From Dulcicalothrix desertica PCC 7102 (GTDB lineage Bacteria > Cyanobacteriota > Cyanobacteriia > Cyanobacteriales > Nostocaceae), in assembly GCF_003991905.1 (NCBI RefSeq), contig NZ_RSCL01000042.1:1-61926 (forward strand): a DNA stretch of 61,926 nt, in the 5' to 3' direction. Shown piece by piece: positions 1 to 61,926 of the stretch. The notes beneath the pieces are model-generated. The model made no database searches. It was not told the origin of the DNA and worked only from the letters and a program-made list of their open reading frames with translations. Position 1 is the first letter of the stretch. Each line of letters opens with the position of its first letter. A program made the translations under genes and the position numbers.

Positions 1-1
1 A

Positions 2-81
2 GTTGTATTTGAATAGAATCGGCATTACTGTCTGACCGCTATTCCTTGCCCACAGCCCATTTAAGATGCGTTTGCCCTGTT
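2..81. repeat. ~80-bp direct repeat, copy 1
   Basis: This stretch matches 3961-4040 in the same orientation with scattered mismatches. Shared blocks include CTATTCCTT and TTTAAGATGC, followed by TTTGCCCTG. Read on the minus strand, both copies carry the last codons of an ORF (RANAS, then stop) and about 60 bp downstream, and they diverge on the other side. This suggests a 3' end of a mobile gene, but I do not recognise the family. Confidence 0.55.
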
Positions 82-207
82 ACTCCATTTAATTGGTACA
101 TTCAAATTGTCCAATAACTTACCTGCTTTATCTCTGATTGCGTCCTGTTCCCAGCTTAAGCCTAGGCTGTTGACTTTGATGGTTTTTGACCGTTTTTTAT
201 TCACGCT
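61..207 (-). pseudogene. C-terminal remnant of an unrecognised ORF
   Basis: On the minus strand an open frame of 48 codons ends at the TAA at 61-63 and finishes with RANAS. It is bounded upstream by an in-frame stop at 208-210 and has no start codon. It reads like protein (GLSWEQDAIRDKAGKLLDNL) rather than noise. Its end is shared with the repeat copy at 3961-4040, so a degraded transposase or other mobile gene is possible. The function is unknown. Confidence 0.3.
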
Positions 208-554
208 CTAATTGTGCCAATAAATTTATCACTCAAAAGCCTGTTTAGCTTGGGTTTTTGACCAAAGTTGACATCACAGATTTTGCGTGAACTTTTACCC
301 CCTAAAAAGGTACAGAGTCAACACCCTAGCTTAAGCCTCCGAAATTCCGAGTTCGGTCACTCTGGGCAGGTAGAGATTCACTTGTACTCCTCAAGGGTGG
401 GACTTACACCCACATATCAAGAACAGTTATGTATTAGTAAAGTGACTTTATTAATACACCTTAGCCATACTTCGCTATTTAAGGGCGTATCCTGCTAAGA
501 ACGAGCCGCACCCCTGTTAATCTTCCAGGCGCCTGTCCTAAGATATTGTAAAAA
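208..554. other. Intergenic, no convincing gene
   Basis: No open frame here reads like a protein on either strand. One GGCGCC site lies near 528. The stretch may be decayed mobile-element sequence linked to the remnant at 61-207. Confidence 0.4.
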
Positions 555-818
555 ATGGAAATTAATTATCCAACTAATTTAAAAGCTATTAGTATCCATG
601 CACGATTCGCATATGCTATCTGTGTTGGCTTGAAAAAAGAAGAATATAGAACACAACCTACTAAACGTAGAGGTTGGGTGCTGGTACATGCGTCTTTATC
701 AAAAGCCAGTGATGAATATTGTTTTTTGATTGATATAGTCAGGAATGCTAATAATTTTATAGTTGGCAAACTTTTTATAGTCATTCAAGGCGCCGAAATC
801 ATGTATAGTACAAAATAG
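555..818 (+). pseudogene. Truncated ASCH-domain-like ORF
   Basis: The first ~55 residues resemble the start of cyanobacterial ASCH-domain proteins (RNA-binding or nucleotide-modification fold): KAISIHARFAYAI near the start, then EEYRT, then KRRGWVLVHAS followed by SKASDEYC. The family normally continues for another 60-100 residues with the rest of the beta barrel. Here the frame instead runs into a dispersed repeat (739-778, second copy 2551-2590) and stops at 87 residues, so the C-terminal third is repeat-derived. I call it a truncated gene; expression as a short protein cannot be excluded. It is upstream of, and unrelated to, the OCP gene. Confidence 0.5.
739..778. repeat. ~40-bp dispersed repeat, copy 1
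   Basis: It starts TCAGGAATGCTAATAATTT and continues ATAGTTGGCAAACTTT. The second copy is at 2551-2590 in the same orientation with about four mismatches. Copy 1 forms the 3' end of the truncated ASCH ORF. Both copies are followed within ~25 bp by a GGCGCC site. Confidence 0.65.
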
Positions 819-970
819 CTTAACTACCGCACCCTAATTAAACTGATTAATAATCAAAAACTTTCAGTTGGCGCCTATTCTTAAAAACGGCGCCTGTTCT
901 AGTTTTGTGAGATTATGGTAGTAACTTTTGTGTAAACTAAAGTTAATTAGTTTTCTTGGAGTGCAAAGGG

Positions 971-1933
971 ATGTCAATTAGCATCGAATCAGCCCGTCAT
1001 ATTTTCCCTGAAACACTTGCAGCGGATGTAGTTCCAGCGATTGTCGCCCGTTTCAAGCAATTGACAATTGAAGATAGATTGGCATTAATTTGGTTTGCCT
1101 ATTTGGAAATGGGCAAAAAACTCTCAATCGCAACTCCCGATGCAGTGAACATGCAATTTGTGAGTAGCACCCTCAGTCAAATCGAGCGGATGAGTTTTAC
1201 CGAGCAAGAAGAATTAATGCGCGACCTAGCGAGCGGTACGGATCGACCCATTTGTCGCATCTACGCAACCTGGTCGGTAAATATCAAACTCGGCTTCTGG
1301 TTCCAACTAGGGAAGTGGATGGAAGCGGGGATTGTCAGCCCAATACCCCAAGGTTACCAACTTTCAGGCAATGCCCTGGCAGTCTTGCAAGCAATTCGCA
1401 ATGTAGACCCCGGTCAACAAATTACCGTTCTTCGCAATACAGTGGTGGACATGGGCTTTGACGCATCCCAATTAGGTAGTTACAGTCGCGTTGCCGAACC
1501 TGTAGCCCCACCCCAAGAAATATCCTCTTCAAACCGAATTACGGCGATTCCTGGTGTCGAAAACCCGATAATTTTGGAATACATGAACAACATGAACGCC
1601 AATCAATTCGATGCCTTGATTCAAATGTTTGCTCCCGACGGTGGTTTACAACCTCCATTCGAGCGTCCAGTTGTGGGTCGCTCGGAGATTCTCCGCTTTT
1701 TCCGGGAAGACTGCCAGAACTTAAAATTGATGCCAGAACGGGGAGTTACCGAACCTACGGAAGATGGTTATACCCGGATTAAAGTAACTGGCAAAGTGCA
1801 AACTCCTTGGTTTGGACAAGATGTGGGCATGAATATTGCTTGGCGATTTCTGCTCAATCCAGAAAATCAGATTTTCTTTGTGGCAATCGATTTATTGGCT
1901 TCTTCTAAGGAGTTGCTCAACCTAAGTCGTTAA
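971..1933 (+). CDS. ocp: Orange carotenoid protein (OCP)
   Basis: This is a photoactive, water-soluble carotenoid protein. Strong blue-green light makes it bind the phycobilisome core and dissipate excitation as heat. The 320 residues show an all-helical N-terminal carotenoid domain (about 10-165), a linker and a C-terminal NTF2-fold domain (about 195-315). By comparison with Synechocystis OCP recalled from memory, the keto-carotenoid ligands appear as Tyr204 and Trp291, with Tyr44 and Trp110 in the N-terminal half and Arg155 of the interdomain salt bridge. Its usual partner Glu seems to be Asp247 here, a conservative change. The frame could begin at a TTG at 956, but the ATG at 971 gives the family's normal N terminus, with GGAG upstream as ribosome binding site. 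FRP follows 185 bp downstream, fitting an OCP1-type system. Confidence 0.96.
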   Translation: MSISIESARHIFPETLAADVVPAIVARFKQLTIEDRLALIWFAYLEMGKKLSIATPDAVNMQFVSSTLSQIERMSFTEQEELMRDLASGTDRPICRIYATWSVNIKLGFWFQLGKWMEAGIVSPIPQGYQLSGNALAVLQAIRNVDPGQQITVLRNTVVDMGFDASQLGSYSRVAEPVAPPQEISSSNRITAIPGVENPIILEYMNNMNANQFDALIQMFAPDGGLQPPFERPVVGRSEILRFFREDCQNLKLMPERGVTEPTEDGYTRIKVTGKVQTPWFGQDVGMNIAWRFLLNPENQIFFVAIDLLASSKELLNLSR

Positions 1934-2118
1934 GCCCACTATAAACAATTCGCTTTATCCATAATCAAATTGCCTTTCGTTGGAAAGCGGTTATGTAGGC
2001 TTTTGTACGGATTGTACAAATAATTATTTAATTACTGAGAATTTAAACGATTATTGACGCTACCAATTCTCAATGTGAGGATTGTAGGGGAATTAAGTAA
2101 CTTTGTGGTGGTAAGTTT

Positions 2119-2472
2119 ATGGACGTTCGGGAAGTTGAAATTAGTAACGAAGGAATTGAGAACGGTTGGTCTTTGCAGGAGCAGACAACCGCGCATCACT
2201 GTTTTGACCTAGCCTACGAGCGGGAAAGTGCTGGATTGATGCAATCGGTTCGCTCGAGGGCAAACATTATTACTACTATCGATGATATGTGGCATTTACA
2301 CGATTTTTTAAGTGCAAGACGACACGACCTTGATGGTAAATACGATTTTCGCTATCCTTTTTTGATTATGGTGTTTGCCCAATTAGTTAAAGAAGGCTGG
2401 CTGCAACTTCAGGAACTGGAAGGATTGGACTCCTTAAAGCTCGCCAAAATTGGCGCCCTTTCCAAGATGTGA
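2119..2472 (+). CDS. frp: Fluorescence recovery protein (FRP)
   Basis: FRP binds the C-terminal domain of photoactivated OCP, detaches it from the phycobilisome and speeds its return to the inactive orange form. The 117 residues carry the family core between about 52 and 95: IDDMWHLHDFLSARRHDLDG, then KYDFRYP and FAQLVKEGW. Trp58, His61, Asp62 and Arg68 correspond to the functional Trp50, His53, Asp54 and Arg60 of Synechocystis FRP. The N terminus is about eight residues longer than that protein as I recall it. It lies on the same strand 185 bp after OCP, so it may be co-transcribed or have its own promoter. Confidence 0.93.
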   Translation: MDVREVEISNEGIENGWSLQEQTTAHHCFDLAYERESAGLMQSVRSRANIITTIDDMWHLHDFLSARRHDLDGKYDFRYPFLIMVFAQLVKEGWLQLQELEGLDSLKLAKIGALSKM

Positions 2473-3354
2473 AGTAACTTTTGGTCACAGGTCAAATTAA
2501 AGTCTTGCCAGTATCAAAATAGTTTGCAATTGCTTTCATCTATAAAACAATCAGGAATGCCAATAATTTCATAGTTGGCAAACTTTCAATAAGTTACTGC
2601 ATGTCGGCGGCGCCTGTTATTTATGAATATCCAGATATCTATAGTCACATCTAACCATAAGCTTGGATGCGGGAAATCCTGTATCCCAAATTATAGTACT
2701 TTAGTTCGTGCAATATTTTGGGAGTAGAAGTGGAGTAGTAATAATGTTCATAAAAATATTCGCACAATGTTCTAAGGACAACAGGCGCCTTTCCAAATTG
2801 TAATGTATCTAAATAAATGCTGAGGGAGTTCTTGTAGTTTAAGTATTACCCTTAGTTCTGAAATGTAGCAGCGCCTGTATTCGGTACTGATGTATTGCAG
2901 AGTGGGGAATTCGAGATGTATCTATATATAGGCGTCTGTTACTAATTATTCATGTAACGATTAAATTCTTACAAGTAGCTTTGGCAGCGGATGCAGTCAG
3001 AAAATATATGTAACAGTGGCGCCTGCTTTTTGCGTACTTAGATATTTAGATATCTGAGTATTTATAATATTGGCGCCGTATTACATGGAAAGTACTAGAA
3101 TAATTACTCAAGCGCGGAGAATAAGGTAAGAGTTAAATAGGCGCCTGCTTTTCCTGACTGTATCTATAACAAGCGCGTGTTATGGCATTTGTTACAACTC
3201 TCGCTCACATACATCATAAGCCGTGGTTCAAGCTTCTGTTCTGTAACGGCGCCTGTTCCATCAGTTAAATTTAAGTCTTTAATTTTACATACAAAAACTT
3301 GACAGTACAGTAAGCTTCTGTACCAAAGCAAGTATTTATGTATAAATTATGTGT
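2473..3354. repeat. Gene-free stretch with spaced GGCGCC-centred repeats
   Basis: About 880 bp without a credible gene. GGCGCC appears at about 2609, 2784, 3018, 3072, 3140 and 3248, usually followed by TG and a T-rich stretch (GGCGCCTGTT or GGCGCCTGCTTTT). Point-variant copies lie near 2870, 2931 and 3172. Spacing is about 55-175 bp. The motif is too short and irregular for CRISPR. Copy 2 of the 40-bp repeat is at 2551-2590. Confidence 0.6.
2551..2590. repeat. ~40-bp dispersed repeat, copy 2
   Basis: Direct copy of 739-778, starting TCAGGAATGCCAATAATTT and followed by CATAGTTGGCAAACTTT. It lies between FRP and the GGCGCC-rich stretch. Confidence 0.65.
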
Positions 3355-3576
3355 TTAGGTGCTTACTAAATTAGTGTTAGTGGCTTTCACCGCAGATGCA
3401 AATTCATCAAACGATGCTCCATAAAGGTTTAGTAGCTTCTCTGTTTGGAGAATATTAAGTGTTGGAATTGTTCTCCCCTGCTCCCAGTTGCGAACTGTCG
3501 CATATGAGACACCTACATACGCAGCCACTTCCTCAGCCCTCAATCCTGCTTTACGTCTTAATTCTTTTAGAGTCAT
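3355..3576 (-). CDS. Small Xre/HTH_3-type DNA-binding regulator
   Basis: A 73-residue protein made almost entirely of a helix-turn-helix of the Xre/Cro class: LRRKAGLRAEEVAAYVGVS forms the first helices, followed by the recognition segment YATVRNWEQGRTIPTLN. It has no second domain, so it probably acts as a dimeric repressor or antitoxin-like regulator; no toxin gene is evident beside it. The ATG at 3576 is preferred to the in-frame TTG at 3585. It faces away from the ORF starting at 3659, so the ~80 bp between them may hold its own operator. Confidence 0.75.
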   Translation of the reverse strand: MTLKELRRKAGLRAEEVAAYVGVSYATVRNWEQGRTIPTLNILQTEKLLNLYGASFDEFASAVKATNTNLVST

Positions 3577-3658
3577 ATATAACAACTAATAATCTATTTA
3601 TAGTATTGCATTTGTACGAATGGGTTAGTAGTATATAAGCATAAAGGCGAATGTACCA

Positions 3659-3898
3659 ATGCCACTCGGACTTCGCCCTTATGTTAACCAGTTAGTACAG
3701 GTTAAATCTATTATGACCCAAATTATTGTTGACTCTCAAGTACTCATAAAACTTGAGCAGCATGACCATGAGCAATTTGAGCAACTTCCAGACGGGTATG
3801 AGGTTGATTCTGTAGAAAATACAGGCGCCCGTGGCTGGGGCATAGCTACGCCATACCCTTCGCCTTTGTTAAATTTTAGTATTTATGTATTATATTAA
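3659..3898 (+). CDS. Small hypothetical protein
   Basis: An open frame of up to 79 residues; a more natural start may be the ATG at 3713 (MTQIIVDSQVLIKLEQHDHE). The central part (EQLPDGYEVDSVENTGARGW) looks like protein. The C-terminal ATPYPSPLL is encoded by a cyanobacterial-repeat-like stretch (GGGCATAGCTACGCCATACC), so the true C terminus may have been replaced. I do not recognise a family. It is divergent from the Xre gene at 3355-3576. Confidence 0.35.
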   Translation: MPLGLRPYVNQLVQVKSIMTQIIVDSQVLIKLEQHDHEQFEQLPDGYEVDSVENTGARGWGIATPYPSPLLNFSIYVLY

Positions 3899-3960
3899 TC
3901 TTTTTTAAGAAGGAATTAGTTTTATTTTTATATAGTTAAATAGTTGAGCATTGTTTGATA

Positions 3961-4040
3961 GTTGTACTTGGAGAGAGTTGACGCTGTTCTGTAACCCCTA
4001 TTCCTTACCCTAAGCCAATTTAAGATGCATTTGCCCTGCC
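3961..4040. repeat. ~80-bp direct repeat, copy 2
   Basis: Same orientation as 2-81. On the minus strand it contains the codons GRANAS and then the stop at 4020-4022, as in copy 1, but upstream coding similarity is absent. The two copies bracket a 3.9-kb segment carrying OCP and FRP. Confidence 0.55.
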
Positions 4041-4117
4041 GAGAAGTAATAGTGCTTTGAGCAGCAGAAGCTGATTACCTTGTCACCAAGTGCTTCTGCT
4101 AGCTTTGATAAAACCGG

Positions 4118-4357
4118 ATGAATAAAAAATTTGATTGGAACCAATTAGTAATTAGAAGTTTTACGTTGCTGACGATGCCATATATGGAAAAAACAGGTTC
4201 TAACAACCGTATTAAGTCAAGACAAGCAATTATTCGGTACAATGCACTGCTCATTACTGTTTCTAGTCTTGGATTATTTTTAACTGGATGTGGTGGTACA
4301 AACGCTCTTTATCCTGGCGCCTCTAATCAACCAATCTTGAAAAAAGTCTACACATAA
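4118..4357 (+). CDS. Small lipoprotein-like ORF
   Basis: A 79-residue frame with a hydrophobic segment (about 42-57, ALLITVSSLGLFLTGC) ending in the lipobox LTGC at Cys58. The mature part would be only about 22 residues. The N terminus is long for a signal peptide; starting at the ATG at 4184 puts the lipobox cysteine at residue 36, which is more usual. The ORF ends 40 bp before the acylase gene on the same strand. It may be a truncated lipoprotein or a small envelope peptide. Family not recognised. Confidence 0.4.
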   Translation: MNKKFDWNQLVIRSFTLLTMPYMEKTGSNNRIKSRQAIIRYNALLITVSSLGLFLTGCGGTNALYPGASNQPILKKVYT

Positions 4358-4397
4358 ATAATTTTAAAGCAATTCAAAATTATAAGCACTAAACATT

Positions 4398-6521
4398 ATG
4401 TTTACCCATCTAAGATATTCACTGGAGATTTCTAAAAAAAAATTGTTGCCATGTTTACTATTAATTCTCATGATTTTTAGTTTTATTCTGACTTTACTGG
4501 TAGGAAGTTATAATCCTACCTTTGGGTTAAGAACAACTGAAATACTTTGGGATACTTATGGTATTCCCCATGTTTACGGCAAAGATGCACAAAGCGCTTT
4601 TTATGCGTTTGGTTGGGCACAAATGCAAAGTCATGGGAACCTGATTTTACGCCTATACGGACAGGCGCGCGGACGAGCCGGCGAATATTTCGGGGAGAAG
4701 TACTTAAAATCAGATCAATGGGTGAGAACAATGGGTATCCCGGTTCGCGCTCGCTCTTGGTACAACGCACAAAATCCGAAATTTCGTCAGTATCTTGATG
4801 CCTTTGCTGCCGGAATTAATACTTATGCTCAACAACATGCCGATCAGATTGATGAAGAAGCAAAAGCTGTACTACCAATCAATGGGGTGGACTTGCTAGC
4901 TCATACTCAACGTGTACTTAATTTCACTTTTGTAGTAGATCCACGAGACCTTGCTGGTATAAGTGATAAAGCTCCTTCAGTAGGTTCTAACGGCTGGGCA
5001 ATCGCACCAGCACATTCTGCTAGTGGTAACGCGATGCTACTGGCAAACCCACATCTTCCTTGGTCAAATTTATTTCTCTGGTATGAAACCCATCTAACTG
5101 CCCCTGGTATTAATACTTACGGTGCAGCACTTGTTGGTGTTCCTGTTCTAGCTATTGCTTTCAACGATTATTTAGGCTGGACTCACACTGTGAACACACA
5201 CGATGGTTGGGATGCTTACGAACTTACGCTGTCTGACGGAGGCTACCGTTTTGACGGCAAAGTTAAAGCCTTTGAGACAGAAGAACAAATTTTAAAGGTA
5301 AAGCAAAATGATGCCACGCTACGCTCGGAAAAACTTGTCGTAAAGCGCTCAATACACGGACCTGTTATTAAAGGAAAAGATAACAAAACTGTTGCACTCC
5401 GAGTTGTCGGATTAGATCACCCTAATGTACTAGAGCAGTGGTGGGATATGGGGCGTGCTACAAATCTTACCGAGTTTGAGACTGCACTTAAGCGCTTGCA
5501 GTTGCCTATGTTTACAGTATTGTACGCGGATCGAGAAGGGCATATCATGCACTTGTTTAACGGTCTTGTCCCAGTTCACTCTCAAGGCGATTTTGAATAC
5601 TGGTCGGGCATTGTTCCTGGGAATACTTCTACTACTTTATGGACTAAAACTCACCCTTACCATGACCTACCGCGCGTACTCGATCCACCAAGCGGTTGGT
5701 TACAAAATGCAAACGACCCGCCTTGGACAACAACATTTCCACAGGTGCTTAACCCAGATAAATATCCATCTTACATGGCGCCACGCAGTCCTATGTCCTT
5801 CCGGGCACAGCGTTCAGCCAAGATGCTAGCTGAAGATGAACAAATCTCTTTCCAAGAAATGATTAAATATAAGCACTCAACACGCATGGAACTAGCCGAT
5901 CGCCTGCTTGATGAGCTAATTCCCGTTGCACGCGAATCAAATAACTCCTTAGTGCGGCGGGCAGCTGATGTACTGCAAACTTGGGATCGTCAAGCCGATG
6001 CCAATAGCCGTGGCGCCGTACTCTTTTCCTTTTGGGTTAATAAAATCGACTTAGACGAATCATTCGCTATTCCTTGGAACGAGAAATCTCCACTCACCAC
6101 ACCCGATGGTTTAGCAGATCCAAAGAACGCAGTAACTGCCCTTAATGCAGCTGCTACCATTGTAGAAAAATCTTATGGTGCGCTTGATGTACCGTGGGGA
6201 GAGGTCTTCCGGTTGCGCTATCAAAAAATCGATTTACCCGCCAATGGAGGTGATGGAAATCTCGGTATCTTCCGGGTTCTCGATTTTGCACCTACTTCAG
6301 ATGGACGATTTGCCCCCTTAGAAGGCGATAGTTATGTCGCTGCGATTGAATTTTCCAATCCAGTAAAAGCTATGGCACTCACCAGCTATGGCAACGCTAC
6401 TCAACCTAAGTCGCAGCACATAGGTGACCAGTTGAAGTTATTCGCTCGTAAAGAGTTGCGGCAAGTTTTGCGAACCCGACAAGAAATTCAAGCCAATTTG
6501 GTCAAGCGCGAAGTTCTATAA
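4398..6521 (+). CDS. Penicillin-acylase-family Ntn hydrolase, membrane-anchored
   Basis: The 707-residue protein belongs to the penicillin amidase/acyl-homoserine-lactone acylase family, which cleaves amide-linked acyl groups outside the cytoplasm after self-cleavage into two chains. A single hydrophobic N-terminal segment (about 16-36) acts as signal or anchor. The alpha chain begins with TTEILWDTYGIPHVYGKDA. The autoproteolytic Gly-Ser junction is at 196-197 (VGSNGWAIAP), with Ser197 as N-terminal nucleophile, and the beta chain contains NPHLPW and ANDPPW typical of the family. Substrate cannot be read from sequence. Family members include quorum-quenching acylases and PvdQ, which removes the fatty acid from pyoverdine precursors. 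A role in trimming the FAAL-primed lipopeptide encoded from 9.2 kb is possible but unproven, because mobile-element debris lies between. Confidence 0.88.
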   Translation: MFTHLRYSLEISKKKLLPCLLLILMIFSFILTLLVGSYNPTFGLRTTEILWDTYGIPHVYGKDAQSAFYAFGWAQMQSHGNLILRLYGQARGRAGEYFGEKYLKSDQWVRTMGIPVRARSWYNAQNPKFRQYLDAFAAGINTYAQQHADQIDEEAKAVLPINGVDLLAHTQRVLNFTFVVDPRDLAGISDKAPSVGSNGWAIAPAHSASGNAMLLANPHLPWSNLFLWYETHLTAPGINTYGAALVGVPVLAIAFNDYLGWTHTVNTHDGWDAYELTLSDGGYRFDGKVKAFETEEQILKVKQNDATLRSEKLVVKRSIHGPVIKGKDNKTVALRVVGLDHPNVLEQWWDMGRATNLTEFETALKRLQLPMFTVLYADREGHIMHLFNGLVPVHSQGDFEYWSGIVPGNTSTTLWTKTHPYHDLPRVLDPPSGWLQNANDPPWTTTFPQVLNPDKYPSYMAPRSPMSFRAQRSAKMLAEDEQISFQEMIKYKHSTRMELADRLLDELIPVARESNNSLVRRAADVLQTWDRQADANSRGAVLFSFWVNKIDLDESFAIPWNEKSPLTTPDGLADPKNAVTALNAAATIVEKSYGALDVPWGEVFRLRYQKIDLPANGGDGNLGIFRVLDFAPTSDGRFAPLEGDSYVAAIEFSNPVKAMALTSYGNATQPKSQHIGDQLKLFARKELRQVLRTRQEIQANLVKREVL

Positions 6522-6676
6522 CTTTCTGAAAGTGAATATTTTGATTTCACTCATACATATTGATCATATAGAAAGCATTCCAACCAAACACAAAAATAAG
6601 TAGATTAGAACTAAAACAATTGTTATAGTAAATTTGCAAATCTAGTTGCGAGAGCTAATTATGGAATTACAAAAAT

Positions 6677-6865
6677 GTGGTGCAGCGTATAGTAAAGCAA
6701 ATCTACGAATATTTTGATCACAACTACTCTGAGCAGATGGAAAAAAACATCCAACAGTATATTAGAGAAAATCAGCAACACAAACATGGTGTTCATCGCT
6801 ATAGCCTTGAACAATTTGGACTGAATACTGACGATGTTAACGAAAAATTTAAAGATTACTGTTAG
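6677..6865 (+). pseudogene. C-terminal remnant of a sulfotransferase
   Basis: The 62 residues match the C-terminal end of sulfotransferase-family proteins: an IYEYFDHNYS segment, then ENQQHKHGVHRYSLEQFGL and EKFKDYC. The PAPS-binding P-loop and the rest of the domain are absent; nothing upstream to 6522 encodes them. It opens with GTG rather than a clear start. I read it as a deletion remnant between the acylase gene and insertion-sequence debris. Confidence 0.55.
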
Positions 6866-6916
6866 TATTTATGCATATCTTGCTAAATACAGCGAATTTG
6901 TGTATTTGTGGTACAT

Positions 6917-6944
6917 GTAGAGACGCGATAAATCGCGTCTCTAC
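6917..6944. repeat. 28-bp palindrome (GTAGAGACGCGAT arm)
   Basis: Arms GTAGAGACGCGAT and ATCGCGTCTCTAC around a two-base centre form a near-perfect hairpin. Sequences of this form are a common dispersed intergenic repeat in filamentous cyanobacteria. There is no T-run, so a terminator role is not indicated. Confidence 0.7.
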
Positions 6945-7120
6945 GAGGTTTTGGACATGAGTCATTTGCTCACCCAGTCGTCCGCCATACCTGATTGGGG
7001 AGAGGCTGCAAAAAATGCTCTCGAATCTTTTTTCCCTCAACTAGTAGTGTCTCTTCTTTTACTTAGTATTGAGCGTTTGATTCACCTTGCACGTAGTTAT
7101 GGTTTTGACATCAATATTTC

Positions 7121-7149
7121 CAGGTGCAAGATATGAGCCTCCGACTAGC
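7121..7149 (+). repeat. Left inverted repeat around the IS110 remnant
   Basis: It reads CAGGTGCAAGATATGAG and then CCTCCGACTAGC. Its reverse complement matches 9130-9158 with about five differences over 29 bp; the inner 15 bp (TCATATCTTG[C/T]ACCT) differ at one base. Related ATATCTTGCACC motifs occur singly near 51965 and 59323. Confidence 0.5.
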
Positions 7150-7433
7150 GGACTACGCCGCAAGTGATATATGAAAGAAACACAAGGAATACTAAGGAAA
7201 ATTCTAGAGATTGATACTATAATTAGTAGTTACCCTGACAGTCAAAACCGTGTTTACAGTGGTGTTAGTTACGCCCGTATATGAGCCTGGTTCTGAGTGA
7301 AAAAGGTGAATTTATTGGTGAAGTGAGTGTTGAACATCACTATCCCGTGCGCGAAGATTAGATTTGGACACCACACTCAGGTTAGGGTACTTATTTACTG
7401 TTCAGAAATGCGATTGCGATGACGGAGGTCACC

Positions 7434-8826
7434 ATGAGCAAAAAAGAATTGCAATCAAAATCACCAAATTCTAATTTACCACTAATTAACCTGAATGCGG
7501 CAGGTATAGATATTGGTGCAGATAGACACTGGGTAAGTGTTCCCGTAGACAGGGATAAAGATTTTGTACGGAGTTTCGGCTGTTTTACTGCTGACTTGTA
7601 TGCGATGGCAAACTGGTTAAAATCATGCCGAATTGAAACAGTGGCAATGGAATCAACGGGAGTTTATTGGATACCTGTATTTCAAATTCTGGAAAGTAGC
7701 GGGTTTGAAGTAAAACGATGTTTTTGCTCATTACGTAAAAACTGTACCAGGTCGTAAAACTGACGTACTAGATTGCCAGTGGTTACAACAGTTGCATACT
7801 TACGGTTTGTTGGCAGGTTCCGAAGCGTCCAGACGACCAAATTTGTGTCCTCCGTAGTTACATGAGACAACGGGACAACTTAATTAAAAGTGCTTGTGTC
7901 CACGTACAAAGGATGCAAAAAGCTTTGACTGAAATGAATATACAACTACACCGAGTTATTAGTGATATTACAGGTACTACAGGTATGGCAATTATCAATG
8001 CCATTGTTTCTGGTGAGCGTGACCCAAAGAAGTTAGCTGAACTAAAAGACGAACATATTAGAGCAAGTTGTACGAGTATTGCTGCTGCTTTGACTGGAGA
8101 CTATAGACCAGAACTTGTGTTTGTTTTGTCGCAGGAACTAGGACTTTATAAATTCTACCAGACACAAATAACTGAATGCGATGCTCAAATAGAGGAGTGT
8201 CTAGCTCGGTTTGCAGATAAAATAGACGTTAAAATTAATCCTCGCGGGCTCGCCAAAACGTCGTGGCAAAAAGCAACCAGGAAATGCTCCCCAGTTTGAT
8301 TTACGTACTCCTGCAATACCGAATTACAGGCGTTGATTTTACTCAAATCAACGGTCTTGGAGCTTTAACTGTATTGGTTATATTGTCTGAAGTCGGATTA
8401 GACCCATCTCGTTTTCCTACGGTTAAGCATTTCGTTTCTTGGTTGGGGTTGTGTCCAGGTAGTCGTGTAACTGGTGGCAAAGTCAAAAGCTCCAAAACTC
8501 GCCCTGTTATCAATCGGGCTGCCAATGCTTTCCGTATGGCAGCACAAACACTTTGTCGCAGCGATTCAGCCCTAGGTGGTTTTTACAGACGAATGCAATC
8601 TCGCATGGGGGCGCTCCTCGGCAATTACTGCGGCGGCTCACAAAGAAAGCACGTATTTTCTACCGTCTTTGGACATCAGGAGCAGCCTATGTAGACCCAG
8701 GTGTTGATGCTTATGAACAAAAGTTCCATGAACGTATGGTGAACAACTTAAAGAAAAAAGCTCACGATGCAGGGGTTTGATTTAGTTGCTCAACCTACAA
8801 TCACTGAGGAACAGTGCGCTGTATAA
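7434..8826 (+). pseudogene. IS110-family transposase, multiply frameshifted
   Basis: All parts of an IS110 (DEDD) transposase are present but in several frames. The start at 7434 has GGAGG five bases upstream. The N-terminal DEDD domain (AGIDIGADRHWVSVP, then VAMESTGVYWIPVFQILES) runs to about 7720 and shifts frame. The segment TVPGRKTDVLDCQWLQQL continues near 7742-7800, and another shift precedes 7862. The middle (RQRDNLIKSACVHVQRMQKA) runs to about 8240. The C-terminal Transposase_20 part (INGLGALTVLVILSEVGLDP, then SWLGLCPG) starts in a new frame near 8263, with further shifts near 8610 and 8780 before the stop at 8824-8826. The element cannot transpose by itself. IS110 members normally lack long terminal inverted repeats, so the repeats at 7121 and 9130 may belong to an older element. 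Confidence 0.9.
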
Positions 8827-9194
8827 GATGCTTTCATTGCATGACTAAGGCGACGGCTTAACTCCCAATCACTTCGTCCATATAAAAACGCTCATCTCGT
8901 GCGCTGTTTTTTGATAATCAAGCGTGATAATTATCATGAAAATTTAACCGCCAATTTAAATCGTTACGCTCCTACCAAATCTATTGCTCCGGGGATGTGT
9001 TTCTTAGAAGAAGCAAACAAATTGGTGAAGCGAAAGTTGGGTTACAAAAAATTAATACTACTGGTATCAAGCAAATTAGTGAGGCAAGTCAAATGTGTTT
9101 CTTTTATGTTTCACTAACGCACGAAGCGCGCTAGTGAGGGGATCATATCTTGTACCTGCGGGGGGTCAGGGGGGATCAGATTTCAAAAAAATTT
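8827..9194. other. Intergenic, no supported gene
   Basis: An open frame at 8899-9117 exists but reads as noise. The segment GGGATGTGTTTCTTAGAAGA and following bases translate in another frame to a short protein-like piece (KQIGEAKVGLQKINTTGIKQ) that I cannot assign. The right inverted repeat is at 9130-9158. Confidence 0.35.
9130..9158 (-). repeat. Right inverted repeat around the IS110 remnant
   Basis: It reads GCTAGTGAGGGGATCATATC, then TTGTACCTG, and mirrors 7121-7149. It lies 36 bp beyond the end of the amidinotransferase gene and marks the border between mobile-element debris and the biosynthetic cluster. Confidence 0.5.
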
Positions 9195-10364
9195 CTATCC
9201 CTCAAGCTCATCTTCAACGGGGTTAGAGAAGCCGTATTCTTCGAGTTGACCCTCGCGCCGCACGTCACAAGTAGCGCAGTGGAATGACCCGCCGAAAGTG
9301 TAGACATGACGGAAATCAACGGGAATCACTTTAAAACCTAAATCTTTTAAAAGCTTCTGCATGGGTTGCTCTTGTTTTTCCACAACAATTGTTTCGGGGT
9401 CTAAGCTCAAGATATTCATGCACACCCAACTACTGCACATATACATAGGCCAGTTGTCGGGAAGGGTAGAAGGAGCGGCTTCTACTAAATCCCAGCCGGC
9501 TTTTTTGAAAAGATCAGTTTGGATGCAAGGTCTGGCAGGGTTAATTAAAGCTAATCCTGGTCTGAGAGGAACTAGGGAAGCGTCAATGTGCATTGGATTT
9601 AAGTCTGGGAAGTTGATTTCATGAACCCGGAATTTGTCGCCTAGATTCCGTTTGAGCCAAGTAATTCCTATGTTGTTGGTAACGTGGCTACGCTGGACAA
9701 ACAAATCTCGCCCAAAGCGCACAATATCAGCCGCATCGAAGCTGGGTTCAGTATCTCGGCTCACAAAATGCCCTTTTTCAGTCAGGGCATACCGTACTTC
9801 TACGGGTTTTGTGGCGAAGTCAACATCATAAAATTCGTCTGACATGGAAGGCTTAGGCGCCGTTGTCCACTTAGCCCCCCGCCGTAAGTAATCAAGCATC
9901 AAAGAGCGGTATGCGCGGTATTCAAAAAAGCGGGAGCGCCAAGCCATTGGGGCTTCAATAATCTCATTGCCAACAACGATCAGGATATCGCGAGGCATAG
10001 CGGCATAGAACCCATTCGCCTCAAAATCTGGAGTTTTGTAAGGCTGAGTAAAGTCGATGACATCAGGGCGCCGCACCGTCACACCCTCCGCTTCTAAAAT
10101 CCGGCAAAACTCGTTCAATTCTTTAGCGGCAGCTTCTATAAGTTCTTGTGGGAACGGTTGACCCCCATACTTTTGGAAAAACCACAAGTTGCTTGGATAT
10201 GAGTTGGTTTCCAAAGCTGGCTCTAATTTTGGAACTGCGGCGCCTTCAACGCGACCAACAATAACTTCTTTTAAGGGGTCCCATTCGTTGTAGCTGTTAA
10301 CGACTGGTAGCTGTTGGTTAGATACTAAGCTTGGGGTTGGTTTGAGTTGTAAAAGTGTTTCCAT
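9195..10364 (-). CDS. L-arginine:glycine-type amidinotransferase (AGAT/CyrA-like)
   Basis: The enzyme moves the amidino group of arginine to an amine acceptor, leaving ornithine. At 389 residues it matches the AGAT family over its full length, including EAPMAWRSRFFEYRAYRS and RRGAKWTTAPKPSMSDE. The catalytic set is intact: FDAAD at 209-213 (Asp), His259 in PMHIDAS and the thioimidate-forming Cys363 in SFHCATCDVRR. Relatives include vertebrate AGAT, CyrA of cylindrospermopsin and SxtG of saxitoxin biosynthesis. The acceptor here is unknown; glycine, another small amine or an NRPS-bound amine are possible. It is the last gene of the leftward operon, 80 bp after the terminal NRPS gene. The ornithine by-product could feed the PLP decarboxylase at 36885-38144. 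Confidence 0.93.
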   Translation of the reverse strand: METLLQLKPTPSLVSNQQLPVVNSYNEWDPLKEVIVGRVEGAAVPKLEPALETNSYPSNLWFFQKYGGQPFPQELIEAAAKELNEFCRILEAEGVTVRRPDVIDFTQPYKTPDFEANGFYAAMPRDILIVVGNEIIEAPMAWRSRFFEYRAYRSLMLDYLRRGAKWTTAPKPSMSDEFYDVDFATKPVEVRYALTEKGHFVSRDTEPSFDAADIVRFGRDLFVQRSHVTNNIGITWLKRNLGDKFRVHEINFPDLNPMHIDASLVPLRPGLALINPARPCIQTDLFKKAGWDLVEAAPSTLPDNWPMYMCSSWVCMNILSLDPETIVVEKQEQPMQKLLKDLGFKVIPVDFRHVYTFGGSFHCATCDVRREGQLEEYGFSNPVEDELEG

Positions 10365-10390
10365 TTTTAGTTATTGGATGATAGTTTGGA

Positions 10391-10426
10391 TGAAAGTAGG
10401 GTGAAAGTAGGGTGGCTTAAGCCACC
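10391..10426. repeat. Palindrome and short direct repeat between NRPS and amidinotransferase
   Basis: GGTGGCTTAAGCCACC (10411-10426) is a perfect 16-bp palindrome. Next to it the 12-bp unit TGAAAGTAGGGT occurs twice in tandem (10391-10402 and 10403-10413). It lies in the 80-bp gap of the leftward operon and could act as an RNA hairpin affecting read-through into the amidinotransferase gene. Confidence 0.6.
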
Positions 10427-10444
10427 TTACAAATATGTGGATAT

Positions 10445-13400
10445 TCATTTACGATGAAAGAGGTTTTGTTTTAGCACCGAAATTTTCTCCTGTGGATTGA
10501 CTGCAATAATTGTTTCCAACACATTCTTAAAATCTCCAAGTAAACAATTAATTTCATCAGCGTCAAAGTATTGACAAGAATACGAAATCGCAATATTTAA
10601 CTCGACACCAGGCACTACTTTTACCATCAGGGGATAGTCTAATTTTTCATCATAATCAATGAATTTTATTTCTAAATTATCCGGCAACTCTTGCAAGGCA
10701 TCTATGACTGGGTAATTCTGAAATATTAATAAGCTATCGAACCAAGGCGATTCAGGCATCTTAACCCACTCTTCAACATGACTTATTAAAGGAAAGTAAT
10801 CGTACTGGCGTAATTTAGCATGTTTAATTTGGATTTCTTTGAGCCAACTGAGCAATGGGTTTTCAACAGATACTTGTAGTTGCAGAAAAACTTCATTAAT
10901 GAAAAGTCCTACCATTTCCTCAACTCCTGTCACAGTTGCAGGACGACCAGAAACAACAGTCCAAAAAAGAACTTGTTCTTGCTTAGAGTAGCGGCTCAAA
11001 AGCAATGCCCAAACCGCTTGCACAATTGTGTTTAAAGTTAGATGATGTTGTTGTACCCAAGTGTTAATATCTGTTGTTGTTAGTTGTGATAGGGCGATTT
11101 CTCGCGTATTGTAATATTCCTCCTCGTCTGAAAAAGGACTAGGTTCTTCGTCAACATCTACAGTAGTTAACTTAGTTAAACCTTGTAATTCCTGGCGCCA
11201 TAATTTCTCAGCTTTTAATAGGTCTTGTTCCTGTAACCAAGCGATGTAATCCCGGTAAGGACGGGGTTTTTCTAAATATACATCTTTGCCTTGGCAGAAT
11301 TCTCTGTACAAGATACTAGCTTCTTTGAAGACAAGAGATAAAGACCATCCATCCGTTAATAATTGGTGTTGAGTCCATATAAATTGATGGACATTTTCAG
11401 CCGTTTGTATAATATCAAAGCGCATCAGTGGCGCTTTAGAAAGGTCAAAGCTTTGATTCAGTTCTTTTCCTAAGAATTTTTTCAAACGCTTGGACTGCAC
11501 TTTCGGAGATAACCCGCGCCAATCTTGTTGCTCCCAAGGTAGTGTAACTTGTTTATATACAACCTGGAGCGATTTATCTAGTTCTTCCCATAAAAAAGCA
11601 GTACGGAAAATCGAATGTCGAGCTACAACTTCCTGCCAAGCACGTTTGAACGCCGGGACATTTAAGGCGCCATGTAACTCCAAATGCAGACGAGATAGAA
11701 ATATTCCCGGTTGCGAATCTTCATAATATTCCGTAAACTCAAATATCATCTCATCTTGTAGGGGCGAGGCGGGATAGATATCTTCAATTTGTCGGTTGTT
11801 GCCAAGTAATTTCTTAATTTTCTGCAAATTAAGTCCAGAATAGGGAAAATCTGAAGGTGTGTAGCCACCTGCTTCAGGTGACTGGCAATGAACGATAAGG
11901 TTTTGCAATGCTGCTATAAACTCTTGAGCGAGGTTTTCAATTGTTGCCCGATGATGAACCGCTTCGCTGTATGTCCAATTCAATTGCAGTTGTCCTCCAC
12001 TTACCAAAGCGTTTATTTCCAGTAGATGACTACGGTTGCCTTGTGGGTTAGACTCTGCTCCGATGGACTGTTGTGCAATTTCAAATAGTGAACTCGATGA
12101 TATTACTGTATCGAATTGACCAAGGTAGTTAAAAAGTACTTCAGCCTGGGGCATAGCTTGTAGTCGCGCGGAAATTGCTTTATCTTGCTTTAAGTAACGC
12201 AATAGACCGTAGTTTATCCCCTGCTTAGGAATTTGGCGCAACTGTTCTTTGACAGATTTTAAGGCTTCTCCTGGAATGATTGTCTCCTCCAAATCTAACA
12301 GCACTGGGAAAATTGTTGTAAACCACCCAACTGTGCGTGATAGGTTTACCCCTTGAAAGAGGTTTTCTCGTCCGTGTCCTTCCAAGTCAACTAATAGGCG
12401 CCTTTTTCCGAACGACGAATTAAAAGCTAGCACTAAGGCTGTTAGCAGTACATCGTTAATTTGAGTATTGTATACTTGTGGTACTTCCTGTAGCAAAGCT
12501 TTGGTATCTGCACTACTTAGCGCCACAGATACTGTACGACTCGATGCGACAGTATTATTCTCTTTAACAAACAAATGCTCTACTGGTAGAGAGGGAACCT
12601 CAAACCGAGGTTTTGCTAGCCAGTACTTCAGTTCCTCCTCTAGCTCTGGTGATTGTGTATACTCGCTTAAAGATTGTGACCAATGTTTGAAAGAGGTCGT
12701 TTTTGGAGGTAAAGCGATTGGCTCACCTTGATTAAGCTGCTGGTAAACAGTTTGCAAATCCTCTAGCAAAATGCGCCAGGAAACACCATCCACTACTAAG
12801 TGATGGATAACCCACAGTAACTTATTTGGTTGAGCAGAGCCGAGGTCAAATAAAGTGACTCTCATCAGTGGTGCATTTGACAGGTTCAAACTCGCCTGTA
12901 AGTCATTAGCTGCTGCCTCTAAGGCTAGTTTTTGTTCTGCTTCTGACAGTGCTGACAAATCAACTCGATCAAGAGATACAGCGACATTGGTATCGGCGTT
13001 GAATTGCTGCCAATGTGAGGCTTCTTGCACAAAATGTAGCCGGAGCGCATCGTGGTGGATAATTAATTGTTGTATGGCTTTTTCCAATCGATCAGGATCA
13101 AAATCCTGCTGCAAGTCTAGTAGAAGCGATTGGTTAAAGTGATGTTGTTCGGGAAGATTTTGTTCAAAAAACCAATGTTGGATAGGTGTTAATGGTACTG
13201 AGCCTACGATTGTATCTTGTTCCACTTGAACAAAGGGGATCGTCTCGGTTACAGTTGCTAACTCGGCAATGGTTTGGTGCTGAAAAAGCTGCCTTGGACT
13301 GATCTGCAAACCAGCTTGGTTCGCGCGAGCAGTAATTTGGATGCTCTGGATCGAATCCCCACCCAGTTCAAAGAAGTTATCGTAAATGCTGACTTGTTTT

Positions 13401-16366
13401 AGTCCCAAAACTTGAGTCCAAATAGTGGCTAAAATTTCTTCCGTTTGGGTGCGGGGTAGCACAAAGTCTTTTTCCAAACTTTTACTAGTATCTGGTACGG
13501 GTAGGGCAGAGTGATTAATTTTCCCGTTAGGTGTCAGGGGTAGCGTGTCAATGAACACAAAGATATTTGGCGCCATATACTCAGGCAACTTCTGCTTCAC
13601 GAAGTCGGACAATTCACCTGTAGTGGATTGTTTTTGATCAGGAATAACATAAGCTACTAAACGTTTATTGCCTAATGTGTCTTCACGAACAATAACGACT
13701 GCTTTTTGTACCTGTGGATGTTGCTTAAGTACTGCCTCAATTTCTTCTAATTCAATCCGAAAACCACGTATTTTTACTTGAGAGTCAACACGACCGAGGA
13801 AATTAATGTTGCCGTCAGGTAAATAACAAGCTAAGTCACCAGTCTTGTACAGGCGCCCTCCTTTTTCTTGGCAAAAGGGGTTAGGGATAAATTTCTCAGC
13901 AGTTAACTCTGGACGGTTGAGATAGCCTCGGGCTATACCAGCACCTCCTATATACAGTTCGCCACTGGCGCCAATAGGAACTGGTTGCAAGTATTCATCC
14001 AATATATAAAGCTGAACATTCGCAATCGGACGACCAATGGGAATTGAATTTGCCAAGGAGCTTTGCTGCGGAACCTCATAGACACAACATCCAACAACAG
14101 TTTCTGTTGGGCCATATTCGTTGATTAATTTAGTGTGGGGTGCGTGCGTCTGCCAAAATGCAACACTTGTTGGTGGTAAAGCCTCACCACCAATAATAAA
14201 GGCTTTAGTTCGAGTTGGAACTTGGTTCTGCGGTAACAATTCGCTGAGTATTTCCAGATGAGCTGGTGTAATTTTAACAAGACTAAAATCATTTTTAGAG
14301 CTTAATAAATTACTAAGATATTCTATCTTTTGATTCTCTGGTAGCAATATTACTTTCTGCCCAACTAATAATGGAGAGAATAAGCTGGTGATTGTTGCGT
14401 CAAACCCAATCGAAGAGTTCACTGGGGCGCCTTCCCCATCTGCTACTGCATAAGCCTTTGCACACCAAGTTACATAATTAACTAGTCCTTGGTGAGAAAT
14501 CATTGTTCCCTTGGGCTTCCCAGTAGAACCCGAAGTGTAAATTACATAAGCCAAATTTTCGGGTTTTACTGTACTAACTGGCTTTTTGTTGCTATCGTAT
14601 GTAATTGCTTCCCAATCCTTGTCCAAACAAATTACTCGTGATTTGTCGGGAAGACTTTTTACAAGCTTTTGTTGAGTTAACACCAGCTGAACCTGGGCAT
14701 CTTCTAACATAAAGGCCAGCCGTTCCTGTGGATATGACGAGTCTAACGGTACATAGGCGCCACCAGCTTTAAGGATACCAAAAATTCCAATAACCATTTC
14801 TAGGGAAGGCTCTAAGTAAATAGCTACTAATGCTTCTGGTTTTACTCCTAACTCCTGTAGTTCATGGGCTAGTTGATTGGATCGAGCATTTAGTTCTGCG
14901 TAAGTTAAATGCTCGTTTTCAAACACAACAGCAATGCTATCTGGTGTGCGTTCTACCTGTTCTTCAAATAATTGATGGATGCATTTGTGTTCGGGGTAGT
15001 CGGTTTTTGTATTATTGAACTCAATTAACAACTGCTGTTGCTGTATCTTACTAAGAATCTCTAAATCAGAGATTGCAGCTTCAGGGTTATTGATAGCACT
15101 TTCCAGTAATGTACAATATTGTTCTGACAAAGTTTTGATATCATCAACTAAAAATAAGCTAGAATCAAAGAAAAAATCTAAGAGCAAAAAGTCATCTCTA
15201 CAAACACTAGAAAGTTTGACTTTGAATCTATCTGTACATGCGTATTGCTTGTAAACTGAAAACGATACGTCACCAGTAGTATATTTCTCAGCTTGCTCTG
15301 TAAAATCGAAACAGAAAGGGAAAAAGTGTGGTGCTAAGTCAGTATCAGTTACTGCAAGCTCCCAAGCAAAATACTCTTGCCATGTATCGATATTGTGTAA
15401 AGACCGACTAATTTGTTCTAGAACTTCTTGGAATTTAAAATTAGCCTTGAGATTAAAATGAATGGGTACATACTTTGCTAACAGTCCGAAAGCGTTTTTC
15501 AATTCCTGATGTTTACGCCCTTCACAGGCGGTTCCAATTACAACTTCTGACTTTTCAGTTAGGCGCCAAAGTAAAACTTGCCAGCAAGCTAGTAAAAATG
15601 CAGAAATCGAGGTATTATACTTTTGAGCAAGCTTTTTAATCTTTACTACCGTATCAGAATTAATGTTTAAGCTTAGAGATTGAGGTTCAAATCGCTCTTT
15701 CCCAGAAGGTTGACTTTCCAAAGGAAGTTTCAAGTTTAAAAGAGAAGAGATATTTTGTTGGCGCCAATACTCTATTCCTGTTTTTGTGTCTTCTGACTCA
15801 AGTAATTCATTCAGCCATTCAGAAATATCTGCATATTGCATTGATTCATCAGATATTTCCTGACCATGCAAGTAAGCTGTATAGGAACGACCTATTTCAT
15901 AAACCAGATTATTGAGTGTCACCCAATCTGCACAAAGAACTGGTAAGCTAACAAATAAAATATGCTCATATGATGACAGCTTAATTAAAGCTATATGCAA
16001 AATTTGGCTTTTTTCCAGGTTAATATCTTGTAATCTTGCCTCTTCAAAAAGTGCATTTATTTTAGTTTGTTGTTCTTGAGCAGCAAGACCACTAAAGTCG
16101 TAATTATAAATCGATACCGTTTTGCTTTCAATTATACTCTGAACCGGAACAGTATCTCCAGGCAAGCAATAAAAATTAGTACGAAAAATTTCTTGTCGAT
16201 TAACGATACTTTCTAAGGCTGCTTTTAAAATGTCTGGCTGAATATCTCCCTCAATGTGTACTCCAATTTGAGATAAATAGCTATGGCTGTTATCACTTTC
16301 TTGTAACAACCATACATGCTTTTGCTGAGGCGAAATCCGAAAAGCATTACCTGTTAAACTTTGCAT
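10445..16366 (-). CDS. NRPS, C*-A-PCP-E-C (terminal module with epimerase)
   Basis: The 1973 residues divide into a degenerate condensation domain (about 1-440), an adenylation domain (about 460-970), PCP (DNFFELGGDSIQSIQI), an epimerization domain (HHLVVDGVSWR, EGHGRE, NYLGQFD) and a terminal condensation domain (about 1530-1965). The first C domain has SLPVLCADW where HHxxxDG is expected, so its catalytic His is missing. By-eye pocket residues of the A domain are D-A-T-K-I-G-E-V-G, close to Asn-type codes, so the residue may become D-Asn or similar. The last C domain reads QHQLLTDGWS, with Gln at the usual second His. There is no thioesterase or reductase, so release might be amine capture by the terminal C domain or might need another enzyme. 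The free-standing C domain at 16396-17949 lies just upstream in the operon. Confidence 0.93.
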   Translation of the reverse strand: MQSLTGNAFRISPQQKHVWLLQESDNSHSYLSQIGVHIEGDIQPDILKAALESIVNRQEIFRTNFYCLPGDTVPVQSIIESKTVSIYNYDFSGLAAQEQQTKINALFEEARLQDINLEKSQILHIALIKLSSYEHILFVSLPVLCADWVTLNNLVYEIGRSYTAYLHGQEISDESMQYADISEWLNELLESEDTKTGIEYWRQQNISSLLNLKLPLESQPSGKERFEPQSLSLNINSDTVVKIKKLAQKYNTSISAFLLACWQVLLWRLTEKSEVVIGTACEGRKHQELKNAFGLLAKYVPIHFNLKANFKFQEVLEQISRSLHNIDTWQEYFAWELAVTDTDLAPHFFPFCFDFTEQAEKYTTGDVSFSVYKQYACTDRFKVKLSSVCRDDFLLLDFFFDSSLFLVDDIKTLSEQYCTLLESAINNPEAAISDLEILSKIQQQQLLIEFNNTKTDYPEHKCIHQLFEEQVERTPDSIAVVFENEHLTYAELNARSNQLAHELQELGVKPEALVAIYLEPSLEMVIGIFGILKAGGAYVPLDSSYPQERLAFMLEDAQVQLVLTQQKLVKSLPDKSRVICLDKDWEAITYDSNKKPVSTVKPENLAYVIYTSGSTGKPKGTMISHQGLVNYVTWCAKAYAVADGEGAPVNSSIGFDATITSLFSPLLVGQKVILLPENQKIEYLSNLLSSKNDFSLVKITPAHLEILSELLPQNQVPTRTKAFIIGGEALPPTSVAFWQTHAPHTKLINEYGPTETVVGCCVYEVPQQSSLANSIPIGRPIANVQLYILDEYLQPVPIGASGELYIGGAGIARGYLNRPELTAEKFIPNPFCQEKGGRLYKTGDLACYLPDGNINFLGRVDSQVKIRGFRIELEEIEAVLKQHPQVQKAVVIVREDTLGNKRLVAYVIPDQKQSTTGELSDFVKQKLPEYMAPNIFVFIDTLPLTPNGKINHSALPVPDTSKSLEKDFVLPRTQTEEILATIWTQVLGLKQVSIYDNFFELGGDSIQSIQITARANQAGLQISPRQLFQHQTIAELATVTETIPFVQVEQDTIVGSVPLTPIQHWFFEQNLPEQHHFNQSLLLDLQQDFDPDRLEKAIQQLIIHHDALRLHFVQEASHWQQFNADTNVAVSLDRVDLSALSEAEQKLALEAAANDLQASLNLSNAPLMRVTLFDLGSAQPNKLLWVIHHLVVDGVSWRILLEDLQTVYQQLNQGEPIALPPKTTSFKHWSQSLSEYTQSPELEEELKYWLAKPRFEVPSLPVEHLFVKENNTVASSRTVSVALSSADTKALLQEVPQVYNTQINDVLLTALVLAFNSSFGKRRLLVDLEGHGRENLFQGVNLSRTVGWFTTIFPVLLDLEETIIPGEALKSVKEQLRQIPKQGINYGLLRYLKQDKAISARLQAMPQAEVLFNYLGQFDTVISSSSLFEIAQQSIGAESNPQGNRSHLLEINALVSGGQLQLNWTYSEAVHHRATIENLAQEFIAALQNLIVHCQSPEAGGYTPSDFPYSGLNLQKIKKLLGNNRQIEDIYPASPLQDEMIFEFTEYYEDSQPGIFLSRLHLELHGALNVPAFKRAWQEVVARHSIFRTAFLWEELDKSLQVVYKQVTLPWEQQDWRGLSPKVQSKRLKKFLGKELNQSFDLSKAPLMRFDIIQTAENVHQFIWTQHQLLTDGWSLSLVFKEASILYREFCQGKDVYLEKPRPYRDYIAWLQEQDLLKAEKLWRQELQGLTKLTTVDVDEEPSPFSDEEEYYNTREIALSQLTTTDINTWVQQHHLTLNTIVQAVWALLLSRYSKQEQVLFWTVVSGRPATVTGVEEMVGLFINEVFLQLQVSVENPLLSWLKEIQIKHAKLRQYDYFPLISHVEEWVKMPESPWFDSLLIFQNYPVIDALQELPDNLEIKFIDYDEKLDYPLMVKVVPGVELNIAISYSCQYFDADEINCLLGDFKNVLETIIAVNPQEKISVLKQNLFHRK

Positions 16367-16395
16367 AATTCTACTCCAGTTTTATATTCAAATGT

Positions 16396-17949
16396 TTAAA
16401 TTGACTTGCGCTTGGCTTTATTTAGCTTCTGGGCAGTAGCCTCTTCCAGTTTTTTATCTTTAATGAGTTGTTTTTGTCTGTCCGCTTCAGCAAGTATCTG
16501 TTCTAGTGCATTTAGCCTGGTATTTAGCGGCTGTGTTACAACACTGTGTAAAAGCATTTCAAAATGTTCTAACAGTCGGGCAATGGTAGAAGCTTCAAAC
16601 AGGTCTGTGTTGTATTCCAACGCTCCAACTAGCCCTTGTTCTGTCTCCTCCATGTCCAATAGCAGGTCTAACTTTGTCGTCCCGTAATTAACCTCTAAGA
16701 AACTTACATTAAGCTCCGAAAATTCTAAGGCTGATATTGGAGTATTTTGAAGGACGAATTTTATCTGAAACAGGGGTGTACGGCTGATATCTCGCTTTAG
16801 ATTTAAGGCGCCTACTAGTTTATCAAATGGTAAATCTTGGTGGGTATAAGCTTCTAGTGACACCTCACGGGTTTGTGTTAGCAATTCTTGAAAAGTAGGG
16901 TTGCCGCTAAGGTTTGTACGCAATACTAACTGGTTAACAAAGAAGCCAATCACCTTTTCAATATCAGTATGGTTACGGTTGGCTACATCAGTACCTACGA
17001 CAATATCATTCTGACCCGTATAATAATGTAATAATATCTGAAACACTGTAAGCATTGTTATGAACAAGGTGACTTGCTCCCTATGGCTTAATGCTTTTAG
17101 TTCCTCAGTTAGAGTTTTAGGCAGGTGCAGAAATTGCCTTGTCCCGCGAAAGGACTGGACTGCGGGTCGTGGGCGATTTGTAGGTAATTCCAGTATAGGT
17201 ATATTGGCAAGCTGCTTCTTCCAGTAAGACAAGTTTGTTTCCAGCACCTCAGTTTGTAGCCATTGATGCTGCCAGCAAGCGAAATCAGCATATTGAATAG
17301 GTAAGTCTGGTAGGGGGGAAGGCGCACCTTTTGAAAAAGCTTTGTAGAGGATGGAAAACTCTTGAATGAATATCCCAATAGACCAGCCATCGGAGATAAT
17401 GTGATGCATTGTAACAAGCAGCACATGAAATTTTTCGTTCAGCCGCAATAGTGTGACTCTCAGCAAGGGGTCCTTAGTTAAGTCAAAAGGTCGTTGACCC
17501 TCTGCGATTGCTAACCGTTGCACCTCGGTAGACTGCTCAACTTCTGGCAACGCCTGCAAGTTTACCAATGGTAAGGTCATTGCCCTAGCAGGATTAATTA
17601 CTTGTACTGGGGCGCCATTGATTGCAACGAAATTGGTTCGCAAAACTTCGTGGCGCCGCACGATTTCCCGTAGGGTTTGTTCCAAAGCAGTTATCTCAAT
17701 TGTTCCAGTCAACTGTAAAGCAGCAGGCATATTGTAAGCATCGCTTCCCTCTTCTAGTTGGCTCAAAAACCACAGGCGCCGTTGGGAGAAAGATAAGGGA
17801 TAATAGTTTAATTCACTCTTGCGGGGGGTAATTACTTGTGTTTTGAGAGTATTTTGACCCTTTTCTCTAAGGAGTTTAGAAAGCAATGCAAGCTTTTTTG
17901 GAGAAATATCTGAAATGTTTTGTGATAATTCGCTCATATGAATTAGCAT
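16396..17949 (-). CDS. Free-standing NRPS condensation domain
   Basis: A single condensation domain of 517 residues (about 45-480) without A or carrier domains. It is canonical: YYPLSFSQRRLWFLSQLEEG at the start and an intact HHIISDGWS catalytic motif. A short N-terminal helix (PKKLALLSKLLREKG) resembles docking elements, and the C-terminal tail is charged. The gene lies immediately before the C*-A-PCP-E-C gene, whose own first C domain lacks catalytic residues. The likely role is to supply condensation activity in trans for that module (inference). Start at 17949 or the ATG at 17937; seven bases separate it from the oxygenase gene. Confidence 0.9.
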   Translation of the reverse strand: MLIHMSELSQNISDISPKKLALLSKLLREKGQNTLKTQVITPRKSELNYYPLSFSQRRLWFLSQLEEGSDAYNMPAALQLTGTIEITALEQTLREIVRRHEVLRTNFVAINGAPVQVINPARAMTLPLVNLQALPEVEQSTEVQRLAIAEGQRPFDLTKDPLLRVTLLRLNEKFHVLLVTMHHIISDGWSIGIFIQEFSILYKAFSKGAPSPLPDLPIQYADFACWQHQWLQTEVLETNLSYWKKQLANIPILELPTNRPRPAVQSFRGTRQFLHLPKTLTEELKALSHREQVTLFITMLTVFQILLHYYTGQNDIVVGTDVANRNHTDIEKVIGFFVNQLVLRTNLSGNPTFQELLTQTREVSLEAYTHQDLPFDKLVGALNLKRDISRTPLFQIKFVLQNTPISALEFSELNVSFLEVNYGTTKLDLLLDMEETEQGLVGALEYNTDLFEASTIARLLEHFEMLLHSVVTQPLNTRLNALEQILAEADRQKQLIKDKKLEEATAQKLNKAKRKSI

Positions 17950-17955
17950 AATTTT

Positions 17956-18990
17956 TTAGAAGAGAACTCTAGAGGTAACAGTCGGACGAATACTTCGTGA
18001 TTTTCTTAAATCTCTAGTTATGTTTATCCGTTTAAGCCAACGGTCTTTTCCATCAAAATTCGCTTTGAAACTTTTTCGACCATGCACTGCTTTGTAATTG
18101 TCAATAAAGCAAAAATCTCCTGGCTGTAAAACAAGGTTTATTAAGTTGCCTTCAATTACTTTGACTAATTGGTTAAGTGCATTTGCTGCCTCTTTATCAT
18201 TTTCTAAATCATCCATGTAATATGGGTCAATACGAATGTATGGAGATTCAAAATCACCATATAATAGTGGTAGTTTTTGGGGGTTTATATTCATGTTATT
18301 TATTCGATTATAGGCAGATTCTAGAAACTGCTCACAATTCGTTGGCAGTGTGTTTAAGCTAAACTTATGTTTTTCTAAATGTGATTCATCTGGATGAATA
18401 GTAAAACGTTCTTCAAACAAAGTTTGGACTAGCTCTCGTTGGAGTTGTCCCTTCTCTATAGCTCCAACAGTAGTAGGAACTTGGTCTGGATTTCGTAAAC
18501 ACATTAGACCAATATAGTCACCTCTATAAGGATGAAATGCATCTTCGTTGTGCCACCAAAGTGGTTGTTCACTACTACTACCAATCTGCTCGTTTTCATG
18601 ACCCTTAATTGGGCAAATATTATGGACGATATGTCCAGCTTGCTGAGTAGACCAACCAATAGCTTCACCTAATAATGAACCCAATAGCATAAAAAGAATT
18701 TCTTCTTCTAAAGTAGGTGAAGTTTCTGGTCTATCCTTCCAATGAGATGGTGTTTTTCCTATTTTACTATCTGAAATTGGATATCCGGAAATTAAGCAAA
18801 TCCCTGATGATGGTTCTAATAATTTAAAGTTATTAATAAATGCACGTAATCTTTTAGGCAGTTCATGAGCTTCGGTGTTGACATTGTTCAGAAACTCGAC
18901 ATCTTCTACTGATGTATATTGAGAAGTAAGCCTCTCTAGAATTATTTTAATATGCTTTACTTCTTGCTCGGATAAAACAATCTTTTCCAT
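17956..18990 (-). CDS. VioC-like Fe(II)/2-oxoglutarate amino-acid hydroxylase
   Basis: A clavaminate-synthase-like (TauD fold) dioxygenase of 344 residues. The iron-binding triad is visible: His147 and Glu149 in WWHNEDAFHPYRGDYIGL, and distal His303 in YKAVHGRKSF. Arg317 (DRWLKR) is placed to bind 2-oxoglutarate. The HNEDAFHPYR signature is that of the free-amino-acid beta-hydroxylases VioC (arginine), OrfP and AsnO. Asp255 in RIDPYYM sits where VioC holds the substrate guanidinium. Because the next gene upstream is VioD-like, the most likely reaction is 3-hydroxylation of L-arginine, giving the precursor for capreomycidine. Asparagine or another basic amino acid remain alternatives. Confidence 0.88.
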   Translation of the reverse strand: MEKIVLSEQEVKHIKIILERLTSQYTSVEDVEFLNNVNTEAHELPKRLRAFINNFKLLEPSSGICLISGYPISDSKIGKTPSHWKDRPETSPTLEEEILFMLLGSLLGEAIGWSTQQAGHIVHNICPIKGHENEQIGSSSEQPLWWHNEDAFHPYRGDYIGLMCLRNPDQVPTTVGAIEKGQLQRELVQTLFEERFTIHPDESHLEKHKFSLNTLPTNCEQFLESAYNRINNMNINPQKLPLLYGDFESPYIRIDPYYMDDLENDKEAANALNQLVKVIEGNLINLVLQPGDFCFIDNYKAVHGRKSFKANFDGKDRWLKRINITRDLRKSRSIRPTVTSRVLF

Positions 18991-19066
18991 TTTACTTTCT
19001 TCTTCTCTTTTGTTTGCTTGTTGTATTGCTGTTTCTTTTTTCTCAGCTATAGTGGTGAACCAATGG

Positions 19067-20194
19067 TTACAATGGTTTGGCTTGATAATTTACTAAGGCT
19101 TTTGACAGACGATTAAGACCTTCAATTAATTGAGGTGTAGAGCTTCCAAAACCCAACCTTACATAGTTGTCATAGTTAAAACAATTACCTGGTACAAGTA
19201 AGACTCCATAAACGTTAGCTAAATAACGACAAAATGCTTCGGAGTTTGAAATAGTGTGCAAACGTAAGAACCCACAAACTCCTCCTTGAGGATATGCCCA
19301 ATCTACAAACTCTTTATGTCGGTAGATCCACTCAGATAAAATTTTTAAATTGGTATGTGCTTGATGTAAACGAATATTGAGAAAGCTATCTACTTTGTGT
19401 ATAACCCTCTGTGCAATTAGTTCGACTAATGGTGAAAGGTGAAGGGTGATGTAGTCGCGCCTATAAACAAAACGTTCTAATATATTTGATGAAGCTATAC
19501 ACCAACCAAATCTTAATCCTGGCAATCCGTAGGCTTTGGAAAGGGTTCCTAGTGAAATAGAATTTTTGTACCATAAGTTGGGATTAGGAAGTGGGGAATC
19601 TTTATAAACAAGTTCGGCAAAAGCAGCGTCCCATACAAGATAAGCTCCAACCTCAGCTACTGCGTTAATAAGCTCTTGTTGTTCCTCTAAAGTGAGGGAA
19701 GCGCCAGTGGGATTATGAGGAAAGTTTACCACGACCATACGAGTATTTGGGGTGATTAAGCTTTTAACTTCCTCAATATTAGGAACAAAATTATACTCAG
19801 GTCGTAGGCGCCAAGGTTTCAACTTACATCCTATAGATTCAGCAATAGAATACAGCTGTTGGTAACAAGGGTCTAATACAACTACCTCATCATTAGCATT
19901 AAGAAGCGTACTCATAATTAAGTATATAGCCTCGCTAGAGCCATGAGTTACCATAACTTGTTCGGGGTTTTCATTTCCCCAACGGAAGGCAATTTCCTTA
20001 CGTAAATCAAAACTACCATAGCTAGAACTGTCATTGAAAACAACACTATCAAGTTCTTTTTGTGTAAGGTCGGTAAGTTGGCGAATGTCGGCTAGCGAAA
20101 AACTTTCTACACTACTACTGCTAATATCAATATTAGTATTGAAGTAATAATTTCTCATCCAGCATTCTAAATGAGCAGGGGGAATTGTATTCAT
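19067..20194 (-). CDS. Capreomycidine synthase-like PLP enzyme (VioD family)
   Basis: A fold-type I PLP enzyme of 375 residues in the aminotransferase class I/II family. Lys220 in LGTLSKAYGLPGLRFGW forms the Schiff base; FPHNPTG (159-165), Asp189 and Arg228 are the standard cofactor and substrate residues. The N-terminal region (LECWMRNYYF, then IDISSSSVESFSLADIRQL) and the HGSSEAIYL segment match what I recall of VioD from the viomycin cluster rather than ordinary aminotransferases. VioD cyclises 3-hydroxyarginine to capreomycidine by beta-elimination and intramolecular guanidine addition. The VioC-like oxygenase gene is directly downstream, so the pair probably makes capreomycidine for NRPS loading. 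An enduracididine-type cyclase (GntC-like) is the main alternative. Confidence 0.82.
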   Translation of the reverse strand: MNTIPPAHLECWMRNYYFNTNIDISSSSVESFSLADIRQLTDLTQKELDSVVFNDSSSYGSFDLRKEIAFRWGNENPEQVMVTHGSSEAIYLIMSTLLNANDEVVVLDPCYQQLYSIAESIGCKLKPWRLRPEYNFVPNIEEVKSLITPNTRMVVVNFPHNPTGASLTLEEQQELINAVAEVGAYLVWDAAFAELVYKDSPLPNPNLWYKNSISLGTLSKAYGLPGLRFGWCIASSNILERFVYRRDYITLHLSPLVELIAQRVIHKVDSFLNIRLHQAHTNLKILSEWIYRHKEFVDWAYPQGGVCGFLRLHTISNSEAFCRYLANVYGVLLVPGNCFNYDNYVRLGFGSSTPQLIEGLNRLSKALVNYQAKPL

Positions 20195-20248
20195 TATACT
20201 TCCTTTCTTTGTATTAATTGAAATAAAATGTGTTTATTTTTCTTTGCG

Positions 20249-23200
20249 TTAACTGGTTAGCATTGACTCTATTTCATCTTCCGAGAGGTCTTTAATATCT
20301 ACCAGAAATTGTCCGATGTCTTCGATATTGCCTTGTTTAAGTTGATTTTGTACAACAGCTATACTTAAACCTGCCACAGTCGGGAATTCAAATAATGAAC
20401 GCAACGGTATATTTACCTGAAAAACATCACTTAGACGCGAAACTATTTGAGTCGCTATTAGTGAGTGTCCGCCTAAATTAAAGAAATTATCGTGAATACC
20501 TACTTTTTTTAGCTGAAGTATTTCTTGCCATACAGTAGCAATAGTTTGCTCTATTTCGCTACGAGGTGCCACATAAGTTTCTGCTAACTCCAATCTAGTT
20601 TGATCTGGCGCCGGTAAAGCACGTCGATTCACTTTTCCATTTGGCGTTAGAGGCAGCGAATCGAGCAACACAAAGGCAGAAGGTACCATGTATTCAGGTA
20701 ACTTTTGCTTTAGATTATCTCTGAGAGTTTGGTGGAAGTTGTTTGGATATTTTTTGGGAACAATATAGGCAACCAGACGCTTGTTGCCTGGTACGTCCTC
20801 ACGCGCTAAAACTATACTTTGTTGCACAGACGGATGCTGGCTTAGAACTGCCTCAATCTCTCCCAACTCAATCCGGAAACCTCGAATTTTTACCTGTTCA
20901 TCCAATCGTCCCAAAAATTGAAGGTTTCCACAAGGCAGGTAGCGAGCTAAATCACCAGTTTTATACAAACGTTCACCAGTGACATTACTGAAAGGGTTGG
21001 GAATAAATCGCTCTGCTGTAAGGTCAGAACGATTAAGATAGCCACGACCCAACCCCATACCACCAATATATACCTCACCTGGTACTCCAACACATGTCAA
21101 TTGCAGATTAGAGTCAAGTATGTAAATTTGGGTGTTGGCAATAGGGCGACCAATTGGTAACTCAGACCAAACTGGTTGTATTTCTGTACCACCAGCTATA
21201 TGATAAAGCGTTGATGTTACCGTTGTTTCGGTTAGTCCATAAACGTGGATTAAGGGAATGCAAAACTTTTGCCAATCTGCCAATCGTTCTGGTGATACTT
21301 TTTCTCCACCAATAATTACTAAACGCACACAAGCAGGCGGGCTTTTTTGTAAACGGGATAGTTCATATACCCATTGATTCCAGTAAGCTGTTGGCAGTTC
21401 AAATACTGTTAACTTTTGTTGCTCTATGAGTTGCAGAAAATCGGCATAAGAAATTATCTCGCTACTTTCTGGGAGGACGACCGTGGCGCCACTTAACCAA
21501 GTCGGAAAAATTTCTTCAACAACAACGTCAAAGCCAATTGCTGCAAATTGCAAAAAGCGATCGCTTTGTTGTAGATTAAATTGTTTAATAATATCTAAAG
21601 CATAATGTACCAAAGATTGGTGCGTGATTAGTACTCCTTTAGGTTGACCTGTTGAGCCTGAAGTATAAATTGCATAAGCCAAATTCTCTGGGTTAACGCT
21701 ACTACTAAGATTTTCTTGGCTTTCAGTAGCAATTGCTTCCCATTCTGTATCCAAACAAACAATACGCCCTTGATAATCAGGTAATTCTTTAACTAGTTTC
21801 TGCTGAGTCAACAAAATTGGTACTTGTGAATCAGACAGCATATAAGCTAAACGCTCTTTGGGTAATTGCGGGTCATAAGGTATATAAGCCCCTCCTGCCT
21901 TAAGAACCCCCAACAGTCCTACTGCCATCTCTAAGGAGCGTTCCACAAAAACGCCTACTGGTACCTCTGGTTTTACCCCTAGTGTTTGCAAGTAACGAGC
22001 TAGTTGATTAGCCCGACTATTTAGTCCCTGATAAGTCAATTTTTGATCTGCAAAGACCACCGCTTCTGCATCTGGTGTCCGTTCTACTTGAGCTTCAAAT
22101 AAATGATGAATACATTGCTCATTTGGAGACTCAGTTTTAGTAGAGTTCCATTCTACCAAAAGTTGATGCTGCTCGGCTTCCTTCAATAGCGATAAGTTAG
22201 AAATTCGTTGCTGTGGATTGGCAACAATGCTTTCAAGCAAAGTTTGGAAATATCCCGCCATTCGAGTTATTGTGGTTGCATCAAACAAATCGCTATTGTA
22301 GTCCCATCGTGCCTGAAGCCCCTCTTGGGTCTCCATCATTGATAAAGACAAATCAAACTTGGCGGCGATGTCCTCAACTTCCAATGGAGTTAGGGTTAAA
22401 TCAGGCATTTCCATTCTTCCCACTGGAGCATTTTGCAAAATAAACATCACTTGGAATAAGGGGTGATGGCTCAAATTCCTTTCTGGCTGCAAAACTTCTA
22501 CTAATTTTTCAAACGGTGCATCCTGATGGGAATAAGCATCTAAAGCAACCTGCCGGACTTGTTGAAGCAACTCTAAAAAACTTGGATTTTCTTTGATGTT
22601 TATACGTAGCACTAAAGAATTGATAAAGCAACCAATTAAAGGCTCTATTTCTGGATAGTTACGGTTAGCAATTGGCGACCCCATAACAATGTCTTTCTGA
22701 CCACTGTAGCGAAACAGTAAAGTCGCAAAAGCTGCTAACAGGGTCATAAATAAAGTTGCTTCCGACTGTTGGCTCAATATTTTCAGCTTCTGAGTTAAAT
22801 CTGAATTGAGTTGAAATTGTTGGGCGCCACCACGGAAAGTTTGTACAGAAGGACGCGGGCGATCTGTAGGAAGTTCTAAAAGGGGAGGAGCATCGGCTAA
22901 CTGTTGTTTCCAATAGTTAAGTTGAGTATCTAACACTTCCCCACTCAGCCATTCCTGTTGCCAAACAGCATAATCTGCATATTGTACCGACAATTCTGGT
23001 AAGGGAGAAGGCATTCCGCAAGAAAAAGCTTTATAAAGTGCAGATAACTCTTGGATAAATATTCCCGTTGACCATCGATCCCAAACGATGTGATGTATGG
23101 TAAGCAGCATTAAGTGCTTTTCTTCCCCCAGCCTTAATAAAGTCATTCGCAGCAAAGGACCACTAGTAAGATCGAAGGGGCAACTTTGCTCTTTAACCAT

Positions 23201-23617
23201 CAACCGTTGTACAACAGTTGACTGCTCCTGTTCTGGTAACGCTTGCAAATCCACAATCGGTATTACGCTTGAAGTACAGGTAATTTCTTGGACTGGGCGC
23301 CCATCAACAACCCGGAAAGTAGTACGCAAAACTTCATGGCGCCGAACAATTTCTGCCAAACTTTGTTTTAAAACATCGACTCGCAGCAAACCGACAATCT
23401 CTATAGCCTCAAATTCATTGTAGGTAACACTCTCAGCCTCAAGTTCGTTGAGAAACCATAGTCTAGCCTGGGCAAAGGATAGAGAAAAACAGCTACTATC
23501 TCTGTTTTGAGGCTTTATTTGTGTTTGTAAAACCTTTCCTTTATTAAGCTTTTGCATCAGAAGCTTACGTTTTTCTAAGGAAAGACCTGCAATACGTTTG
23601 TTAAAATCTGTCGTCAT
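20249..23617 (-). CDS. NRPS elongation module, C-A-PCP
   Basis: The 1122 residues carry an N-terminal docking-like helix (LSLEKRKLLMQKLNKGK), a condensation domain (about 40-480), an adenylation domain (about 500-1000) and a PCP (NFFNLGGHSLIATQI). The C-domain motif is HHIVWDRWS: both His and the Asp are present, but the usual Gly is Arg. The A-domain pocket read by eye is D-V-E-E-I-G-V-V-T, with acidic residues at 239 and 278, which suggests a cationic substrate such as arginine, ornithine or capreomycidine (inference). The C-terminal acidic tail (DLSEDEIESML) resembles a docking element. It follows the PKS in the operon and would condense the ketide with the next amino acid. Confidence 0.93.
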   Translation of the reverse strand: MTTDFNKRIAGLSLEKRKLLMQKLNKGKVLQTQIKPQNRDSSCFSLSFAQARLWFLNELEAESVTYNEFEAIEIVGLLRVDVLKQSLAEIVRRHEVLRTTFRVVDGRPVQEITCTSSVIPIVDLQALPEQEQSTVVQRLMVKEQSCPFDLTSGPLLRMTLLRLGEEKHLMLLTIHHIVWDRWSTGIFIQELSALYKAFSCGMPSPLPELSVQYADYAVWQQEWLSGEVLDTQLNYWKQQLADAPPLLELPTDRPRPSVQTFRGGAQQFQLNSDLTQKLKILSQQSEATLFMTLLAAFATLLFRYSGQKDIVMGSPIANRNYPEIEPLIGCFINSLVLRINIKENPSFLELLQQVRQVALDAYSHQDAPFEKLVEVLQPERNLSHHPLFQVMFILQNAPVGRMEMPDLTLTPLEVEDIAAKFDLSLSMMETQEGLQARWDYNSDLFDATTITRMAGYFQTLLESIVANPQQRISNLSLLKEAEQHQLLVEWNSTKTESPNEQCIHHLFEAQVERTPDAEAVVFADQKLTYQGLNSRANQLARYLQTLGVKPEVPVGVFVERSLEMAVGLLGVLKAGGAYIPYDPQLPKERLAYMLSDSQVPILLTQQKLVKELPDYQGRIVCLDTEWEAIATESQENLSSSVNPENLAYAIYTSGSTGQPKGVLITHQSLVHYALDIIKQFNLQQSDRFLQFAAIGFDVVVEEIFPTWLSGATVVLPESSEIISYADFLQLIEQQKLTVFELPTAYWNQWVYELSRLQKSPPACVRLVIIGGEKVSPERLADWQKFCIPLIHVYGLTETTVTSTLYHIAGGTEIQPVWSELPIGRPIANTQIYILDSNLQLTCVGVPGEVYIGGMGLGRGYLNRSDLTAERFIPNPFSNVTGERLYKTGDLARYLPCGNLQFLGRLDEQVKIRGFRIELGEIEAVLSQHPSVQQSIVLAREDVPGNKRLVAYIVPKKYPNNFHQTLRDNLKQKLPEYMVPSAFVLLDSLPLTPNGKVNRRALPAPDQTRLELAETYVAPRSEIEQTIATVWQEILQLKKVGIHDNFFNLGGHSLIATQIVSRLSDVFQVNIPLRSLFEFPTVAGLSIAVVQNQLKQGNIEDIGQFLVDIKDLSEDEIESMLTS

Positions 23618-23657
23618 TTAAACCTCTTGTTTTAACAAGTTATTTATCTTCTCTTTC

Positions 23658-23718
23658 TTCGCGTCCTTTGCGTCTTTGCGGTTATTTTTTTAACGAACCG
23701 CTAAGGACGCAAAGTACG
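23658..23718. repeat. Imperfect inverted repeat between PKS and NRPS genes
   Basis: CGCGTCCTTTGCGTCTTTGC with GGTT pairs, across an AT-rich loop, with AACGAACCGCTAAGGACGC and GCAAAG. This GCGTCCTTTGCG-type hairpin is a common intergenic repeat in cyanobacteria. It fills most of the 101-bp gap within the operon and could stabilise or attenuate the transcript. Confidence 0.6.
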
Positions 23719-26700
23719 CTAAGGGGAAGATTTTAGTTCTATTCCTTGTTGTATTAATGTCAGTGCCTCATCTTCTGTAAGCTGCTCAATATCTGCTAAA
23801 GCTTTAGCCAGTTCTTCTTGTTCTGCCTGCTCAGACATTTTTTGTACGAGAATCTCAGCGATTTTAGCTATAGTTGGCTCATCAAAGAAGCTTTTATAGG
23901 GCAGTTCTATCTCGAATGATTTACGCAGTCGAGATAGGACAACAGTGGCAAGTAAAGAATCTCCTCCCAACTCAAAAAAGTTATCGTAAATACCTACCTG
24001 TTCAATACCAAAAGTTTCTTGCCAAATATCGGCTAAAGTGTTCTCAATCTCGTTACTCGGAGGAACATAAGCATTCGCTAGGTTAGGACGCTTGTGAGTT
24101 GATTTAGCTTGGCTAGCCTTACTAAATTCTTCTTCTAAAGAATTGAGCGTCGAGTGCAAATTAATTAGGTTTCGATTAATCAACTCATTAAAATCGCTGT
24201 TTGAGACAACTATCTGAGGCACTGTGCTACTATACAAAATACGCTTTAATGCCTCCATGCCCTCTTCAAGCGTTAAACCTGATTGTTCAAGTGTTAATCC
24301 TTGTGACACACGTTCTAAGTTTGCCTTAGCTATCCATTCAGGTGTCTTCCATCTATTCCAATTTATCGATTTAATCAACCTGCTGTGTTTAGAAGCACTA
24401 TAGTGAGCAAATGCATCAAGAAAGGCACATGTAGCAGTATATTCAGCTTGTCCAATTCCACCTAAAATTGAAGCTTGAGATGAAGTCAGTATCAAAAAAT
24501 CTAAATCGACATCTTGGAATATTTGGTTTAGCACTAAAGTGCCAAGAATTTTGGGTGAAAAAACAATTCCTCTTGTTGAAAGCGTTGTTTGTGCAATTAA
24601 TTCTTGTTTGTCTTCAGCAGCATTATGGATAACCCCATGAATTTGACCAAATCGATTTTTGGCTTGAGTAATTGCTGCTTCCATTTGTTCTCGCTCAGTA
24701 ACGTCGGCGTTCAGCACCAAAATCTCTGCACCTAACGCCTCAAGTGCCTGTATTTTCCGAATTTTACAACTAATGCTATCATCCGGCTCATGACTTGAGA
24801 GCCATTGTAACCACTCGTCTCGCTCAGGGAAGACAGAGCGTCCTATCAATATTAGCTTTGCGTGTACTGTTTTTGCCAAATATTCTGCATTAAATAGACC
24901 AACACCCCCCAATCCACCTGTAATTAAATAAACTCCTCCTTCTCTTAACTGCGGTGTTTCTTCTACGGTTTCATTCAAGCGGACGGGTTCAAAAGTCTGT
25001 ACCCAACGATGAAGACCACGGTAGGCTACAACTCGATCTGATAATTCGCTCTTTAGTTCTGCTAGCAATTGATTTACAAGTTTTTTGTTTTGCCAATTTT
25101 CTGTTTTGGGAATAACATCAATATCAATGCTACGACAGAGAATGTTTCGGTACTCTTGCTCAATAACTTTACATGCTCCCAACACAAAAGCTTTTTCTGG
25201 ACACATTAACTCCGAGCTTGTCACTTCTTGCATATTGTTTGAGACAATTGCAATTTCCAGGGAATGTGTTTGATTATTTTCACTAAGCGCTTGCGTTAAA
25301 AATAGCAAGCTGTAGAAGCTTTCGTATTGAGAATTTTCTAAGGAATCAATTGATAATTCTTCAAGGTTTGGTGTAACGCTCCATAAATGAACAATCGTTT
25401 TTGGAATTAAGTTCAGTGTGCGGAGTTCCTTAAATAGTTTATTATAATCATCCTGATGTTGAGGGTTTATTCTATATACCCGTTGAGGAAATTCGCTGTC
25501 TTGACTAAATTGCTCTCCTACTTTGACAGTAATTATATCTTGACCTAATGATGCAAGTTGTTGTGTAATTTCTTCACCTAAGCCGTACTCATCAGTAAAC
25601 ACTAACCAGCATCCCGGCTTTGTTTGAACTTTTACGTCAAAACGCTGCGGCGCCATCGTGCGTTTCCATGATGGAACATAAAACCAATCGGCAATGTCAG
25701 GTTTTTGCTCTAATGATTGAGGTATTTGGTCAGCATTTTTTGGAACTAATACAGTAAATGCTGAAGGTGTAGATAAATTTGTTAACGTCGAAGCTTGAGC
25801 TACTAAAACATCGTGCCCAAAAGCTTCAGTTTCAGATAAAGTTACTACCTCAACAAATCCACTATCGCGTAGTGCTTTATGCCACTGCTCTTTTGATAAA
25901 AATGGATTTCCTTGGCTGCGTTCTTCATCAGTAATCGGATTCATTAGCAACCCGTCTGTTATGTCAAATGATACTTCAGGTTGTGTAATTTCCCAGAGTA
26001 GTAACAACCCTCCAGGCGCCAACAAAGAGCGTACATGCTCTAAAGTTTGTGTCATGTTTCGGGTTACGTGCAGCACATTCACAGCTATCACGACATCAAA
26101 GCTGTGTGTTGAGTAGCCTTGCTCAGTTGGAGGTTGCTCAATGTCTAACAAGCGATATTCAACAAAGGGATAGGCACCAAATTTCTGTTGGGCTAATCGT
26201 AGGAACAAACTGCCTACGTCCGTAAAAGTGTAGTTAGTTTGTGGTGGCAATATTGGCAGCAAAGCTTCTGTAGCTATCCCCTGTCCACCGCCAATTTCCA
26301 AAATTCTAAGATTCACGTCTGGGGGCAATAACTTTACTACCTGTTCCAGACTAGTCTTGATTATATCTTTATAGTATTCGTATAAAGGTAACTTTTGATT
26401 TAAATTTTCTGTGTTTTGAGTCGAGCCTGCATACAATTCTAACGGTTCTTTTTCTCCAGTTAGTACACTTTCAAGATTTTCTCCACAGTGCTGAACAATA
26501 TCTACAACTTCGGGTGTGTCAGCAAATTTGCTTCTGACTTCTTTTAAAAGAGCATTAAGAGAGTCATCAGAAAATGGCACAAAATTAGTAAATAAATCCT
26601 GGTCTTTATGCAGTTGACTTTGCTCTACTAATATATTAAGCCAACGACATAACAATTGACGGTAGCGAGGAATAATTTGACATTTCTCAAACAACTGCTC

Positions 26701-29658
26701 AATAGAATAGTTTTTATTAGGATTACTAAAAACACCACTATGGTTTAGATAAAGGTTTATATAGGCAGCGCATAACCGATCCAAGCAGTGTTGATTCGCC
26801 AGATAAGTTTGCTCATCAAATCCCTTAATTTCTGCACGAGCTTGGCTTTGAGCAGCTTTTACCAATTTCGACAGAATCGAATTGGGACTGCAAAAGCTGT
26901 GTTTGCTGTCGCTTGTTCGTTGTACCTGTTGCTGTGGTTCAATCCAGTAACGCTGACGTTCAAAAGGATACGTCGGTAAAGGGATACGATGACGCTGTTC
27001 ATAAGCATAAAAACCAGACCAATCGATCTTAACCCCAAACAGCCAGAGGCGCCCCAAAGTATTGAGAATAAATGCTACATCTGAATGTTGTTCTTGGGGA
27101 TGGCGCAGTGATGTTAACGCTACCAGTTCTTGAGTTTGATGCTGAAGAGCAAAGCTGCTCAAAGTTCGTCCTGGACCTACCTCTAGTAATATGCGTTCTG
27201 GCTCTTTGAGTATCTCAACAATTCCTTCGTTAAAACGTACTGTTTGTCTCAAATGTTTCGCCCAATAGTTGGGGTCTGTTGCTTCGGCTGCTGTAATCCA
27301 AGTTCCACTAACGTTGGAGACAAACGGAATTTTTGGGGGATTAAGTGCAACGTTTAACAATTGGGTAAATGGCTCAATGATGGGTTCCATCATTTGGGAA
27401 TGAAAAGCATGGGAAACATGCAGGCGCCGACATATTACATTTTTTTGTTCTAAGTGCTGTTGCAATTGTTCCACCGCTTCGGTTGTACCCGACACCACGC
27501 AGTAGGAAGGTCCATTGCTTGCAGCTAAGGATAGTTCTGGCGCCAACAGGGGTTTTACTTCCTGTTCGGAAAGTTGAACCGATAGCATTGCACCACTCTT
27601 GCACTGCTGCATCAGTTTTCCTCTATTCGCCACTATTATAAGGGCATCTTCGAGTGAGAAAACCCCAGCTAATGTAGCAGCGACATATTCGCCAATGCTA
27701 TGACCAATCATTGCCTCCGGATGCACACCCCACGCCATCCACAACTGAGCGAGGGCGTACTCAATTACAAACAGCGCTGGTTGGGCAATGGCGGTTTGTT
27801 GTAACAACTGTGTCGCCTCATCAACTTTTTGTTCGGGATATAACACAGTTCGCAAATCCAGACCAATGTGAAGTTTGAGGAGTTCGCAGCACTTATCAAC
27901 TTGCTCTTTAAAAATAGGCTCACTCTCGTAGAGTGATCTGCCCATATTAACGTATTGCGCCCCTTGTCCAGAAAACATAAATATAACAGGTCGTTCTTTA
28001 GAATCTTGGAAGTTGTTTAAAACTCGTTTTGAATCTAAAGTTTTGAGTGCTGTAACTGCATCATCAAAATTCTCACAAATAACTAGTCTTCGATGACTAA
28101 AAGCACTACGACCAATATTTAGCGTATAAGCAACATCAGCGAGATTGAGATCGGGGTGTTTTTGATCGGTGTGTTTTTGATCGGTGTGTTTTTGATCGGG
28201 GTGTTTTTGTAGATGCTCAACTAAATTTTTAGTTGCATCTTCAAGAGCGGAGCTAGTTTTTGCTGATAGCAATAACAGTTGCCAAGGTCTAGATTTTCCA
28301 GAGGGTTTATCAAAACACGCTTCTTCTATAACAACATGGCTGTTAGTGCCGCCAATGCCAAAAGAACTGACGCCAGCACGGCGCGGAGTTTTATCTGTTT
28401 TCCATTCAGACAATGTAGTATTAACATAAAAAGGGCTATTTGCAAAATCTATCTTTGGATTTGGTTTTTCAAAGTGCAGGCTGGGCGGAATCATCTTGTG
28501 TTTGAGTGCCAAGACAGTTTTAATTAGACCTGTTACACCAGCCGCTGCATCTAAATGTCCAATATTAGTTTTTACCGAACCGATAGCACAAAACCCTTTT
28601 TTCTCGGTAGTCACACGAAAAGCTTTTGTTAAAGCTGCAATTTCAATGGGGTCTCCCAAAACTGTGCCGGTTCCATGAGTTTCTACATAAGTGATTGTTT
28701 CTGCTTCTACCCCAGCTATTGCTTGCGCTTCGGAAATGACCGCTTTCTGACCATCTACACTAGGCGCCGTATAGCCAACTTTTACAGAACCGTCATTATT
28801 AATAGCAGAACCTTTGATTATTGCATGGATGCAATCGCCATCGGTAATTGCATCTGCCAGCCGCTTCAAAACTACAATTCCAACTCCACTACCGTTGACA
28901 GTTCCTTGAGCGTTAGCATCAAAAGCGCGACAGTGCCCATCAGGAGAAAGAATCATACCCTCTTGATACAAATAACCAATTTCTTGGGGTATGTTAATGG
29001 AAATGCCACCTGCCAAAGCAATATCGCATTCTCCATTTAATAAACTCTGGCAAGCCAAATGGACGGCAACTAATGAAGTAGAACAAGCAGTTTGAATAGT
29101 AATACTTGGACCAGTGAGGTTGAGTTTGTAAGAAACACGTGTAGAGAGAAAATCTTTATCGTTTGTAATTGTCGCTTGGTAAATAGCCGTTGGTTCGCTA
29201 AGGTCAAGATTTGACAACAGGTTATTTAGCAAGTAAGTATTCATTCCTACACCTGCATAAATACCAATCGCACCATTATAAGTTTCTGTATTGTAACCAG
29301 CACTTTCAATTGCGTTCCAAGCACACTCCAAAAAAATACGGTGTTGTGGATCGGTCATTTCAGCTTCTCTGGCTCTAAAGCCAAAGAAAGAAGCATCAAA
29401 CAGATCGATGTCTGGTAAAATAGCATTTGCTTTAACGTAATTAGAGTTATTTAGCACAGCAGGGTTTACACCTGAAGAATTTAATTCTTCATCTGAGAAA
29501 AATGAAATAGATTCTACTCCGTGCTGTAAATTTCGCCAGAACTCGTCAATGTCTTTAGCTCCAGGAAAACGACCAGTCATACCAATAATAGCTATTTCTG
29601 AAGGATTTAAAAAATCATTATTTAAATCATTGGTTAAAGGAAGAGATGGTTTATTCAT
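23719..29658 (-). CDS. Type I polyketide synthase, KS-AT-cMT-KR-ACP
   Basis: The 1979-residue module extends the acyl-aminoacyl chain by one two-carbon unit. KS (about 20-445) has Cys192 (QTACSTSLVAVH), His328 (ETHGTGT) and His368 (NIGHLDA). AT (about 555-870) has GHSIGE at 652-657 and HAFHS at 750-754, the malonyl-type signature. A C-methyltransferase (about 960-1320, SAM loop EIGGGQG at 1121-1127) would add the alpha-methyl. KR (about 1540-1790) has the nucleotide loop GGLGGVG and the catalytic Ser/Tyr stretch SSQASILGGIGQAEY. ACP follows (FELGGDSLLATVV). There is no DH or ER, so a methylated beta-hydroxy unit is expected. A KHTDQ tandem repeat lies in the KS-AT linker. The gene overlaps the FAAL-NRPS gene by eight bases. 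Confidence 0.95.
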   Translation of the reverse strand: MNKPSLPLTNDLNNDFLNPSEIAIIGMTGRFPGAKDIDEFWRNLQHGVESISFFSDEELNSSGVNPAVLNNSNYVKANAILPDIDLFDASFFGFRAREAEMTDPQHRIFLECAWNAIESAGYNTETYNGAIGIYAGVGMNTYLLNNLLSNLDLSEPTAIYQATITNDKDFLSTRVSYKLNLTGPSITIQTACSTSLVAVHLACQSLLNGECDIALAGGISINIPQEIGYLYQEGMILSPDGHCRAFDANAQGTVNGSGVGIVVLKRLADAITDGDCIHAIIKGSAINNDGSVKVGYTAPSVDGQKAVISEAQAIAGVEAETITYVETHGTGTVLGDPIEIAALTKAFRVTTEKKGFCAIGSVKTNIGHLDAAAGVTGLIKTVLALKHKMIPPSLHFEKPNPKIDFANSPFYVNTTLSEWKTDKTPRRAGVSSFGIGGTNSHVVIEEACFDKPSGKSRPWQLLLLSAKTSSALEDATKNLVEHLQKHPDQKHTDQKHTDQKHPDLNLADVAYTLNIGRSAFSHRRLVICENFDDAVTALKTLDSKRVLNNFQDSKERPVIFMFSGQGAQYVNMGRSLYESEPIFKEQVDKCCELLKLHIGLDLRTVLYPEQKVDEATQLLQQTAIAQPALFVIEYALAQLWMAWGVHPEAMIGHSIGEYVAATLAGVFSLEDALIIVANRGKLMQQCKSGAMLSVQLSEQEVKPLLAPELSLAASNGPSYCVVSGTTEAVEQLQQHLEQKNVICRRLHVSHAFHSQMMEPIIEPFTQLLNVALNPPKIPFVSNVSGTWITAAEATDPNYWAKHLRQTVRFNEGIVEILKEPERILLEVGPGRTLSSFALQHQTQELVALTSLRHPQEQHSDVAFILNTLGRLWLFGVKIDWSGFYAYEQRHRIPLPTYPFERQRYWIEPQQQVQRTSDSKHSFCSPNSILSKLVKAAQSQARAEIKGFDEQTYLANQHCLDRLCAAYINLYLNHSGVFSNPNKNYSIEQLFEKCQIIPRYRQLLCRWLNILVEQSQLHKDQDLFTNFVPFSDDSLNALLKEVRSKFADTPEVVDIVQHCGENLESVLTGEKEPLELYAGSTQNTENLNQKLPLYEYYKDIIKTSLEQVVKLLPPDVNLRILEIGGGQGIATEALLPILPPQTNYTFTDVGSLFLRLAQQKFGAYPFVEYRLLDIEQPPTEQGYSTHSFDVVIAVNVLHVTRNMTQTLEHVRSLLAPGGLLLLWEITQPEVSFDITDGLLMNPITDEERSQGNPFLSKEQWHKALRDSGFVEVVTLSETEAFGHDVLVAQASTLTNLSTPSAFTVLVPKNADQIPQSLEQKPDIADWFYVPSWKRTMAPQRFDVKVQTKPGCWLVFTDEYGLGEEITQQLASLGQDIITVKVGEQFSQDSEFPQRVYRINPQHQDDYNKLFKELRTLNLIPKTIVHLWSVTPNLEELSIDSLENSQYESFYSLLFLTQALSENNQTHSLEIAIVSNNMQEVTSSELMCPEKAFVLGACKVIEQEYRNILCRSIDIDVIPKTENWQNKKLVNQLLAELKSELSDRVVAYRGLHRWVQTFEPVRLNETVEETPQLREGGVYLITGGLGGVGLFNAEYLAKTVHAKLILIGRSVFPERDEWLQWLSSHEPDDSISCKIRKIQALEALGAEILVLNADVTEREQMEAAITQAKNRFGQIHGVIHNAAEDKQELIAQTTLSTRGIVFSPKILGTLVLNQIFQDVDLDFLILTSSQASILGGIGQAEYTATCAFLDAFAHYSASKHSRLIKSINWNRWKTPEWIAKANLERVSQGLTLEQSGLTLEEGMEALKRILYSSTVPQIVVSNSDFNELINRNLINLHSTLNSLEEEFSKASQAKSTHKRPNLANAYVPPSNEIENTLADIWQETFGIEQVGIYDNFFELGGDSLLATVVLSRLRKSFEIELPYKSFFDEPTIAKIAEILVQKMSEQAEQEELAKALADIEQLTEDEALTLIQQGIELKSSP
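28149..28208 (-). repeat. Four tandem 15-bp units in the KS-AT linker
   Basis: GATCGGGGTGTTTTT or GATCGGTGTGTTTTT occurs four times without interruption. On the coding strand each unit encodes QKH-P/T-D, so residues about 488-503 are a five-residue repeat. The unit is a multiple of three, so copy-number change would alter linker length without a frameshift. Confidence 0.9.
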
Positions 29659-32600
29659 TTGGAACTCCTTTCGCGTTAGTTTGCGCTCTGTGCGTTTGCC
29701 TAAGTTGTTTTTGTTGATTCCTCAAAGTTTGGCGGTCGCTGCGAATTTCAAGGCGAGAGCGGTTTTCTGAAACAATTTCTTCGCTGTGTTTGTTACTTAA
29801 GTATTTAGCTAACGTGTGTATACTTGGATACTTAAACATGTCAAGAATTGAAATATTGTCCAATATTGCTATTAATCTGCTGTGTATTTGAACCATGAGT
29901 AATGAATGTCCTCCTAGTTCAAAAAAATTGTCATAAATACCAACTTTTTCTACCTGAAGCATTTCTTGCCAAACAGCAGCAATTAAGCGCTCAATTTTTG
30001 TTTGCGGCATTACATAAGCCACATTTAACTCGGGGCGAAGACTTTCTGGTTCTGGCAACGCGCGGCGATTTATTTTACCATTGGGTAAGAAAGGCAAAGC
30101 TTCCAACATCACAAAAATTGCAGGAATCATATATTCAGGCAATTTTTCATTTAAAAAGTTCCGCAGTGTTGTAGTGGTTAAAGCTTGCTTCTTGGGAACA
30201 ACATAAGCTATTAAACATTTATCGTTAAGTTGGTTTTCCTGAACAATAACCACAGCTTGTGCTACTTCTGGATGTTGAGTTAAAATTGCCTCAATTTCTG
30301 GAAGTTCAATGCGGAAACCGCGAATTTTGACTTGATTATCAATGCGACCAAGAAACTCAATGTTGCCGTCGCTCATGTAGCGAACTAAGTCTCCAGTTTT
30401 GTAGAGTCGCGCTCCAGGTTCATTGCTAAAGGGATTGGGAATAAACTTTTGAGCCGTCAACTCTGGGTGGTTAAGATAACCTCTAGCTAAACCGAAGCCA
30501 CCAATATGTAATTCACCTGGTACTCCAATAGGAACTGATTGGAGATTATTATCGAGAATATAGGTTTGCGTATTGGCAATAGAGCGACCAATCGGTACGC
30601 AATGAGCTATGTCTTTTTCAGCACAGGGTACAGGTTGATAAAGTGTGGCGGTAATTGTAGTTTCGGTTGGACCATAAGCATTGTACCATTTAACATTAGT
30701 TCCAACCTGCTGGCGCCAAAAAGCTAATTGCTCTGGTTGAGTTTTTTCCATTCCCACCACTACCAAGCGCACGCTTTTTGGGCAATACACATCTAATTGA
30801 GACAATGCTCTCGTCCACTCAAGCCAGTATGGTGTTGGAAGGTTCAACACTGTCAGCTTTTCTTTTTCTACAAATTGGACAAAATCTACAATCGAGGTAA
30901 ATATCCTGTCGGGTCGCATCACCATTGTTGCACCACTCAACAGGGGGGGGAAAATTTCTTCGCCAGCTTGATCGAAGCTGAATACAGCAAACTCTAAAGT
31001 TCTATCATTACTATTAATATCATATTTCTTGGCGATAGCGCAACTATGGTTGCTCAAACTAGAGTGTTGAATCAATACTCCCTTGGGCTTACCTGTAGAC
31101 CCCGAAGTGTAGATAACATAAGCTAAGTTTTCTGGATGAACAGCACATCGAGGATTGTCCGATTTATGTTGCGATATTGTACCCCAATCTCTATCTATGC
31201 AAACTTTATGCAACTCACTCTCAGGGAGTTGAGGTAGTAATTTTTCCTGAGTTAGTAACACTCTCAACTGCGAGTCATTGAGAATTGAATGCCAACGCTG
31301 TTTAGGTAATTGTGGGTCTAGCGGGATATAAGCTCCACCTGCTTTCAGAACACCCAAAAATGCAACCAATATTTCTATAGAACGGTCAATGCAAATACCT
31401 ACTAGTTGTTCAGGTTTTACACCCAGTTGCTGTAAATAGTGCGCTAATTTGTTCGCGCGCGTGTTTAACTCTCGATAAGTAATTTGCAAATCTTCAAATA
31501 CTACAGCCACAGCTTCTGGAGTTCGTTCCACTTGCTCTTCAAACAATTGATGTATGCATTTATCTTGAGGATAATTGCTTTGAGTTTGATTCCATTCTAC
31601 CAACTGATGCCGCTCAAATGCAGTTAGCAGGGGCAATTTAGAAACTGGCTGCTCTGGATTAGCAACAATTTCCTCCAGCAAAGTTTGTAAATGTTCCGAC
31701 ATTCGGTATATGGTATCTGTATCAAACAAGTCAATGTTGTACTCAAGCGATGCGGCAAGTTCAAGCTCCACCTCAGCTATTGTCAGTGTCAAATCAAACT
31801 GAGCTATCCGTTGTTCCAGTCCTAAAGACTCCAGTTGCAAATCTCCCAAACTCATTTTAGCTCCCGTTTCGCCCAAAGCAAACGCTGTTAAGCCTTCGTC
31901 ATGAAGCAAGTGCGCTTTCTGCATGACAAACATAACTTGGAACAGTGGAGATATACTGAGGTCTCTTGTTGGTTGTAATCGCTCAACTAAAAGCGCAAAG
32001 GGATAATCTTGGTGTTTAAAAGCATCTAGTACTTTGGAGCGTACTTGATTGAGAAACTCTTTAAATGTTGGATTTCCAGATAGATTTGCACGGCATACTA
32101 TCGGGTTAACAAAATAACCAATTAATCCCGCTAACTCAGCTCGAACCCTACCCCCTGTTGGCGAACCAACCAATAAATCTTCTTGACCCGTGTAGCGCAG
32201 CAATAGCACCTGAAAAGCTGCGAGTAAGGTCGTGTAAAGAGTAGTACCGTGAGCGCGGCTTAATGCTTTGAGCTTAGACGTTAATTCTGCATTTAACTTG
32301 AAGGACTGGGAAGCACCTTGATATGTTTGAACAGGAGGTCGAGGCCGGTCGGTAGGTAAATTCAGCGTCGGCAACTCTCCTGCAAGCTGTTTCTGCCAAT
32401 AAGCCCAGTGTTTCGCTCCTTCTGCGTTTGCCAGCATTTGTACTGAAGCGTGCGCGTAATCAGTATACTGCAATTCTAAAGGCGCCAGTGCTGCTGTTGT
32501 GCCATCTTTTTCTGCCTGATAAAGTTTTCCCATCTCCTGTAGGAGTACTGACAAAGACCAGAAGTCAGCAATAATGTGATGTACAACTAGCAGTAAGATA

Positions 32601-35098
32601 TATTCATTGGTTGAACGAGTGAATAAATTGACTCGCAGTAAAGGACCTTGCTTTAAATCAAAGGGTCGGTAAGCATCTTCAACAAGGCGATTATTAAGGA
32701 ATGTCTCGCTCCAAGCAGATGCATTTTCTACCTGGAAGTAAACCTGTTTAAAATTGTGAACCTGTTGTTTAGGTTCGCCATCAGGCGCCATAAAAGTCGT
32801 CCTTAAGGCAGGATGGCGATCTACCAATTTCTGAAACGCGCGTTGCAAAGCAGGAATATCCAAATCTGCTTTTATGCGTATAGGCGCCGCAATATTGTAA
32901 GCAGGACTATCGGGTGTTAACTGGTGCAGAAACCACAGAGAGCGTTGCCCATAGGAGAGGGGGTATTCAGCATTAGCTTGCTGAATTGGAACAAGAGCAG
33001 TTTCTAAGGTAGGGCTACTTGCTGTAAATTGATTAAGTATTTCAATCGCTATCTGGGCAGTGCCAGAACTTTCGAGGAAACTGGTCATTGGTAAAATTAC
33101 ACCAAAGCTAGTTTCAATCTCGTTTTTTAGCTCGACAGCCATCAAAGAATCAAAACCTAAAGTGGTGAGAGGCTGGTGTTGGTCTAATTGAGAAGGCGCC
33201 ACTTTGAGTACCTGAGCCACTCGCTTTTGAAGGTAAGATAAAAGCCACCCCTGTTGATCTTCTAATTGCATTGCTAGAAGAGTTTCCCGGTCTAGTTTAT
33301 TTATACTATCGACTAGATAAGAATCTTCTAAAATGCTACTACCTACAATATCTAAACTTTCATCAAGAAAGCCAACTTTGCAAGCATGGCGCTGAATTTT
33401 ACCACTAGAAGTTTTTGGGATACTTGCAGTTCTGAGCAATAAAACAGCATAAGCTTGTATCTCGTGCTGCTGTGATATTGCCGAGCGGATGGCCCCAACT
33501 ACTTCATCCACATTTAGCTGACGCAAGTAACTTCGCTCTACCTCACAAGCAACAACCAATTTTTCCTCGCCATTAACTTCAACCCCAAATGACGCACTAC
33601 AACCAAATCGCAGTCCTGGATGGCTCTTTTCGAGTGTAAGTTCAATATCTTGAGGATAATAATTGCGCCCGCGAATAATAATTATATCTTTCAAGCGACC
33701 TGTAACAAACAACTCTCCGTTTTGGAAAAATCCTAAATCTCCAGTTCGCAAAAATGAACCACTAGCTTTTGGCGCCGAATTCGCGTCAATAGCATCAGTA
33801 TTTGCGATATCAGCATTGAAAATTTGTTCTGTTAGTTGCGGTTGATTCCAATACCCCTGAGCTACACTTGAACCTGAAACCCAAATCTCTCCCACTTGGT
33901 CAGATCGGCATTGGAGCATAGTTTTGGGGTCAACAATTGTAATTTTATCAAACAAAGTTAAACCACAACCCACAATTGTCCGGGAACCGACTTGATCTAA
34001 TGTCGATGAAAGCACCTGGTTTTGTTCGAGGGCTGCTTCCTCAAGATTATATAAAACAGGAGGCGCCGTTTTTAAACCTCCAGAGACAAATAAAGTTGTC
34101 TCAGCCATCCCATAGCAGGGGTAAAATGCTGAGTAACGGAAACCACAATCAGCAAACTTACGAGCAAATTGTTGTAATGTCTCTGCACGAATAGGTTCAG
34201 AACCGTTGAAAGCAACTTCCCAACTGCTCAAATCAAGACTAGAGATTTGTTCGGGAGTAATCTTGTTTACGCACAGATCGTAAGCAAAATTTGGGCCACC
34301 ACTAGTAGTTGCTTTATAGCGGGAAATAGCTTGCAGCCAACGAACGGGTTGCTGCAGAAAAGCTACAGGTGACATCAGAAAGCTTGGTATTCCTAAATAC
34401 AAAGGCTGTAAGACGTTTCCAATCAGCCCCATATCATGGAATAGAGGTAGCCAGCCAACAAAGATAGTTTCCTTCGTATGCCCAAAAGCCATTTGAATCA
34501 GTCTTTCATTGTGTAATATATTACCGTGACTGACCATGACTCCCTTCGGCTTTCCTGTAGAACCGGAAGTGTACTGAAGAAAAGCTAAAGTATTTTTGCT
34601 TAATGTTGGTTCTTGCCAGAAACTACTCAAGTTTTTGTCTATTTCATCGGTTGCTAGCCAGCGTAACCCAGATATTTCTGAATTCAACGCCCATCGACTC
34701 TCTAGGTTCGCTAACTCTGAGGATATGGTGAGCGCAAAAGTCGCTTGGGCATCTACAACAATTGTCTCTAGCCTGGACATATTATGGTTTCGCCTCGGCG
34801 GGTAAGCGGGAACTGGTACAATTCCGGCATACAAACACCCAAAAAAAGCAATAATAAACTCTAGACTTGGCGGATAGAGCAGTAACGCGCGTTCGCCAGT
34901 AGTTCCAAGAGACTGGAGAGAAGCTGCAATCCCTTGTGCTTGTTGGTCTAATTCTCCATAAGTAAGGCTGCTTGATTCAATTTCTCCATCTTGTAAAAAA
35001 GTATAAGCAATTTTATCACCCTGGTATTGCCCTCGGTAGCGCAGAAGCTCAACTAAAGTTGAAAAGTTATACATGGTATTTTTTAAGTCATCTAACAT
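29651..35098 (-). CDS. Starter protein, FAAL-ACP-C-A-PCP
   Basis: The 1815 residues open with a fatty acyl-AMP ligase (about 1-580): LQYTSGSTGKPKGVMVSHGN, GWLPLFHDMGLIGN and FYPCYGMAETTLFVSGG are FAAL signatures. An ACP (TTLGFDSLMAVELKNE) follows, then a condensation domain (about 720-1160, HHIIADFWS, a form common after lipid starters), an adenylation domain (about 1190-1690) and a PCP (NFFELGGHSLLMVQI). The enzyme therefore activates a fatty acid and N-acylates the first amino acid. By-eye A-domain pocket residues are D-Q-E-N-V-G-A-I-T, with Glu at 239; the substrate is not assignable, possibly basic. The C-terminal ~45 residues are very basic. An alternative start is the ATG at 35074. The gene begins directly after the MbtH stop codon. 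Confidence 0.94.
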   Translation of the reverse strand: MLDDLKNTMYNFSTLVELLRYRGQYQGDKIAYTFLQDGEIESSSLTYGELDQQAQGIAASLQSLGTTGERALLLYPPSLEFIIAFFGCLYAGIVPVPAYPPRRNHNMSRLETIVVDAQATFALTISSELANLESRWALNSEISGLRWLATDEIDKNLSSFWQEPTLSKNTLAFLQYTSGSTGKPKGVMVSHGNILHNERLIQMAFGHTKETIFVGWLPLFHDMGLIGNVLQPLYLGIPSFLMSPVAFLQQPVRWLQAISRYKATTSGGPNFAYDLCVNKITPEQISSLDLSSWEVAFNGSEPIRAETLQQFARKFADCGFRYSAFYPCYGMAETTLFVSGGLKTAPPVLYNLEEAALEQNQVLSSTLDQVGSRTIVGCGLTLFDKITIVDPKTMLQCRSDQVGEIWVSGSSVAQGYWNQPQLTEQIFNADIANTDAIDANSAPKASGSFLRTGDLGFFQNGELFVTGRLKDIIIIRGRNYYPQDIELTLEKSHPGLRFGCSASFGVEVNGEEKLVVACEVERSYLRQLNVDEVVGAIRSAISQQHEIQAYAVLLLRTASIPKTSSGKIQRHACKVGFLDESLDIVGSSILEDSYLVDSINKLDRETLLAMQLEDQQGWLLSYLQKRVAQVLKVAPSQLDQHQPLTTLGFDSLMAVELKNEIETSFGVILPMTSFLESSGTAQIAIEILNQFTASSPTLETALVPIQQANAEYPLSYGQRSLWFLHQLTPDSPAYNIAAPIRIKADLDIPALQRAFQKLVDRHPALRTTFMAPDGEPKQQVHNFKQVYFQVENASAWSETFLNNRLVEDAYRPFDLKQGPLLRVNLFTRSTNEYILLLVVHHIIADFWSLSVLLQEMGKLYQAEKDGTTAALAPLELQYTDYAHASVQMLANAEGAKHWAYWQKQLAGELPTLNLPTDRPRPPVQTYQGASQSFKLNAELTSKLKALSRAHGTTLYTTLLAAFQVLLLRYTGQEDLLVGSPTGGRVRAELAGLIGYFVNPIVCRANLSGNPTFKEFLNQVRSKVLDAFKHQDYPFALLVERLQPTRDLSISPLFQVMFVMQKAHLLHDEGLTAFALGETGAKMSLGDLQLESLGLEQRIAQFDLTLTIAEVELELAASLEYNIDLFDTDTIYRMSEHLQTLLEEIVANPEQPVSKLPLLTAFERHQLVEWNQTQSNYPQDKCIHQLFEEQVERTPEAVAVVFEDLQITYRELNTRANKLAHYLQQLGVKPEQLVGICIDRSIEILVAFLGVLKAGGAYIPLDPQLPKQRWHSILNDSQLRVLLTQEKLLPQLPESELHKVCIDRDWGTISQHKSDNPRCAVHPENLAYVIYTSGSTGKPKGVLIQHSSLSNHSCAIAKKYDINSNDRTLEFAVFSFDQAGEEIFPPLLSGATMVMRPDRIFTSIVDFVQFVEKEKLTVLNLPTPYWLEWTRALSQLDVYCPKSVRLVVVGMEKTQPEQLAFWRQQVGTNVKWYNAYGPTETTITATLYQPVPCAEKDIAHCVPIGRSIANTQTYILDNNLQSVPIGVPGELHIGGFGLARGYLNHPELTAQKFIPNPFSNEPGARLYKTGDLVRYMSDGNIEFLGRIDNQVKIRGFRIELPEIEAILTQHPEVAQAVVIVQENQLNDKCLIAYVVPKKQALTTTTLRNFLNEKLPEYMIPAIFVMLEALPFLPNGKINRRALPEPESLRPELNVAYVMPQTKIERLIAAVWQEMLQVEKVGIYDNFFELGGHSLLMVQIHSRLIAILDNISILDMFKYPSIHTLAKYLSNKHSEEIVSENRSRLEIRSDRQTLRNQQKQLRQTHRAQTNAKGVPNE

Positions 35099-35311
<213 letters not shown>

Positions 35312-35823
35312 TATTACCTTCGGGTCGTTTCCTTGTAAAAGGGCATCTACCCTTATATTCGTATCGCTTCTAATGCTTATTCATTACTTCCCTTCCACAA
35401 CCAACAAGGTTTTGTAACTGTGATTGTAAAGAAATGTAAAGAAATTATATAAAAATTTGTTTTTAGGAAAAATAAGTAGTAGCGTGATGTTATAACGTTA
35501 ATAGCAGCGTTTCCAAGTTTGACTCAGTAGGTCAATAGTATTAACAAAAAGTATCTGCTGTAATTAATATCTTAGAGACTTTTTAGGGTATAAAACTCTT
35601 CTTCTTTGCACAAAGGGTAGCTTGCTACAGATGTCCAAGTTTTGCTTTCCCAGTAGCAGCGCGCTCATTGTTATAAGTCTTTAGTACCACTAACCATACT
35701 ATCACGAAACAGAAGAGACTCTTCGTCAGTTTGATATTGACATTGCTAGGAAAACTTCTAGTTAATAATCAACACTGAGTAACGATGCATTAACAGTATA
35801 CTCCATTTACTTAATACAGTCAT
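35312..35823. promoter_or_regulatory. Divergent promoter region of the biosynthetic cluster
   Basis: A 512-bp AT-rich gap between MbtH (leftward) and the DDAH-like gene (rightward). It must hold promoters for both arms. The near-tandem GTAAAGAAAT-GTAAAGAAAT at about 35427-35446 could be an operator or part of a leftward promoter. I could not identify convincing -35/-10 pairs or a known regulator site, and the cluster has no obvious regulatory gene of its own. Confidence 0.5.
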
Positions 35824-36807
35824 ATGTTACACAACGACTTAAACATTGCTCAAAGTAAACAACCTGGCTTTTTGATGAATGTGCCATTCTCTCTATCTAC
35901 TGAGTTTCCGAATAATGCGTGGATGCTAGACTTAGAGCCTGATGAATTGGTGATTGATAAAGAAAAAACTTTATCCCAGTTCATGTCATTGTACAGTTTC
36001 ATGTCACGTTATGCCGTTGTTTACTTGCTTCCAAGCGTTCCTGGACTTCAAGACCAGACTTACGTAGCTAACTTAGGGATTGTACTGCCACATACACCAG
36101 AAAAAACAGTTGTCATCTCTAATTTTTATTCCGAACCAAGACGGAATGAGAGCGAGATTGGACGTGACTTTTTCAAGCTAATGAAATTCTCCATTCAAGA
36201 TGCTCCTGAATATTTCGAGGGTGAGGCGGATTTAAAGCATATACGAGATAACGTTTACGTTGGTGCATACGGTCTTCGCACATCAAAAAATGCATTAGAC
36301 TGGTTTAGCAGAACTTTTGACATGAAAGTTATTCCCTTGTTGATGCAAGATGAATATCTGTATCATTTAGACTGTTGTGTTTTACCACTTTCTCCGGAAC
36401 ATTTAGCAGTATGTACAGAAATTGTAGATAAAGAGACTTTACATGAATTAGAAAAGTATACTTGTATTCACGATGTAAGTGTTGATGATGCGTATAGTGG
36501 GTTAACTAACAGTATAGTGTTAGGAAAACATCTACTTTGTGCATCTCATATTCAAGACCTTTCTCCCTCTCATGAAGATTATGAATACGAGAAGAACAAA
36601 ATAGAATCAGTTAGCTCACTATGTTCTTCTTTAGGTATGGAACCAGTTTTCTTTAATCTGTCAGAATTTTGCAAATCTGGCGCCCTTTTATCCTGTCTAG
36701 TTATGCACCTCAACCGCAATAATTACATAATGGGTGAATCGCTTAACGAAGCTGGCAATGTTAAAGTTTTTCAGTTCGAGTCTCAGCAAGAATTAGTCGC
36801 TCTTTAA
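35824..36807 (+). CDS. DDAH/arginine-deiminase-fold guanidino enzyme
   Basis: A 327-residue member of the pentein (amidinotransferase/dimethylargininase) superfamily. Landmarks fit the catalytic frame: Glu132 in YFEGEADLKHI, GLRTS at 150-154, His181 and Asp183 in YHLDCCVLPL, and a late Cys291 in SGALLSCLVMHLN. Enzymes of this fold attack a guanidine carbon through the Cys, either hydrolysing it (arginine or dimethylarginine to citrulline) or transferring it. The substrate here is unknown. Its place as first gene of the rightward arm suggests it works on arginine or on a guanidine of the product. A self-resistance role by modifying the product is an alternative. Confidence 0.75.
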   Translation: MLHNDLNIAQSKQPGFLMNVPFSLSTEFPNNAWMLDLEPDELVIDKEKTLSQFMSLYSFMSRYAVVYLLPSVPGLQDQTYVANLGIVLPHTPEKTVVISNFYSEPRRNESEIGRDFFKLMKFSIQDAPEYFEGEADLKHIRDNVYVGAYGLRTSKNALDWFSRTFDMKVIPLLMQDEYLYHLDCCVLPLSPEHLAVCTEIVDKETLHELEKYTCIHDVSVDDAYSGLTNSIVLGKHLLCASHIQDLSPSHEDYEYEKNKIESVSSLCSSLGMEPVFFNLSEFCKSGALLSCLVMHLNRNNYIMGESLNEAGNVKVFQFESQQELVAL

Positions 36808-36830
36808 ACCGACATTTTGCACTATCGTAG

Positions 36831-36847
36831 GGTCGTCACTGACGACC
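36831..36847 (+). repeat. Hairpin between DDAH-like and decarboxylase genes
   Basis: GGTCGTC-ACT-GACGACC is a perfect 7-bp stem with a three-base loop in the 77-bp gap. No T-run follows, so it is more likely an RNA-processing or stabilising hairpin, or a dispersed repeat, than a terminator. Confidence 0.55.
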
Positions 36848-36884
36848 TTACCCAAGCTAACAATAAATTACCAAAGGTTAAATC

Positions 36885-38144
36885 ATGGATATAAATATGA
36901 ATCAGGAATACTTTCCACATTTTTCTGATGTGCGTTCCCTTGTTAAAACTTTACAGCCAAATTACCCAGTTTATTGTGTAAGACCAAAGTTTATTCAGCA
37001 GACAGCAGAAAATTTTATCTCTCAATTTGCAGGGACTGTAATGTACGCAGTAAAATGTAACCCTCATCCACTTGTTTTAAACGCTTTATCTTCTGGTGGA
37101 ATCAAACAATTCGATGTAGCATCACAGTCAGAAATCGCGCAAATATTTAATACTTATCGCACTAGCCCGCATTTTATGCATCCTGTCAAGAATCGCGAAG
37201 CTATAAGAATTGCTTACTTCAAGTATGGAGTAAGGTACTATGCAGTTGACCATCTAGATGAGCTTGAGAAAATAGTTCAAGAAATAGGAACGGATCCTAA
37301 TGTTGTTATAGTGACACGTGTTAAGACTCCAGAATCTGATAGCTGTCTTTATCACCTTGCTAAAAAATTTGGAGCAGAACCAGAAGAAGCAGCTAAATTG
37401 ATGCAAACAACTGAAAAATATGGATTGAAAGCAGGTATTACTTTTCATGTCGGTTCTCAGTGTACTGACCCAAAACTTTACGGCAAAGCCCTAAATATTG
37501 TGGGCGAAGTGTTAGACTATGCTAATATAGAGCCAACGTGTGTTGATGTGGGAGGTGGATTTCCCGCAGCTTATCCAGGTACAAAGGTGGCGCCTTTGGA
37601 AAAATATATGCTGGAAATCAAAAATGGTTTAGATCGAATTAATTTAGCATCGTCCGTTCAAATCTTAGCAGAGCCTGGTCGCGCGTTAGTAGCATCTGGC
37701 TGTTCTTTAATAGTACAAGTGTTGCTGCGAAAGTCTAATCAACTTTACATCAACGATGGTATTTTCGGCGCCTTGTCTGAGTTACTAGACTCTGAGACTG
37801 TTTTATTATCCCAGCTAATTCGTCCAGATGATTCCGTTTCTGATGAGTTGGAGGAATTTTCTATATGTGGTGTTACTTGTGATTCGACTGATATGATACC
37901 ATGTAATTTTAAACTACCAAAAGACGTGCGTGAAGGAGATTGGATTGAAATCGATCAAGTGGGCGCGTATTCCAATGCATTATCAACACGGTTTAATGGT
38001 TTTTATTCTAAATCTTTTGCTTGTGTATATGACGAACCAATGAGCGTCTGCAGTAGTAAAAATAAAAATAAAAATAAAAATAATTTTTCCCGTCAAAAAA
38101 ATAAGTTGAAACAAATAAAAGAAATGAAAGAAATATGCATCTGA
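36885..38144 (+). CDS. Ornithine/arginine-type PLP decarboxylase (fold III)
   Basis: A group IV amino-acid decarboxylase (ornithine, lysine, diaminopimelate or arginine type). PLP Lys57 is in MYAVKCNPHP; FHVGSQ (His188), VDVGGGFP and LAEPGRALVA form the barrel's cofactor site; Cys332 and Asp333 (CGVTCDSTD) and GAYSNALSTRFNGF belong to the C-terminal domain. The CDSxD form is closest to ornithine/lysine decarboxylases. It probably makes a diamine (putrescine from the ornithine released by the amidinotransferase) or decarboxylates a guanidino amino acid. The last ~35 residues are Lys/Asn-rich and low-complexity, encoded partly by AAAAAT repeats. It overlaps the next gene by 10 bases. Confidence 0.88.
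   Translation: MDINMNQEYFPHFSDVRSLVKTLQPNYPVYCVRPKFIQQTAENFISQFAGTVMYAVKCNPHPLVLNALSSGGIKQFDVASQSEIAQIFNTYRTSPHFMHPVKNREAIRIAYFKYGVRYYAVDHLDELEKIVQEIGTDPNVVIVTRVKTPESDSCLYHLAKKFGAEPEEAAKLMQTTEKYGLKAGITFHVGSQCTDPKLYGKALNIVGEVLDYANIEPTCVDVGGGFPAAYPGTKVAPLEKYMLEIKNGLDRINLASSVQILAEPGRALVASGCSLIVQVLLRKSNQLYINDGIFGALSELLDSETVLLSQLIRPDDSVSDELEEFSICGVTCDSTDMIPCNFKLPKDVREGDWIEIDQVGAYSNALSTRFNGFYSKSFACVYDEPMSVCSSKNKNKNKNNFSRQKNKLKQIKEMKEICI
38058..38081 (+). repeat. AAAAAT x4 microsatellite at the decarboxylase 3' end
   Basis: Four AAAAAT units encode KNKNKNKN in the C-terminal tail. The unit is six bases, so length change stays in frame. Confidence 0.85.
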
Positions 38145-39112
38145 TTCCAGATTGGGAAACTGACCATGTCACTTTGGTATTACCAACAGTTTACATGGAC
38201 ATTTATAACGATTATCTTTGTGAACTTGAACTATTTTATGCTGATTTTTTAGTTGAGATATCAAAGTTCGATAAAGTTACTTGTATTGTCCCCAATCAAG
38301 CACATCGTGAAAAAATGTCACGGCTAAGTGGGGTAAATCCATCAATCTTTTACATTTCCTGTGTTAAAGATATTTGGTTAAGGGATTTTACCCCAGTTCA
38401 ACTAGATAAATGCTATGCCAAATTTATTTACAACCCTTCCTATTGTGCTAGTCATCTTAATGAAAGTACAGAACAATCATGTATGGAATATTTTAGGGTT
38501 GCCTCAGAAGGTAATGCTAATATAATACCTATAGATATATGCCTAGAGGGTGGTAATTTTATTTGTAACGGGCAAGGTACAGTAATTATGACAGAAAAGC
38601 TGTACTCTCGAAATAAAAGCAAATCTAGGGAAGAAATAGAAAGTTTACTAAAGAATAACCTGCCTATTGAAAAATTGGTAGTGATTCCTGTAGAGCCAGG
38701 TGATAGAACTGGACATATTGATGGCATGATCCGATGGCTTGATCGAGAACGAATTGTAATTAATGACTACAATTATGCGAATGTTCACTCGCGTAGATTT
38801 GTAGACAAATTACATGCATGTCTTGATAAGCATCTACCAAATGTTGAGAGAATTGAAATACCATACTGTCCTTCTCCTAATAAAACCTATGGTTGGTACA
38901 ATGCATCAGGAAATTATATAAATTTCTTAAGAACGAAAAATATGGTATACGTACCAATTTATGGTATCCCAGAGGATGAAGATGCTAAAGAAAAATATAG
39001 CCAAATATTTGGAAAACACGTATGCTTTTTAGATGCAAATGCAATCGCTAAATACGGAGGCGTATTTAATTGCATCACCATTACATATAAATCAGGACTT
39101 ATACCAATTTAA
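38135..39112 (+). CDS. Agmatine deiminase-family (PAD_porph) enzyme
   Basis: A 325-residue pentein of the agmatine deiminase/bacterial peptidylarginine deiminase family. Family landmarks are VKDIWLRDFTP (Asp84), LEGGNF (138-142), GHIDGMIRW (His194, Asp196) and a late catalytic Cys313 in YGGVFNCIT, where agmatine deiminases usually have GGG-I-H-C; the residue before Cys is Asn here, not His. Typical members convert agmatine to N-carbamoylputrescine. With the neighbouring decarboxylase and amidinotransferase it may process agmatine or a guanidino intermediate. The changed C-terminal motif leaves transfer instead of hydrolysis possible. It overlaps the decarboxylase gene, indicating one transcript. 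Confidence 0.85.
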   Translation: MHLIPDWETDHVTLVLPTVYMDIYNDYLCELELFYADFLVEISKFDKVTCIVPNQAHREKMSRLSGVNPSIFYISCVKDIWLRDFTPVQLDKCYAKFIYNPSYCASHLNESTEQSCMEYFRVASEGNANIIPIDICLEGGNFICNGQGTVIMTEKLYSRNKSKSREEIESLLKNNLPIEKLVVIPVEPGDRTGHIDGMIRWLDRERIVINDYNYANVHSRRFVDKLHACLDKHLPNVERIEIPYCPSPNKTYGWYNASGNYINFLRTKNMVYVPIYGIPEDEDAKEKYSQIFGKHVCFLDANAIAKYGGVFNCITITYKSGLIPI

Positions 39113-39143
39113 TATAAAGCTGCAATTAATAAAATCCCCCCAG

Positions 39144-39162
39144 CCCCCCTTAATAAGGGGGG
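39144..39162. repeat. G/C-run hairpin before the exporter genes
   Basis: CCCCCCTTAATAAGGGGGG forms a 6-bp G:C stem (extendable by two T:A pairs) in the 143-bp gap between the deiminase and exporter genes. CCCCTTATTAAGGGG-type hairpins are dispersed in cyanobacteria. It is not followed by a T-run. Confidence 0.55.
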
Positions 39163-39255
39163 AGTAAGAATAATAATGTGCATCTTCATGTAAAAATAGT
39201 GTTGGTTGCTCCCGTCCTGAAAGATTAGCAAGTGATCAGGTACTTAGAAAAACAT

Positions 39256-40272
39256 ATGAATAACATAGTTGAAGTTAACAACCTCGTTAAACATTATTAT
39301 GTACATGAGAAAGAAGCAGGGCTTAAAGGTAGCCTCAAATCTTTTTTTAATCGCAATAACAAAATTATCAAAGCTGTTGATAATATTTCTTTAAGAATTG
39401 CGCCAGGTGAAATAGTGGGTTTTTTAGGAAGCAACGGTTCTGGTAAAACAACAACGCTAAAAATGCTTTCTGGATTGCTACACCCAACTGAAGGTCAGAT
39501 AAAAGTTGCTGGTTTTACACCTAAGTATCGGCAGCATGGATTTTTAAGTTCAATTACCTTAGTAATGGGTCAAAAACAGCAACTAGACTGGGACTTGTGT
39601 GCCGAAGACTCATTTTTACTTCATCAAGCAATTTATGAAATTCCCGATCGTACCTATCGACGGCGAGTAGCAGAAATGACTGAGATGTTGGAGCTTAAAG
39701 GTCTTTTAAACAAGCAAGTGCGTAAGCTGTCATTGGGTGAACGCATGAAGTGTGAATTAGCTATAGCCTTGTTGCACCAGCCCAAAATAGTTTTTCTCGA
39801 TGAGCCAACTATTGGTTTAGATGTCAATATGCAACAGGCTGTACGTGAATTTATCGCTCAATACAACGAGTATTATGGTGCGACAATCATTCTGACCTCG
39901 CATTATATGGCAGACCTTACAGCCTTAGCCAAGCGTATTCTAGTCATTAACAGTGGGAAACTTATATTTGATGGAGATTTAAAAAGCTTTACAGAACAAA
40001 AAGCCCCTCACAAAGTGTTGAAGCTCCAGTTTATTGAGCCTCAACCAGCTCATATCTTGCGTCGATATGGCACTGTTCGCAGCCATGTTGCTAATATCGC
40101 AGAATTACTCGTCGAACACGTTGCAGTCACAAAGACAGCTGTAGAACTTCTGAAGAATCTTCCCGTCGCCGATATCAGTATCGAAGACATACCTATAGAA
40201 GAAGTTGTCCGTGAAGTATTCCGTAGTGGTCAAGTCAAACTGAAGCACAGTAATAATTTTGAAAAATCATGA
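39256..40272 (+). CDS. ABC exporter ATPase 1 (COG4586 type)
   Basis: A 338-residue ABC-2-type ATPase with Walker A GSNGSGKTTT, Q-loop region VMGQKQQLDWD, signature LSLGERMKCELA and Walker B KIVFLDEPTIGLD. The H-loop is in TSHYMADL. It matches the ATPase of the three-gene COG4586/COG4587/COG3694 exporter sets. A GTG at 39232 would add eight residues, but the ATG at 39256 fits the family start better. Its stop overlaps the next permease start (ATGA). It probably powers export of the cluster's lipopeptide. Confidence 0.93.
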   Translation: MNNIVEVNNLVKHYYVHEKEAGLKGSLKSFFNRNNKIIKAVDNISLRIAPGEIVGFLGSNGSGKTTTLKMLSGLLHPTEGQIKVAGFTPKYRQHGFLSSITLVMGQKQQLDWDLCAEDSFLLHQAIYEIPDRTYRRRVAEMTEMLELKGLLNKQVRKLSLGERMKCELAIALLHQPKIVFLDEPTIGLDVNMQQAVREFIAQYNEYYGATIILTSHYMADLTALAKRILVINSGKLIFDGDLKSFTEQKAPHKVLKLQFIEPQPAHILRRYGTVRSHVANIAELLVEHVAVTKTAVELLKNLPVADISIEDIPIEEVVREVFRSGQVKLKHSNNFEKS

Positions 40273-41060
40273 TGTATAAAATTTGGAAAGCTCGAGCTTT
40301 ATTAGTCAATGCTTTCTCAGAAGCTACTGCATATAGGGTAGAGGTCGTAATTTGGCTCATATCTGGTTTTCTGCCTTTAATAATGATGTTTATTTGGATG
40401 GGGCTAGCAGAATCTGGTCCGATGGGTGATTATAGTGCAAAAAATTTTGCCACGTACTTCTTAATGGTTTTTTTCGTTACTCAGACAGTCGAAGTATCGA
40501 CAATCCAAGATTTAAATAGTGACATTCGCTTAGGTTATATGTCATTTAAGTTACTACTGCCCCTTAATCCTTACTGGATGTATATGACAGCCAATTTAGG
40601 TGATCTGGTAGTACGTTTACCATTGCTTGTGCCATTTACACTAGCAGGCTTTTATATAGTAGGGGCATTATCTGACCTATCTATATTAAGCGTACTAGCA
40701 TTTATTCCAGCTCTTGTAGCAGCTTGGTTAATTCACTTTAACATGAGCTTTAATCTCGGTTTATTGGCATTCTGGATTGATAAAGCAGACGTTACCCACG
40801 AACTTCTTTATACCCTACAGCTTATTTTAGGTGGTGCATTAGCACCTTTAGCTCTTTTTCCAAAAGTTTTACTGTCTGTACTGGCTTACACGCCGTTCCC
40901 TTACGTTATAGATTTTCCCATAAATGTGATACTTGGATTGCACGGGGTAGAGTTGGTTGAAGGGTTTATAATTCAGATTTTTTGGGTTGTTGTTTTAACT
41001 GCGTTATATCGGTTACTTTGGCGTAAAGGTCTTCAGAAATATTCGGCGGTGGGTTCATGA
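40269..41060 (+). CDS. ABC exporter permease 1a (COG4587 type)
   Basis: A 263-residue integral membrane protein with about six hydrophobic segments, for example YRVEVVIWLISGFLPLIMMF near the N terminus and VLSVLAYTPFPYVIDFPINV later. It resembles the ABC2_membrane_6 permeases that pair with COG4586 ATPases. It overlaps both neighbouring genes by four bases, so the three are translationally coupled, and it would form the membrane channel with 41057-41842. Confidence 0.88.
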   Translation: MMYKIWKARALLVNAFSEATAYRVEVVIWLISGFLPLIMMFIWMGLAESGPMGDYSAKNFATYFLMVFFVTQTVEVSTIQDLNSDIRLGYMSFKLLLPLNPYWMYMTANLGDLVVRLPLLVPFTLAGFYIVGALSDLSILSVLAFIPALVAAWLIHFNMSFNLGLLAFWIDKADVTHELLYTLQLILGGALAPLALFPKVLLSVLAYTPFPYVIDFPINVILGLHGVELVEGFIIQIFWVVVLTALYRLLWRKGLQKYSAVGS

Positions 41061-41842
41061 AGCGTTATCTAAAATTTTTACAAATCTTCGTAGCTAATTC
41101 GTTAAAATTAGAAACTGAGTACCGAGTTCAATTTGTTTTAAGTGCCTTAAATTCTTTGGTGATTTTAAGTGCAGGTTTCATTGTTATTCAAGTAATGTTT
41201 AATCATACTAAGTCAGTAGGGGGATGGTCGTTCTATGAAACTTTAGCAATTTTAGGTGTCTTTATGATTATTGAGTCCTTCATAAATTGTGTGGTTGAAC
41301 CAAATCTGACTCAGATTCCTACAGACATCCATACAGGATATATGGATTTCAATTTACTTAAACCTGTAAATGGTCAGTTTTTAGTCTCTTTCTACCGCAT
41401 AAACATCTGGAGTATTCTAGACCTTTTTTTAGGAGTAGGAGTTTTAAGTTATAGCATGATTATCTTGGGAACAGCTAACATTAAAAATTTCCTATTATCA
41501 CTGATGTTACTTTTCTCCGGCGCCGTTATTATATATTCCGTTTGGTTTTTGCTTAGTATCACCTCCTTTTGGTTTGTAAAAGTCAGCCAAATTTCTGAGA
41601 TATTTTTGACCTTTTTTTCAGCAGGACGTTTTCCAGCTTCGGCTTATCCTCGTTGGGCACGCCTTTTCTTAACTTTTATAGTACCAATTGTTTTCGCCAC
41701 TACAGTCCCAGCTTCAGCAGCAGTAGGACGGCTAGATTGGAAAATGGCATTAGGAAGTTTGCTGCTCGCTGGAATCTTTTTGCTACTCAGCAATCTTGCT
41801 TGGCGTATAGCAGTAGCAAACTATACTAGTGCGAGTAGTTAA
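41057..41842 (+). CDS. ABC exporter permease 1b (COG3694 type)
   Basis: A 261-residue membrane protein with about six helices and the typical cytoplasmic turn DIHTGYMDFNLLKPVN that pairs with the ATPase. It is the second half of the heteromeric channel with 40269-41060, whose equivalent turn is DIRLGYMSFKLLLPLN. It ends 92 bp before the second exporter set. Confidence 0.88.
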   Translation: MKRYLKFLQIFVANSLKLETEYRVQFVLSALNSLVILSAGFIVIQVMFNHTKSVGGWSFYETLAILGVFMIIESFINCVVEPNLTQIPTDIHTGYMDFNLLKPVNGQFLVSFYRINIWSILDLFLGVGVLSYSMIILGTANIKNFLLSLMLLFSGAVIIYSVWFLLSITSFWFVKVSQISEIFLTFFSAGRFPASAYPRWARLFLTFIVPIVFATTVPASAAVGRLDWKMALGSLLLAGIFLLLSNLAWRIAVANYTSASS

Positions 41843-41934
41843 AAAGAAATACAATGGGATAGTAGTTACAAACTTTCTTGAATCATATAGTTTTAGCCAT
41901 AAAGTCATGCTATCTAGATACTAAATAGAGCAAT

Positions 41935-42723
41935 ATGTCCAGACAAATTAATTATTCTTCATCGAACCTAGGAACTTTTTTACTTGGCTTCATTCCCTTC
42001 TTTAATAAAGAGTTAAAAGAATGGAAGCGTAAAAAGTTCACAATTGCGATACTTGTATTAATTCCTTTGCTCACATCAATTGTGGCGAATGTGTCAACAA
42101 GTTTTATTGTAAAGCAATCGGATAAACCTCTCCCACCAACGGATTTAACGCAAGTTGCATCGAGCTATGGATTAAATTCTTTCTGGCTACTGCCTGTTAC
42201 AATTCTTTTATCAATTGGTTTAATCTCTAAAGAAGTAGATGCTGGTACAATTGCTTGGAATCTAAGTAAACCTCTATCGCGCAATGCTTTTTTACTGAGT
42301 AAGTGGTTAGTCACAACGCTTATGACCTGGTTAATTGCAGTTGTGACAGCAAATATAATTTCGTTAGTTGTAGCTGTTGTTAGTCTTAAATATACACCAC
42401 CAAGATTTAACGAAGTTATAATAGCAAATATGGCAGGTCTTTATTGTGTTGCTTTTTGGGTGTTAGTTTGTATAGTATTAGGTCTGCTATTTAAAAACCA
42501 ATCATCTATAGCTGCTGGCGCTTTAATGCTTGCGGTAGGTGGGTTTTTTATAAATATTGTGCCAAACAATAATTTAAGGTTATTTGCACCATATTACCCT
42601 AGTAATACTGTTGATTGGTTAGTTAGTTCACCGAGTATTCAAAAAGCGATAGCATCTTTTATATATGTTATCTTAATGGCAGTAATTGCCAAAGTTATTT
42701 TTGACAGCAAAGAATATTCTTAA
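41935..42723 (+). CDS. ABC exporter permease 2 (ABC-2 family)
   Basis: A 262-residue ABC-2 permease of a different subtype from the preceding pair. A cytoplasmic N-terminal amphipathic stretch (PFFNKELKEWKRKKFTIAIL) is followed by about six membrane helices, with SKEVDAGTIAWNLSKPLSR in the first cytoplasmic region as in NosY-like and DrrB-like permeases. It pairs with the ATPase starting at 42762, 38 bp downstream. Confidence 0.87.
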   Translation: MSRQINYSSSNLGTFLLGFIPFFNKELKEWKRKKFTIAILVLIPLLTSIVANVSTSFIVKQSDKPLPPTDLTQVASSYGLNSFWLLPVTILLSIGLISKEVDAGTIAWNLSKPLSRNAFLLSKWLVTTLMTWLIAVVTANIISLVVAVVSLKYTPPRFNEVIIANMAGLYCVAFWVLVCIVLGLLFKNQSSIAAGALMLAVGGFFINIVPNNNLRLFAPYYPSNTVDWLVSSPSIQKAIASFIYVILMAVIAKVIFDSKEYS

Positions 42724-42761
42724 CACCACATTCGTTTTGATTCTAACATTAAAAATTGGCA

Positions 42762-43691
42762 ATGACTTCTGCAATTTCAATCTCAAACCTTAGCAAAAAC
42801 TACGGCAAGCTCCAAGTAATCGACAATTTGAGCTTAGAAGTACCATTAGGCTCAGTATGCGGTTTTCTTGGACCCAATGGTGCAGGTAAAAGTACTACTA
42901 TTAAAATCTTGGTAGGATTGAGTAACCCAACTAGCGGTAGTGCAAATATTAACGGTGTTCCTGTGACAAAAACAGGTTTACATCGGCGCCACTTAGGTTA
43001 TGTAGCACAAGACCCACGCTTCTATGGTTGGATGACTGGGCGGGAAGTGTTAGAGTACGCTGCTAGTTATCACAGTAATGTTCCAAAATCACGTATTGAT
43101 AATTTGCTTGAACGAGTTGGTATAGCAGATGCAGCTAATCGTCGCTGTAGTAATTATTCGGGTGGTATGCGACAACGTTTAGGCATCGCTCAAGCTTTAG
43201 TTAGTAAACCTGCTGTGGTCATTTTAGATGAACCAGTATCTGCTATGGACCCAGTTGGACGTGCAGAAATTTTAGAACTAATGCGTGATTTAAGAGGAGA
43301 AACAACTGTTTTTTACTCTACTCACATTCTTGAAGATGTTGAACGTCTAAGCGACTATGTTGCAATTTTAAATCGAGGAAAACTTGTAAAAACCGCACCA
43401 ACTAAACAACTTTTGGGCAGCTACAGCAAAGGTGCCTTAAAAGTTGTTTTGAGAGGAGCAAACAATGTCATTACTAATAGCTTAAAACAAATTCCAGGTA
43501 TAAACAATGTAACAATAGCTGAACAGCACGGTGATGTTTGGACTTACAATGTACAAGCATCAGAAGAATGGGTAATGCAAATTCAGCGATTGATAACACG
43601 TTTTGCGGCAGAGCAAAATTTAACATTGATTAGAAATGAACCTTTAGAGATGTCGCTAGAGAAGATTTTCTTGCAATTAATCGAAGCATAA
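42762..43691 (+). CDS. ABC exporter ATPase 2 (CcmA/DrrA type)
   Basis: A 309-residue ATPase: Walker A GPNGAGKSTT, Q-loop GYVAQDPRFYGWMTG, signature YSGGMRQRLGIAQAL, Walker B AVVILDEPVSAMDPVG and H-loop YSTHILEDVE. The frame also allows a TTG start at 42756; the ATG at 42762 is preferred. The C-terminal ~90 residues form the extra domain typical of drug- and lipid-exporter ATPases. As last gene of the rightward arm it ends 59 bp before a terminator hairpin. Confidence 0.93.
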   Translation: MTSAISISNLSKNYGKLQVIDNLSLEVPLGSVCGFLGPNGAGKSTTIKILVGLSNPTSGSANINGVPVTKTGLHRRHLGYVAQDPRFYGWMTGREVLEYAASYHSNVPKSRIDNLLERVGIADAANRRCSNYSGGMRQRLGIAQALVSKPAVVILDEPVSAMDPVGRAEILELMRDLRGETTVFYSTHILEDVERLSDYVAILNRGKLVKTAPTKQLLGSYSKGALKVVLRGANNVITNSLKQIPGINNVTIAEQHGDVWTYNVQASEEWVMQIQRLITRFAAEQNLTLIRNEPLEMSLEKIFLQLIEA

Positions 43692-43750
43692 GTAAGCCCT
43701 AGGTATATGTCAGGTAGCTTGAGCCATCAACACCTTTAAAATTTAAAAAA

Positions 43751-43780
43751 CCTCTCCTTGCAGGAGAGGGGAATATTTTT
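43751..43780 (+). terminator. Rho-independent terminator after the exporter genes
   Basis: CCTCTCC-TTGCA-GGAGAGG (43751-43769) makes a 7-bp G:C-rich stem followed by GGAATATTTTT. It lies just after the last exporter gene and closes the rightward operon. Confidence 0.75.
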
Positions 43781-43988
43781 TACATATATACATGTATATG
43801 TTTATACCTACCAATTCGTGACAGCTAACTCCTGTTTTGAGTGATGCTTGGGCAATTTTATAACTTTGTTGTAACATTGCTATTATTTCGTTATCCCACA
43901 TAAGATTTAATTAAATCGCTGCCAAATTCGCCATGCATAAAATTGTACTTGTTTACTAAATTTGTACAAAACGTTTAACTAAGTGATT

Positions 43989-44414
43989 GTGTTATTTATC
44001 ACATGCTCTGATTCTCGTATTGACCCTTGTTTGATTACCCAAAGTCAAAAGGCGTGAATTATTTTTTGTTCGTAATATTGGTAATATTATACCTGCTTAC
44101 GGCGCCGCAATAGTGGAGAAGGTGCAGCTATTGAGTACGCAGTTGGTGCGTTAGGTATTAAAGATATAGTCATTTGTGGTCACTCACACTGCGGTTCAAT
44201 GAAAGGATTATTGCAAATAGGTAATTTAACTCAACAAATGTCATTAGTTTATGACTGGCTAAAAAATCACGCTGAGTCAACTCGTCGTTTGGTTATAGAT
44301 AACTATGAAGGTTGTTCTACTGAAAAACTACTACAAATCGCTATTGAGCAGAACGTACTAACGCAAATAGAGAATCTAGAAACATACCCAATTATCCGTA
44401 CCTTGCGAATTTAA
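43989..44414 (+). pseudogene. Beta-carbonic anhydrase, decayed
   Basis: Fragments of a beta-class carbonic anhydrase run through at least three frames. VLFITCSDSRIDPCLITQ carries the zinc Cys and the catalytic Asp-Arg pair. A shift near 44052 leads to ELFFVRNIGNIIPAYGA, and one missing base near 44110 shifts to GEGAAIEYAVGALGIKDIV and ICGHSHCGSMKG, which carries the zinc His and second Cys. The end (ENLETYPIIRTLRI, stop) lacks the usual last ~35 residues, and the N-terminal ~30 residues are also missing. It cannot make an active enzyme. Confidence 0.88.
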
Positions 44415-44431
44415 TTAAATCGGCACCAATT

Positions 44432-45571
44432 TTATAAGAGAAATGCTTCGTTAACTGCTGTATTTTCATAGCTGACTTCAATTTGAAATTGTTTACCAGG
44501 CGCCTCACTAAATTCTAATTGAATGACCTCCGAAGTTTGTCTTGCGATAACTTCCTGACTTTCGGATTCTGTTGTATTGGGATTAAGGATAACTTTTAAT
44601 TTTAAGCCAGATGGTAAATATTCTTCATGGTGAGGTATAACTTGTGCAAGTACTCCTTTTTCTTCGTTTTCGTCTTTAATGCTAATAACTAAGGCTATAG
44701 GTTTATTTTGCAGTACTATACCCAAATCAAATAATTTAGTGCGCGAAAGGGGAAAATTATTTGACACTTGAGTGCTTCTAACGTAACCCCAAGCGAAATT
44801 ATTGGAAATACCGTTCCAAATAGATTCTGTAGATTCCCAACCTTCTTCAAAAACTCCATTCCACCATTCACAAAGATTGACTAATGCGGTTTGCGTTGAA
44901 GCTTTTATAGTTTCTCTAAGTGTATTATTACTTGCTGCTACAGGTAATTGAATTGCAGATGGTGGTAAGAAGCGAGTGTACAGCAAGAGGTTATTTATCT
45001 CTCTATCAAATAAAGATAGTGGTAGTTGATAACTATCTGATAATAAAGATTCTAAATTTTGCCTTTGAAGGTATTTAAATAACTCGTCGTGCCGTACAAA
45101 TCCATGAATGTTTAATTGTTGTTCTTCTTCAAAAATTTCTATTAACACATAAAAATGAGCATGTTGAGATGAGTTAATAAGTTTTTTGGGTATAGTCGCA
45201 AGTTCGTCAAGTAAGTTATCGCAAATAATTAAGCAACAACTAAATTTATTACTCGTTAGGTAGAATATATTATCAAATGCTAGATTGTGATTGTTCTGAT
45301 TAATGGTGATATTTGGGTTTCTTTCTTTCAAGTATCTTTGGAAACCCTGAAATACTAATGTGTTTAGATATATTTGCCATTGGGTTATTCCTTTGGTCTT
45401 ATTGAAGTTAGTCTCGCAATTAAAGCGCGCTTGTTCAAAATCTTCTGTTTCTAACCAAACGACTCGTGGTAGAAATTGGTCTTTCATAATTAGTGTATTT
45501 AGGTTATAAAGAGTTGAAGTTTTCATTTTTGCTTCGTATTTATTATCTGATTTATTATTTAAGCAGTACAA
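44432..45571 (-). CDS. DUF1822 family protein (set A)
   Basis: A 379-residue protein of the cyanobacterial DUF1822 family, of unknown function. Recognisable parts are PRVVWLETEDFEQARFNCET near the N terminus, LVNLCEWWNGVFEEGWESTE in the middle and a C-terminal beta-rich part ending QIEVSYENTAVNEAFLL. No enzyme motif or membrane segment is seen. The start at 45571 overlaps the preceding gene by 13 bases; the ATG at 45526 (MKTSTLYNLN) is an alternative. It follows a sigma-like gene and a CHAT gene, and its paralogue at 55868-57058 sits in an equivalent set, so it probably works with them. Confidence 0.8.
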   Translation of the reverse strand: MYCLNNKSDNKYEAKMKTSTLYNLNTLIMKDQFLPRVVWLETEDFEQARFNCETNFNKTKGITQWQIYLNTLVFQGFQRYLKERNPNITINQNNHNLAFDNIFYLTSNKFSCCLIICDNLLDELATIPKKLINSSQHAHFYVLIEIFEEEQQLNIHGFVRHDELFKYLQRQNLESLLSDSYQLPLSLFDREINNLLLYTRFLPPSAIQLPVAASNNTLRETIKASTQTALVNLCEWWNGVFEEGWESTESIWNGISNNFAWGYVRSTQVSNNFPLSRTKLFDLGIVLQNKPIALVISIKDENEEKGVLAQVIPHHEEYLPSGLKLKVILNPNTTESESQEVIARQTSEVIQLEFSEAPGKQFQIEVSYENTAVNEAFLL

Positions 45572-47016
45572 TATAAATTGTCAAGGTAAATGCGAATTTT
45601 CTGAGCAAATAAGCTGTTTTTTGTTTGTTTTTTACTAGCGAGTAGTTCTGCTTTAGCTTCTTTAAAAGCTTTACTGAAAACAAACTCTCTAATTGACTCA
45701 ACAATATTTTTTAGATTCTCTGGTTCATTATCAAATGGTGCTATTTGAGATTTATTAAGCAATTTTAAAAATTGCTCTAAGAAAGCTTCTTCAGTTCGAT
45801 ATTGGACAATATCTAAAAAATTTTCTAGTTGAAAAATACGTCGTGCTTTACTCCATTCTATTTTCCATTTTTTACTAATATCACCTAAAGATACATTTTC
45901 TTGATAGTAAAGTCGTAATCCTTCTGGATAACATTGAGCAAAGTTATTATAAGCTTTACTTTTTCTCAATTCTTCAATACGTTGTTGGACTACTTCTGCT
46001 ATTACTTTGTCTAAAGTTTGGTCAAATAGTTGTTTACAAATTTTTTGAAATTTTTCTAATTCTATATCCTCCAAGTCACGGTCTTTGTAATAAGGCAATT
46101 CTGGGTTGGCAAAGTAATTATTTGTTGAATCATTATAAACCTCTATCGATACAGTTTTAGTGCTGCCTGTTTTTTTGTAAAGCCAATCTTGACGTAAAAT
46201 TTCAGCAATTTGTTTAAGATTATTAATTAACTCTTTAACAGAAATAACAAGATTTTTTTGCTGCAACAAACTTAATATTTCTTGCAGTTGGCTTTGTGTT
46301 GGTTCAGAACAGCGTCCTTTTTGGCGTGTTTTTATTCTATCGCGTTGATAAACTGTTTGAAAAGCTTTTATAATTTCAAGTTCTTCTGCCGAAAATAGTT
46401 TTGAGAGGGGACGAGGTATAGTTTTACACAAAAGTCCCCAATCACTAGGAGTTGCTAATCCAAACTCCCACAAAAATGACCGGATATTTTCATTGTGACA
46501 GGTAAGTCTTTTAACCCAATTATCTAAGTTTTCATTATTAACTAAGTCGGGATTATATTTTTGTAATATATTAACGCTAAAAAGTTCTGCTCCTTTTGGA
46601 ATTAATTGAGTTGTATTATCATGATAATTCAAGATGTGTTGGGTTTTACCCTGGCTATCTAAAATTACCAGTGCTTTACCATCGTCGTTTAAAACTAAGG
46701 GTAGTAAATCAGTATGAGTGAAAAGCTTTTCTCCGCTGATATTGTAGATGTTAGGAATGTTTCGGCAGGTAATACATATTTGATGTGAAACATAACACCG
46801 TAAACAAAGTCCAGCTAACGCGCGATCTTTAACGTCATCAGCTTTACGAAATACTTCCAATAACACCGTTTGAATTTGTTTATTGTCTTCTACTGATAGT
46901 GTGGTCTTTTTACTTAGGGAAGGAAATTGTAATTCAAAAAATTCCTTGACTCTATCGATTTTTTTGTCGCTGATTGACGGCAATTGAATTTTCCAGTAGT
47001 TTGTCGGTAATATCAT
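45559..47016 (-). CDS. Sigma-70-like protein of the CHAT set (set A)
   Basis: A 485-residue protein related to the sigma-like proteins found beside DUF1822 and CHAT genes in cyanobacteria. The C-terminal part has a helix-turn-helix resembling sigma region 4 (EGLRLYYQENVSLGDISKKW, then KARRIFQLENFL). The N-terminal half shows CLRCYVSHQICITCRNIPNI, a Cys-rich stretch that might bind metal. Canonical -10-binding region 2 residues are not obvious. It may be a dedicated sigma factor, a sigma-derived adaptor or an anti-sigma-sensitive switch. The paralogue is at 57103-58302. Confidence 0.6.
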   Translation of the reverse strand: MILPTNYWKIQLPSISDKKIDRVKEFFELQFPSLSKKTTLSVEDNKQIQTVLLEVFRKADDVKDRALAGLCLRCYVSHQICITCRNIPNIYNISGEKLFTHTDLLPLVLNDDGKALVILDSQGKTQHILNYHDNTTQLIPKGAELFSVNILQKYNPDLVNNENLDNWVKRLTCHNENIRSFLWEFGLATPSDWGLLCKTIPRPLSKLFSAEELEIIKAFQTVYQRDRIKTRQKGRCSEPTQSQLQEILSLLQQKNLVISVKELINNLKQIAEILRQDWLYKKTGSTKTVSIEVYNDSTNNYFANPELPYYKDRDLEDIELEKFQKICKQLFDQTLDKVIAEVVQQRIEELRKSKAYNNFAQCYPEGLRLYYQENVSLGDISKKWKIEWSKARRIFQLENFLDIVQYRTEEAFLEQFLKLLNKSQIAPFDNEPENLKNIVESIREFVFSKAFKEAKAELLASKKQTKNSLFAQKIRIYLDNLYCTA

Positions 47017-47159
47017 AATGATTTAATTTATTTCATACTTAACAAAACATGACATAAACAACGGTAAGATTGGTGCTTTCTTAAAAAATGATTCACCTTC
47101 TAGGGGCTACATTATATATAGATATATAGAGTTGATTTTAAGAACCTATACGCTTTATC

Positions 47160-47184
47160 GTAAGGTAGGCACTGCCCAGCTTAC
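47160..47184 (-). terminator. Imperfect palindrome after the CHAT-WD40 gene
   Basis: On the plus strand GTAAGGTAGGCACTGCCCAG and CTTAC; GTAAGGTAGGCA pairs imperfectly with TGCCCAGCTTAC. It starts ten bases past the stop codon of the CHAT-WD40 gene. It may end or process that transcript, or be one of the GGCACTGCC-type dispersed repeats. Confidence 0.45.
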
Positions 47185-47193
47185 CGTTCAGAA

Positions 47194-50100
47194 CTATTTA
47201 TTACACAGGGTGCGGTCGCTCTTATTCACATGAGGATTAGTCTTTAGATAATCTCGTACCCAGTCGCAACCATATGCTAGTACCTTATTTAACTCGGCAG
47301 CATGGTCTAAATTCCATAGAATTACTGTTTTGTCATCACTAGCCGAGGCGAGAGTTTTATTATCAAGACTAAAAGCAACTCTCCAAACCCTACCGCTATG
47401 ACCGTTGAGAGTAGCAAGTTCGGCGCCTGTCTTCAAATTCCACAGTTTGATAGTTTTGTCTGCACTTGCCGAAGCTAAAATCTTACCGTTAGGACTTATT
47501 GCCACTGCAAAGACTACAGCTTGATGCCCTTTAAGAGTGTTTAGTAGTGTGCCGTCACGCTTCCAGAGTTTAACGGTCTTATCTTCGCTAGCTGAGGCAA
47601 TTATATTACCGTCTGGGCTAAAAGTTACACCCCAAATTCCAGAGTCGTGTCCCTTAAGAGTGATAAGTTCGGCACCGTCTCGGTTCCAAAGTTTAATCGT
47701 CTTATCTGAACTAGCTGAGGCAATTGTATTACCATCAGGACTTATTGCAACATCCCATACCGTTTCTTGATGCCCGTTAAAAGTTTTAAGTTCGGCGCCG
47801 TTTTTATTCCATAATTTAACTGTTTTATCCCAACCTGCTGAAGCGATAGTGTTTCCATCAGGGCTAAAAGCTACAGCCCAAATACCAGCTTTGTGTCCAA
47901 CAAGAACTTTGAGGAGAGTGCCATTTTTATCCCACAGTTTGACCGTACCGTCTACACCCGCCAATGCAATTGTACTATTGTCTGGACTAAAAGCTACTCT
48001 GTAAACTGCTGCTTTGTTGTCAATCGTAACGGGTAATGTGGTATCTTGACTCCAAAGTTTAAGGGTTTTATCGTCACTTGCCGAAGCAACAGTTTTACCG
48101 TCAGGGCTAATAGCAACTCCGATAACCGAAGCGTTATGACCTTGGAGGGTAGTTAGCAAAGCACTATCTAATTTCCATATTCTGATAGTATTATCCAAAC
48201 TTACCGAGGCTAAAATCTTGCTGTCAGGACTAAAAGCTACTTTCCAAACCCGATCTGTATGTCCAGTTAACGTTGTCAATAAGGCGCCGTCCTGATTCCA
48301 AAGTTTAACAGTGTTGTCCCAACTTGATGAAGCTAAAATTTTACCATCTGGACTAAAAGCAACTCCCGAAACAGGAGCTTGATGTCCTCTGAGAGTTTTT
48401 AACAAATTACCCTCTTTATTTGAGAGCTTGATAGTGCCATCTGCACTCGCGGAGGCAATTATATTTCCATCGGGGCTAATTGCAATATTCCAAATTTTAT
48501 CATCATGTTGAGCAATTGTTTTCAAGAACGCGCGTGTTTCCACGTTCCACAATTTAACAGTTTTATCATTACCAGCCGAAGCTAAAATCTTACCATCTCG
48601 ACTAAAAGCAACTGTCTCAACCGCTCCAAGATGTCCCTTTAGAGTATCTAACAACGTGCCATTGCGGTTCCAAAGTTTGATGGTTGTATCATTGCTAGCC
48701 GAAGCTAAAGTCTTGCCGTCTGGACTAAAAGCAATTGCCTCAACCGCATCAAGATGTCCTTTAAAAGTATGCAATAAGGCGCCTGAGTTGCTCCACAATT
48801 TAATTGTATTATCTTCACTTGCTGAAGCTATTTGACCATCGGGGCTAATTGCAACACCTAAAACCCCAGCTTCATGTCCCGGTATAGTATTTAGCAAGGC
48901 GCCGTCACGCTTCCAAAGTTTGACGGTCTTATCGCTACTGGTTGAGGCAAGCATGTTACCATCTGGGCTGAAAACTACGCTCTTAACTTCACCAGTATGT
49001 CCTTCCAAACGGTTGGACTCAACCGCTCCATAAACTGCCTGCCGTAGCACCAATTCAATCTTATTCTGAGTTAGAGCGTCCACACTTCCTAAGTTATGCA
49101 ATTTTTGTTTAGCCCTAATTGCTTCTCTAAGCGCGTCCAACCTCTGATTAGAAACGAACAGTGCTGCTGAAGATGCACTAATAGCTTTAACTTCGCTTTT
49201 CGCTGAGTTTTGCCATTGCCACCATGCATTCAGGGCTAGCATTAAGGTTATTATTAAAACACTTGTAAGCGTAAAAATAGTTAACTGTCGTCTGCGAAGA
49301 AGTTTTTGCTGCTCTTTTTTGCGCCATTTAATGCTAGCGGTAATAAAAAGTCGTGCTTGTGATGTTATTTCATCTGTACGCTGTTTATACCAATCTTCTG
49401 CTACTGCTAACCGCACTCCTTGCAATAAAGCTTCTGGGTTTTGAGCGCTGGAAACCCAGTCACGGATTTCTTGCTTAAGTCTTTCTTGCCAAATGCGAAA
49501 CTCACGGTTAGTCTCTATCCACTTCTGCAAAGTTCTCCATTCTTGAATTAATGCTTCATGGGCAATTTCTACAGTTTCTATTTTCTCGGTTTCATCCCAT
49601 CCAGTCACTACTAAACGCTCATCAGCTAAACGTTTGACTAAACCCCAATTTTTTTTTCCTACGTCGTAGCGAGTTGCCACACGCCTAGTATCTTGTGTCC
49701 CTTCCCCTGGACGCACTAATTGAATAAAAACCCTTTCTGCTTGTTGTTTCTCTGACTCAGATAAGTTTCTTAATGCTTCATCCGCGTGGAGTGCTAAAGC
49801 TTTTTCTAACCCGCCAATTCCCTCGTAAGCTTGGTGAGTTAAAAACCAATTTTCTTGTTTCTCCCACAACTGCGTTAAAGCAAATTCTAACAAAGGTAAG
49901 CGTCCAGGATGATTGCCCAAATCATCGATTAATTTATTTGTTAATCCAAAATGCAATTCTACCTTCATTAAAGCTGCTGGTTTTTCGATAGCATCCCTCA
50001 ATTCTTCGGAGTTCATCGGCGCCAGTAATAAAGGGGTATATTCCTGCAATGCTTTACCAAATAAAGAATTTAAAACAATTCCTAAAAAATCAGCCCGCAG

Positions 50101-51801
50101 TGTTAGGACTAAGGTAAAATTTGACGTATGCTTAATAACAAGATATAAAGCTTTTAGAAAACTGTGCCGTTCGGTTTCTTCTGTCAAGGTATAAATTTCT
50201 TCAAACTGGTCAACAATTAATACTAAACGGTGATATTTTGAAACCGAAATAATATCTTGAATATAATTATGTAACTTTGTTTCATCATGGCACCAGTCCA
50301 AGTCTAAACTCATTTGTGCTAGCCTGCTATCAAATTTTGATGCAGCGTCTCTGATGTTAGGGTCAAGGTGACTTAGAGCAATAACCAAATTATCAAAAGG
50401 TTTATTCTCAGGACGAAAACTGATTATTTCCACATCGTGCGCGCTTCGCAACCTCGGTACCAAACCCGCAAACACAACGCTAGACTTACCACTTCCAGAG
50501 GCGCCAATTACCGAAATTAAAGGCATATTATAAACAACGTTTAGCAAATCGGCAATAAATTTATCTCTACCGAAATAAAAGGGTGCGTCAGATTCTTGGA
50601 ATGCAGACAAACCCCGATAAGGATTATCAGGAAGTACACCAGTTAGTCCACCTAAATCTGACCACAGGGGTGGAGGTTCAACTGTATTTTGACAGATAAT
50701 TGGTAGCCAAGTTATCCCTGGTAATTGCTTTTCTGAATTTTGTGACTCTGCAAGCTCAAACAGCTTATCTCTCGTTTCCCTTACAGAAGCAAATAAAGAT
50801 TTACCACTTGCAAAAGAACTTAAAAAGTAGCTAATAAACTTTTGGGCAATAACATCTGGCACCACCTCTCGCCATACAATAATGTAAGGAAGATTCAATT
50901 CAGCTAATTGGGTTGCTAAACCCAGACCATCACAAGAATTGAATATTGCTAACTTTAAACCCTTCGCTATTGCAGCTAGAAGTGTTTTTTTAATATCCGC
51001 CAGACTTAAGCTCTCGTGACGATTAATTTTAATTATCCCTGTAGTACCATCGTTTTTAGTTTCACTATGACCTGCAAAAAATAAAATATCACACGGTTCA
51101 TCCCAAAGTTTGATAAAATCAGCAGGACTTGGTTCAATAAGATTAATTAATTCTGCCCCTCGTTTTTTTAACTTTGAGAGCAGTTCTTTATCGGCATTTG
51201 TATTAATACCTTGGCTATCACCAAATATACTGATAATTTTCACCCTTCTAATTTTGTCATTGTTAAAATTGTAAGCAGTATTGGCTTCATTAGAATTAAA
51301 GCAAAGCGCTGCTTCACCTGTATAGTTTTTTATAACATTATTTCCGTTGGATAAATTTTGAAAACATAAATTCCATTCTTGCCAAGGTAGGCGATGTAAA
51401 ATATCTTTCGTTGTTAACGATATGACTTTCTCTGTATGAATGACTAAATGAATTTCTGAATCCGCGTATTGCTGTAATATTGTTTCTAATTCTAAATTTA
51501 CAGGTTCGAGCCACTCATGCAGCTGGCGCCGTAGAGCCTTTGCTTGTTGGTGACAATCTTGTGATGAAATGTGAGTGGGTTGATTGTTTTTAAACCCACG
51601 TTGCTGCCTTCTTTGTAGTAGATAATAATATTGATGTTTCCAATGTTCATATAATTTAGGTATTTCTGGACTTGGAGATAGCTGTGTTGCTATTTGCGTA
51701 TTCTTGGAGTTTGAAGTAGCAATTGTTATTAAAAATTGACCTTGCTCAAACCCATGCTCAAAATCGCCATCACCGAAATCTAAATTTATTGATACTACCA
51801 T
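47194..51801 (-). CDS. CHAT protease-STAND NTPase-WD40 protein (set A)
   Basis: A 1535-residue signalling protein. The N-terminal CHAT domain (about 100-380) is a caspase-like protease with His245 (FFAGHSE) and Cys290 (IFNSCDGLG). The STAND NTPase (about 390-800) has Walker A GASGSGKSS at 433-441 and Walker B LVLIVDQFEEIY. One membrane-like helix (QLTIFTLTSVLIITLMLALN) precedes a C-terminal array of 14 WD40 repeats, ending near residue 1500, enough for two seven-bladed propellers. The repeats are close to each other (for example SPDGNIIASAS and KTVKLW). STAND proteins usually oligomerise on ligand sensing; here that may activate the protease. Known relatives act in cell death or anti-phage defence, but this one is uncharacterised. 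Confidence 0.92.
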   Translation of the reverse strand: MVVSINLDFGDGDFEHGFEQGQFLITIATSNSKNTQIATQLSPSPEIPKLYEHWKHQYYYLLQRRQQRGFKNNQPTHISSQDCHQQAKALRRQLHEWLEPVNLELETILQQYADSEIHLVIHTEKVISLTTKDILHRLPWQEWNLCFQNLSNGNNVIKNYTGEAALCFNSNEANTAYNFNNDKIRRVKIISIFGDSQGINTNADKELLSKLKKRGAELINLIEPSPADFIKLWDEPCDILFFAGHSETKNDGTTGIIKINRHESLSLADIKKTLLAAIAKGLKLAIFNSCDGLGLATQLAELNLPYIIVWREVVPDVIAQKFISYFLSSFASGKSLFASVRETRDKLFELAESQNSEKQLPGITWLPIICQNTVEPPPLWSDLGGLTGVLPDNPYRGLSAFQESDAPFYFGRDKFIADLLNVVYNMPLISVIGASGSGKSSVVFAGLVPRLRSAHDVEIISFRPENKPFDNLVIALSHLDPNIRDAASKFDSRLAQMSLDLDWCHDETKLHNYIQDIISVSKYHRLVLIVDQFEEIYTLTEETERHSFLKALYLVIKHTSNFTLVLTLRADFLGIVLNSLFGKALQEYTPLLLAPMNSEELRDAIEKPAALMKVELHFGLTNKLIDDLGNHPGRLPLLEFALTQLWEKQENWFLTHQAYEGIGGLEKALALHADEALRNLSESEKQQAERVFIQLVRPGEGTQDTRRVATRYDVGKKNWGLVKRLADERLVVTGWDETEKIETVEIAHEALIQEWRTLQKWIETNREFRIWQERLKQEIRDWVSSAQNPEALLQGVRLAVAEDWYKQRTDEITSQARLFITASIKWRKKEQQKLLRRRQLTIFTLTSVLIITLMLALNAWWQWQNSAKSEVKAISASSAALFVSNQRLDALREAIRAKQKLHNLGSVDALTQNKIELVLRQAVYGAVESNRLEGHTGEVKSVVFSPDGNMLASTSSDKTVKLWKRDGALLNTIPGHEAGVLGVAISPDGQIASASEDNTIKLWSNSGALLHTFKGHLDAVEAIAFSPDGKTLASASNDTTIKLWNRNGTLLDTLKGHLGAVETVAFSRDGKILASAGNDKTVKLWNVETRAFLKTIAQHDDKIWNIAISPDGNIIASASADGTIKLSNKEGNLLKTLRGHQAPVSGVAFSPDGKILASSSWDNTVKLWNQDGALLTTLTGHTDRVWKVAFSPDSKILASVSLDNTIRIWKLDSALLTTLQGHNASVIGVAISPDGKTVASASDDKTLKLWSQDTTLPVTIDNKAAVYRVAFSPDNSTIALAGVDGTVKLWDKNGTLLKVLVGHKAGIWAVAFSPDGNTIASAGWDKTVKLWNKNGAELKTFNGHQETVWDVAISPDGNTIASASSDKTIKLWNRDGAELITLKGHDSGIWGVTFSPDGNIIASASEDKTVKLWKRDGTLLNTLKGHQAVVFAVAISPNGKILASASADKTIKLWNLKTGAELATLNGHSGRVWRVAFSLDNKTLASASDDKTVILWNLDHAAELNKVLAYGCDWVRDYLKTNPHVNKSDRTLCNK

Positions 51802-52145
51802 AATTTACTATATATAAGATTACTTAATATATAAAATCTTTAATATTAATGTTGCAGCGCTTAATCACCAAACATTTATTATAAACAGAGGATTCCTTAC
51901 TCCACAAGTAACTATTTTGGGGAAAATTTAGTAATATTGTTCTAATAAAGCTCAGGGCTACTGACATCTTGCACCATTTGAAATAAGCCCAAAGTGTATA
52001 GGCTTCAAAAAATGGACATATTAGTTTTTGGAAATCAGGGAAAGAACACATAATTACGGATCGCAACGGGAAACAAGACAACAGTCAAGCGAAAGCTAAT
52101 CCAACTATAAGCAACAAAAACAGAAATTTATAAGCATAATTGATT
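51802..52145. other. Intergenic between CHAT-WD40 and the small peptide gene
   Basis: About 340 bp with promoters for two divergent genes. It includes one ATCTTGCACC motif (near 51965) related to the inverted repeat at 7121 and 9130. Nothing else was recognised. Confidence 0.4.
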
Positions 52146-52328
52146 ATGAAGAAATTACTATTTTCTGCACTTATCGTAGTATCTACTTTCACGTGTCTGG
52201 CGCCATCCGCGCGTGCTTTACCAAGACCAAAAAACCTATATAATATATCAAACGATAGACAAGCAATAGTAGTTCAACTGGCTGACCGTGGAAAACCAGG
52301 AAATCCAATACCTGCTGGTCGTCGCTAG
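52146..52328 (+). CDS. Small secreted peptide precursor
   Basis: A 60-residue protein starting at the ATG at 52146. MKKLLFSALIVVSTFTCLAP is a clear signal peptide, probably cleaved after SARA-L. The mature ~35 residues are polar and end ADRGKPGNPIPAGRR. Small exported cyanobacterial proteins with a DRGxP-GR tail are known to me only as uncharacterised ones. It is divergent from the CHAT-WD40 gene, so a link (signal, substrate or effector) is possible. There is no Cys in the mature part and no bacteriocin leader of the Gly-Gly type. Confidence 0.65.
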   Translation: MKKLLFSALIVVSTFTCLAPSARALPRPKNLYNISNDRQAIVVQLADRGKPGNPIPAGRR

Positions 52329-52472
52329 TAATAACAGCGTCTTTCAGTCCAATAAGTGTATTAATTTGTTTACCAGTAGTTAGATTCCACACTCCCCATA
52401 ACCAGCCCACTCTTATAGCTTATTAGGGGAGACATTGATTAATTTATTCAGCTCATAATCTTCTCGCATCGT

Positions 52473-52688
52473 GTGAACAGACAATTTGCTGTAAATATGG
52501 CTAAGTTATCCAATGCCCGCGCGTTAATGGTAAAACCTCGCTTATTGTTACTAGATGAACCAAGTATGGGTTTAGCACCGAACTTAGTGCAAGAAATCTT
52601 TTTCCTCATCAAACAAATAAATCAAGAGCGAAGAACAACAATTTTGTTAGTTGAACAAAATGCTCGTCAAGCATTAGAGGATGTTTGA
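52473..52688 (+). pseudogene. livF/urtE-type ABC ATPase fragment
   Basis: From about 52510 the frame matches the C-terminal half of a branched-chain amino-acid or urea ABC ATPase: ARALMVKPRLLLLDEPSMGL (Walker B), APNLVQEIF, then TTILLVEQNARQALE (H-loop region replaced by VEQN as usual in LivF). Walker A and the signature motif are missing. The 3' end is cut by a MITE whose terminal repeat supplies the stop codon (GAT-GTT-TGA), removing the last ~35 residues. Confidence 0.8.
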
Positions 52689-52870
52689 AAAGTGTGCTTT
52701 CATGTCATGCTGAGGTACGAAGGGCGCAGTTTTCCCGCTTTCGCGCGCATCTCGGTATATAGTTTCAAACCCTAGATTCTAGCAGTAAGGGCAAATGCTC
52801 CGCATTACGTTCCGTAAGACTCCACTCGCTTGGAACAATTTATACCTTATCTGACTTTTCAAACAACCTC
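52677..52870. mobile_element. 194-bp MITE with 17-bp inverted repeats
   Basis: The left end GAGGATGTTTGAAAAGT (52677-52693) and right end ACTTTTCAAACAACCTC (52854-52870) are inverted repeats with one mismatch. TTA flanks both sides directly, consistent with a 3-bp target duplication. No transposase lies inside, so it is non-autonomous. The ends resemble IS5/IS1031-type termini as I recall them. It inserted into the livF fragment. Confidence 0.75.
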
Positions 52871-53129
52871 TTAGGGTACTTTCGTTGGTCAAAAGCGGAA
52901 CACTGTTTATTTTATACAAATATGAAATAATCACAAAATCAATAATTTTAAACTTATTGATATTCATGTTGAGTAATAATTATTACAGTTGGGTTACGAT
53001 TTAATCACCTACATTAATTACATCCAAGTTTGATTTAGTGATTAAATCATAACTGGATTTGAAGGGCGCCTTCCGAGTTTCTTTTTTAGGTATATTAAGA
53101 AGAGGTAAATTTGTGATTTAATCAGAATT
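52871..53129. other. Intergenic, no gene
   Basis: AT-rich sequence. TGATTTAATCA-like words recur: GATTTAATCACC near 53001, TTAGTGATTAAATCATAACT near 53035 and GTGATTTAATCAGAAT near 53112. These could be operator sites for the ORF at 53130. Confidence 0.35.
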
Positions 53130-53405
53130 ATGAGAAACAACCGGGGAGGAAAACGAGAAAATGCTGCTGGAAAGCCAATTTGGAAGAATCCATACACTTG
53201 TACTATTAGGGTTCCCAAGATATATGCTCAAAAAGTAATGCAGCTAGCTCACCGACTGGATTCTGGGGAAGAATTTGATAATGACACAAAATTAAACTCA
53301 GTTACTCAAGCTATTGATACCAATATTCAACCAGAACTAGAAACGAAAGAAATAATTACAGAATATTTACTGATTAACCAATTACACGAGAAATACTGGT
53401 ATTAA
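53130..53405 (+). CDS. Small conserved-type protein (RGGKRENA-xxK)
   Basis: A 91-residue protein whose N terminus RGGKRENAAGKPIWKNPYTC, then TIRVPKIYAQKVMQLAHRLD, resembles small cyanobacterial proteins beginning RGGARENAGRK-x-x-W and containing TIRVPE-hydrophobic helices. Those are usually annotated as hypothetical. The basic start and the RVP helix suggest a possible ribbon-helix-helix or other DNA-binding role (inference). The GATTTAATCA-like words upstream could be its operator. It is convergent with the CHAT-CHASE2 gene. Confidence 0.55.
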   Translation: MRNNRGGKRENAAGKPIWKNPYTCTIRVPKIYAQKVMQLAHRLDSGEEFDNDTKLNSVTQAIDTNIQPELETKEIITEYLLINQLHEKYWY

Positions 53406-53538
53406 TTTTATTGATTTTACTAAAATATCCCCCTTCGGCCATCTTTCTTACGTCGAACTCAGGTTAATAAGGATAGCTTTAAACACTCTTTTTCTCCCCA
53501 ACCGAAAGCGGAGCGTTAGGGGGGATTTTAAAGTTTTT
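53406..53538. terminator. Convergent-gene gap with terminator-like sequence
   Basis: The gap between two convergent genes. CCCAACCGAAAGCGGAGCGT, then TAGGGGGG, precedes the end of the CHAT-CHASE2 gene. CCCCCTTCGG near 53430 can pair with the later G-rich run. A bidirectional terminator is plausible, but the structure is imperfect. Confidence 0.3.
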
Positions 53539-55839
53539 TCAATCTTTACTCGCCTTATTCAACAGGCAACATCCTGTAACTACAAAAGCTATGGCTGGAG
53601 GCACAAAAGGTATCCAGGTTGAATTGTAAGCAAGAAAACTATAACAAATAACATATAAGATAACCAAATTTAAGCTAGCTGCCAAAGCTAAATAAACAGG
53701 CGCCCGTCCTAACCGCCAAACTAATAAACCACCACAAAAAGACCAAGCCAATATCCAAATAGCCTCAGCTTGTACTGACCAAACTTTAAGTAATGGGCGC
53801 TTGCCTAAAGCTGCATTAATAATTTGGCTTGTCATCTGAGCATGAAGGATTACACCAGGCATCTGTCCTTGTTCGTCTTGAGTATATGGTGTCAAAAAAT
53901 GGTCTTTGGCGCTACCTATCGCATCTATACCAATTAATACAATTTTGTCTTTGACTACATCAAGTTTCACCTCATCTCTAAGCACTTGCTTTAATGTGAA
54001 TATATTTGGAGTCAATTTTAAAGGAGAATCATTTACAGAACGATAATTAATTAATATTTGATGTCCATTCGCTTTTAATTTTTGATAGCCACCGTTATGA
54101 TTTTCTAAAGGTTTAAATACTGCATTTCCTAATTGTATATACTCTTCGGGAGTAGATTTTAGTTCTATACCTTGTTTTGTTAAATAAGTTTGTGCTATTT
54201 TTAAACTGAACGAGTACTCCACCTGACAAAGGTCTGTTGCTTCTGGTTCAATTGCCAAAACAGCACGACGCATTATATTATAAGGAAGGTCTGGAAAAAC
54301 ATCTGCATATCCAATTTGTATTTGTTTTATTTTGGCTGATGGAGAATTACCTTCTCTGTCGGCATTGCCAACAAAACATGTACCAATAAAATTATCTTGT
54401 TGTAGATTCAAAGCTAAATCTTTATACTTAGGGTCGGCTTCAGAATCACGAAAAATATCTAAACCAATTACTCTTGGTTGATGCGGTTTTAACTTTTTAA
54501 AAACCAAATCTAACGCTTGGTCTGATAACGAACCTTGTCTGTCTTTCTGTTCGGGTAATTGAAAATCATTCTCTGTCACTTTTATAATCACAAAATTATT
54601 ATCTGGAGATTCTTGGGGACGCATCCGCATCAAAAGGTCATAAGCAGGTAATTCTAATCCTTCTAGCATTCCAGAAAAACGCACTCCCATCACCAAACCA
54701 GTCACTATTGCACTTGCAGCAAATAATACCCCTAACTGGCGCCAACGAGTGAATTTTTTACCTTTATCTGGATTAGACAATTTTTCCCAAGTTGGTGGTA
54801 TAATTGTAGGATTTTGGAAAATAATCGGCAACCAGCTAGCACAGGGAAATTTGTCTTCCATCCCCTGCAACCTTTCGCGCGCTTTTCTTTCGGCAACATA
54901 CAACGAGTCACCACGCGCGAAAGCATTAAGGAAATTCTTTAAAAACTCATGTGCAACCTTATCTGGCACAGGGGAGCGCATGACAATAAGTTGTGGCAAG
55001 TGCAACTGTTCTAGTTCATGAGCTAACCCTAAGCCATCACACGAGTTAAAAATAGCTAACTGTAATCCATTTTTGATTGCCTGTCGTAAACTGTATTTAA
55101 GTTGGTCTAATGTCAAGCTATCTTCACGATTTATATAAATTCGACCTTGGTTTTCATTTGTTTCACTGTGTCCAGCAAAAAACAAAATATCCCAAGCTTG
55201 CTCCCAAAGTAAGTCATTAATTTGTCCAAGAGAAGGTTCTACTAAAAATTTCACCTCCGAAGAAGGAAGTTTTTTTAAGATTTGACCATCAGCTTCTATA
55301 TCAATTCCTTCACTCGAACCTAAAATTGCCAGAACTCGAACTTTTTTATCAGGTTTACCAATACTTATCTGACCTGGCGCCGTACTAAAAGCAATTTCTG
55401 ATTGAGGATATATTTCAATAAACTCCCATAAATGCCAAGGTAATTTACGCAGTCGATTATCAGGGGTATAAATCAAGACGCGAACAGCTTCTTGCTGACC
55501 TAACACTTCTCGCAATCGTTTCTCAACATTTTGGAACTCAGCAGACTCTAACCAGTGTTTAAAACAAGTTTGTAAATTTTGAGCTAAATGACGACAAGTA
55601 TCGATTTGTGACAAGTGATTAGTTTTAATTTTGACTTTTTGGAGAGTAATACGAGTATTTTCCAAAATTTGACGGTAATTTTGCTGCCATAAATCTAAAC
55701 ACTGAATCAGTTCAGTATTTTTAGGTAGAGAACATGTAGTTTCGCTGAAGTGAACATGTCCTTCTTCACCCACTTCTAAAGTAACTTTAAATCCTTGTTC
55801 TAAGTATCCGTCTAATTTTAGAATAACTCTTTTACTCAT
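53539..55839 (-). CDS. CHAT protease-CHASE2 membrane protein (set B)
   Basis: A 766-residue protein. The N-terminal CHAT domain (about 60-350) has His224 (FFAGHSE) and Cys267 (IFNSCDGLG). A membrane helix (about 368-390) leads to an extracytoplasmic CHASE2 sensor domain (about 395-680: AYDLLMRMRP, RVIGLDIFRD, DKIVLIGIDAIGSAKDHFLT), then three membrane helices to the C terminus. It thus couples an external signal to a cytoplasmic caspase-like protease. CHASE2 ligands are unknown. DUF1822 and sigma-like genes lie directly upstream in the same operon (28-bp gap). Confidence 0.9.
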   Translation of the reverse strand: MSKRVILKLDGYLEQGFKVTLEVGEEGHVHFSETTCSLPKNTELIQCLDLWQQNYRQILENTRITLQKVKIKTNHLSQIDTCRHLAQNLQTCFKHWLESAEFQNVEKRLREVLGQQEAVRVLIYTPDNRLRKLPWHLWEFIEIYPQSEIAFSTAPGQISIGKPDKKVRVLAILGSSEGIDIEADGQILKKLPSSEVKFLVEPSLGQINDLLWEQAWDILFFAGHSETNENQGRIYINREDSLTLDQLKYSLRQAIKNGLQLAIFNSCDGLGLAHELEQLHLPQLIVMRSPVPDKVAHEFLKNFLNAFARGDSLYVAERKARERLQGMEDKFPCASWLPIIFQNPTIIPPTWEKLSNPDKGKKFTRWRQLGVLFAASAIVTGLVMGVRFSGMLEGLELPAYDLLMRMRPQESPDNNFVIIKVTENDFQLPEQKDRQGSLSDQALDLVFKKLKPHQPRVIGLDIFRDSEADPKYKDLALNLQQDNFIGTCFVGNADREGNSPSAKIKQIQIGYADVFPDLPYNIMRRAVLAIEPEATDLCQVEYSFSLKIAQTYLTKQGIELKSTPEEYIQLGNAVFKPLENHNGGYQKLKANGHQILINYRSVNDSPLKLTPNIFTLKQVLRDEVKLDVVKDKIVLIGIDAIGSAKDHFLTPYTQDEQGQMPGVILHAQMTSQIINAALGKRPLLKVWSVQAEAIWILAWSFCGGLLVWRLGRAPVYLALAASLNLVILYVICYSFLAYNSTWIPFVPPAIAFVVTGCCLLNKASKD

Positions 55840-55867
55840 GGAATTTTATCCATTTACACCTACAAGC

Positions 55868-57058
55868 TTAAATTACAAAATGTTCAGTTATTACTTGACC
55901 ACCACAAGTTACCTCGATACTAAACATTTCACTTTGTTGACCACCAAATTGAAATTGAATAGTTTGAGTAACCAGAGCGTTTGCTTGTCCAACCTCATCG
56001 CCATTTTCATCAAGTAGCCTAACTTGTACATCATTTGGCAAGTAAACAGCATTATCTATTGGTCGAATCTCAACACCAATTGTGACTTCATTATCGCTAA
56101 TTGGCAATATGCCTATTAATAAAGCTACTTGTTCGTTACCTGAAGAAGCAAAATCTAATATTTTGACTCGGTTAATAGTAAATATGGGGTTTTGATTTTG
56201 AGTAGTTAAGCTTTGTGTATTTTGGCTTCTCCAAGCTGTAGCAACTTGCTGGTTTGATAACGTATTTTCAATTGTTTGCCAGATATTATCAATTCTTCCG
56301 TGTAACCATTCGCTTAATCTTGTTAACTGGGTTATTGTTGCACTGGTTTCTATTCCTCGTCGTGTTGCGAAAAGTGAAGAAAGCCAATTTTGATTTTTCA
56401 GTAAGGCGCCCCAAGTTGTAAATGGTACAGCCAAACGTGGGAAAACAACTTCAGCATTACCTAAACACTTAATCAAATTTTCTGCCTGGGCTACAGATAA
56501 TTCGGGTAGAAAAGAAACATCCCCGCGCGTACTGGTTTCAGGGTAACACTCGTACCTTACCCAAAAAGTATCCATATCGCATGTCAAATTTGATGCATCA
56601 ATACAATAAGTTCGGTCTTCTGGGTCATAGGTACTATTATTTTTCAATTCTTGATGAGTCGTATAACCCCAAATTCGTAAATTACCTTCAGACCTAAACT
56701 GTACGGCAATGTAATAATCTCCAACCCAACTAGGAATATCCACCCATTCCTGGGGAACTTCTAACTCATCATCAATTGCTTCAGTAGGAATTATAACTAT
56801 TTTTGTCGTGCCTATAGTAATTGCACTACCATTCACAATATCCCACACAGCAGGCATATTCGACGCGCCGAGCCATATACTCGCTTGGGGAGCATCATCT
56901 CGTATCAGCTCTAACATCGTATAAAGGCATATCCGATTAACATACGCATTCCAGCGACTATTAACTGTTGTATGTTGTTGGCTTTGTTCCCAAAACTTTT
57001 GTTGTTGAAGTGAGGGAACTTCCAACCACCATTCTTGTGGCTTTGCTTCGAAAATCAC
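55868..57058 (-). CDS. DUF1822 family protein (set B)
   Basis: A 396-residue DUF1822 protein, paralogous to 44432-45571. Matching parts are the N-terminal WWLEVPSLQQQKFWEQSQQH, a central LTRLSEWLHGRIDNIWQTIE and the C-terminal beta-rich end SIEVTCGGQVITEHFVI, which parallels the ending of the other copy. No catalytic motif or membrane segment. It lies between the sigma-like gene (44 bp away) and the CHAT-CHASE2 gene (28 bp away) in one operon. Confidence 0.82.
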   Translation of the reverse strand: MIFEAKPQEWWLEVPSLQQQKFWEQSQQHTTVNSRWNAYVNRICLYTMLELIRDDAPQASIWLGASNMPAVWDIVNGSAITIGTTKIVIIPTEAIDDELEVPQEWVDIPSWVGDYYIAVQFRSEGNLRIWGYTTHQELKNNSTYDPEDRTYCIDASNLTCDMDTFWVRYECYPETSTRGDVSFLPELSVAQAENLIKCLGNAEVVFPRLAVPFTTWGALLKNQNWLSSLFATRRGIETSATITQLTRLSEWLHGRIDNIWQTIENTLSNQQVATAWRSQNTQSLTTQNQNPIFTINRVKILDFASSGNEQVALLIGILPISDNEVTIGVEIRPIDNAVYLPNDVQVRLLDENGDEVGQANALVTQTIQFQFGGQQSEMFSIEVTCGGQVITEHFVI

Positions 57059-57102
57059 TCTTATCTCCTAATCGATTTAAAATATATGCCTACTAATTTT
57101 GT

Positions 57103-58302
57103 TTAAGACCAACTACGAGCAGCAAGCCATTGCTCTAAAGCAACGCTCCTATCCTTTAATTCGTTTGGGTTTGGGGAAACATTCACTCTTCCTTGACTTT
57201 GTTGTGACTCTTGCTCCCACTTCGTTAGTTCCATCAACAGCGTCTCTCTGCTTTTGCTTAACTTGCGAGAAACCCAAACTTGCTTTTTATCTAGTTGAAC
57301 GGCAATTTCCTGTTGAGTTAGATTTTTTTGATAGTAGAGGTATAAAACTTCATGCATTTCGGGAGTAAGCCTTTCTAAAGTAGCTAATAAAAAATCGTGT
57401 ATTTGCTGCCTTTGATTTTGACGTTCCTGAATATTCTCCTTCGCAATTAATTCGCTCATTAAAGACTCGGATGTCAATTCAGGTAAATTGCATTCTCCAG
57501 ACGAGTCGGTATCACTATTATGTATATTCAGAGAATTAACTGCTGGATAAAGGTAAGAACGTAGCCACACCGCAGCTTTTTTCATACACTGCTCAACAGT
57601 CTCTGGGTTTAATTCACTAAGAGGAGATAGTAGTTTACTCAGGCGTTCTCGGTTATAAAGATTTGCAATTTGTGACCAAAGCTCCTGGTCTGGTTCTGGT
57701 AGCCTCTCAATACCACTACCATGTTTCGGAACATACAGTACCTGAAAACATTTCCAAGCTAATTTATAGCTAGCTATTTCCTCGGAATTTAGCCCAGCAC
57801 TCTGTAGAGCTTCTACAAATTGCTTTTTCGTTATCTTACGTAACAGAGCATAATTTGTACAAATATCAGCATCCCTCTTCCTACGCAAAATATCTTTGAA
57901 CAGCGAAGGAAACGCCATCATCGCATAAGCTTTTAGATTAGAATTTCTTTCCGGCTTAAACCCAGTGCAGATTTTTTTAACTTCCGCAATACCCATTTGA
58001 AAGAAATCAGCGAATTCATACGTAGTACTGGAAAACTTGTTCATTATACTTTTAGCTGCCCAATAGCAAGGTTCCTGCAAGTAAGCTGATAAATGCATGA
58101 AAGCTAAATTATCTGACTTTGAAAGCCAAATTTTATACCAGTAAAAAGACCAAAATTGTTCTGAATCTGGTGATGATGACTGCTTCAAACAACTTTCAAT
58201 ACTTCGACGCAGTTTATGGTCGGTAATCCATTTTACATCACTATCGTTTTTGAAGTAAGCGAAAGTGGAAAACATTTCGGTAATTTTTAAACGTTTACGC
58301 AT
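57103..58302 (-). CDS. Sigma-70-like regulator of the CHAT set (set B)
   Basis: A 399-residue protein resembling a sigma-70 family member. The central segment FADFFQMGIAEVKKIC and RNSNLKAYAMMAFPSLFKDI looks like a sigma region 2-type core, and the C-terminal helix-turn-helix (LTPEMHEVLYLYYQKNLTQQ, then EIAVQLDKKQVWVSRKLSKS) is a clear region 4. It is the first gene of the leftward set B operon. It could direct transcription of this set or a stress regulon under control of the CHAT protease (inference). The paralogue at 45559-47016 is longer and more diverged. Confidence 0.78.
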   Translation of the reverse strand: MRKRLKITEMFSTFAYFKNDSDVKWITDHKLRRSIESCLKQSSSPDSEQFWSFYWYKIWLSKSDNLAFMHLSAYLQEPCYWAAKSIMNKFSSTTYEFADFFQMGIAEVKKICTGFKPERNSNLKAYAMMAFPSLFKDILRRKRDADICTNYALLRKITKKQFVEALQSAGLNSEEIASYKLAWKCFQVLYVPKHGSGIERLPEPDQELWSQIANLYNRERLSKLLSPLSELNPETVEQCMKKAAVWLRSYLYPAVNSLNIHNSDTDSSGECNLPELTSESLMSELIAKENIQERQNQRQQIHDFLLATLERLTPEMHEVLYLYYQKNLTQQEIAVQLDKKQVWVSRKLSKSRETLLMELTKWEQESQQSQGRVNVSPNPNELKDRSVALEQWLAARSWS

Positions 58303-58594
58303 ATGTCAAATATTATACTATTATTGCCGCAGTTTTTACGTATTACAATTGTCAAGAGTGAATATAAATGATTTTGGTGATGCTAGCATTATACCTTTAG
58401 GCTAACGTCGTTTATGCGATTAATTTACTATCAGGTTAGTCCGTGGTTATGCCCATCCTTGTCAAAAAAGCCTGTATGTTAGTCCGCACTATTTTAGATT
58501 TAATTCGGTTTTCCGGCATAAAAAGTAGTAAAAACCGAACAAGGAAAATTGCATTTTCTAATCTGTGGTTATAAAGACACGTTTCCTTATTTCT

Positions 58595-58612
58595 GGCTCT
58601 TCCGTACTTTAC
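58595..58612. repeat. Solo insertion-sequence end (ISL3-like)
   Basis: GGCTCTTCCGTACTTTAC is identical to 61847-61864. ISL3-family elements commonly begin GGCTCTT, as I recall. Here it abuts the broken kinase gene and may be a footprint of an insertion that removed the kinase 5' part. Confidence 0.5.
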
Positions 58613-59240
58613 ATAAGTTAATAAAAATAGTTATTGAAAATACGGGAGCAGACTATGGTATACTTATAGCGATAGAAAATAATAAACTATTTATAGAAGC
58701 TGTAGGCATTGCACAAAAAGATGAGGCTTCAGTTCAGCGCATTCCATTCAATCAAAGTTGTCTCCAAGCTCCAACTACAATTATTAATTACGTGCAAAGA
58801 ACTCAGCAAAGCATCGTATTAACTGATGCGACTCAGGAAAAATTGTACGCAGAAAATGATTATATTAAGAGAAATAAGCCCAAATCTATTCTATGCACTT
58901 CTCTTTCACACCAAGGAAAATTAGTTGGGATAATTTATTTAGAAAATAATTTAGCGATAGGCGCCTTCACAAGTCAAAGGTTAGAGGTTTTAAAGCTTCT
59001 TTGCTCGCAAAAGAAAATAATATATTAATTTCCATCGCTGATAATGGTTCTGGTATTTCTGAAAAGGTTCGCAATCATTTATTTGACCCATTTTTTACCA
59101 CTAAGCCTGTAGGTAAAGGAACAGGTTTAGGATTATCCATCTGCTATTAAATTATAGTAGATAAGCACGGGGGTAAACTTTGGTGCGATTCCAACTTAGG
59201 GGAAGGAACAAAATTTGTAATTGAAATCCCTTGTTCTTAA
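58613..59240 (+). pseudogene. GAF-histidine kinase remnant
   Basis: The first part (to the stop at 59026-59028) encodes a GAF domain: [51 protein letters not shown]. After a frameshift near 59010 a HATPase_c end follows: [20 protein letters not shown] (N and G1 boxes), [20 protein letters not shown] (F and G2 boxes), then an in-frame TAA at 59148-59150 and the final KHGGKLWCDSNLGEGTKFVI. The phosphoacceptor HisKA domain is deleted. It derives from a large multidomain cyanobacterial sensor kinase and is not functional. Confidence 0.85.
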
Positions 59241-59616
59241 AGATTTTAATAACACATTTTTCGCACGCGCGCGTAGATAGACGTATATAGCTTTTGCTTG
59301 CCTCTATTAAGGTAACTGATATCTTGCACCTTCGATTGAGAGTGTAAGTTGGCTATGCCGCACCTACGTAACAATAAGGGTTACAATTGGGCGCCTGTTT
59401 GTTGAGTTATGGCGCCAACAGAACCATTTGGTTCACGTTCATAGCGGCGCCGTTGATCAACTCTGGCTTATATTTGGCTTGAGTAAAAATTTAGCTCCTT
59501 CTAGAACAAACAATTTTTCGGGGTTATTGACGTGCCTTCTCAAATAGTCATAAATGAAAATGGAAAATGCCGAATATTAACACGTGTTGCTAATTGTAGT
59601 ATGTGTAGTTAATTTA
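59241..59616. other. Intergenic with three close GGCGCC sites
   Basis: No gene. GGCGCC occurs three times within about 60 bp (about 59391, 59413 and 59447). A TGATATCTTGCACC motif near 59319 resembles the inverted repeat around the IS110 remnant. ACGCGCGCGT lies near 59264. Confidence 0.45.
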
Positions 59617-59778
59617 TCATTCAACTTTTTCAAATTGGTCTTTACTGGCGCCGCATACAGGACACACCCAATCGTCTGGTATTTCTTCAAACGGTGTACC
59701 TGGATTGATATTACTATCTGGGTCGCCTACTTCTGGGTCATATTCGTACCCGCAAACTATACATATGTATTTGTCCAT
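59617..59778 (-). CDS. Rubredoxin
   Basis: A 53-residue one-iron electron-transfer protein, start ATG at 59778 and stop TGA at 59617-59619. The two metal-binding pairs are intact: [15 protein letters not shown] (Cys6, Cys9) and [15 protein letters not shown] (Cys39, Cys42), with the usual Tyr, Pro and Trp around them. It is a full-length soluble rubredoxin without the C-terminal membrane helix of the photosystem II assembly factor RubA. The redox partner is unknown, and nearby genes give no hint. It is easy to miss because of its size. Confidence 0.93.
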
Positions 59779-60245
59779 TTTTATGTCTCGGTAAAATTCA
59801 CTTACAAATTAATTATAAAGAAAATTGGCTATAGCGAATTTATAAAAAACTAAGCGCAGCATTCATAAGCTTGTTACAGGCACCTGAATTTATGAAACCA
59901 TAAATTGAACAGTGTAAGTTACTTCCTACATTGCTCCCATTGCATCTATTGGCGCCCAATAATTATGCTTATATTATAAGTGTAAGATAAGCTTATATCT
60001 TTTTTATACGTCTGCTCCCAGATATATACTGTTTATCTCAATAATTATACTGCTTTAAACATGTATATACATAATTCATTTGTACAAATTTAAAAACTCA
60101 ACGTATTGTATCCGTAAACTTATTACAGGTGCTATTTAAGTAATTAGTGGACAATCAAAACAAACAAGGTTCAAATTATCTTATTTAGCAAGCCTTTAAA
60201 AACTAAAATGATGTCATTTTTACAGATACCCAATGTAACGACCCA
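59779..60245. other. Intergenic, no gene
   Basis: About 470 bp, AT-rich, upstream of rubredoxin and downstream of the AAA gene. One GGCGCC near 59951. Repeated ATAAGCTTAT/TAAGTGTAAG words occur near 59970-60000. Nothing else seen. Confidence 0.4.
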
Positions 60246-60977
60246 TTATTCATTGCATAAAATATCAATCATCCGCTCAGGGCTATTTAAGAAATTCTTA
60301 GTTATTTGATAATGTTCTGTCTGTTTATATTCCGTTTCTTCAATCCCTGAATTGGAAAGACAATAAATTTTCGCACTTGGATAAGCCATAAGAATCGGTG
60401 AATGAGTTGCAATAATAAATTGTGATTTCTTTTGAATCAATTGATGAATCAATGATAAAGCCGACATTTGTCGCATTGGTGATAGAGCAGCTTCAGGTTC
60501 ATCCATCAAGTAAAGTCCCTGCCCTCGCAATTTGTTACTCAATACACTCATAAAAGACTCACCATGAGATTGCTGATGTAAAGATTTGTCACCATATCCC
60601 CCAAGATAACCAACATCATCCATGTAAGAAGCAAGATTATAAAAGCTTTCAGCTCGGAGAAAATAACTATCCTTGGGCTTCATAAAGCTTTTGGTTACCT
60701 TTAGATATCTATGTAAGGACGAATGAGTATCTCGGCTTGAAAATTGTGTATTTTTATTACCACCTTCTGGGTTAAAACCTAAAAGTTGTGCAATAGCCTC
60801 AATTATAGTGGATTTACCACAGCCATTTTCGCCCACTAAAAATGTTACATCTGGATGAAAGTCAAGTGTTTCAAGATGCCTAACTGCTGGTAAATTATAA
60901 GGATATTCTTTAAAAGACGGCACTTCATCGAAATTTGAGGTTATCTTAACTAAGTAAGGTTTTTCACTAAGAATCAT
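60246..60977 (-). CDS. Stand-alone AAA/ABC-type ATPase
   Basis: A 243-residue ATPase of the AAA_15/AAA_21 (SMC/ABC-like) group: Walker A VGENGCGKST, an ABC-like signature SHGESFMS, Walker B GLYLMDEPEAAL and the switch His in IIATHSPIL. Proteins of this size occur as solitary genes in many bacteria. Related ATPases pair with nucleases in defence systems (OLD, retron-type), but no partner gene is adjacent here. There is no coiled-coil arm between the two halves. Substrate and role unknown. Confidence 0.88.
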   Translation of the reverse strand: MILSEKPYLVKITSNFDEVPSFKEYPYNLPAVRHLETLDFHPDVTFLVGENGCGKSTIIEAIAQLLGFNPEGGNKNTQFSSRDTHSSLHRYLKVTKSFMKPKDSYFLRAESFYNLASYMDDVGYLGGYGDKSLHQQSHGESFMSVLSNKLRGQGLYLMDEPEAALSPMRQMSALSLIHQLIQKKSQFIIATHSPILMAYPSAKIYCLSNSGIEETEYKQTEHYQITKNFLNSPERMIDILCNE

Positions 60978-61139
60978 AGTAATCTCTGACCATTTTTATG
61001 AAACTTAAGGATTGGGAAGCGTTTGAAGCCAAGACTAACTGACTAACAGGAAGTTTGACAACTTTCAAGCCCCTAGAGTCTATATTAGCCAATCGAGAAA
61101 TTCCCGACCGCTAAAGGAGCATAACCATGCAGTGGCACC

Positions 61140-61247
61140 ATGCAACCTGATGGTTGGGAAAAGATGGAGTATCAACAGTTTCTGGGCATGCGCCGGAGTT
61201 TGATTGCTGGTCTTGTTCGCAAAGGGGTGGAGAAATTGTTTGATTAA
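61140..61247 (+). pseudogene. Short fragment of an unassigned protein
   Basis: A 35-codon frame starting at the ATG at 61140. MEYQQFLGMRRSLIAGLVRK and GVEKLF look like the helical C-terminal end of a larger protein. I cannot assign it. It is followed directly by the four-helix-bundle remnant. Confidence 0.3.
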
Positions 61248-61516
61248 GTGGTGGCAGAAAGGTATAAGTATAGCTGAAAAGTGTTACTTTTTGACTAAAT
61301 CTTTTCCTAGAGACGAATTATACGGTATGGTGCAACAAAGCGCGAAAATCTGCCGCATCTATTCCAGCCAATATCGCAGAGGGCTATGGAAGAAGGTCAA
61401 CAGGTGACTATATTAGATTTCTTAACATTGCCCAAGGGTCAGTTAATGAATTAGAAACACACCTTATTTTAAGAGAAAATGCTTGCTTGATTTACTGTTG
61501 CTTCGACATTCGATAA
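61231..61516 (+). pseudogene. Four-helix-bundle protein (23S rRNA IVP family), frameshifted
   Basis: WWQKGISIAEKCYFLTKSFP, then RDELYGMVQQSA, matches the start of the four-helix-bundle family. At about 61345 the frame shifts; KSAASIPANIAEGYGRRSTG, then DYIRFLNIAQGSVNELETHL, continues in the next frame. The end (REN-ACLI, then YCCFDIR, stop) is shorter than usual and the N-terminal start is missing. These proteins often hitchhike in rRNA intervening sequences or accompany mobile DNA; their function is unclear. Confidence 0.8.
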
Positions 61517-61846
61517 TCTTTGAATGTGTTCTAGGCATTTTTTTAATAATGATTCCTCTGATTCCAGAAAAGAAGATTTTTTTAACATAATTTGCACTAA
61601 ACTACTTTTTTTTATTATTGTTTCTCAGTTGTGTTAGTAGTGGTATTTTTAATATAATATTATAACAAACAACAAGATGCAGGAGATGTGTGCCATTTTT
61701 GCACTTGTATTTGATGCTTAGGGTTTATGGTGCGGTCTTATGGCGCCGATTAATTTGCGATGCTTGTGTAGGCTAGCCTATATAGCCGCCGATAAACAAA
61801 CGATATTATTTTACCTTCACAGACAACGCAAATTTAATATAAAACC
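61517..61846. other. Intergenic, no gene
   Basis: AT-rich, with long T-runs near 61540 and 61600 and one GGCGCC near 61743. No coding sequence or RNA gene recognised. Confidence 0.4.
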
Positions 61847-61864
61847 GGCTCTTCCGTACTTTAC
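61847..61864 (+). repeat. Probable ISL3-type element end at window edge
   Basis: GGCTCTTCCGTACTTTAC, identical to 58595-58612. It is followed by GTGCTAAAATA, unlike the other copy. An insertion sequence may begin here and run out of the window. Confidence 0.45.
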
Positions 61865-61926
61865 GTGCTAAAATATTATAATAATTATTTTTTATTTCAG
61901 TAAAATCAGTTATGAAGAGGGTTTTG

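Follow-up and report, generated by a model that had tools for sequence, protein, structure and literature searches.

A FAAL-started NRPS-PKS locus of the cyanobacterium Dulcicalothrix desertica PCC 7102 that very probably makes its own capreomycidine-type cyclic arginine

Can a cyanobacterial assembly line supply itself with a cyclic arginine? To our knowledge, building blocks of the capreomycidine kind have so far come mainly from antibiotic-making actinomycetes. According to an excerpt of PMC10367076, some actinobacterial peptides that are usefully antibacterial contain cyclic-arginine residues. The question is raised by contig NZ_RSCL01000042.1 of D. desertica PCC 7102 (61,926 nucleotides, the whole of which is called the window here), in which a first-pass annotation noted a VioC/VioD-like gene pair among FAAL, MbtH, NRPS and PKS genes. 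It added that no characterised capreomycidine product was known from cyanobacteria. None was found in a search with most subscription journals outside its scope, but the enzyme has already been named: capreomycidine-synthase names for cyanobacteria are in the databases, and one in-silico report does the same in the portion available (PMC9332814). The genes, their families, their conserved residues and their co-occurrence are observed directly; read together, they very probably describe a cyanobacterial NRPS-PKS pathway that is started by a FAAL and supplies itself with a cyclic arginine of the capreomycidine kind.

Pfam and PDB matches place the pair in a single minus-strand run of nine genes (9195-35311), as had been proposed. 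All nine are uninterrupted open reading frames; neighbours overlap by 8 bp at the closest and are 101 bp apart at the widest. The cluster had been drawn as far as 43691; the run bears out the part up to 35311, but 35824-43691 holds separate, divergent genes, which are only candidate members of the cluster. In order of the run, followed by the divergent set, the features are:

35099-35311, minus strand: MbtH-like protein, opening the run (PF03621, 76.8 bits)
29651-35098, minus strand: FAAL-ACP-C-A1-T (Pfam; PDB matches; A1 code DQENVGAIT)
23719-29658, minus strand: methylating PKS module, KS-AT-C-methyltransferase-KR-ACP (Pfam; domain map)
20249-23617, minus strand: NRPS module C-A2-T (Pfam; A2 code DVEEIGVVT; co-occurrence)
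19067-20194, minus strand: PLP-dependent capreomycidine-type cyclase, VioD/OrfR clade (E10, S26-S27, K220, R346)
17956-18990, minus strand: Fe(II)/2-oxoglutarate arginine hydroxylase, OrfP-like (H147-x-E149, H303, DPY motif; PDB, tree, pocket letters)
16396-17949, minus strand: stand-alone condensation domain (Pfam; HHIISDG intact)
10445-16366, minus strand: NRPS with degenerate C, A3, T, epimerase-type domain and terminal C (Pfam; domain map)
9195-10364, minus strand: L-arginine:glycine amidinotransferase-type enzyme, closing the run (AGAT/SxtG/HsvA scores)
35824-36807, plus strand: arginine-dihydrolase/DDAH-like, divergent
36885-38144, plus strand: ornithine-decarboxylase-type, divergent
38135-39112, plus strand: agmatine-deiminase-like, divergent
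39232-43691, plus strand: two ABC-2 type exporters (ATPase from 39232, permeases from 40269 and 41057; permease from 41935, ATPase from 42756)

The start of the assembly line is of the FAAL type. At 689 bits its best PDB match is 7r7g, an entry that bears the name polyketide synthase, with the long-chain-fatty-acid-AMP ligases FadD23, FadD32 and FadD28 as lower matches, and its FAAL domain is fused to an ACP and C-A-T, the arrangement of a FAAL-started lipopeptide line.

The PLP enzyme carries the motif ISSSSVESFSLADIR from residue 24 and has Lys220 in place, both as first annotated. It exceeds the cut-off of the NCBI capreomycidine synthase model TIGR03947 (461.6 against 390.9 bits; E-value: 1.5e-138) and falls below that of PRK07324 (284.3 against 476). 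In a quick maximum-likelihood tree (92 rows, SH-aLRT support, no bootstrap), it belongs to a 76-row clade (SH-aLRT 99) with OrfR (the L140 row, 100% identical to 4m2j) and viomycin VioD (the cyclase of Streptomyces californicus L132, a locus assigned to viomycin because its oxygenase is 99% identical to VioC, 2wbq), while GntC lies outside, as do four paralogous PLP enzymes encoded elsewhere in this genome; GntD and MppQ rows were left out of the trees. The phylogenetic check proposed with the first annotation thus comes out for VioD and OrfR and apart from GntC, and the enzyme does not fall among ordinary aminotransferases: it sits with OrfR and VioD and away from the paralogs. The catalytic Glu, Ser-Ser and PLP-binding Lys, whose roles are described in an excerpt of PMC10367076, are all kept (E10, S26, S27 and K220). 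Every one of the 76 clade rows keeps E10, S27, K220, R346 and A191, and 72 keep S26. The nearest relative is P0002 (84% identity), on a 5.3-kb contig. A structure search gave tied matches and did not discriminate.

The oxygenase has the expected HNEDAFHPYR motif (starting at H147) and the distal H303. It is most similar to OrfP of the streptothricin pathway (293.7 bits; E-value: 1.6e-86) and is identical to it at all 14 columns checked, which cover the metal ligands and the pocket. Against the VioC equivalog model TIGR03946, it scores 408.2, below the cut-off of 418.6; among seven relatives scanned, OrfP and VioC exceed the cut-off and the other five do not (394.9-413.3). The protein is therefore filed as OrfP/VioC-like rather than as a VioC equivalog. 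This refines its earlier description as VioC-like: at the pocket letters checked it agrees with OrfP and not with VioC in the strict sense.

Because the oxygenase is of the OrfP kind, both capreomycidine and 4-hydroxycapreomycidine are candidate products. OrfP performs both arginine hydroxylations. By analogy with streptothricin, the arginine would be hydroxylated at C3 and C4, cyclised to 4-hydroxycapreomycidine and loaded by A2, a reading that we regard as a serious contender, if somewhat short of an even chance. The nearest PDB relatives of the two enzymes are OrfP and OrfR, the pocket reads DPY as opposed to DGD in viomycin VioC, and in streptothricin loci the code of the A domain beside OrfR (DVEEVGVVS) is almost that of A2. 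OrfR converts dihydroxylated arginine to gamma-hydroxylated capreomycidine, according to the same excerpt (PMC10367076). Against this, the comparison covered 58 oxygenase rows, of which 44, mostly of unknown product, have DPY as well, and DVEE codes are also found at L129, L130 and L131, where the oxygenases fall in the viomycin VioC branch (letters DRD); the code is therefore blind to the 4-hydroxyl.

The A2 domain adjoins the enzyme pair, and its acidic code fits a basic residue. An A domain could be read at 64 loci of the VioD clade, the window counted, and at 38 of them, streptothricin included, positions 239 and 278 are acidic. As a control, the pattern FDVxxEEIFP was found at 43 places in 208 genomes of the host's family, with E278 in addition at the A2 of the window and at none of the other 42, although this control is narrow, as the DNA pattern demanded DV at 235-236 plus EEIFP and missed the A2 domains of other clusters. 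A2 is thus the likely loader of the cyclic arginine, judged from its code. The DVEE code beside the pair, with its co-occurrence at VioD-clade loci including streptothricin, is the new element here; the cluster offers a defined two-enzyme system and, with streptothricin, a common and testable A-domain code for cyclic arginine.

The FAAL-started setting differs from the viomycin and streptothricin loci compared. OrfP and OrfR of Streptomyces lavendulae (4m23 and 4m2j) share their pocket letters and catalytic residues with the window enzymes, and a DVEE-type A domain likewise stands beside the cyclase; however, OrfR has 39% aligned identity to the window cyclase, the gene order is cyclase, A domain, oxygenase, and no FAAL or PKS is named in the annotated stretch of streptothricin locus L077. 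The viomycin locus (L132) has the same enzyme pair, with VioD in the same clade, but its VioC is in another starred branch, its oxygenase gene precedes its cyclase gene and its A-domain codes lack E239/E278.

In the window, 76 bp separate the cyclase and oxygenase genes. An oxygenase match lies on the same strand within 500 bp at 38 of 77 other VioD-clade loci, and a further 15 have one no more than 5 kb away; the other 24, some at contig ends, have none within 5 kb. Thirteen further genomes of cyanobacteria carry related loci (Cyanocohniella sp. LLY, Nostocales HT-58-2, Scytonema RU_4_4, Pelatocladus HA4357-MV3, Scytonematopsis HA4267-MV1, Nostoc flagelliforme FACHB-838 and seven others), with cyclases 56-75% and oxygenases 52-67% identical to those of the window. 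The oxygenase match is within 500 bp at ten and at 2.7 kb in G125, and the two loci without one have just 115 and 256 bp of contig remaining. The stretches fetched contain NRPS matches at 12 of the 13 and PKS matches at eight, and a DVEE A domain is found at seven of the 11 with a readable A domain. Their module sets differ from that of the window: four (G125, G624, G635 and G785) have FkbH-like and acyl-CoA-dehydrogenase-like genes by sequence look, unlike the window.

The proposed model for the capreomycidine-type pathway is as follows. Free L-arginine would be hydroxylated at C3, and possibly also at C4, by the OrfP-like oxygenase. The VioD/OrfR-type enzyme (K220, S26-S27, E10) would form the external aldimine, remove the alpha proton and expel the 3-hydroxyl, and attack of the guanidine on C3 would give capreomycidine or 4-hydroxycapreomycidine, to be activated by A2. 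A fatty acid activated by FAAL would be joined to the residue of A1, whose code with an acidic 239 probably selects a basic amino acid, and then extended and C-methylated by the single PKS module. The cyclic arginine would follow, and then a D-configured residue, probably Asn, from A3-T-E, with the lone C domain probably acting in place of the degenerate one. The line closes with a C domain that is followed by no A, T or TE. The A3 code is DATKIGEVG, which we take to be Asn-like, and the epimerase-type domain has the motif HHLVVDGV.

It is rather unlikely that the line is partly decayed, having lost a downstream A-T-TE and with it any finished product. In favour of decay, the first C domain of 10445-16366 is degenerate (LPVLCADW in place of HHxxxDG), and the terminal C (motif HQLLTDGW; its nearest match, at 346 bits, is a fragment of microcystin synthetase B) has no A-T-TE behind it; nor do the operon proteins show a thioesterase domain in their Pfam matches. 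However, all nine genes are open, and the intact lone C domain may compensate, probably substituting for the degenerate one. The LPxLCAD type of C also precedes A domains in G697 and G712, so it may represent a separate class and not a product of decay. A bare C domain at the end of a line can also pass the chain to an amine.

A further possibility is that hydroxyarginine is loaded first and cyclised on the NRPS, with the PLP enzyme otherwise engaged. The excerpt of PMC10367076 mentions such a route for faulknamycin and muraymycin, with dehydrogenation followed by Michael addition, and part of PMC8399532 names it as a possibility, but it is improbable here, given a VioD-clade enzyme with its catalytic residues encoded so close to the oxygenase gene and a faulknamycin A-domain code (DLAESGAVD) unlike that of A2. 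Least probable is GntC/GntD-like enduracididine chemistry: the oxygenase passes the GntD model NF041363 (495.4 against 345), but so do all seven relatives scanned, OrfP and VioC included, such that the pass does not discriminate and is not used for filing, while the PLP enzyme scores well short of the cut-off for GntC (NF041364; 264 against 415), shares with GntC (8fft/8ffu) the fold, the Lys and one active-site Ser but has Ala191 and Ser219 in place of His and Gly, no GntB is among the NCBIfam matches listed for five of the nine operon proteins, and the same genome has a GntB/GntC-like pair on another contig. The ring made by GntC, the guanitoxin L-enduracididine cyclase, is five-membered (excerpt of PMC10367076). 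As it stands, the NCBI GntD model accepts arginine hydroxylases from other pathways.

The amidinotransferase (9195-10364) aligns over most of its length with human AGAT (467 bits), SxtG (350) and HsvA (338), AGAT being nearest, and differs from all three in closing an NRPS operon. It has the Asp, PMHIDAS and Cys motifs of an AGAT-family protein (DAAD from 210, PMHIDAS from 257 and HCATC from 362). It is not a conserved part of the cluster family, with no match at the other VioD loci, cyanobacterial ones included, in the stretches fetched. A 70% homolog in G642 stands after an NRPS gene; another, in G784, has no NRPS match within the surrounding 60 kb. The divergent set was likewise rejected as a conserved part: kin of its first gene (E-value: 1e-40 or better) are in three of 291 genomes of the order, that of the window included. 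In G507 the relative sits on a contig of 7.6 kb, beside ornithine-decarboxylase- and deiminase-like genes, and in G411 it is beside an apparent other decarboxylase; the window-gene matches in both fetched stretches include no VioD-like one. The ABC-2 genes possibly export the product.

A bolder and doubtful reading combines these genes into a polycationic, doubly guanidinylated lipopeptide, with the cyclic guanidine from the pair, a second guanidine placed on the A1 residue by the amidinotransferase, and release through the terminal C domain onto a diamine that the adjacent ornithine decarboxylase would supply, the second, GntB/GntC-NRPS cluster of the same genome making the five-membered isomer. 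If true, one cyanobacterium would put both cyclic-arginine isomers into peptides.

A PvdQ-like acylase is encoded near the operon (4398-6521), and with it nearby the lipid might be removed from the product. As a prodrug-cleaving part it is a weak candidate and was dropped: another copy (66% identity) exists in the genome, and the acylases beside G624 and G635 are nearer to that copy (68-70%) than to the one in the window (65-67%).

Contig C42, all 61926 bases of which make up the window, belongs to an 11.4-Mb cyanobacterial genome. It carries nine consecutive minus-strand genes, from 35099-35311 down to 9195-10364:

35099-35311, minus strand: MbtH
29651-35098, minus strand: FAAL-ACP-C-A-T (adenylation domain A1)
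23719-29658, minus strand: PKS, KS-AT-cMT-KR-ACP
20249-23617, minus strand: NRPS, C-A-T (adenylation domain A2)
19067-20194, minus strand: PLP enzyme of the capreomycidine-synthase type
17956-18990, minus strand: OrfP-like oxygenase
16396-17949, minus strand: lone C domain
10445-16366, minus strand: NRPS3 (adenylation domain A3)
9195-10364, minus strand: AGAT-like amidinotransferase

Because the genes are separated by no more than a 101-bp gap and overlap by as much as 8 bp, they likely form a single operon. The first-pass annotation had described a FAAL-NRPS-PKS cluster at 9195-43691 with an enzyme pair resembling VioC and VioD. The cluster is confirmed as this nine-gene run, which unites FAAL, MbtH, NRPS, PKS and the enzyme pair, and the motifs of both enzymes were found where that annotation had placed them. 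The capreomycidine reading of the pair is supported in its core. Refinements follow below for the oxygenase and for the adjoining A domain, and the right-hand border of the annotation is trimmed. The enzyme kinds themselves are already known; what is new is their genomic setting and the link to an A-domain code.

The PLP enzyme passes the NCBI capreomycidine-synthase model (461.6 bits, cut-off 390.9) and falls under the cut-offs of GntC, a guanitoxin enduracididine enzyme (264 versus 415), and PRK07324 (284.3 versus 476). In a quick 92-row maximum-likelihood tree, it lies inside a 76-row clade (SH-aLRT 99) with the streptothricin cyclase OrfR and viomycin VioD. GntC lies outside this clade, paired with another gene of the window's own genome (contig C36, 59% identical). 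Four residues are invariant across all 76 clade rows: the Glu, the second Ser, the PLP Lys and the carboxylate Arg. PMC10367076 explains what they do in OrfR and GntC. Model score, clade and catalytic residues support the proposed VioD-like identity. The AlphaFold2 model (pLDDT 91.5) has OrfR as its top PDB match; because a Streptococcus aminotransferase ties with OrfR and GntC is close, the fold supports the superfamily and not the reaction.

The oxygenase had been called VioC-like. Kinship to the arginine hydroxylases stands, and VioC proper is replaced by OrfP, the streptothricin hydroxylase, which is the closest solved relative (293.7 bits; VioC 264, CmnC 260) and is matched at 14/14 checked columns. 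VioC differs from both at three of these 14 columns (D for E; GD for PY). A 58-row tree separates OrfP from viomycin VioC, and the oxygenase, in a starred set of 14 enzymes from cyanobacteria and Pyrinomonadaceae, goes with OrfP. It may hydroxylate arginine either once or twice. It is 10 bits short of the VioC cut-off and exceeds that of GntD (NCBIfam NF041363, guanitoxin). The latter name carries no weight here, because OrfP (streptothricin locus L140) and viomycin VioC (S. californicus locus L132), both assigned by identity, pass it too. A gntD-named gene also lies ~20 kb from vioD in S. tendae record NZ_CP043960.

With nine duplicate contigs and ten non-clade rows removed, an oxygenase match was found on the same strand within 500 bp of the cyclase in 38 of 77 other VioD-clade loci and within 5 kb in 15 more; none was found in 24, some of them at contig ends. 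Among the 13 other cyanobacterial loci, ten have the oxygenase within 500 bp and one (G125) at 2.7 kb, and the contigs of the remaining two end 115 and 256 bp past the cyclase. The cyclase is a scattered trait: over-cut-off copies occur in 2/386 genomes sampled from the phylum, 6/388 from the order and 10/217 from the family (window's own included each time), and the other six members of the genus in the family set lack one. VioD-clade genes also occur in Acidobacteriota, Gemmatimonadota and a Myxococcota-labelled record (L081, L086, L087, L088, L089, L090, L092 and L118), with the oxygenase close to the cyclase in five of these eight loci.

Capreomycidine synthase names are already attached to cyanobacterial proteins in databases. 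PMC9332814 gives PRISM predictions of capreomycidine peptides for Cyanocohniella sp. LLY, whose locus (L078) is among the kin surveyed here, and names a Nostoc synthase with 82% identity; PMC8399532 describes the mining of actinobacteria with the same two genes. Titles and the beginnings of abstracts, with most subscription journals outside the scope, yielded no characterised cyanobacterial capreomycidine product.

The module adjoining the enzyme pair has the A2 code DVEEIGVVT. Positions 239 and 278 are both acidic in 39/140 A domains, spread over 38 of the 64 VioD-clade loci in which an A domain could be read (window counted; 13 loci had no readable A domain). Among the 38 are the streptothricin loci (DVEEVGVVS, adjoining OrfR), several further loci from actinobacteria, one from Gemmatimonadota and 8/12 cyanobacterial loci. 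The remaining four cyanobacterial loci lie on contigs of 9.9-24.3 kb; in one, G697, the A domain is cut off and reads EIGVVT from position 278. A DNA pattern for FDVxxEEIFP served as a control: it hit 43 sites in 208 genomes of the family, and E278 was absent from all 42 other than A2 itself. Viomycin-type loci have different codes, DPQDVGIVN among them, so the DVEE-type code is typical of a subset of cyclic-arginine pathways and not of all. A2 would select the cyclic-arginine residue. A1 (DQENVGAIT) is acidic at 239, as in A-domain codes for basic amino acids, and A3 (DATKIGEVG) presumably belongs with the Asn codes, which it resembles. The control pattern is present in 40/208 family genomes, window's own included, and 41 of the 42 other matches are DVEN[AVI]G[AV][IV]T or DVETTGAVT A domains (L158-L200), whose codes are close to that of A1.

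The first C domain of NRPS3 has LPVLCADW instead of HHxxxDG, and the lone C domain just ahead, with HHxxxDG intact, may stand in for it. An LPxLCAD condensation-like domain precedes A domains once in G697 and three times in G712. The line ends A3-T-E-C, and the closest match to its terminal C domain is a fragment of microcystin synthetase B (346 bits). The Pfam/domain map of NRPS3 has no A, T or TE after this domain; the chain may be released onto a free amine, or a module may have been lost.

AGAT-like matches occur in 33/208 family genomes. The homologs closest to the amidinotransferase (65-70% identical) are in G642, G790 and G784. That of G642 (L239 14416-15600, ~70%) lies ~25 bp 3' of an NRPS gene with other codes, that of G790 has a PKS-like gene within 5 kb, and that of G784 lies away from any NRPS match. 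L239 is thus an amidinotransferase-ended NRPS run outside the window's genome. Divergent from the operon is a further set, followed by two ABC exporters:

35824-39112, plus strand: genes resembling arginine dihydrolase/DDAH, ornithine decarboxylase and agmatine deiminase

These genes could supply an amine and export; no conservation with the operon was seen in the kin stretches compared. DDAH-like, ODC-like and agmatine-deiminase-like genes also occur together in G507 (window 35824-39112, L212 and L213-L214 compared), and in G411 a DDAH-like gene adjoins a seemingly different decarboxylase.

Contig C36 of the same genome (L211 8979-19998; contig 60978-71997; continued in L237) has two large NRPS genes. 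Directly beside them are genes for an arginine gamma-hydroxylase of the GntB kind (411.5 bits, cut-off 380) and for a cyclase of the GntC kind, which at 401.8 is just below its cut-off of 415. This is probably a second cyclic-arginine peptide cluster, of the enduracididine type. Elsewhere in the window, 4398-6521 (plus strand) encodes a PvdQ-like member of the penicillin-amidase family (254 bits, below the cut-off), with a second copy on C11; acylases ~66% identical to it adjoin related clusters in G624 and G635. An orange carotenoid protein followed by a fluorescence recovery protein (956-2472, plus strand) is an ordinary cyanobacterial photoprotection pair.
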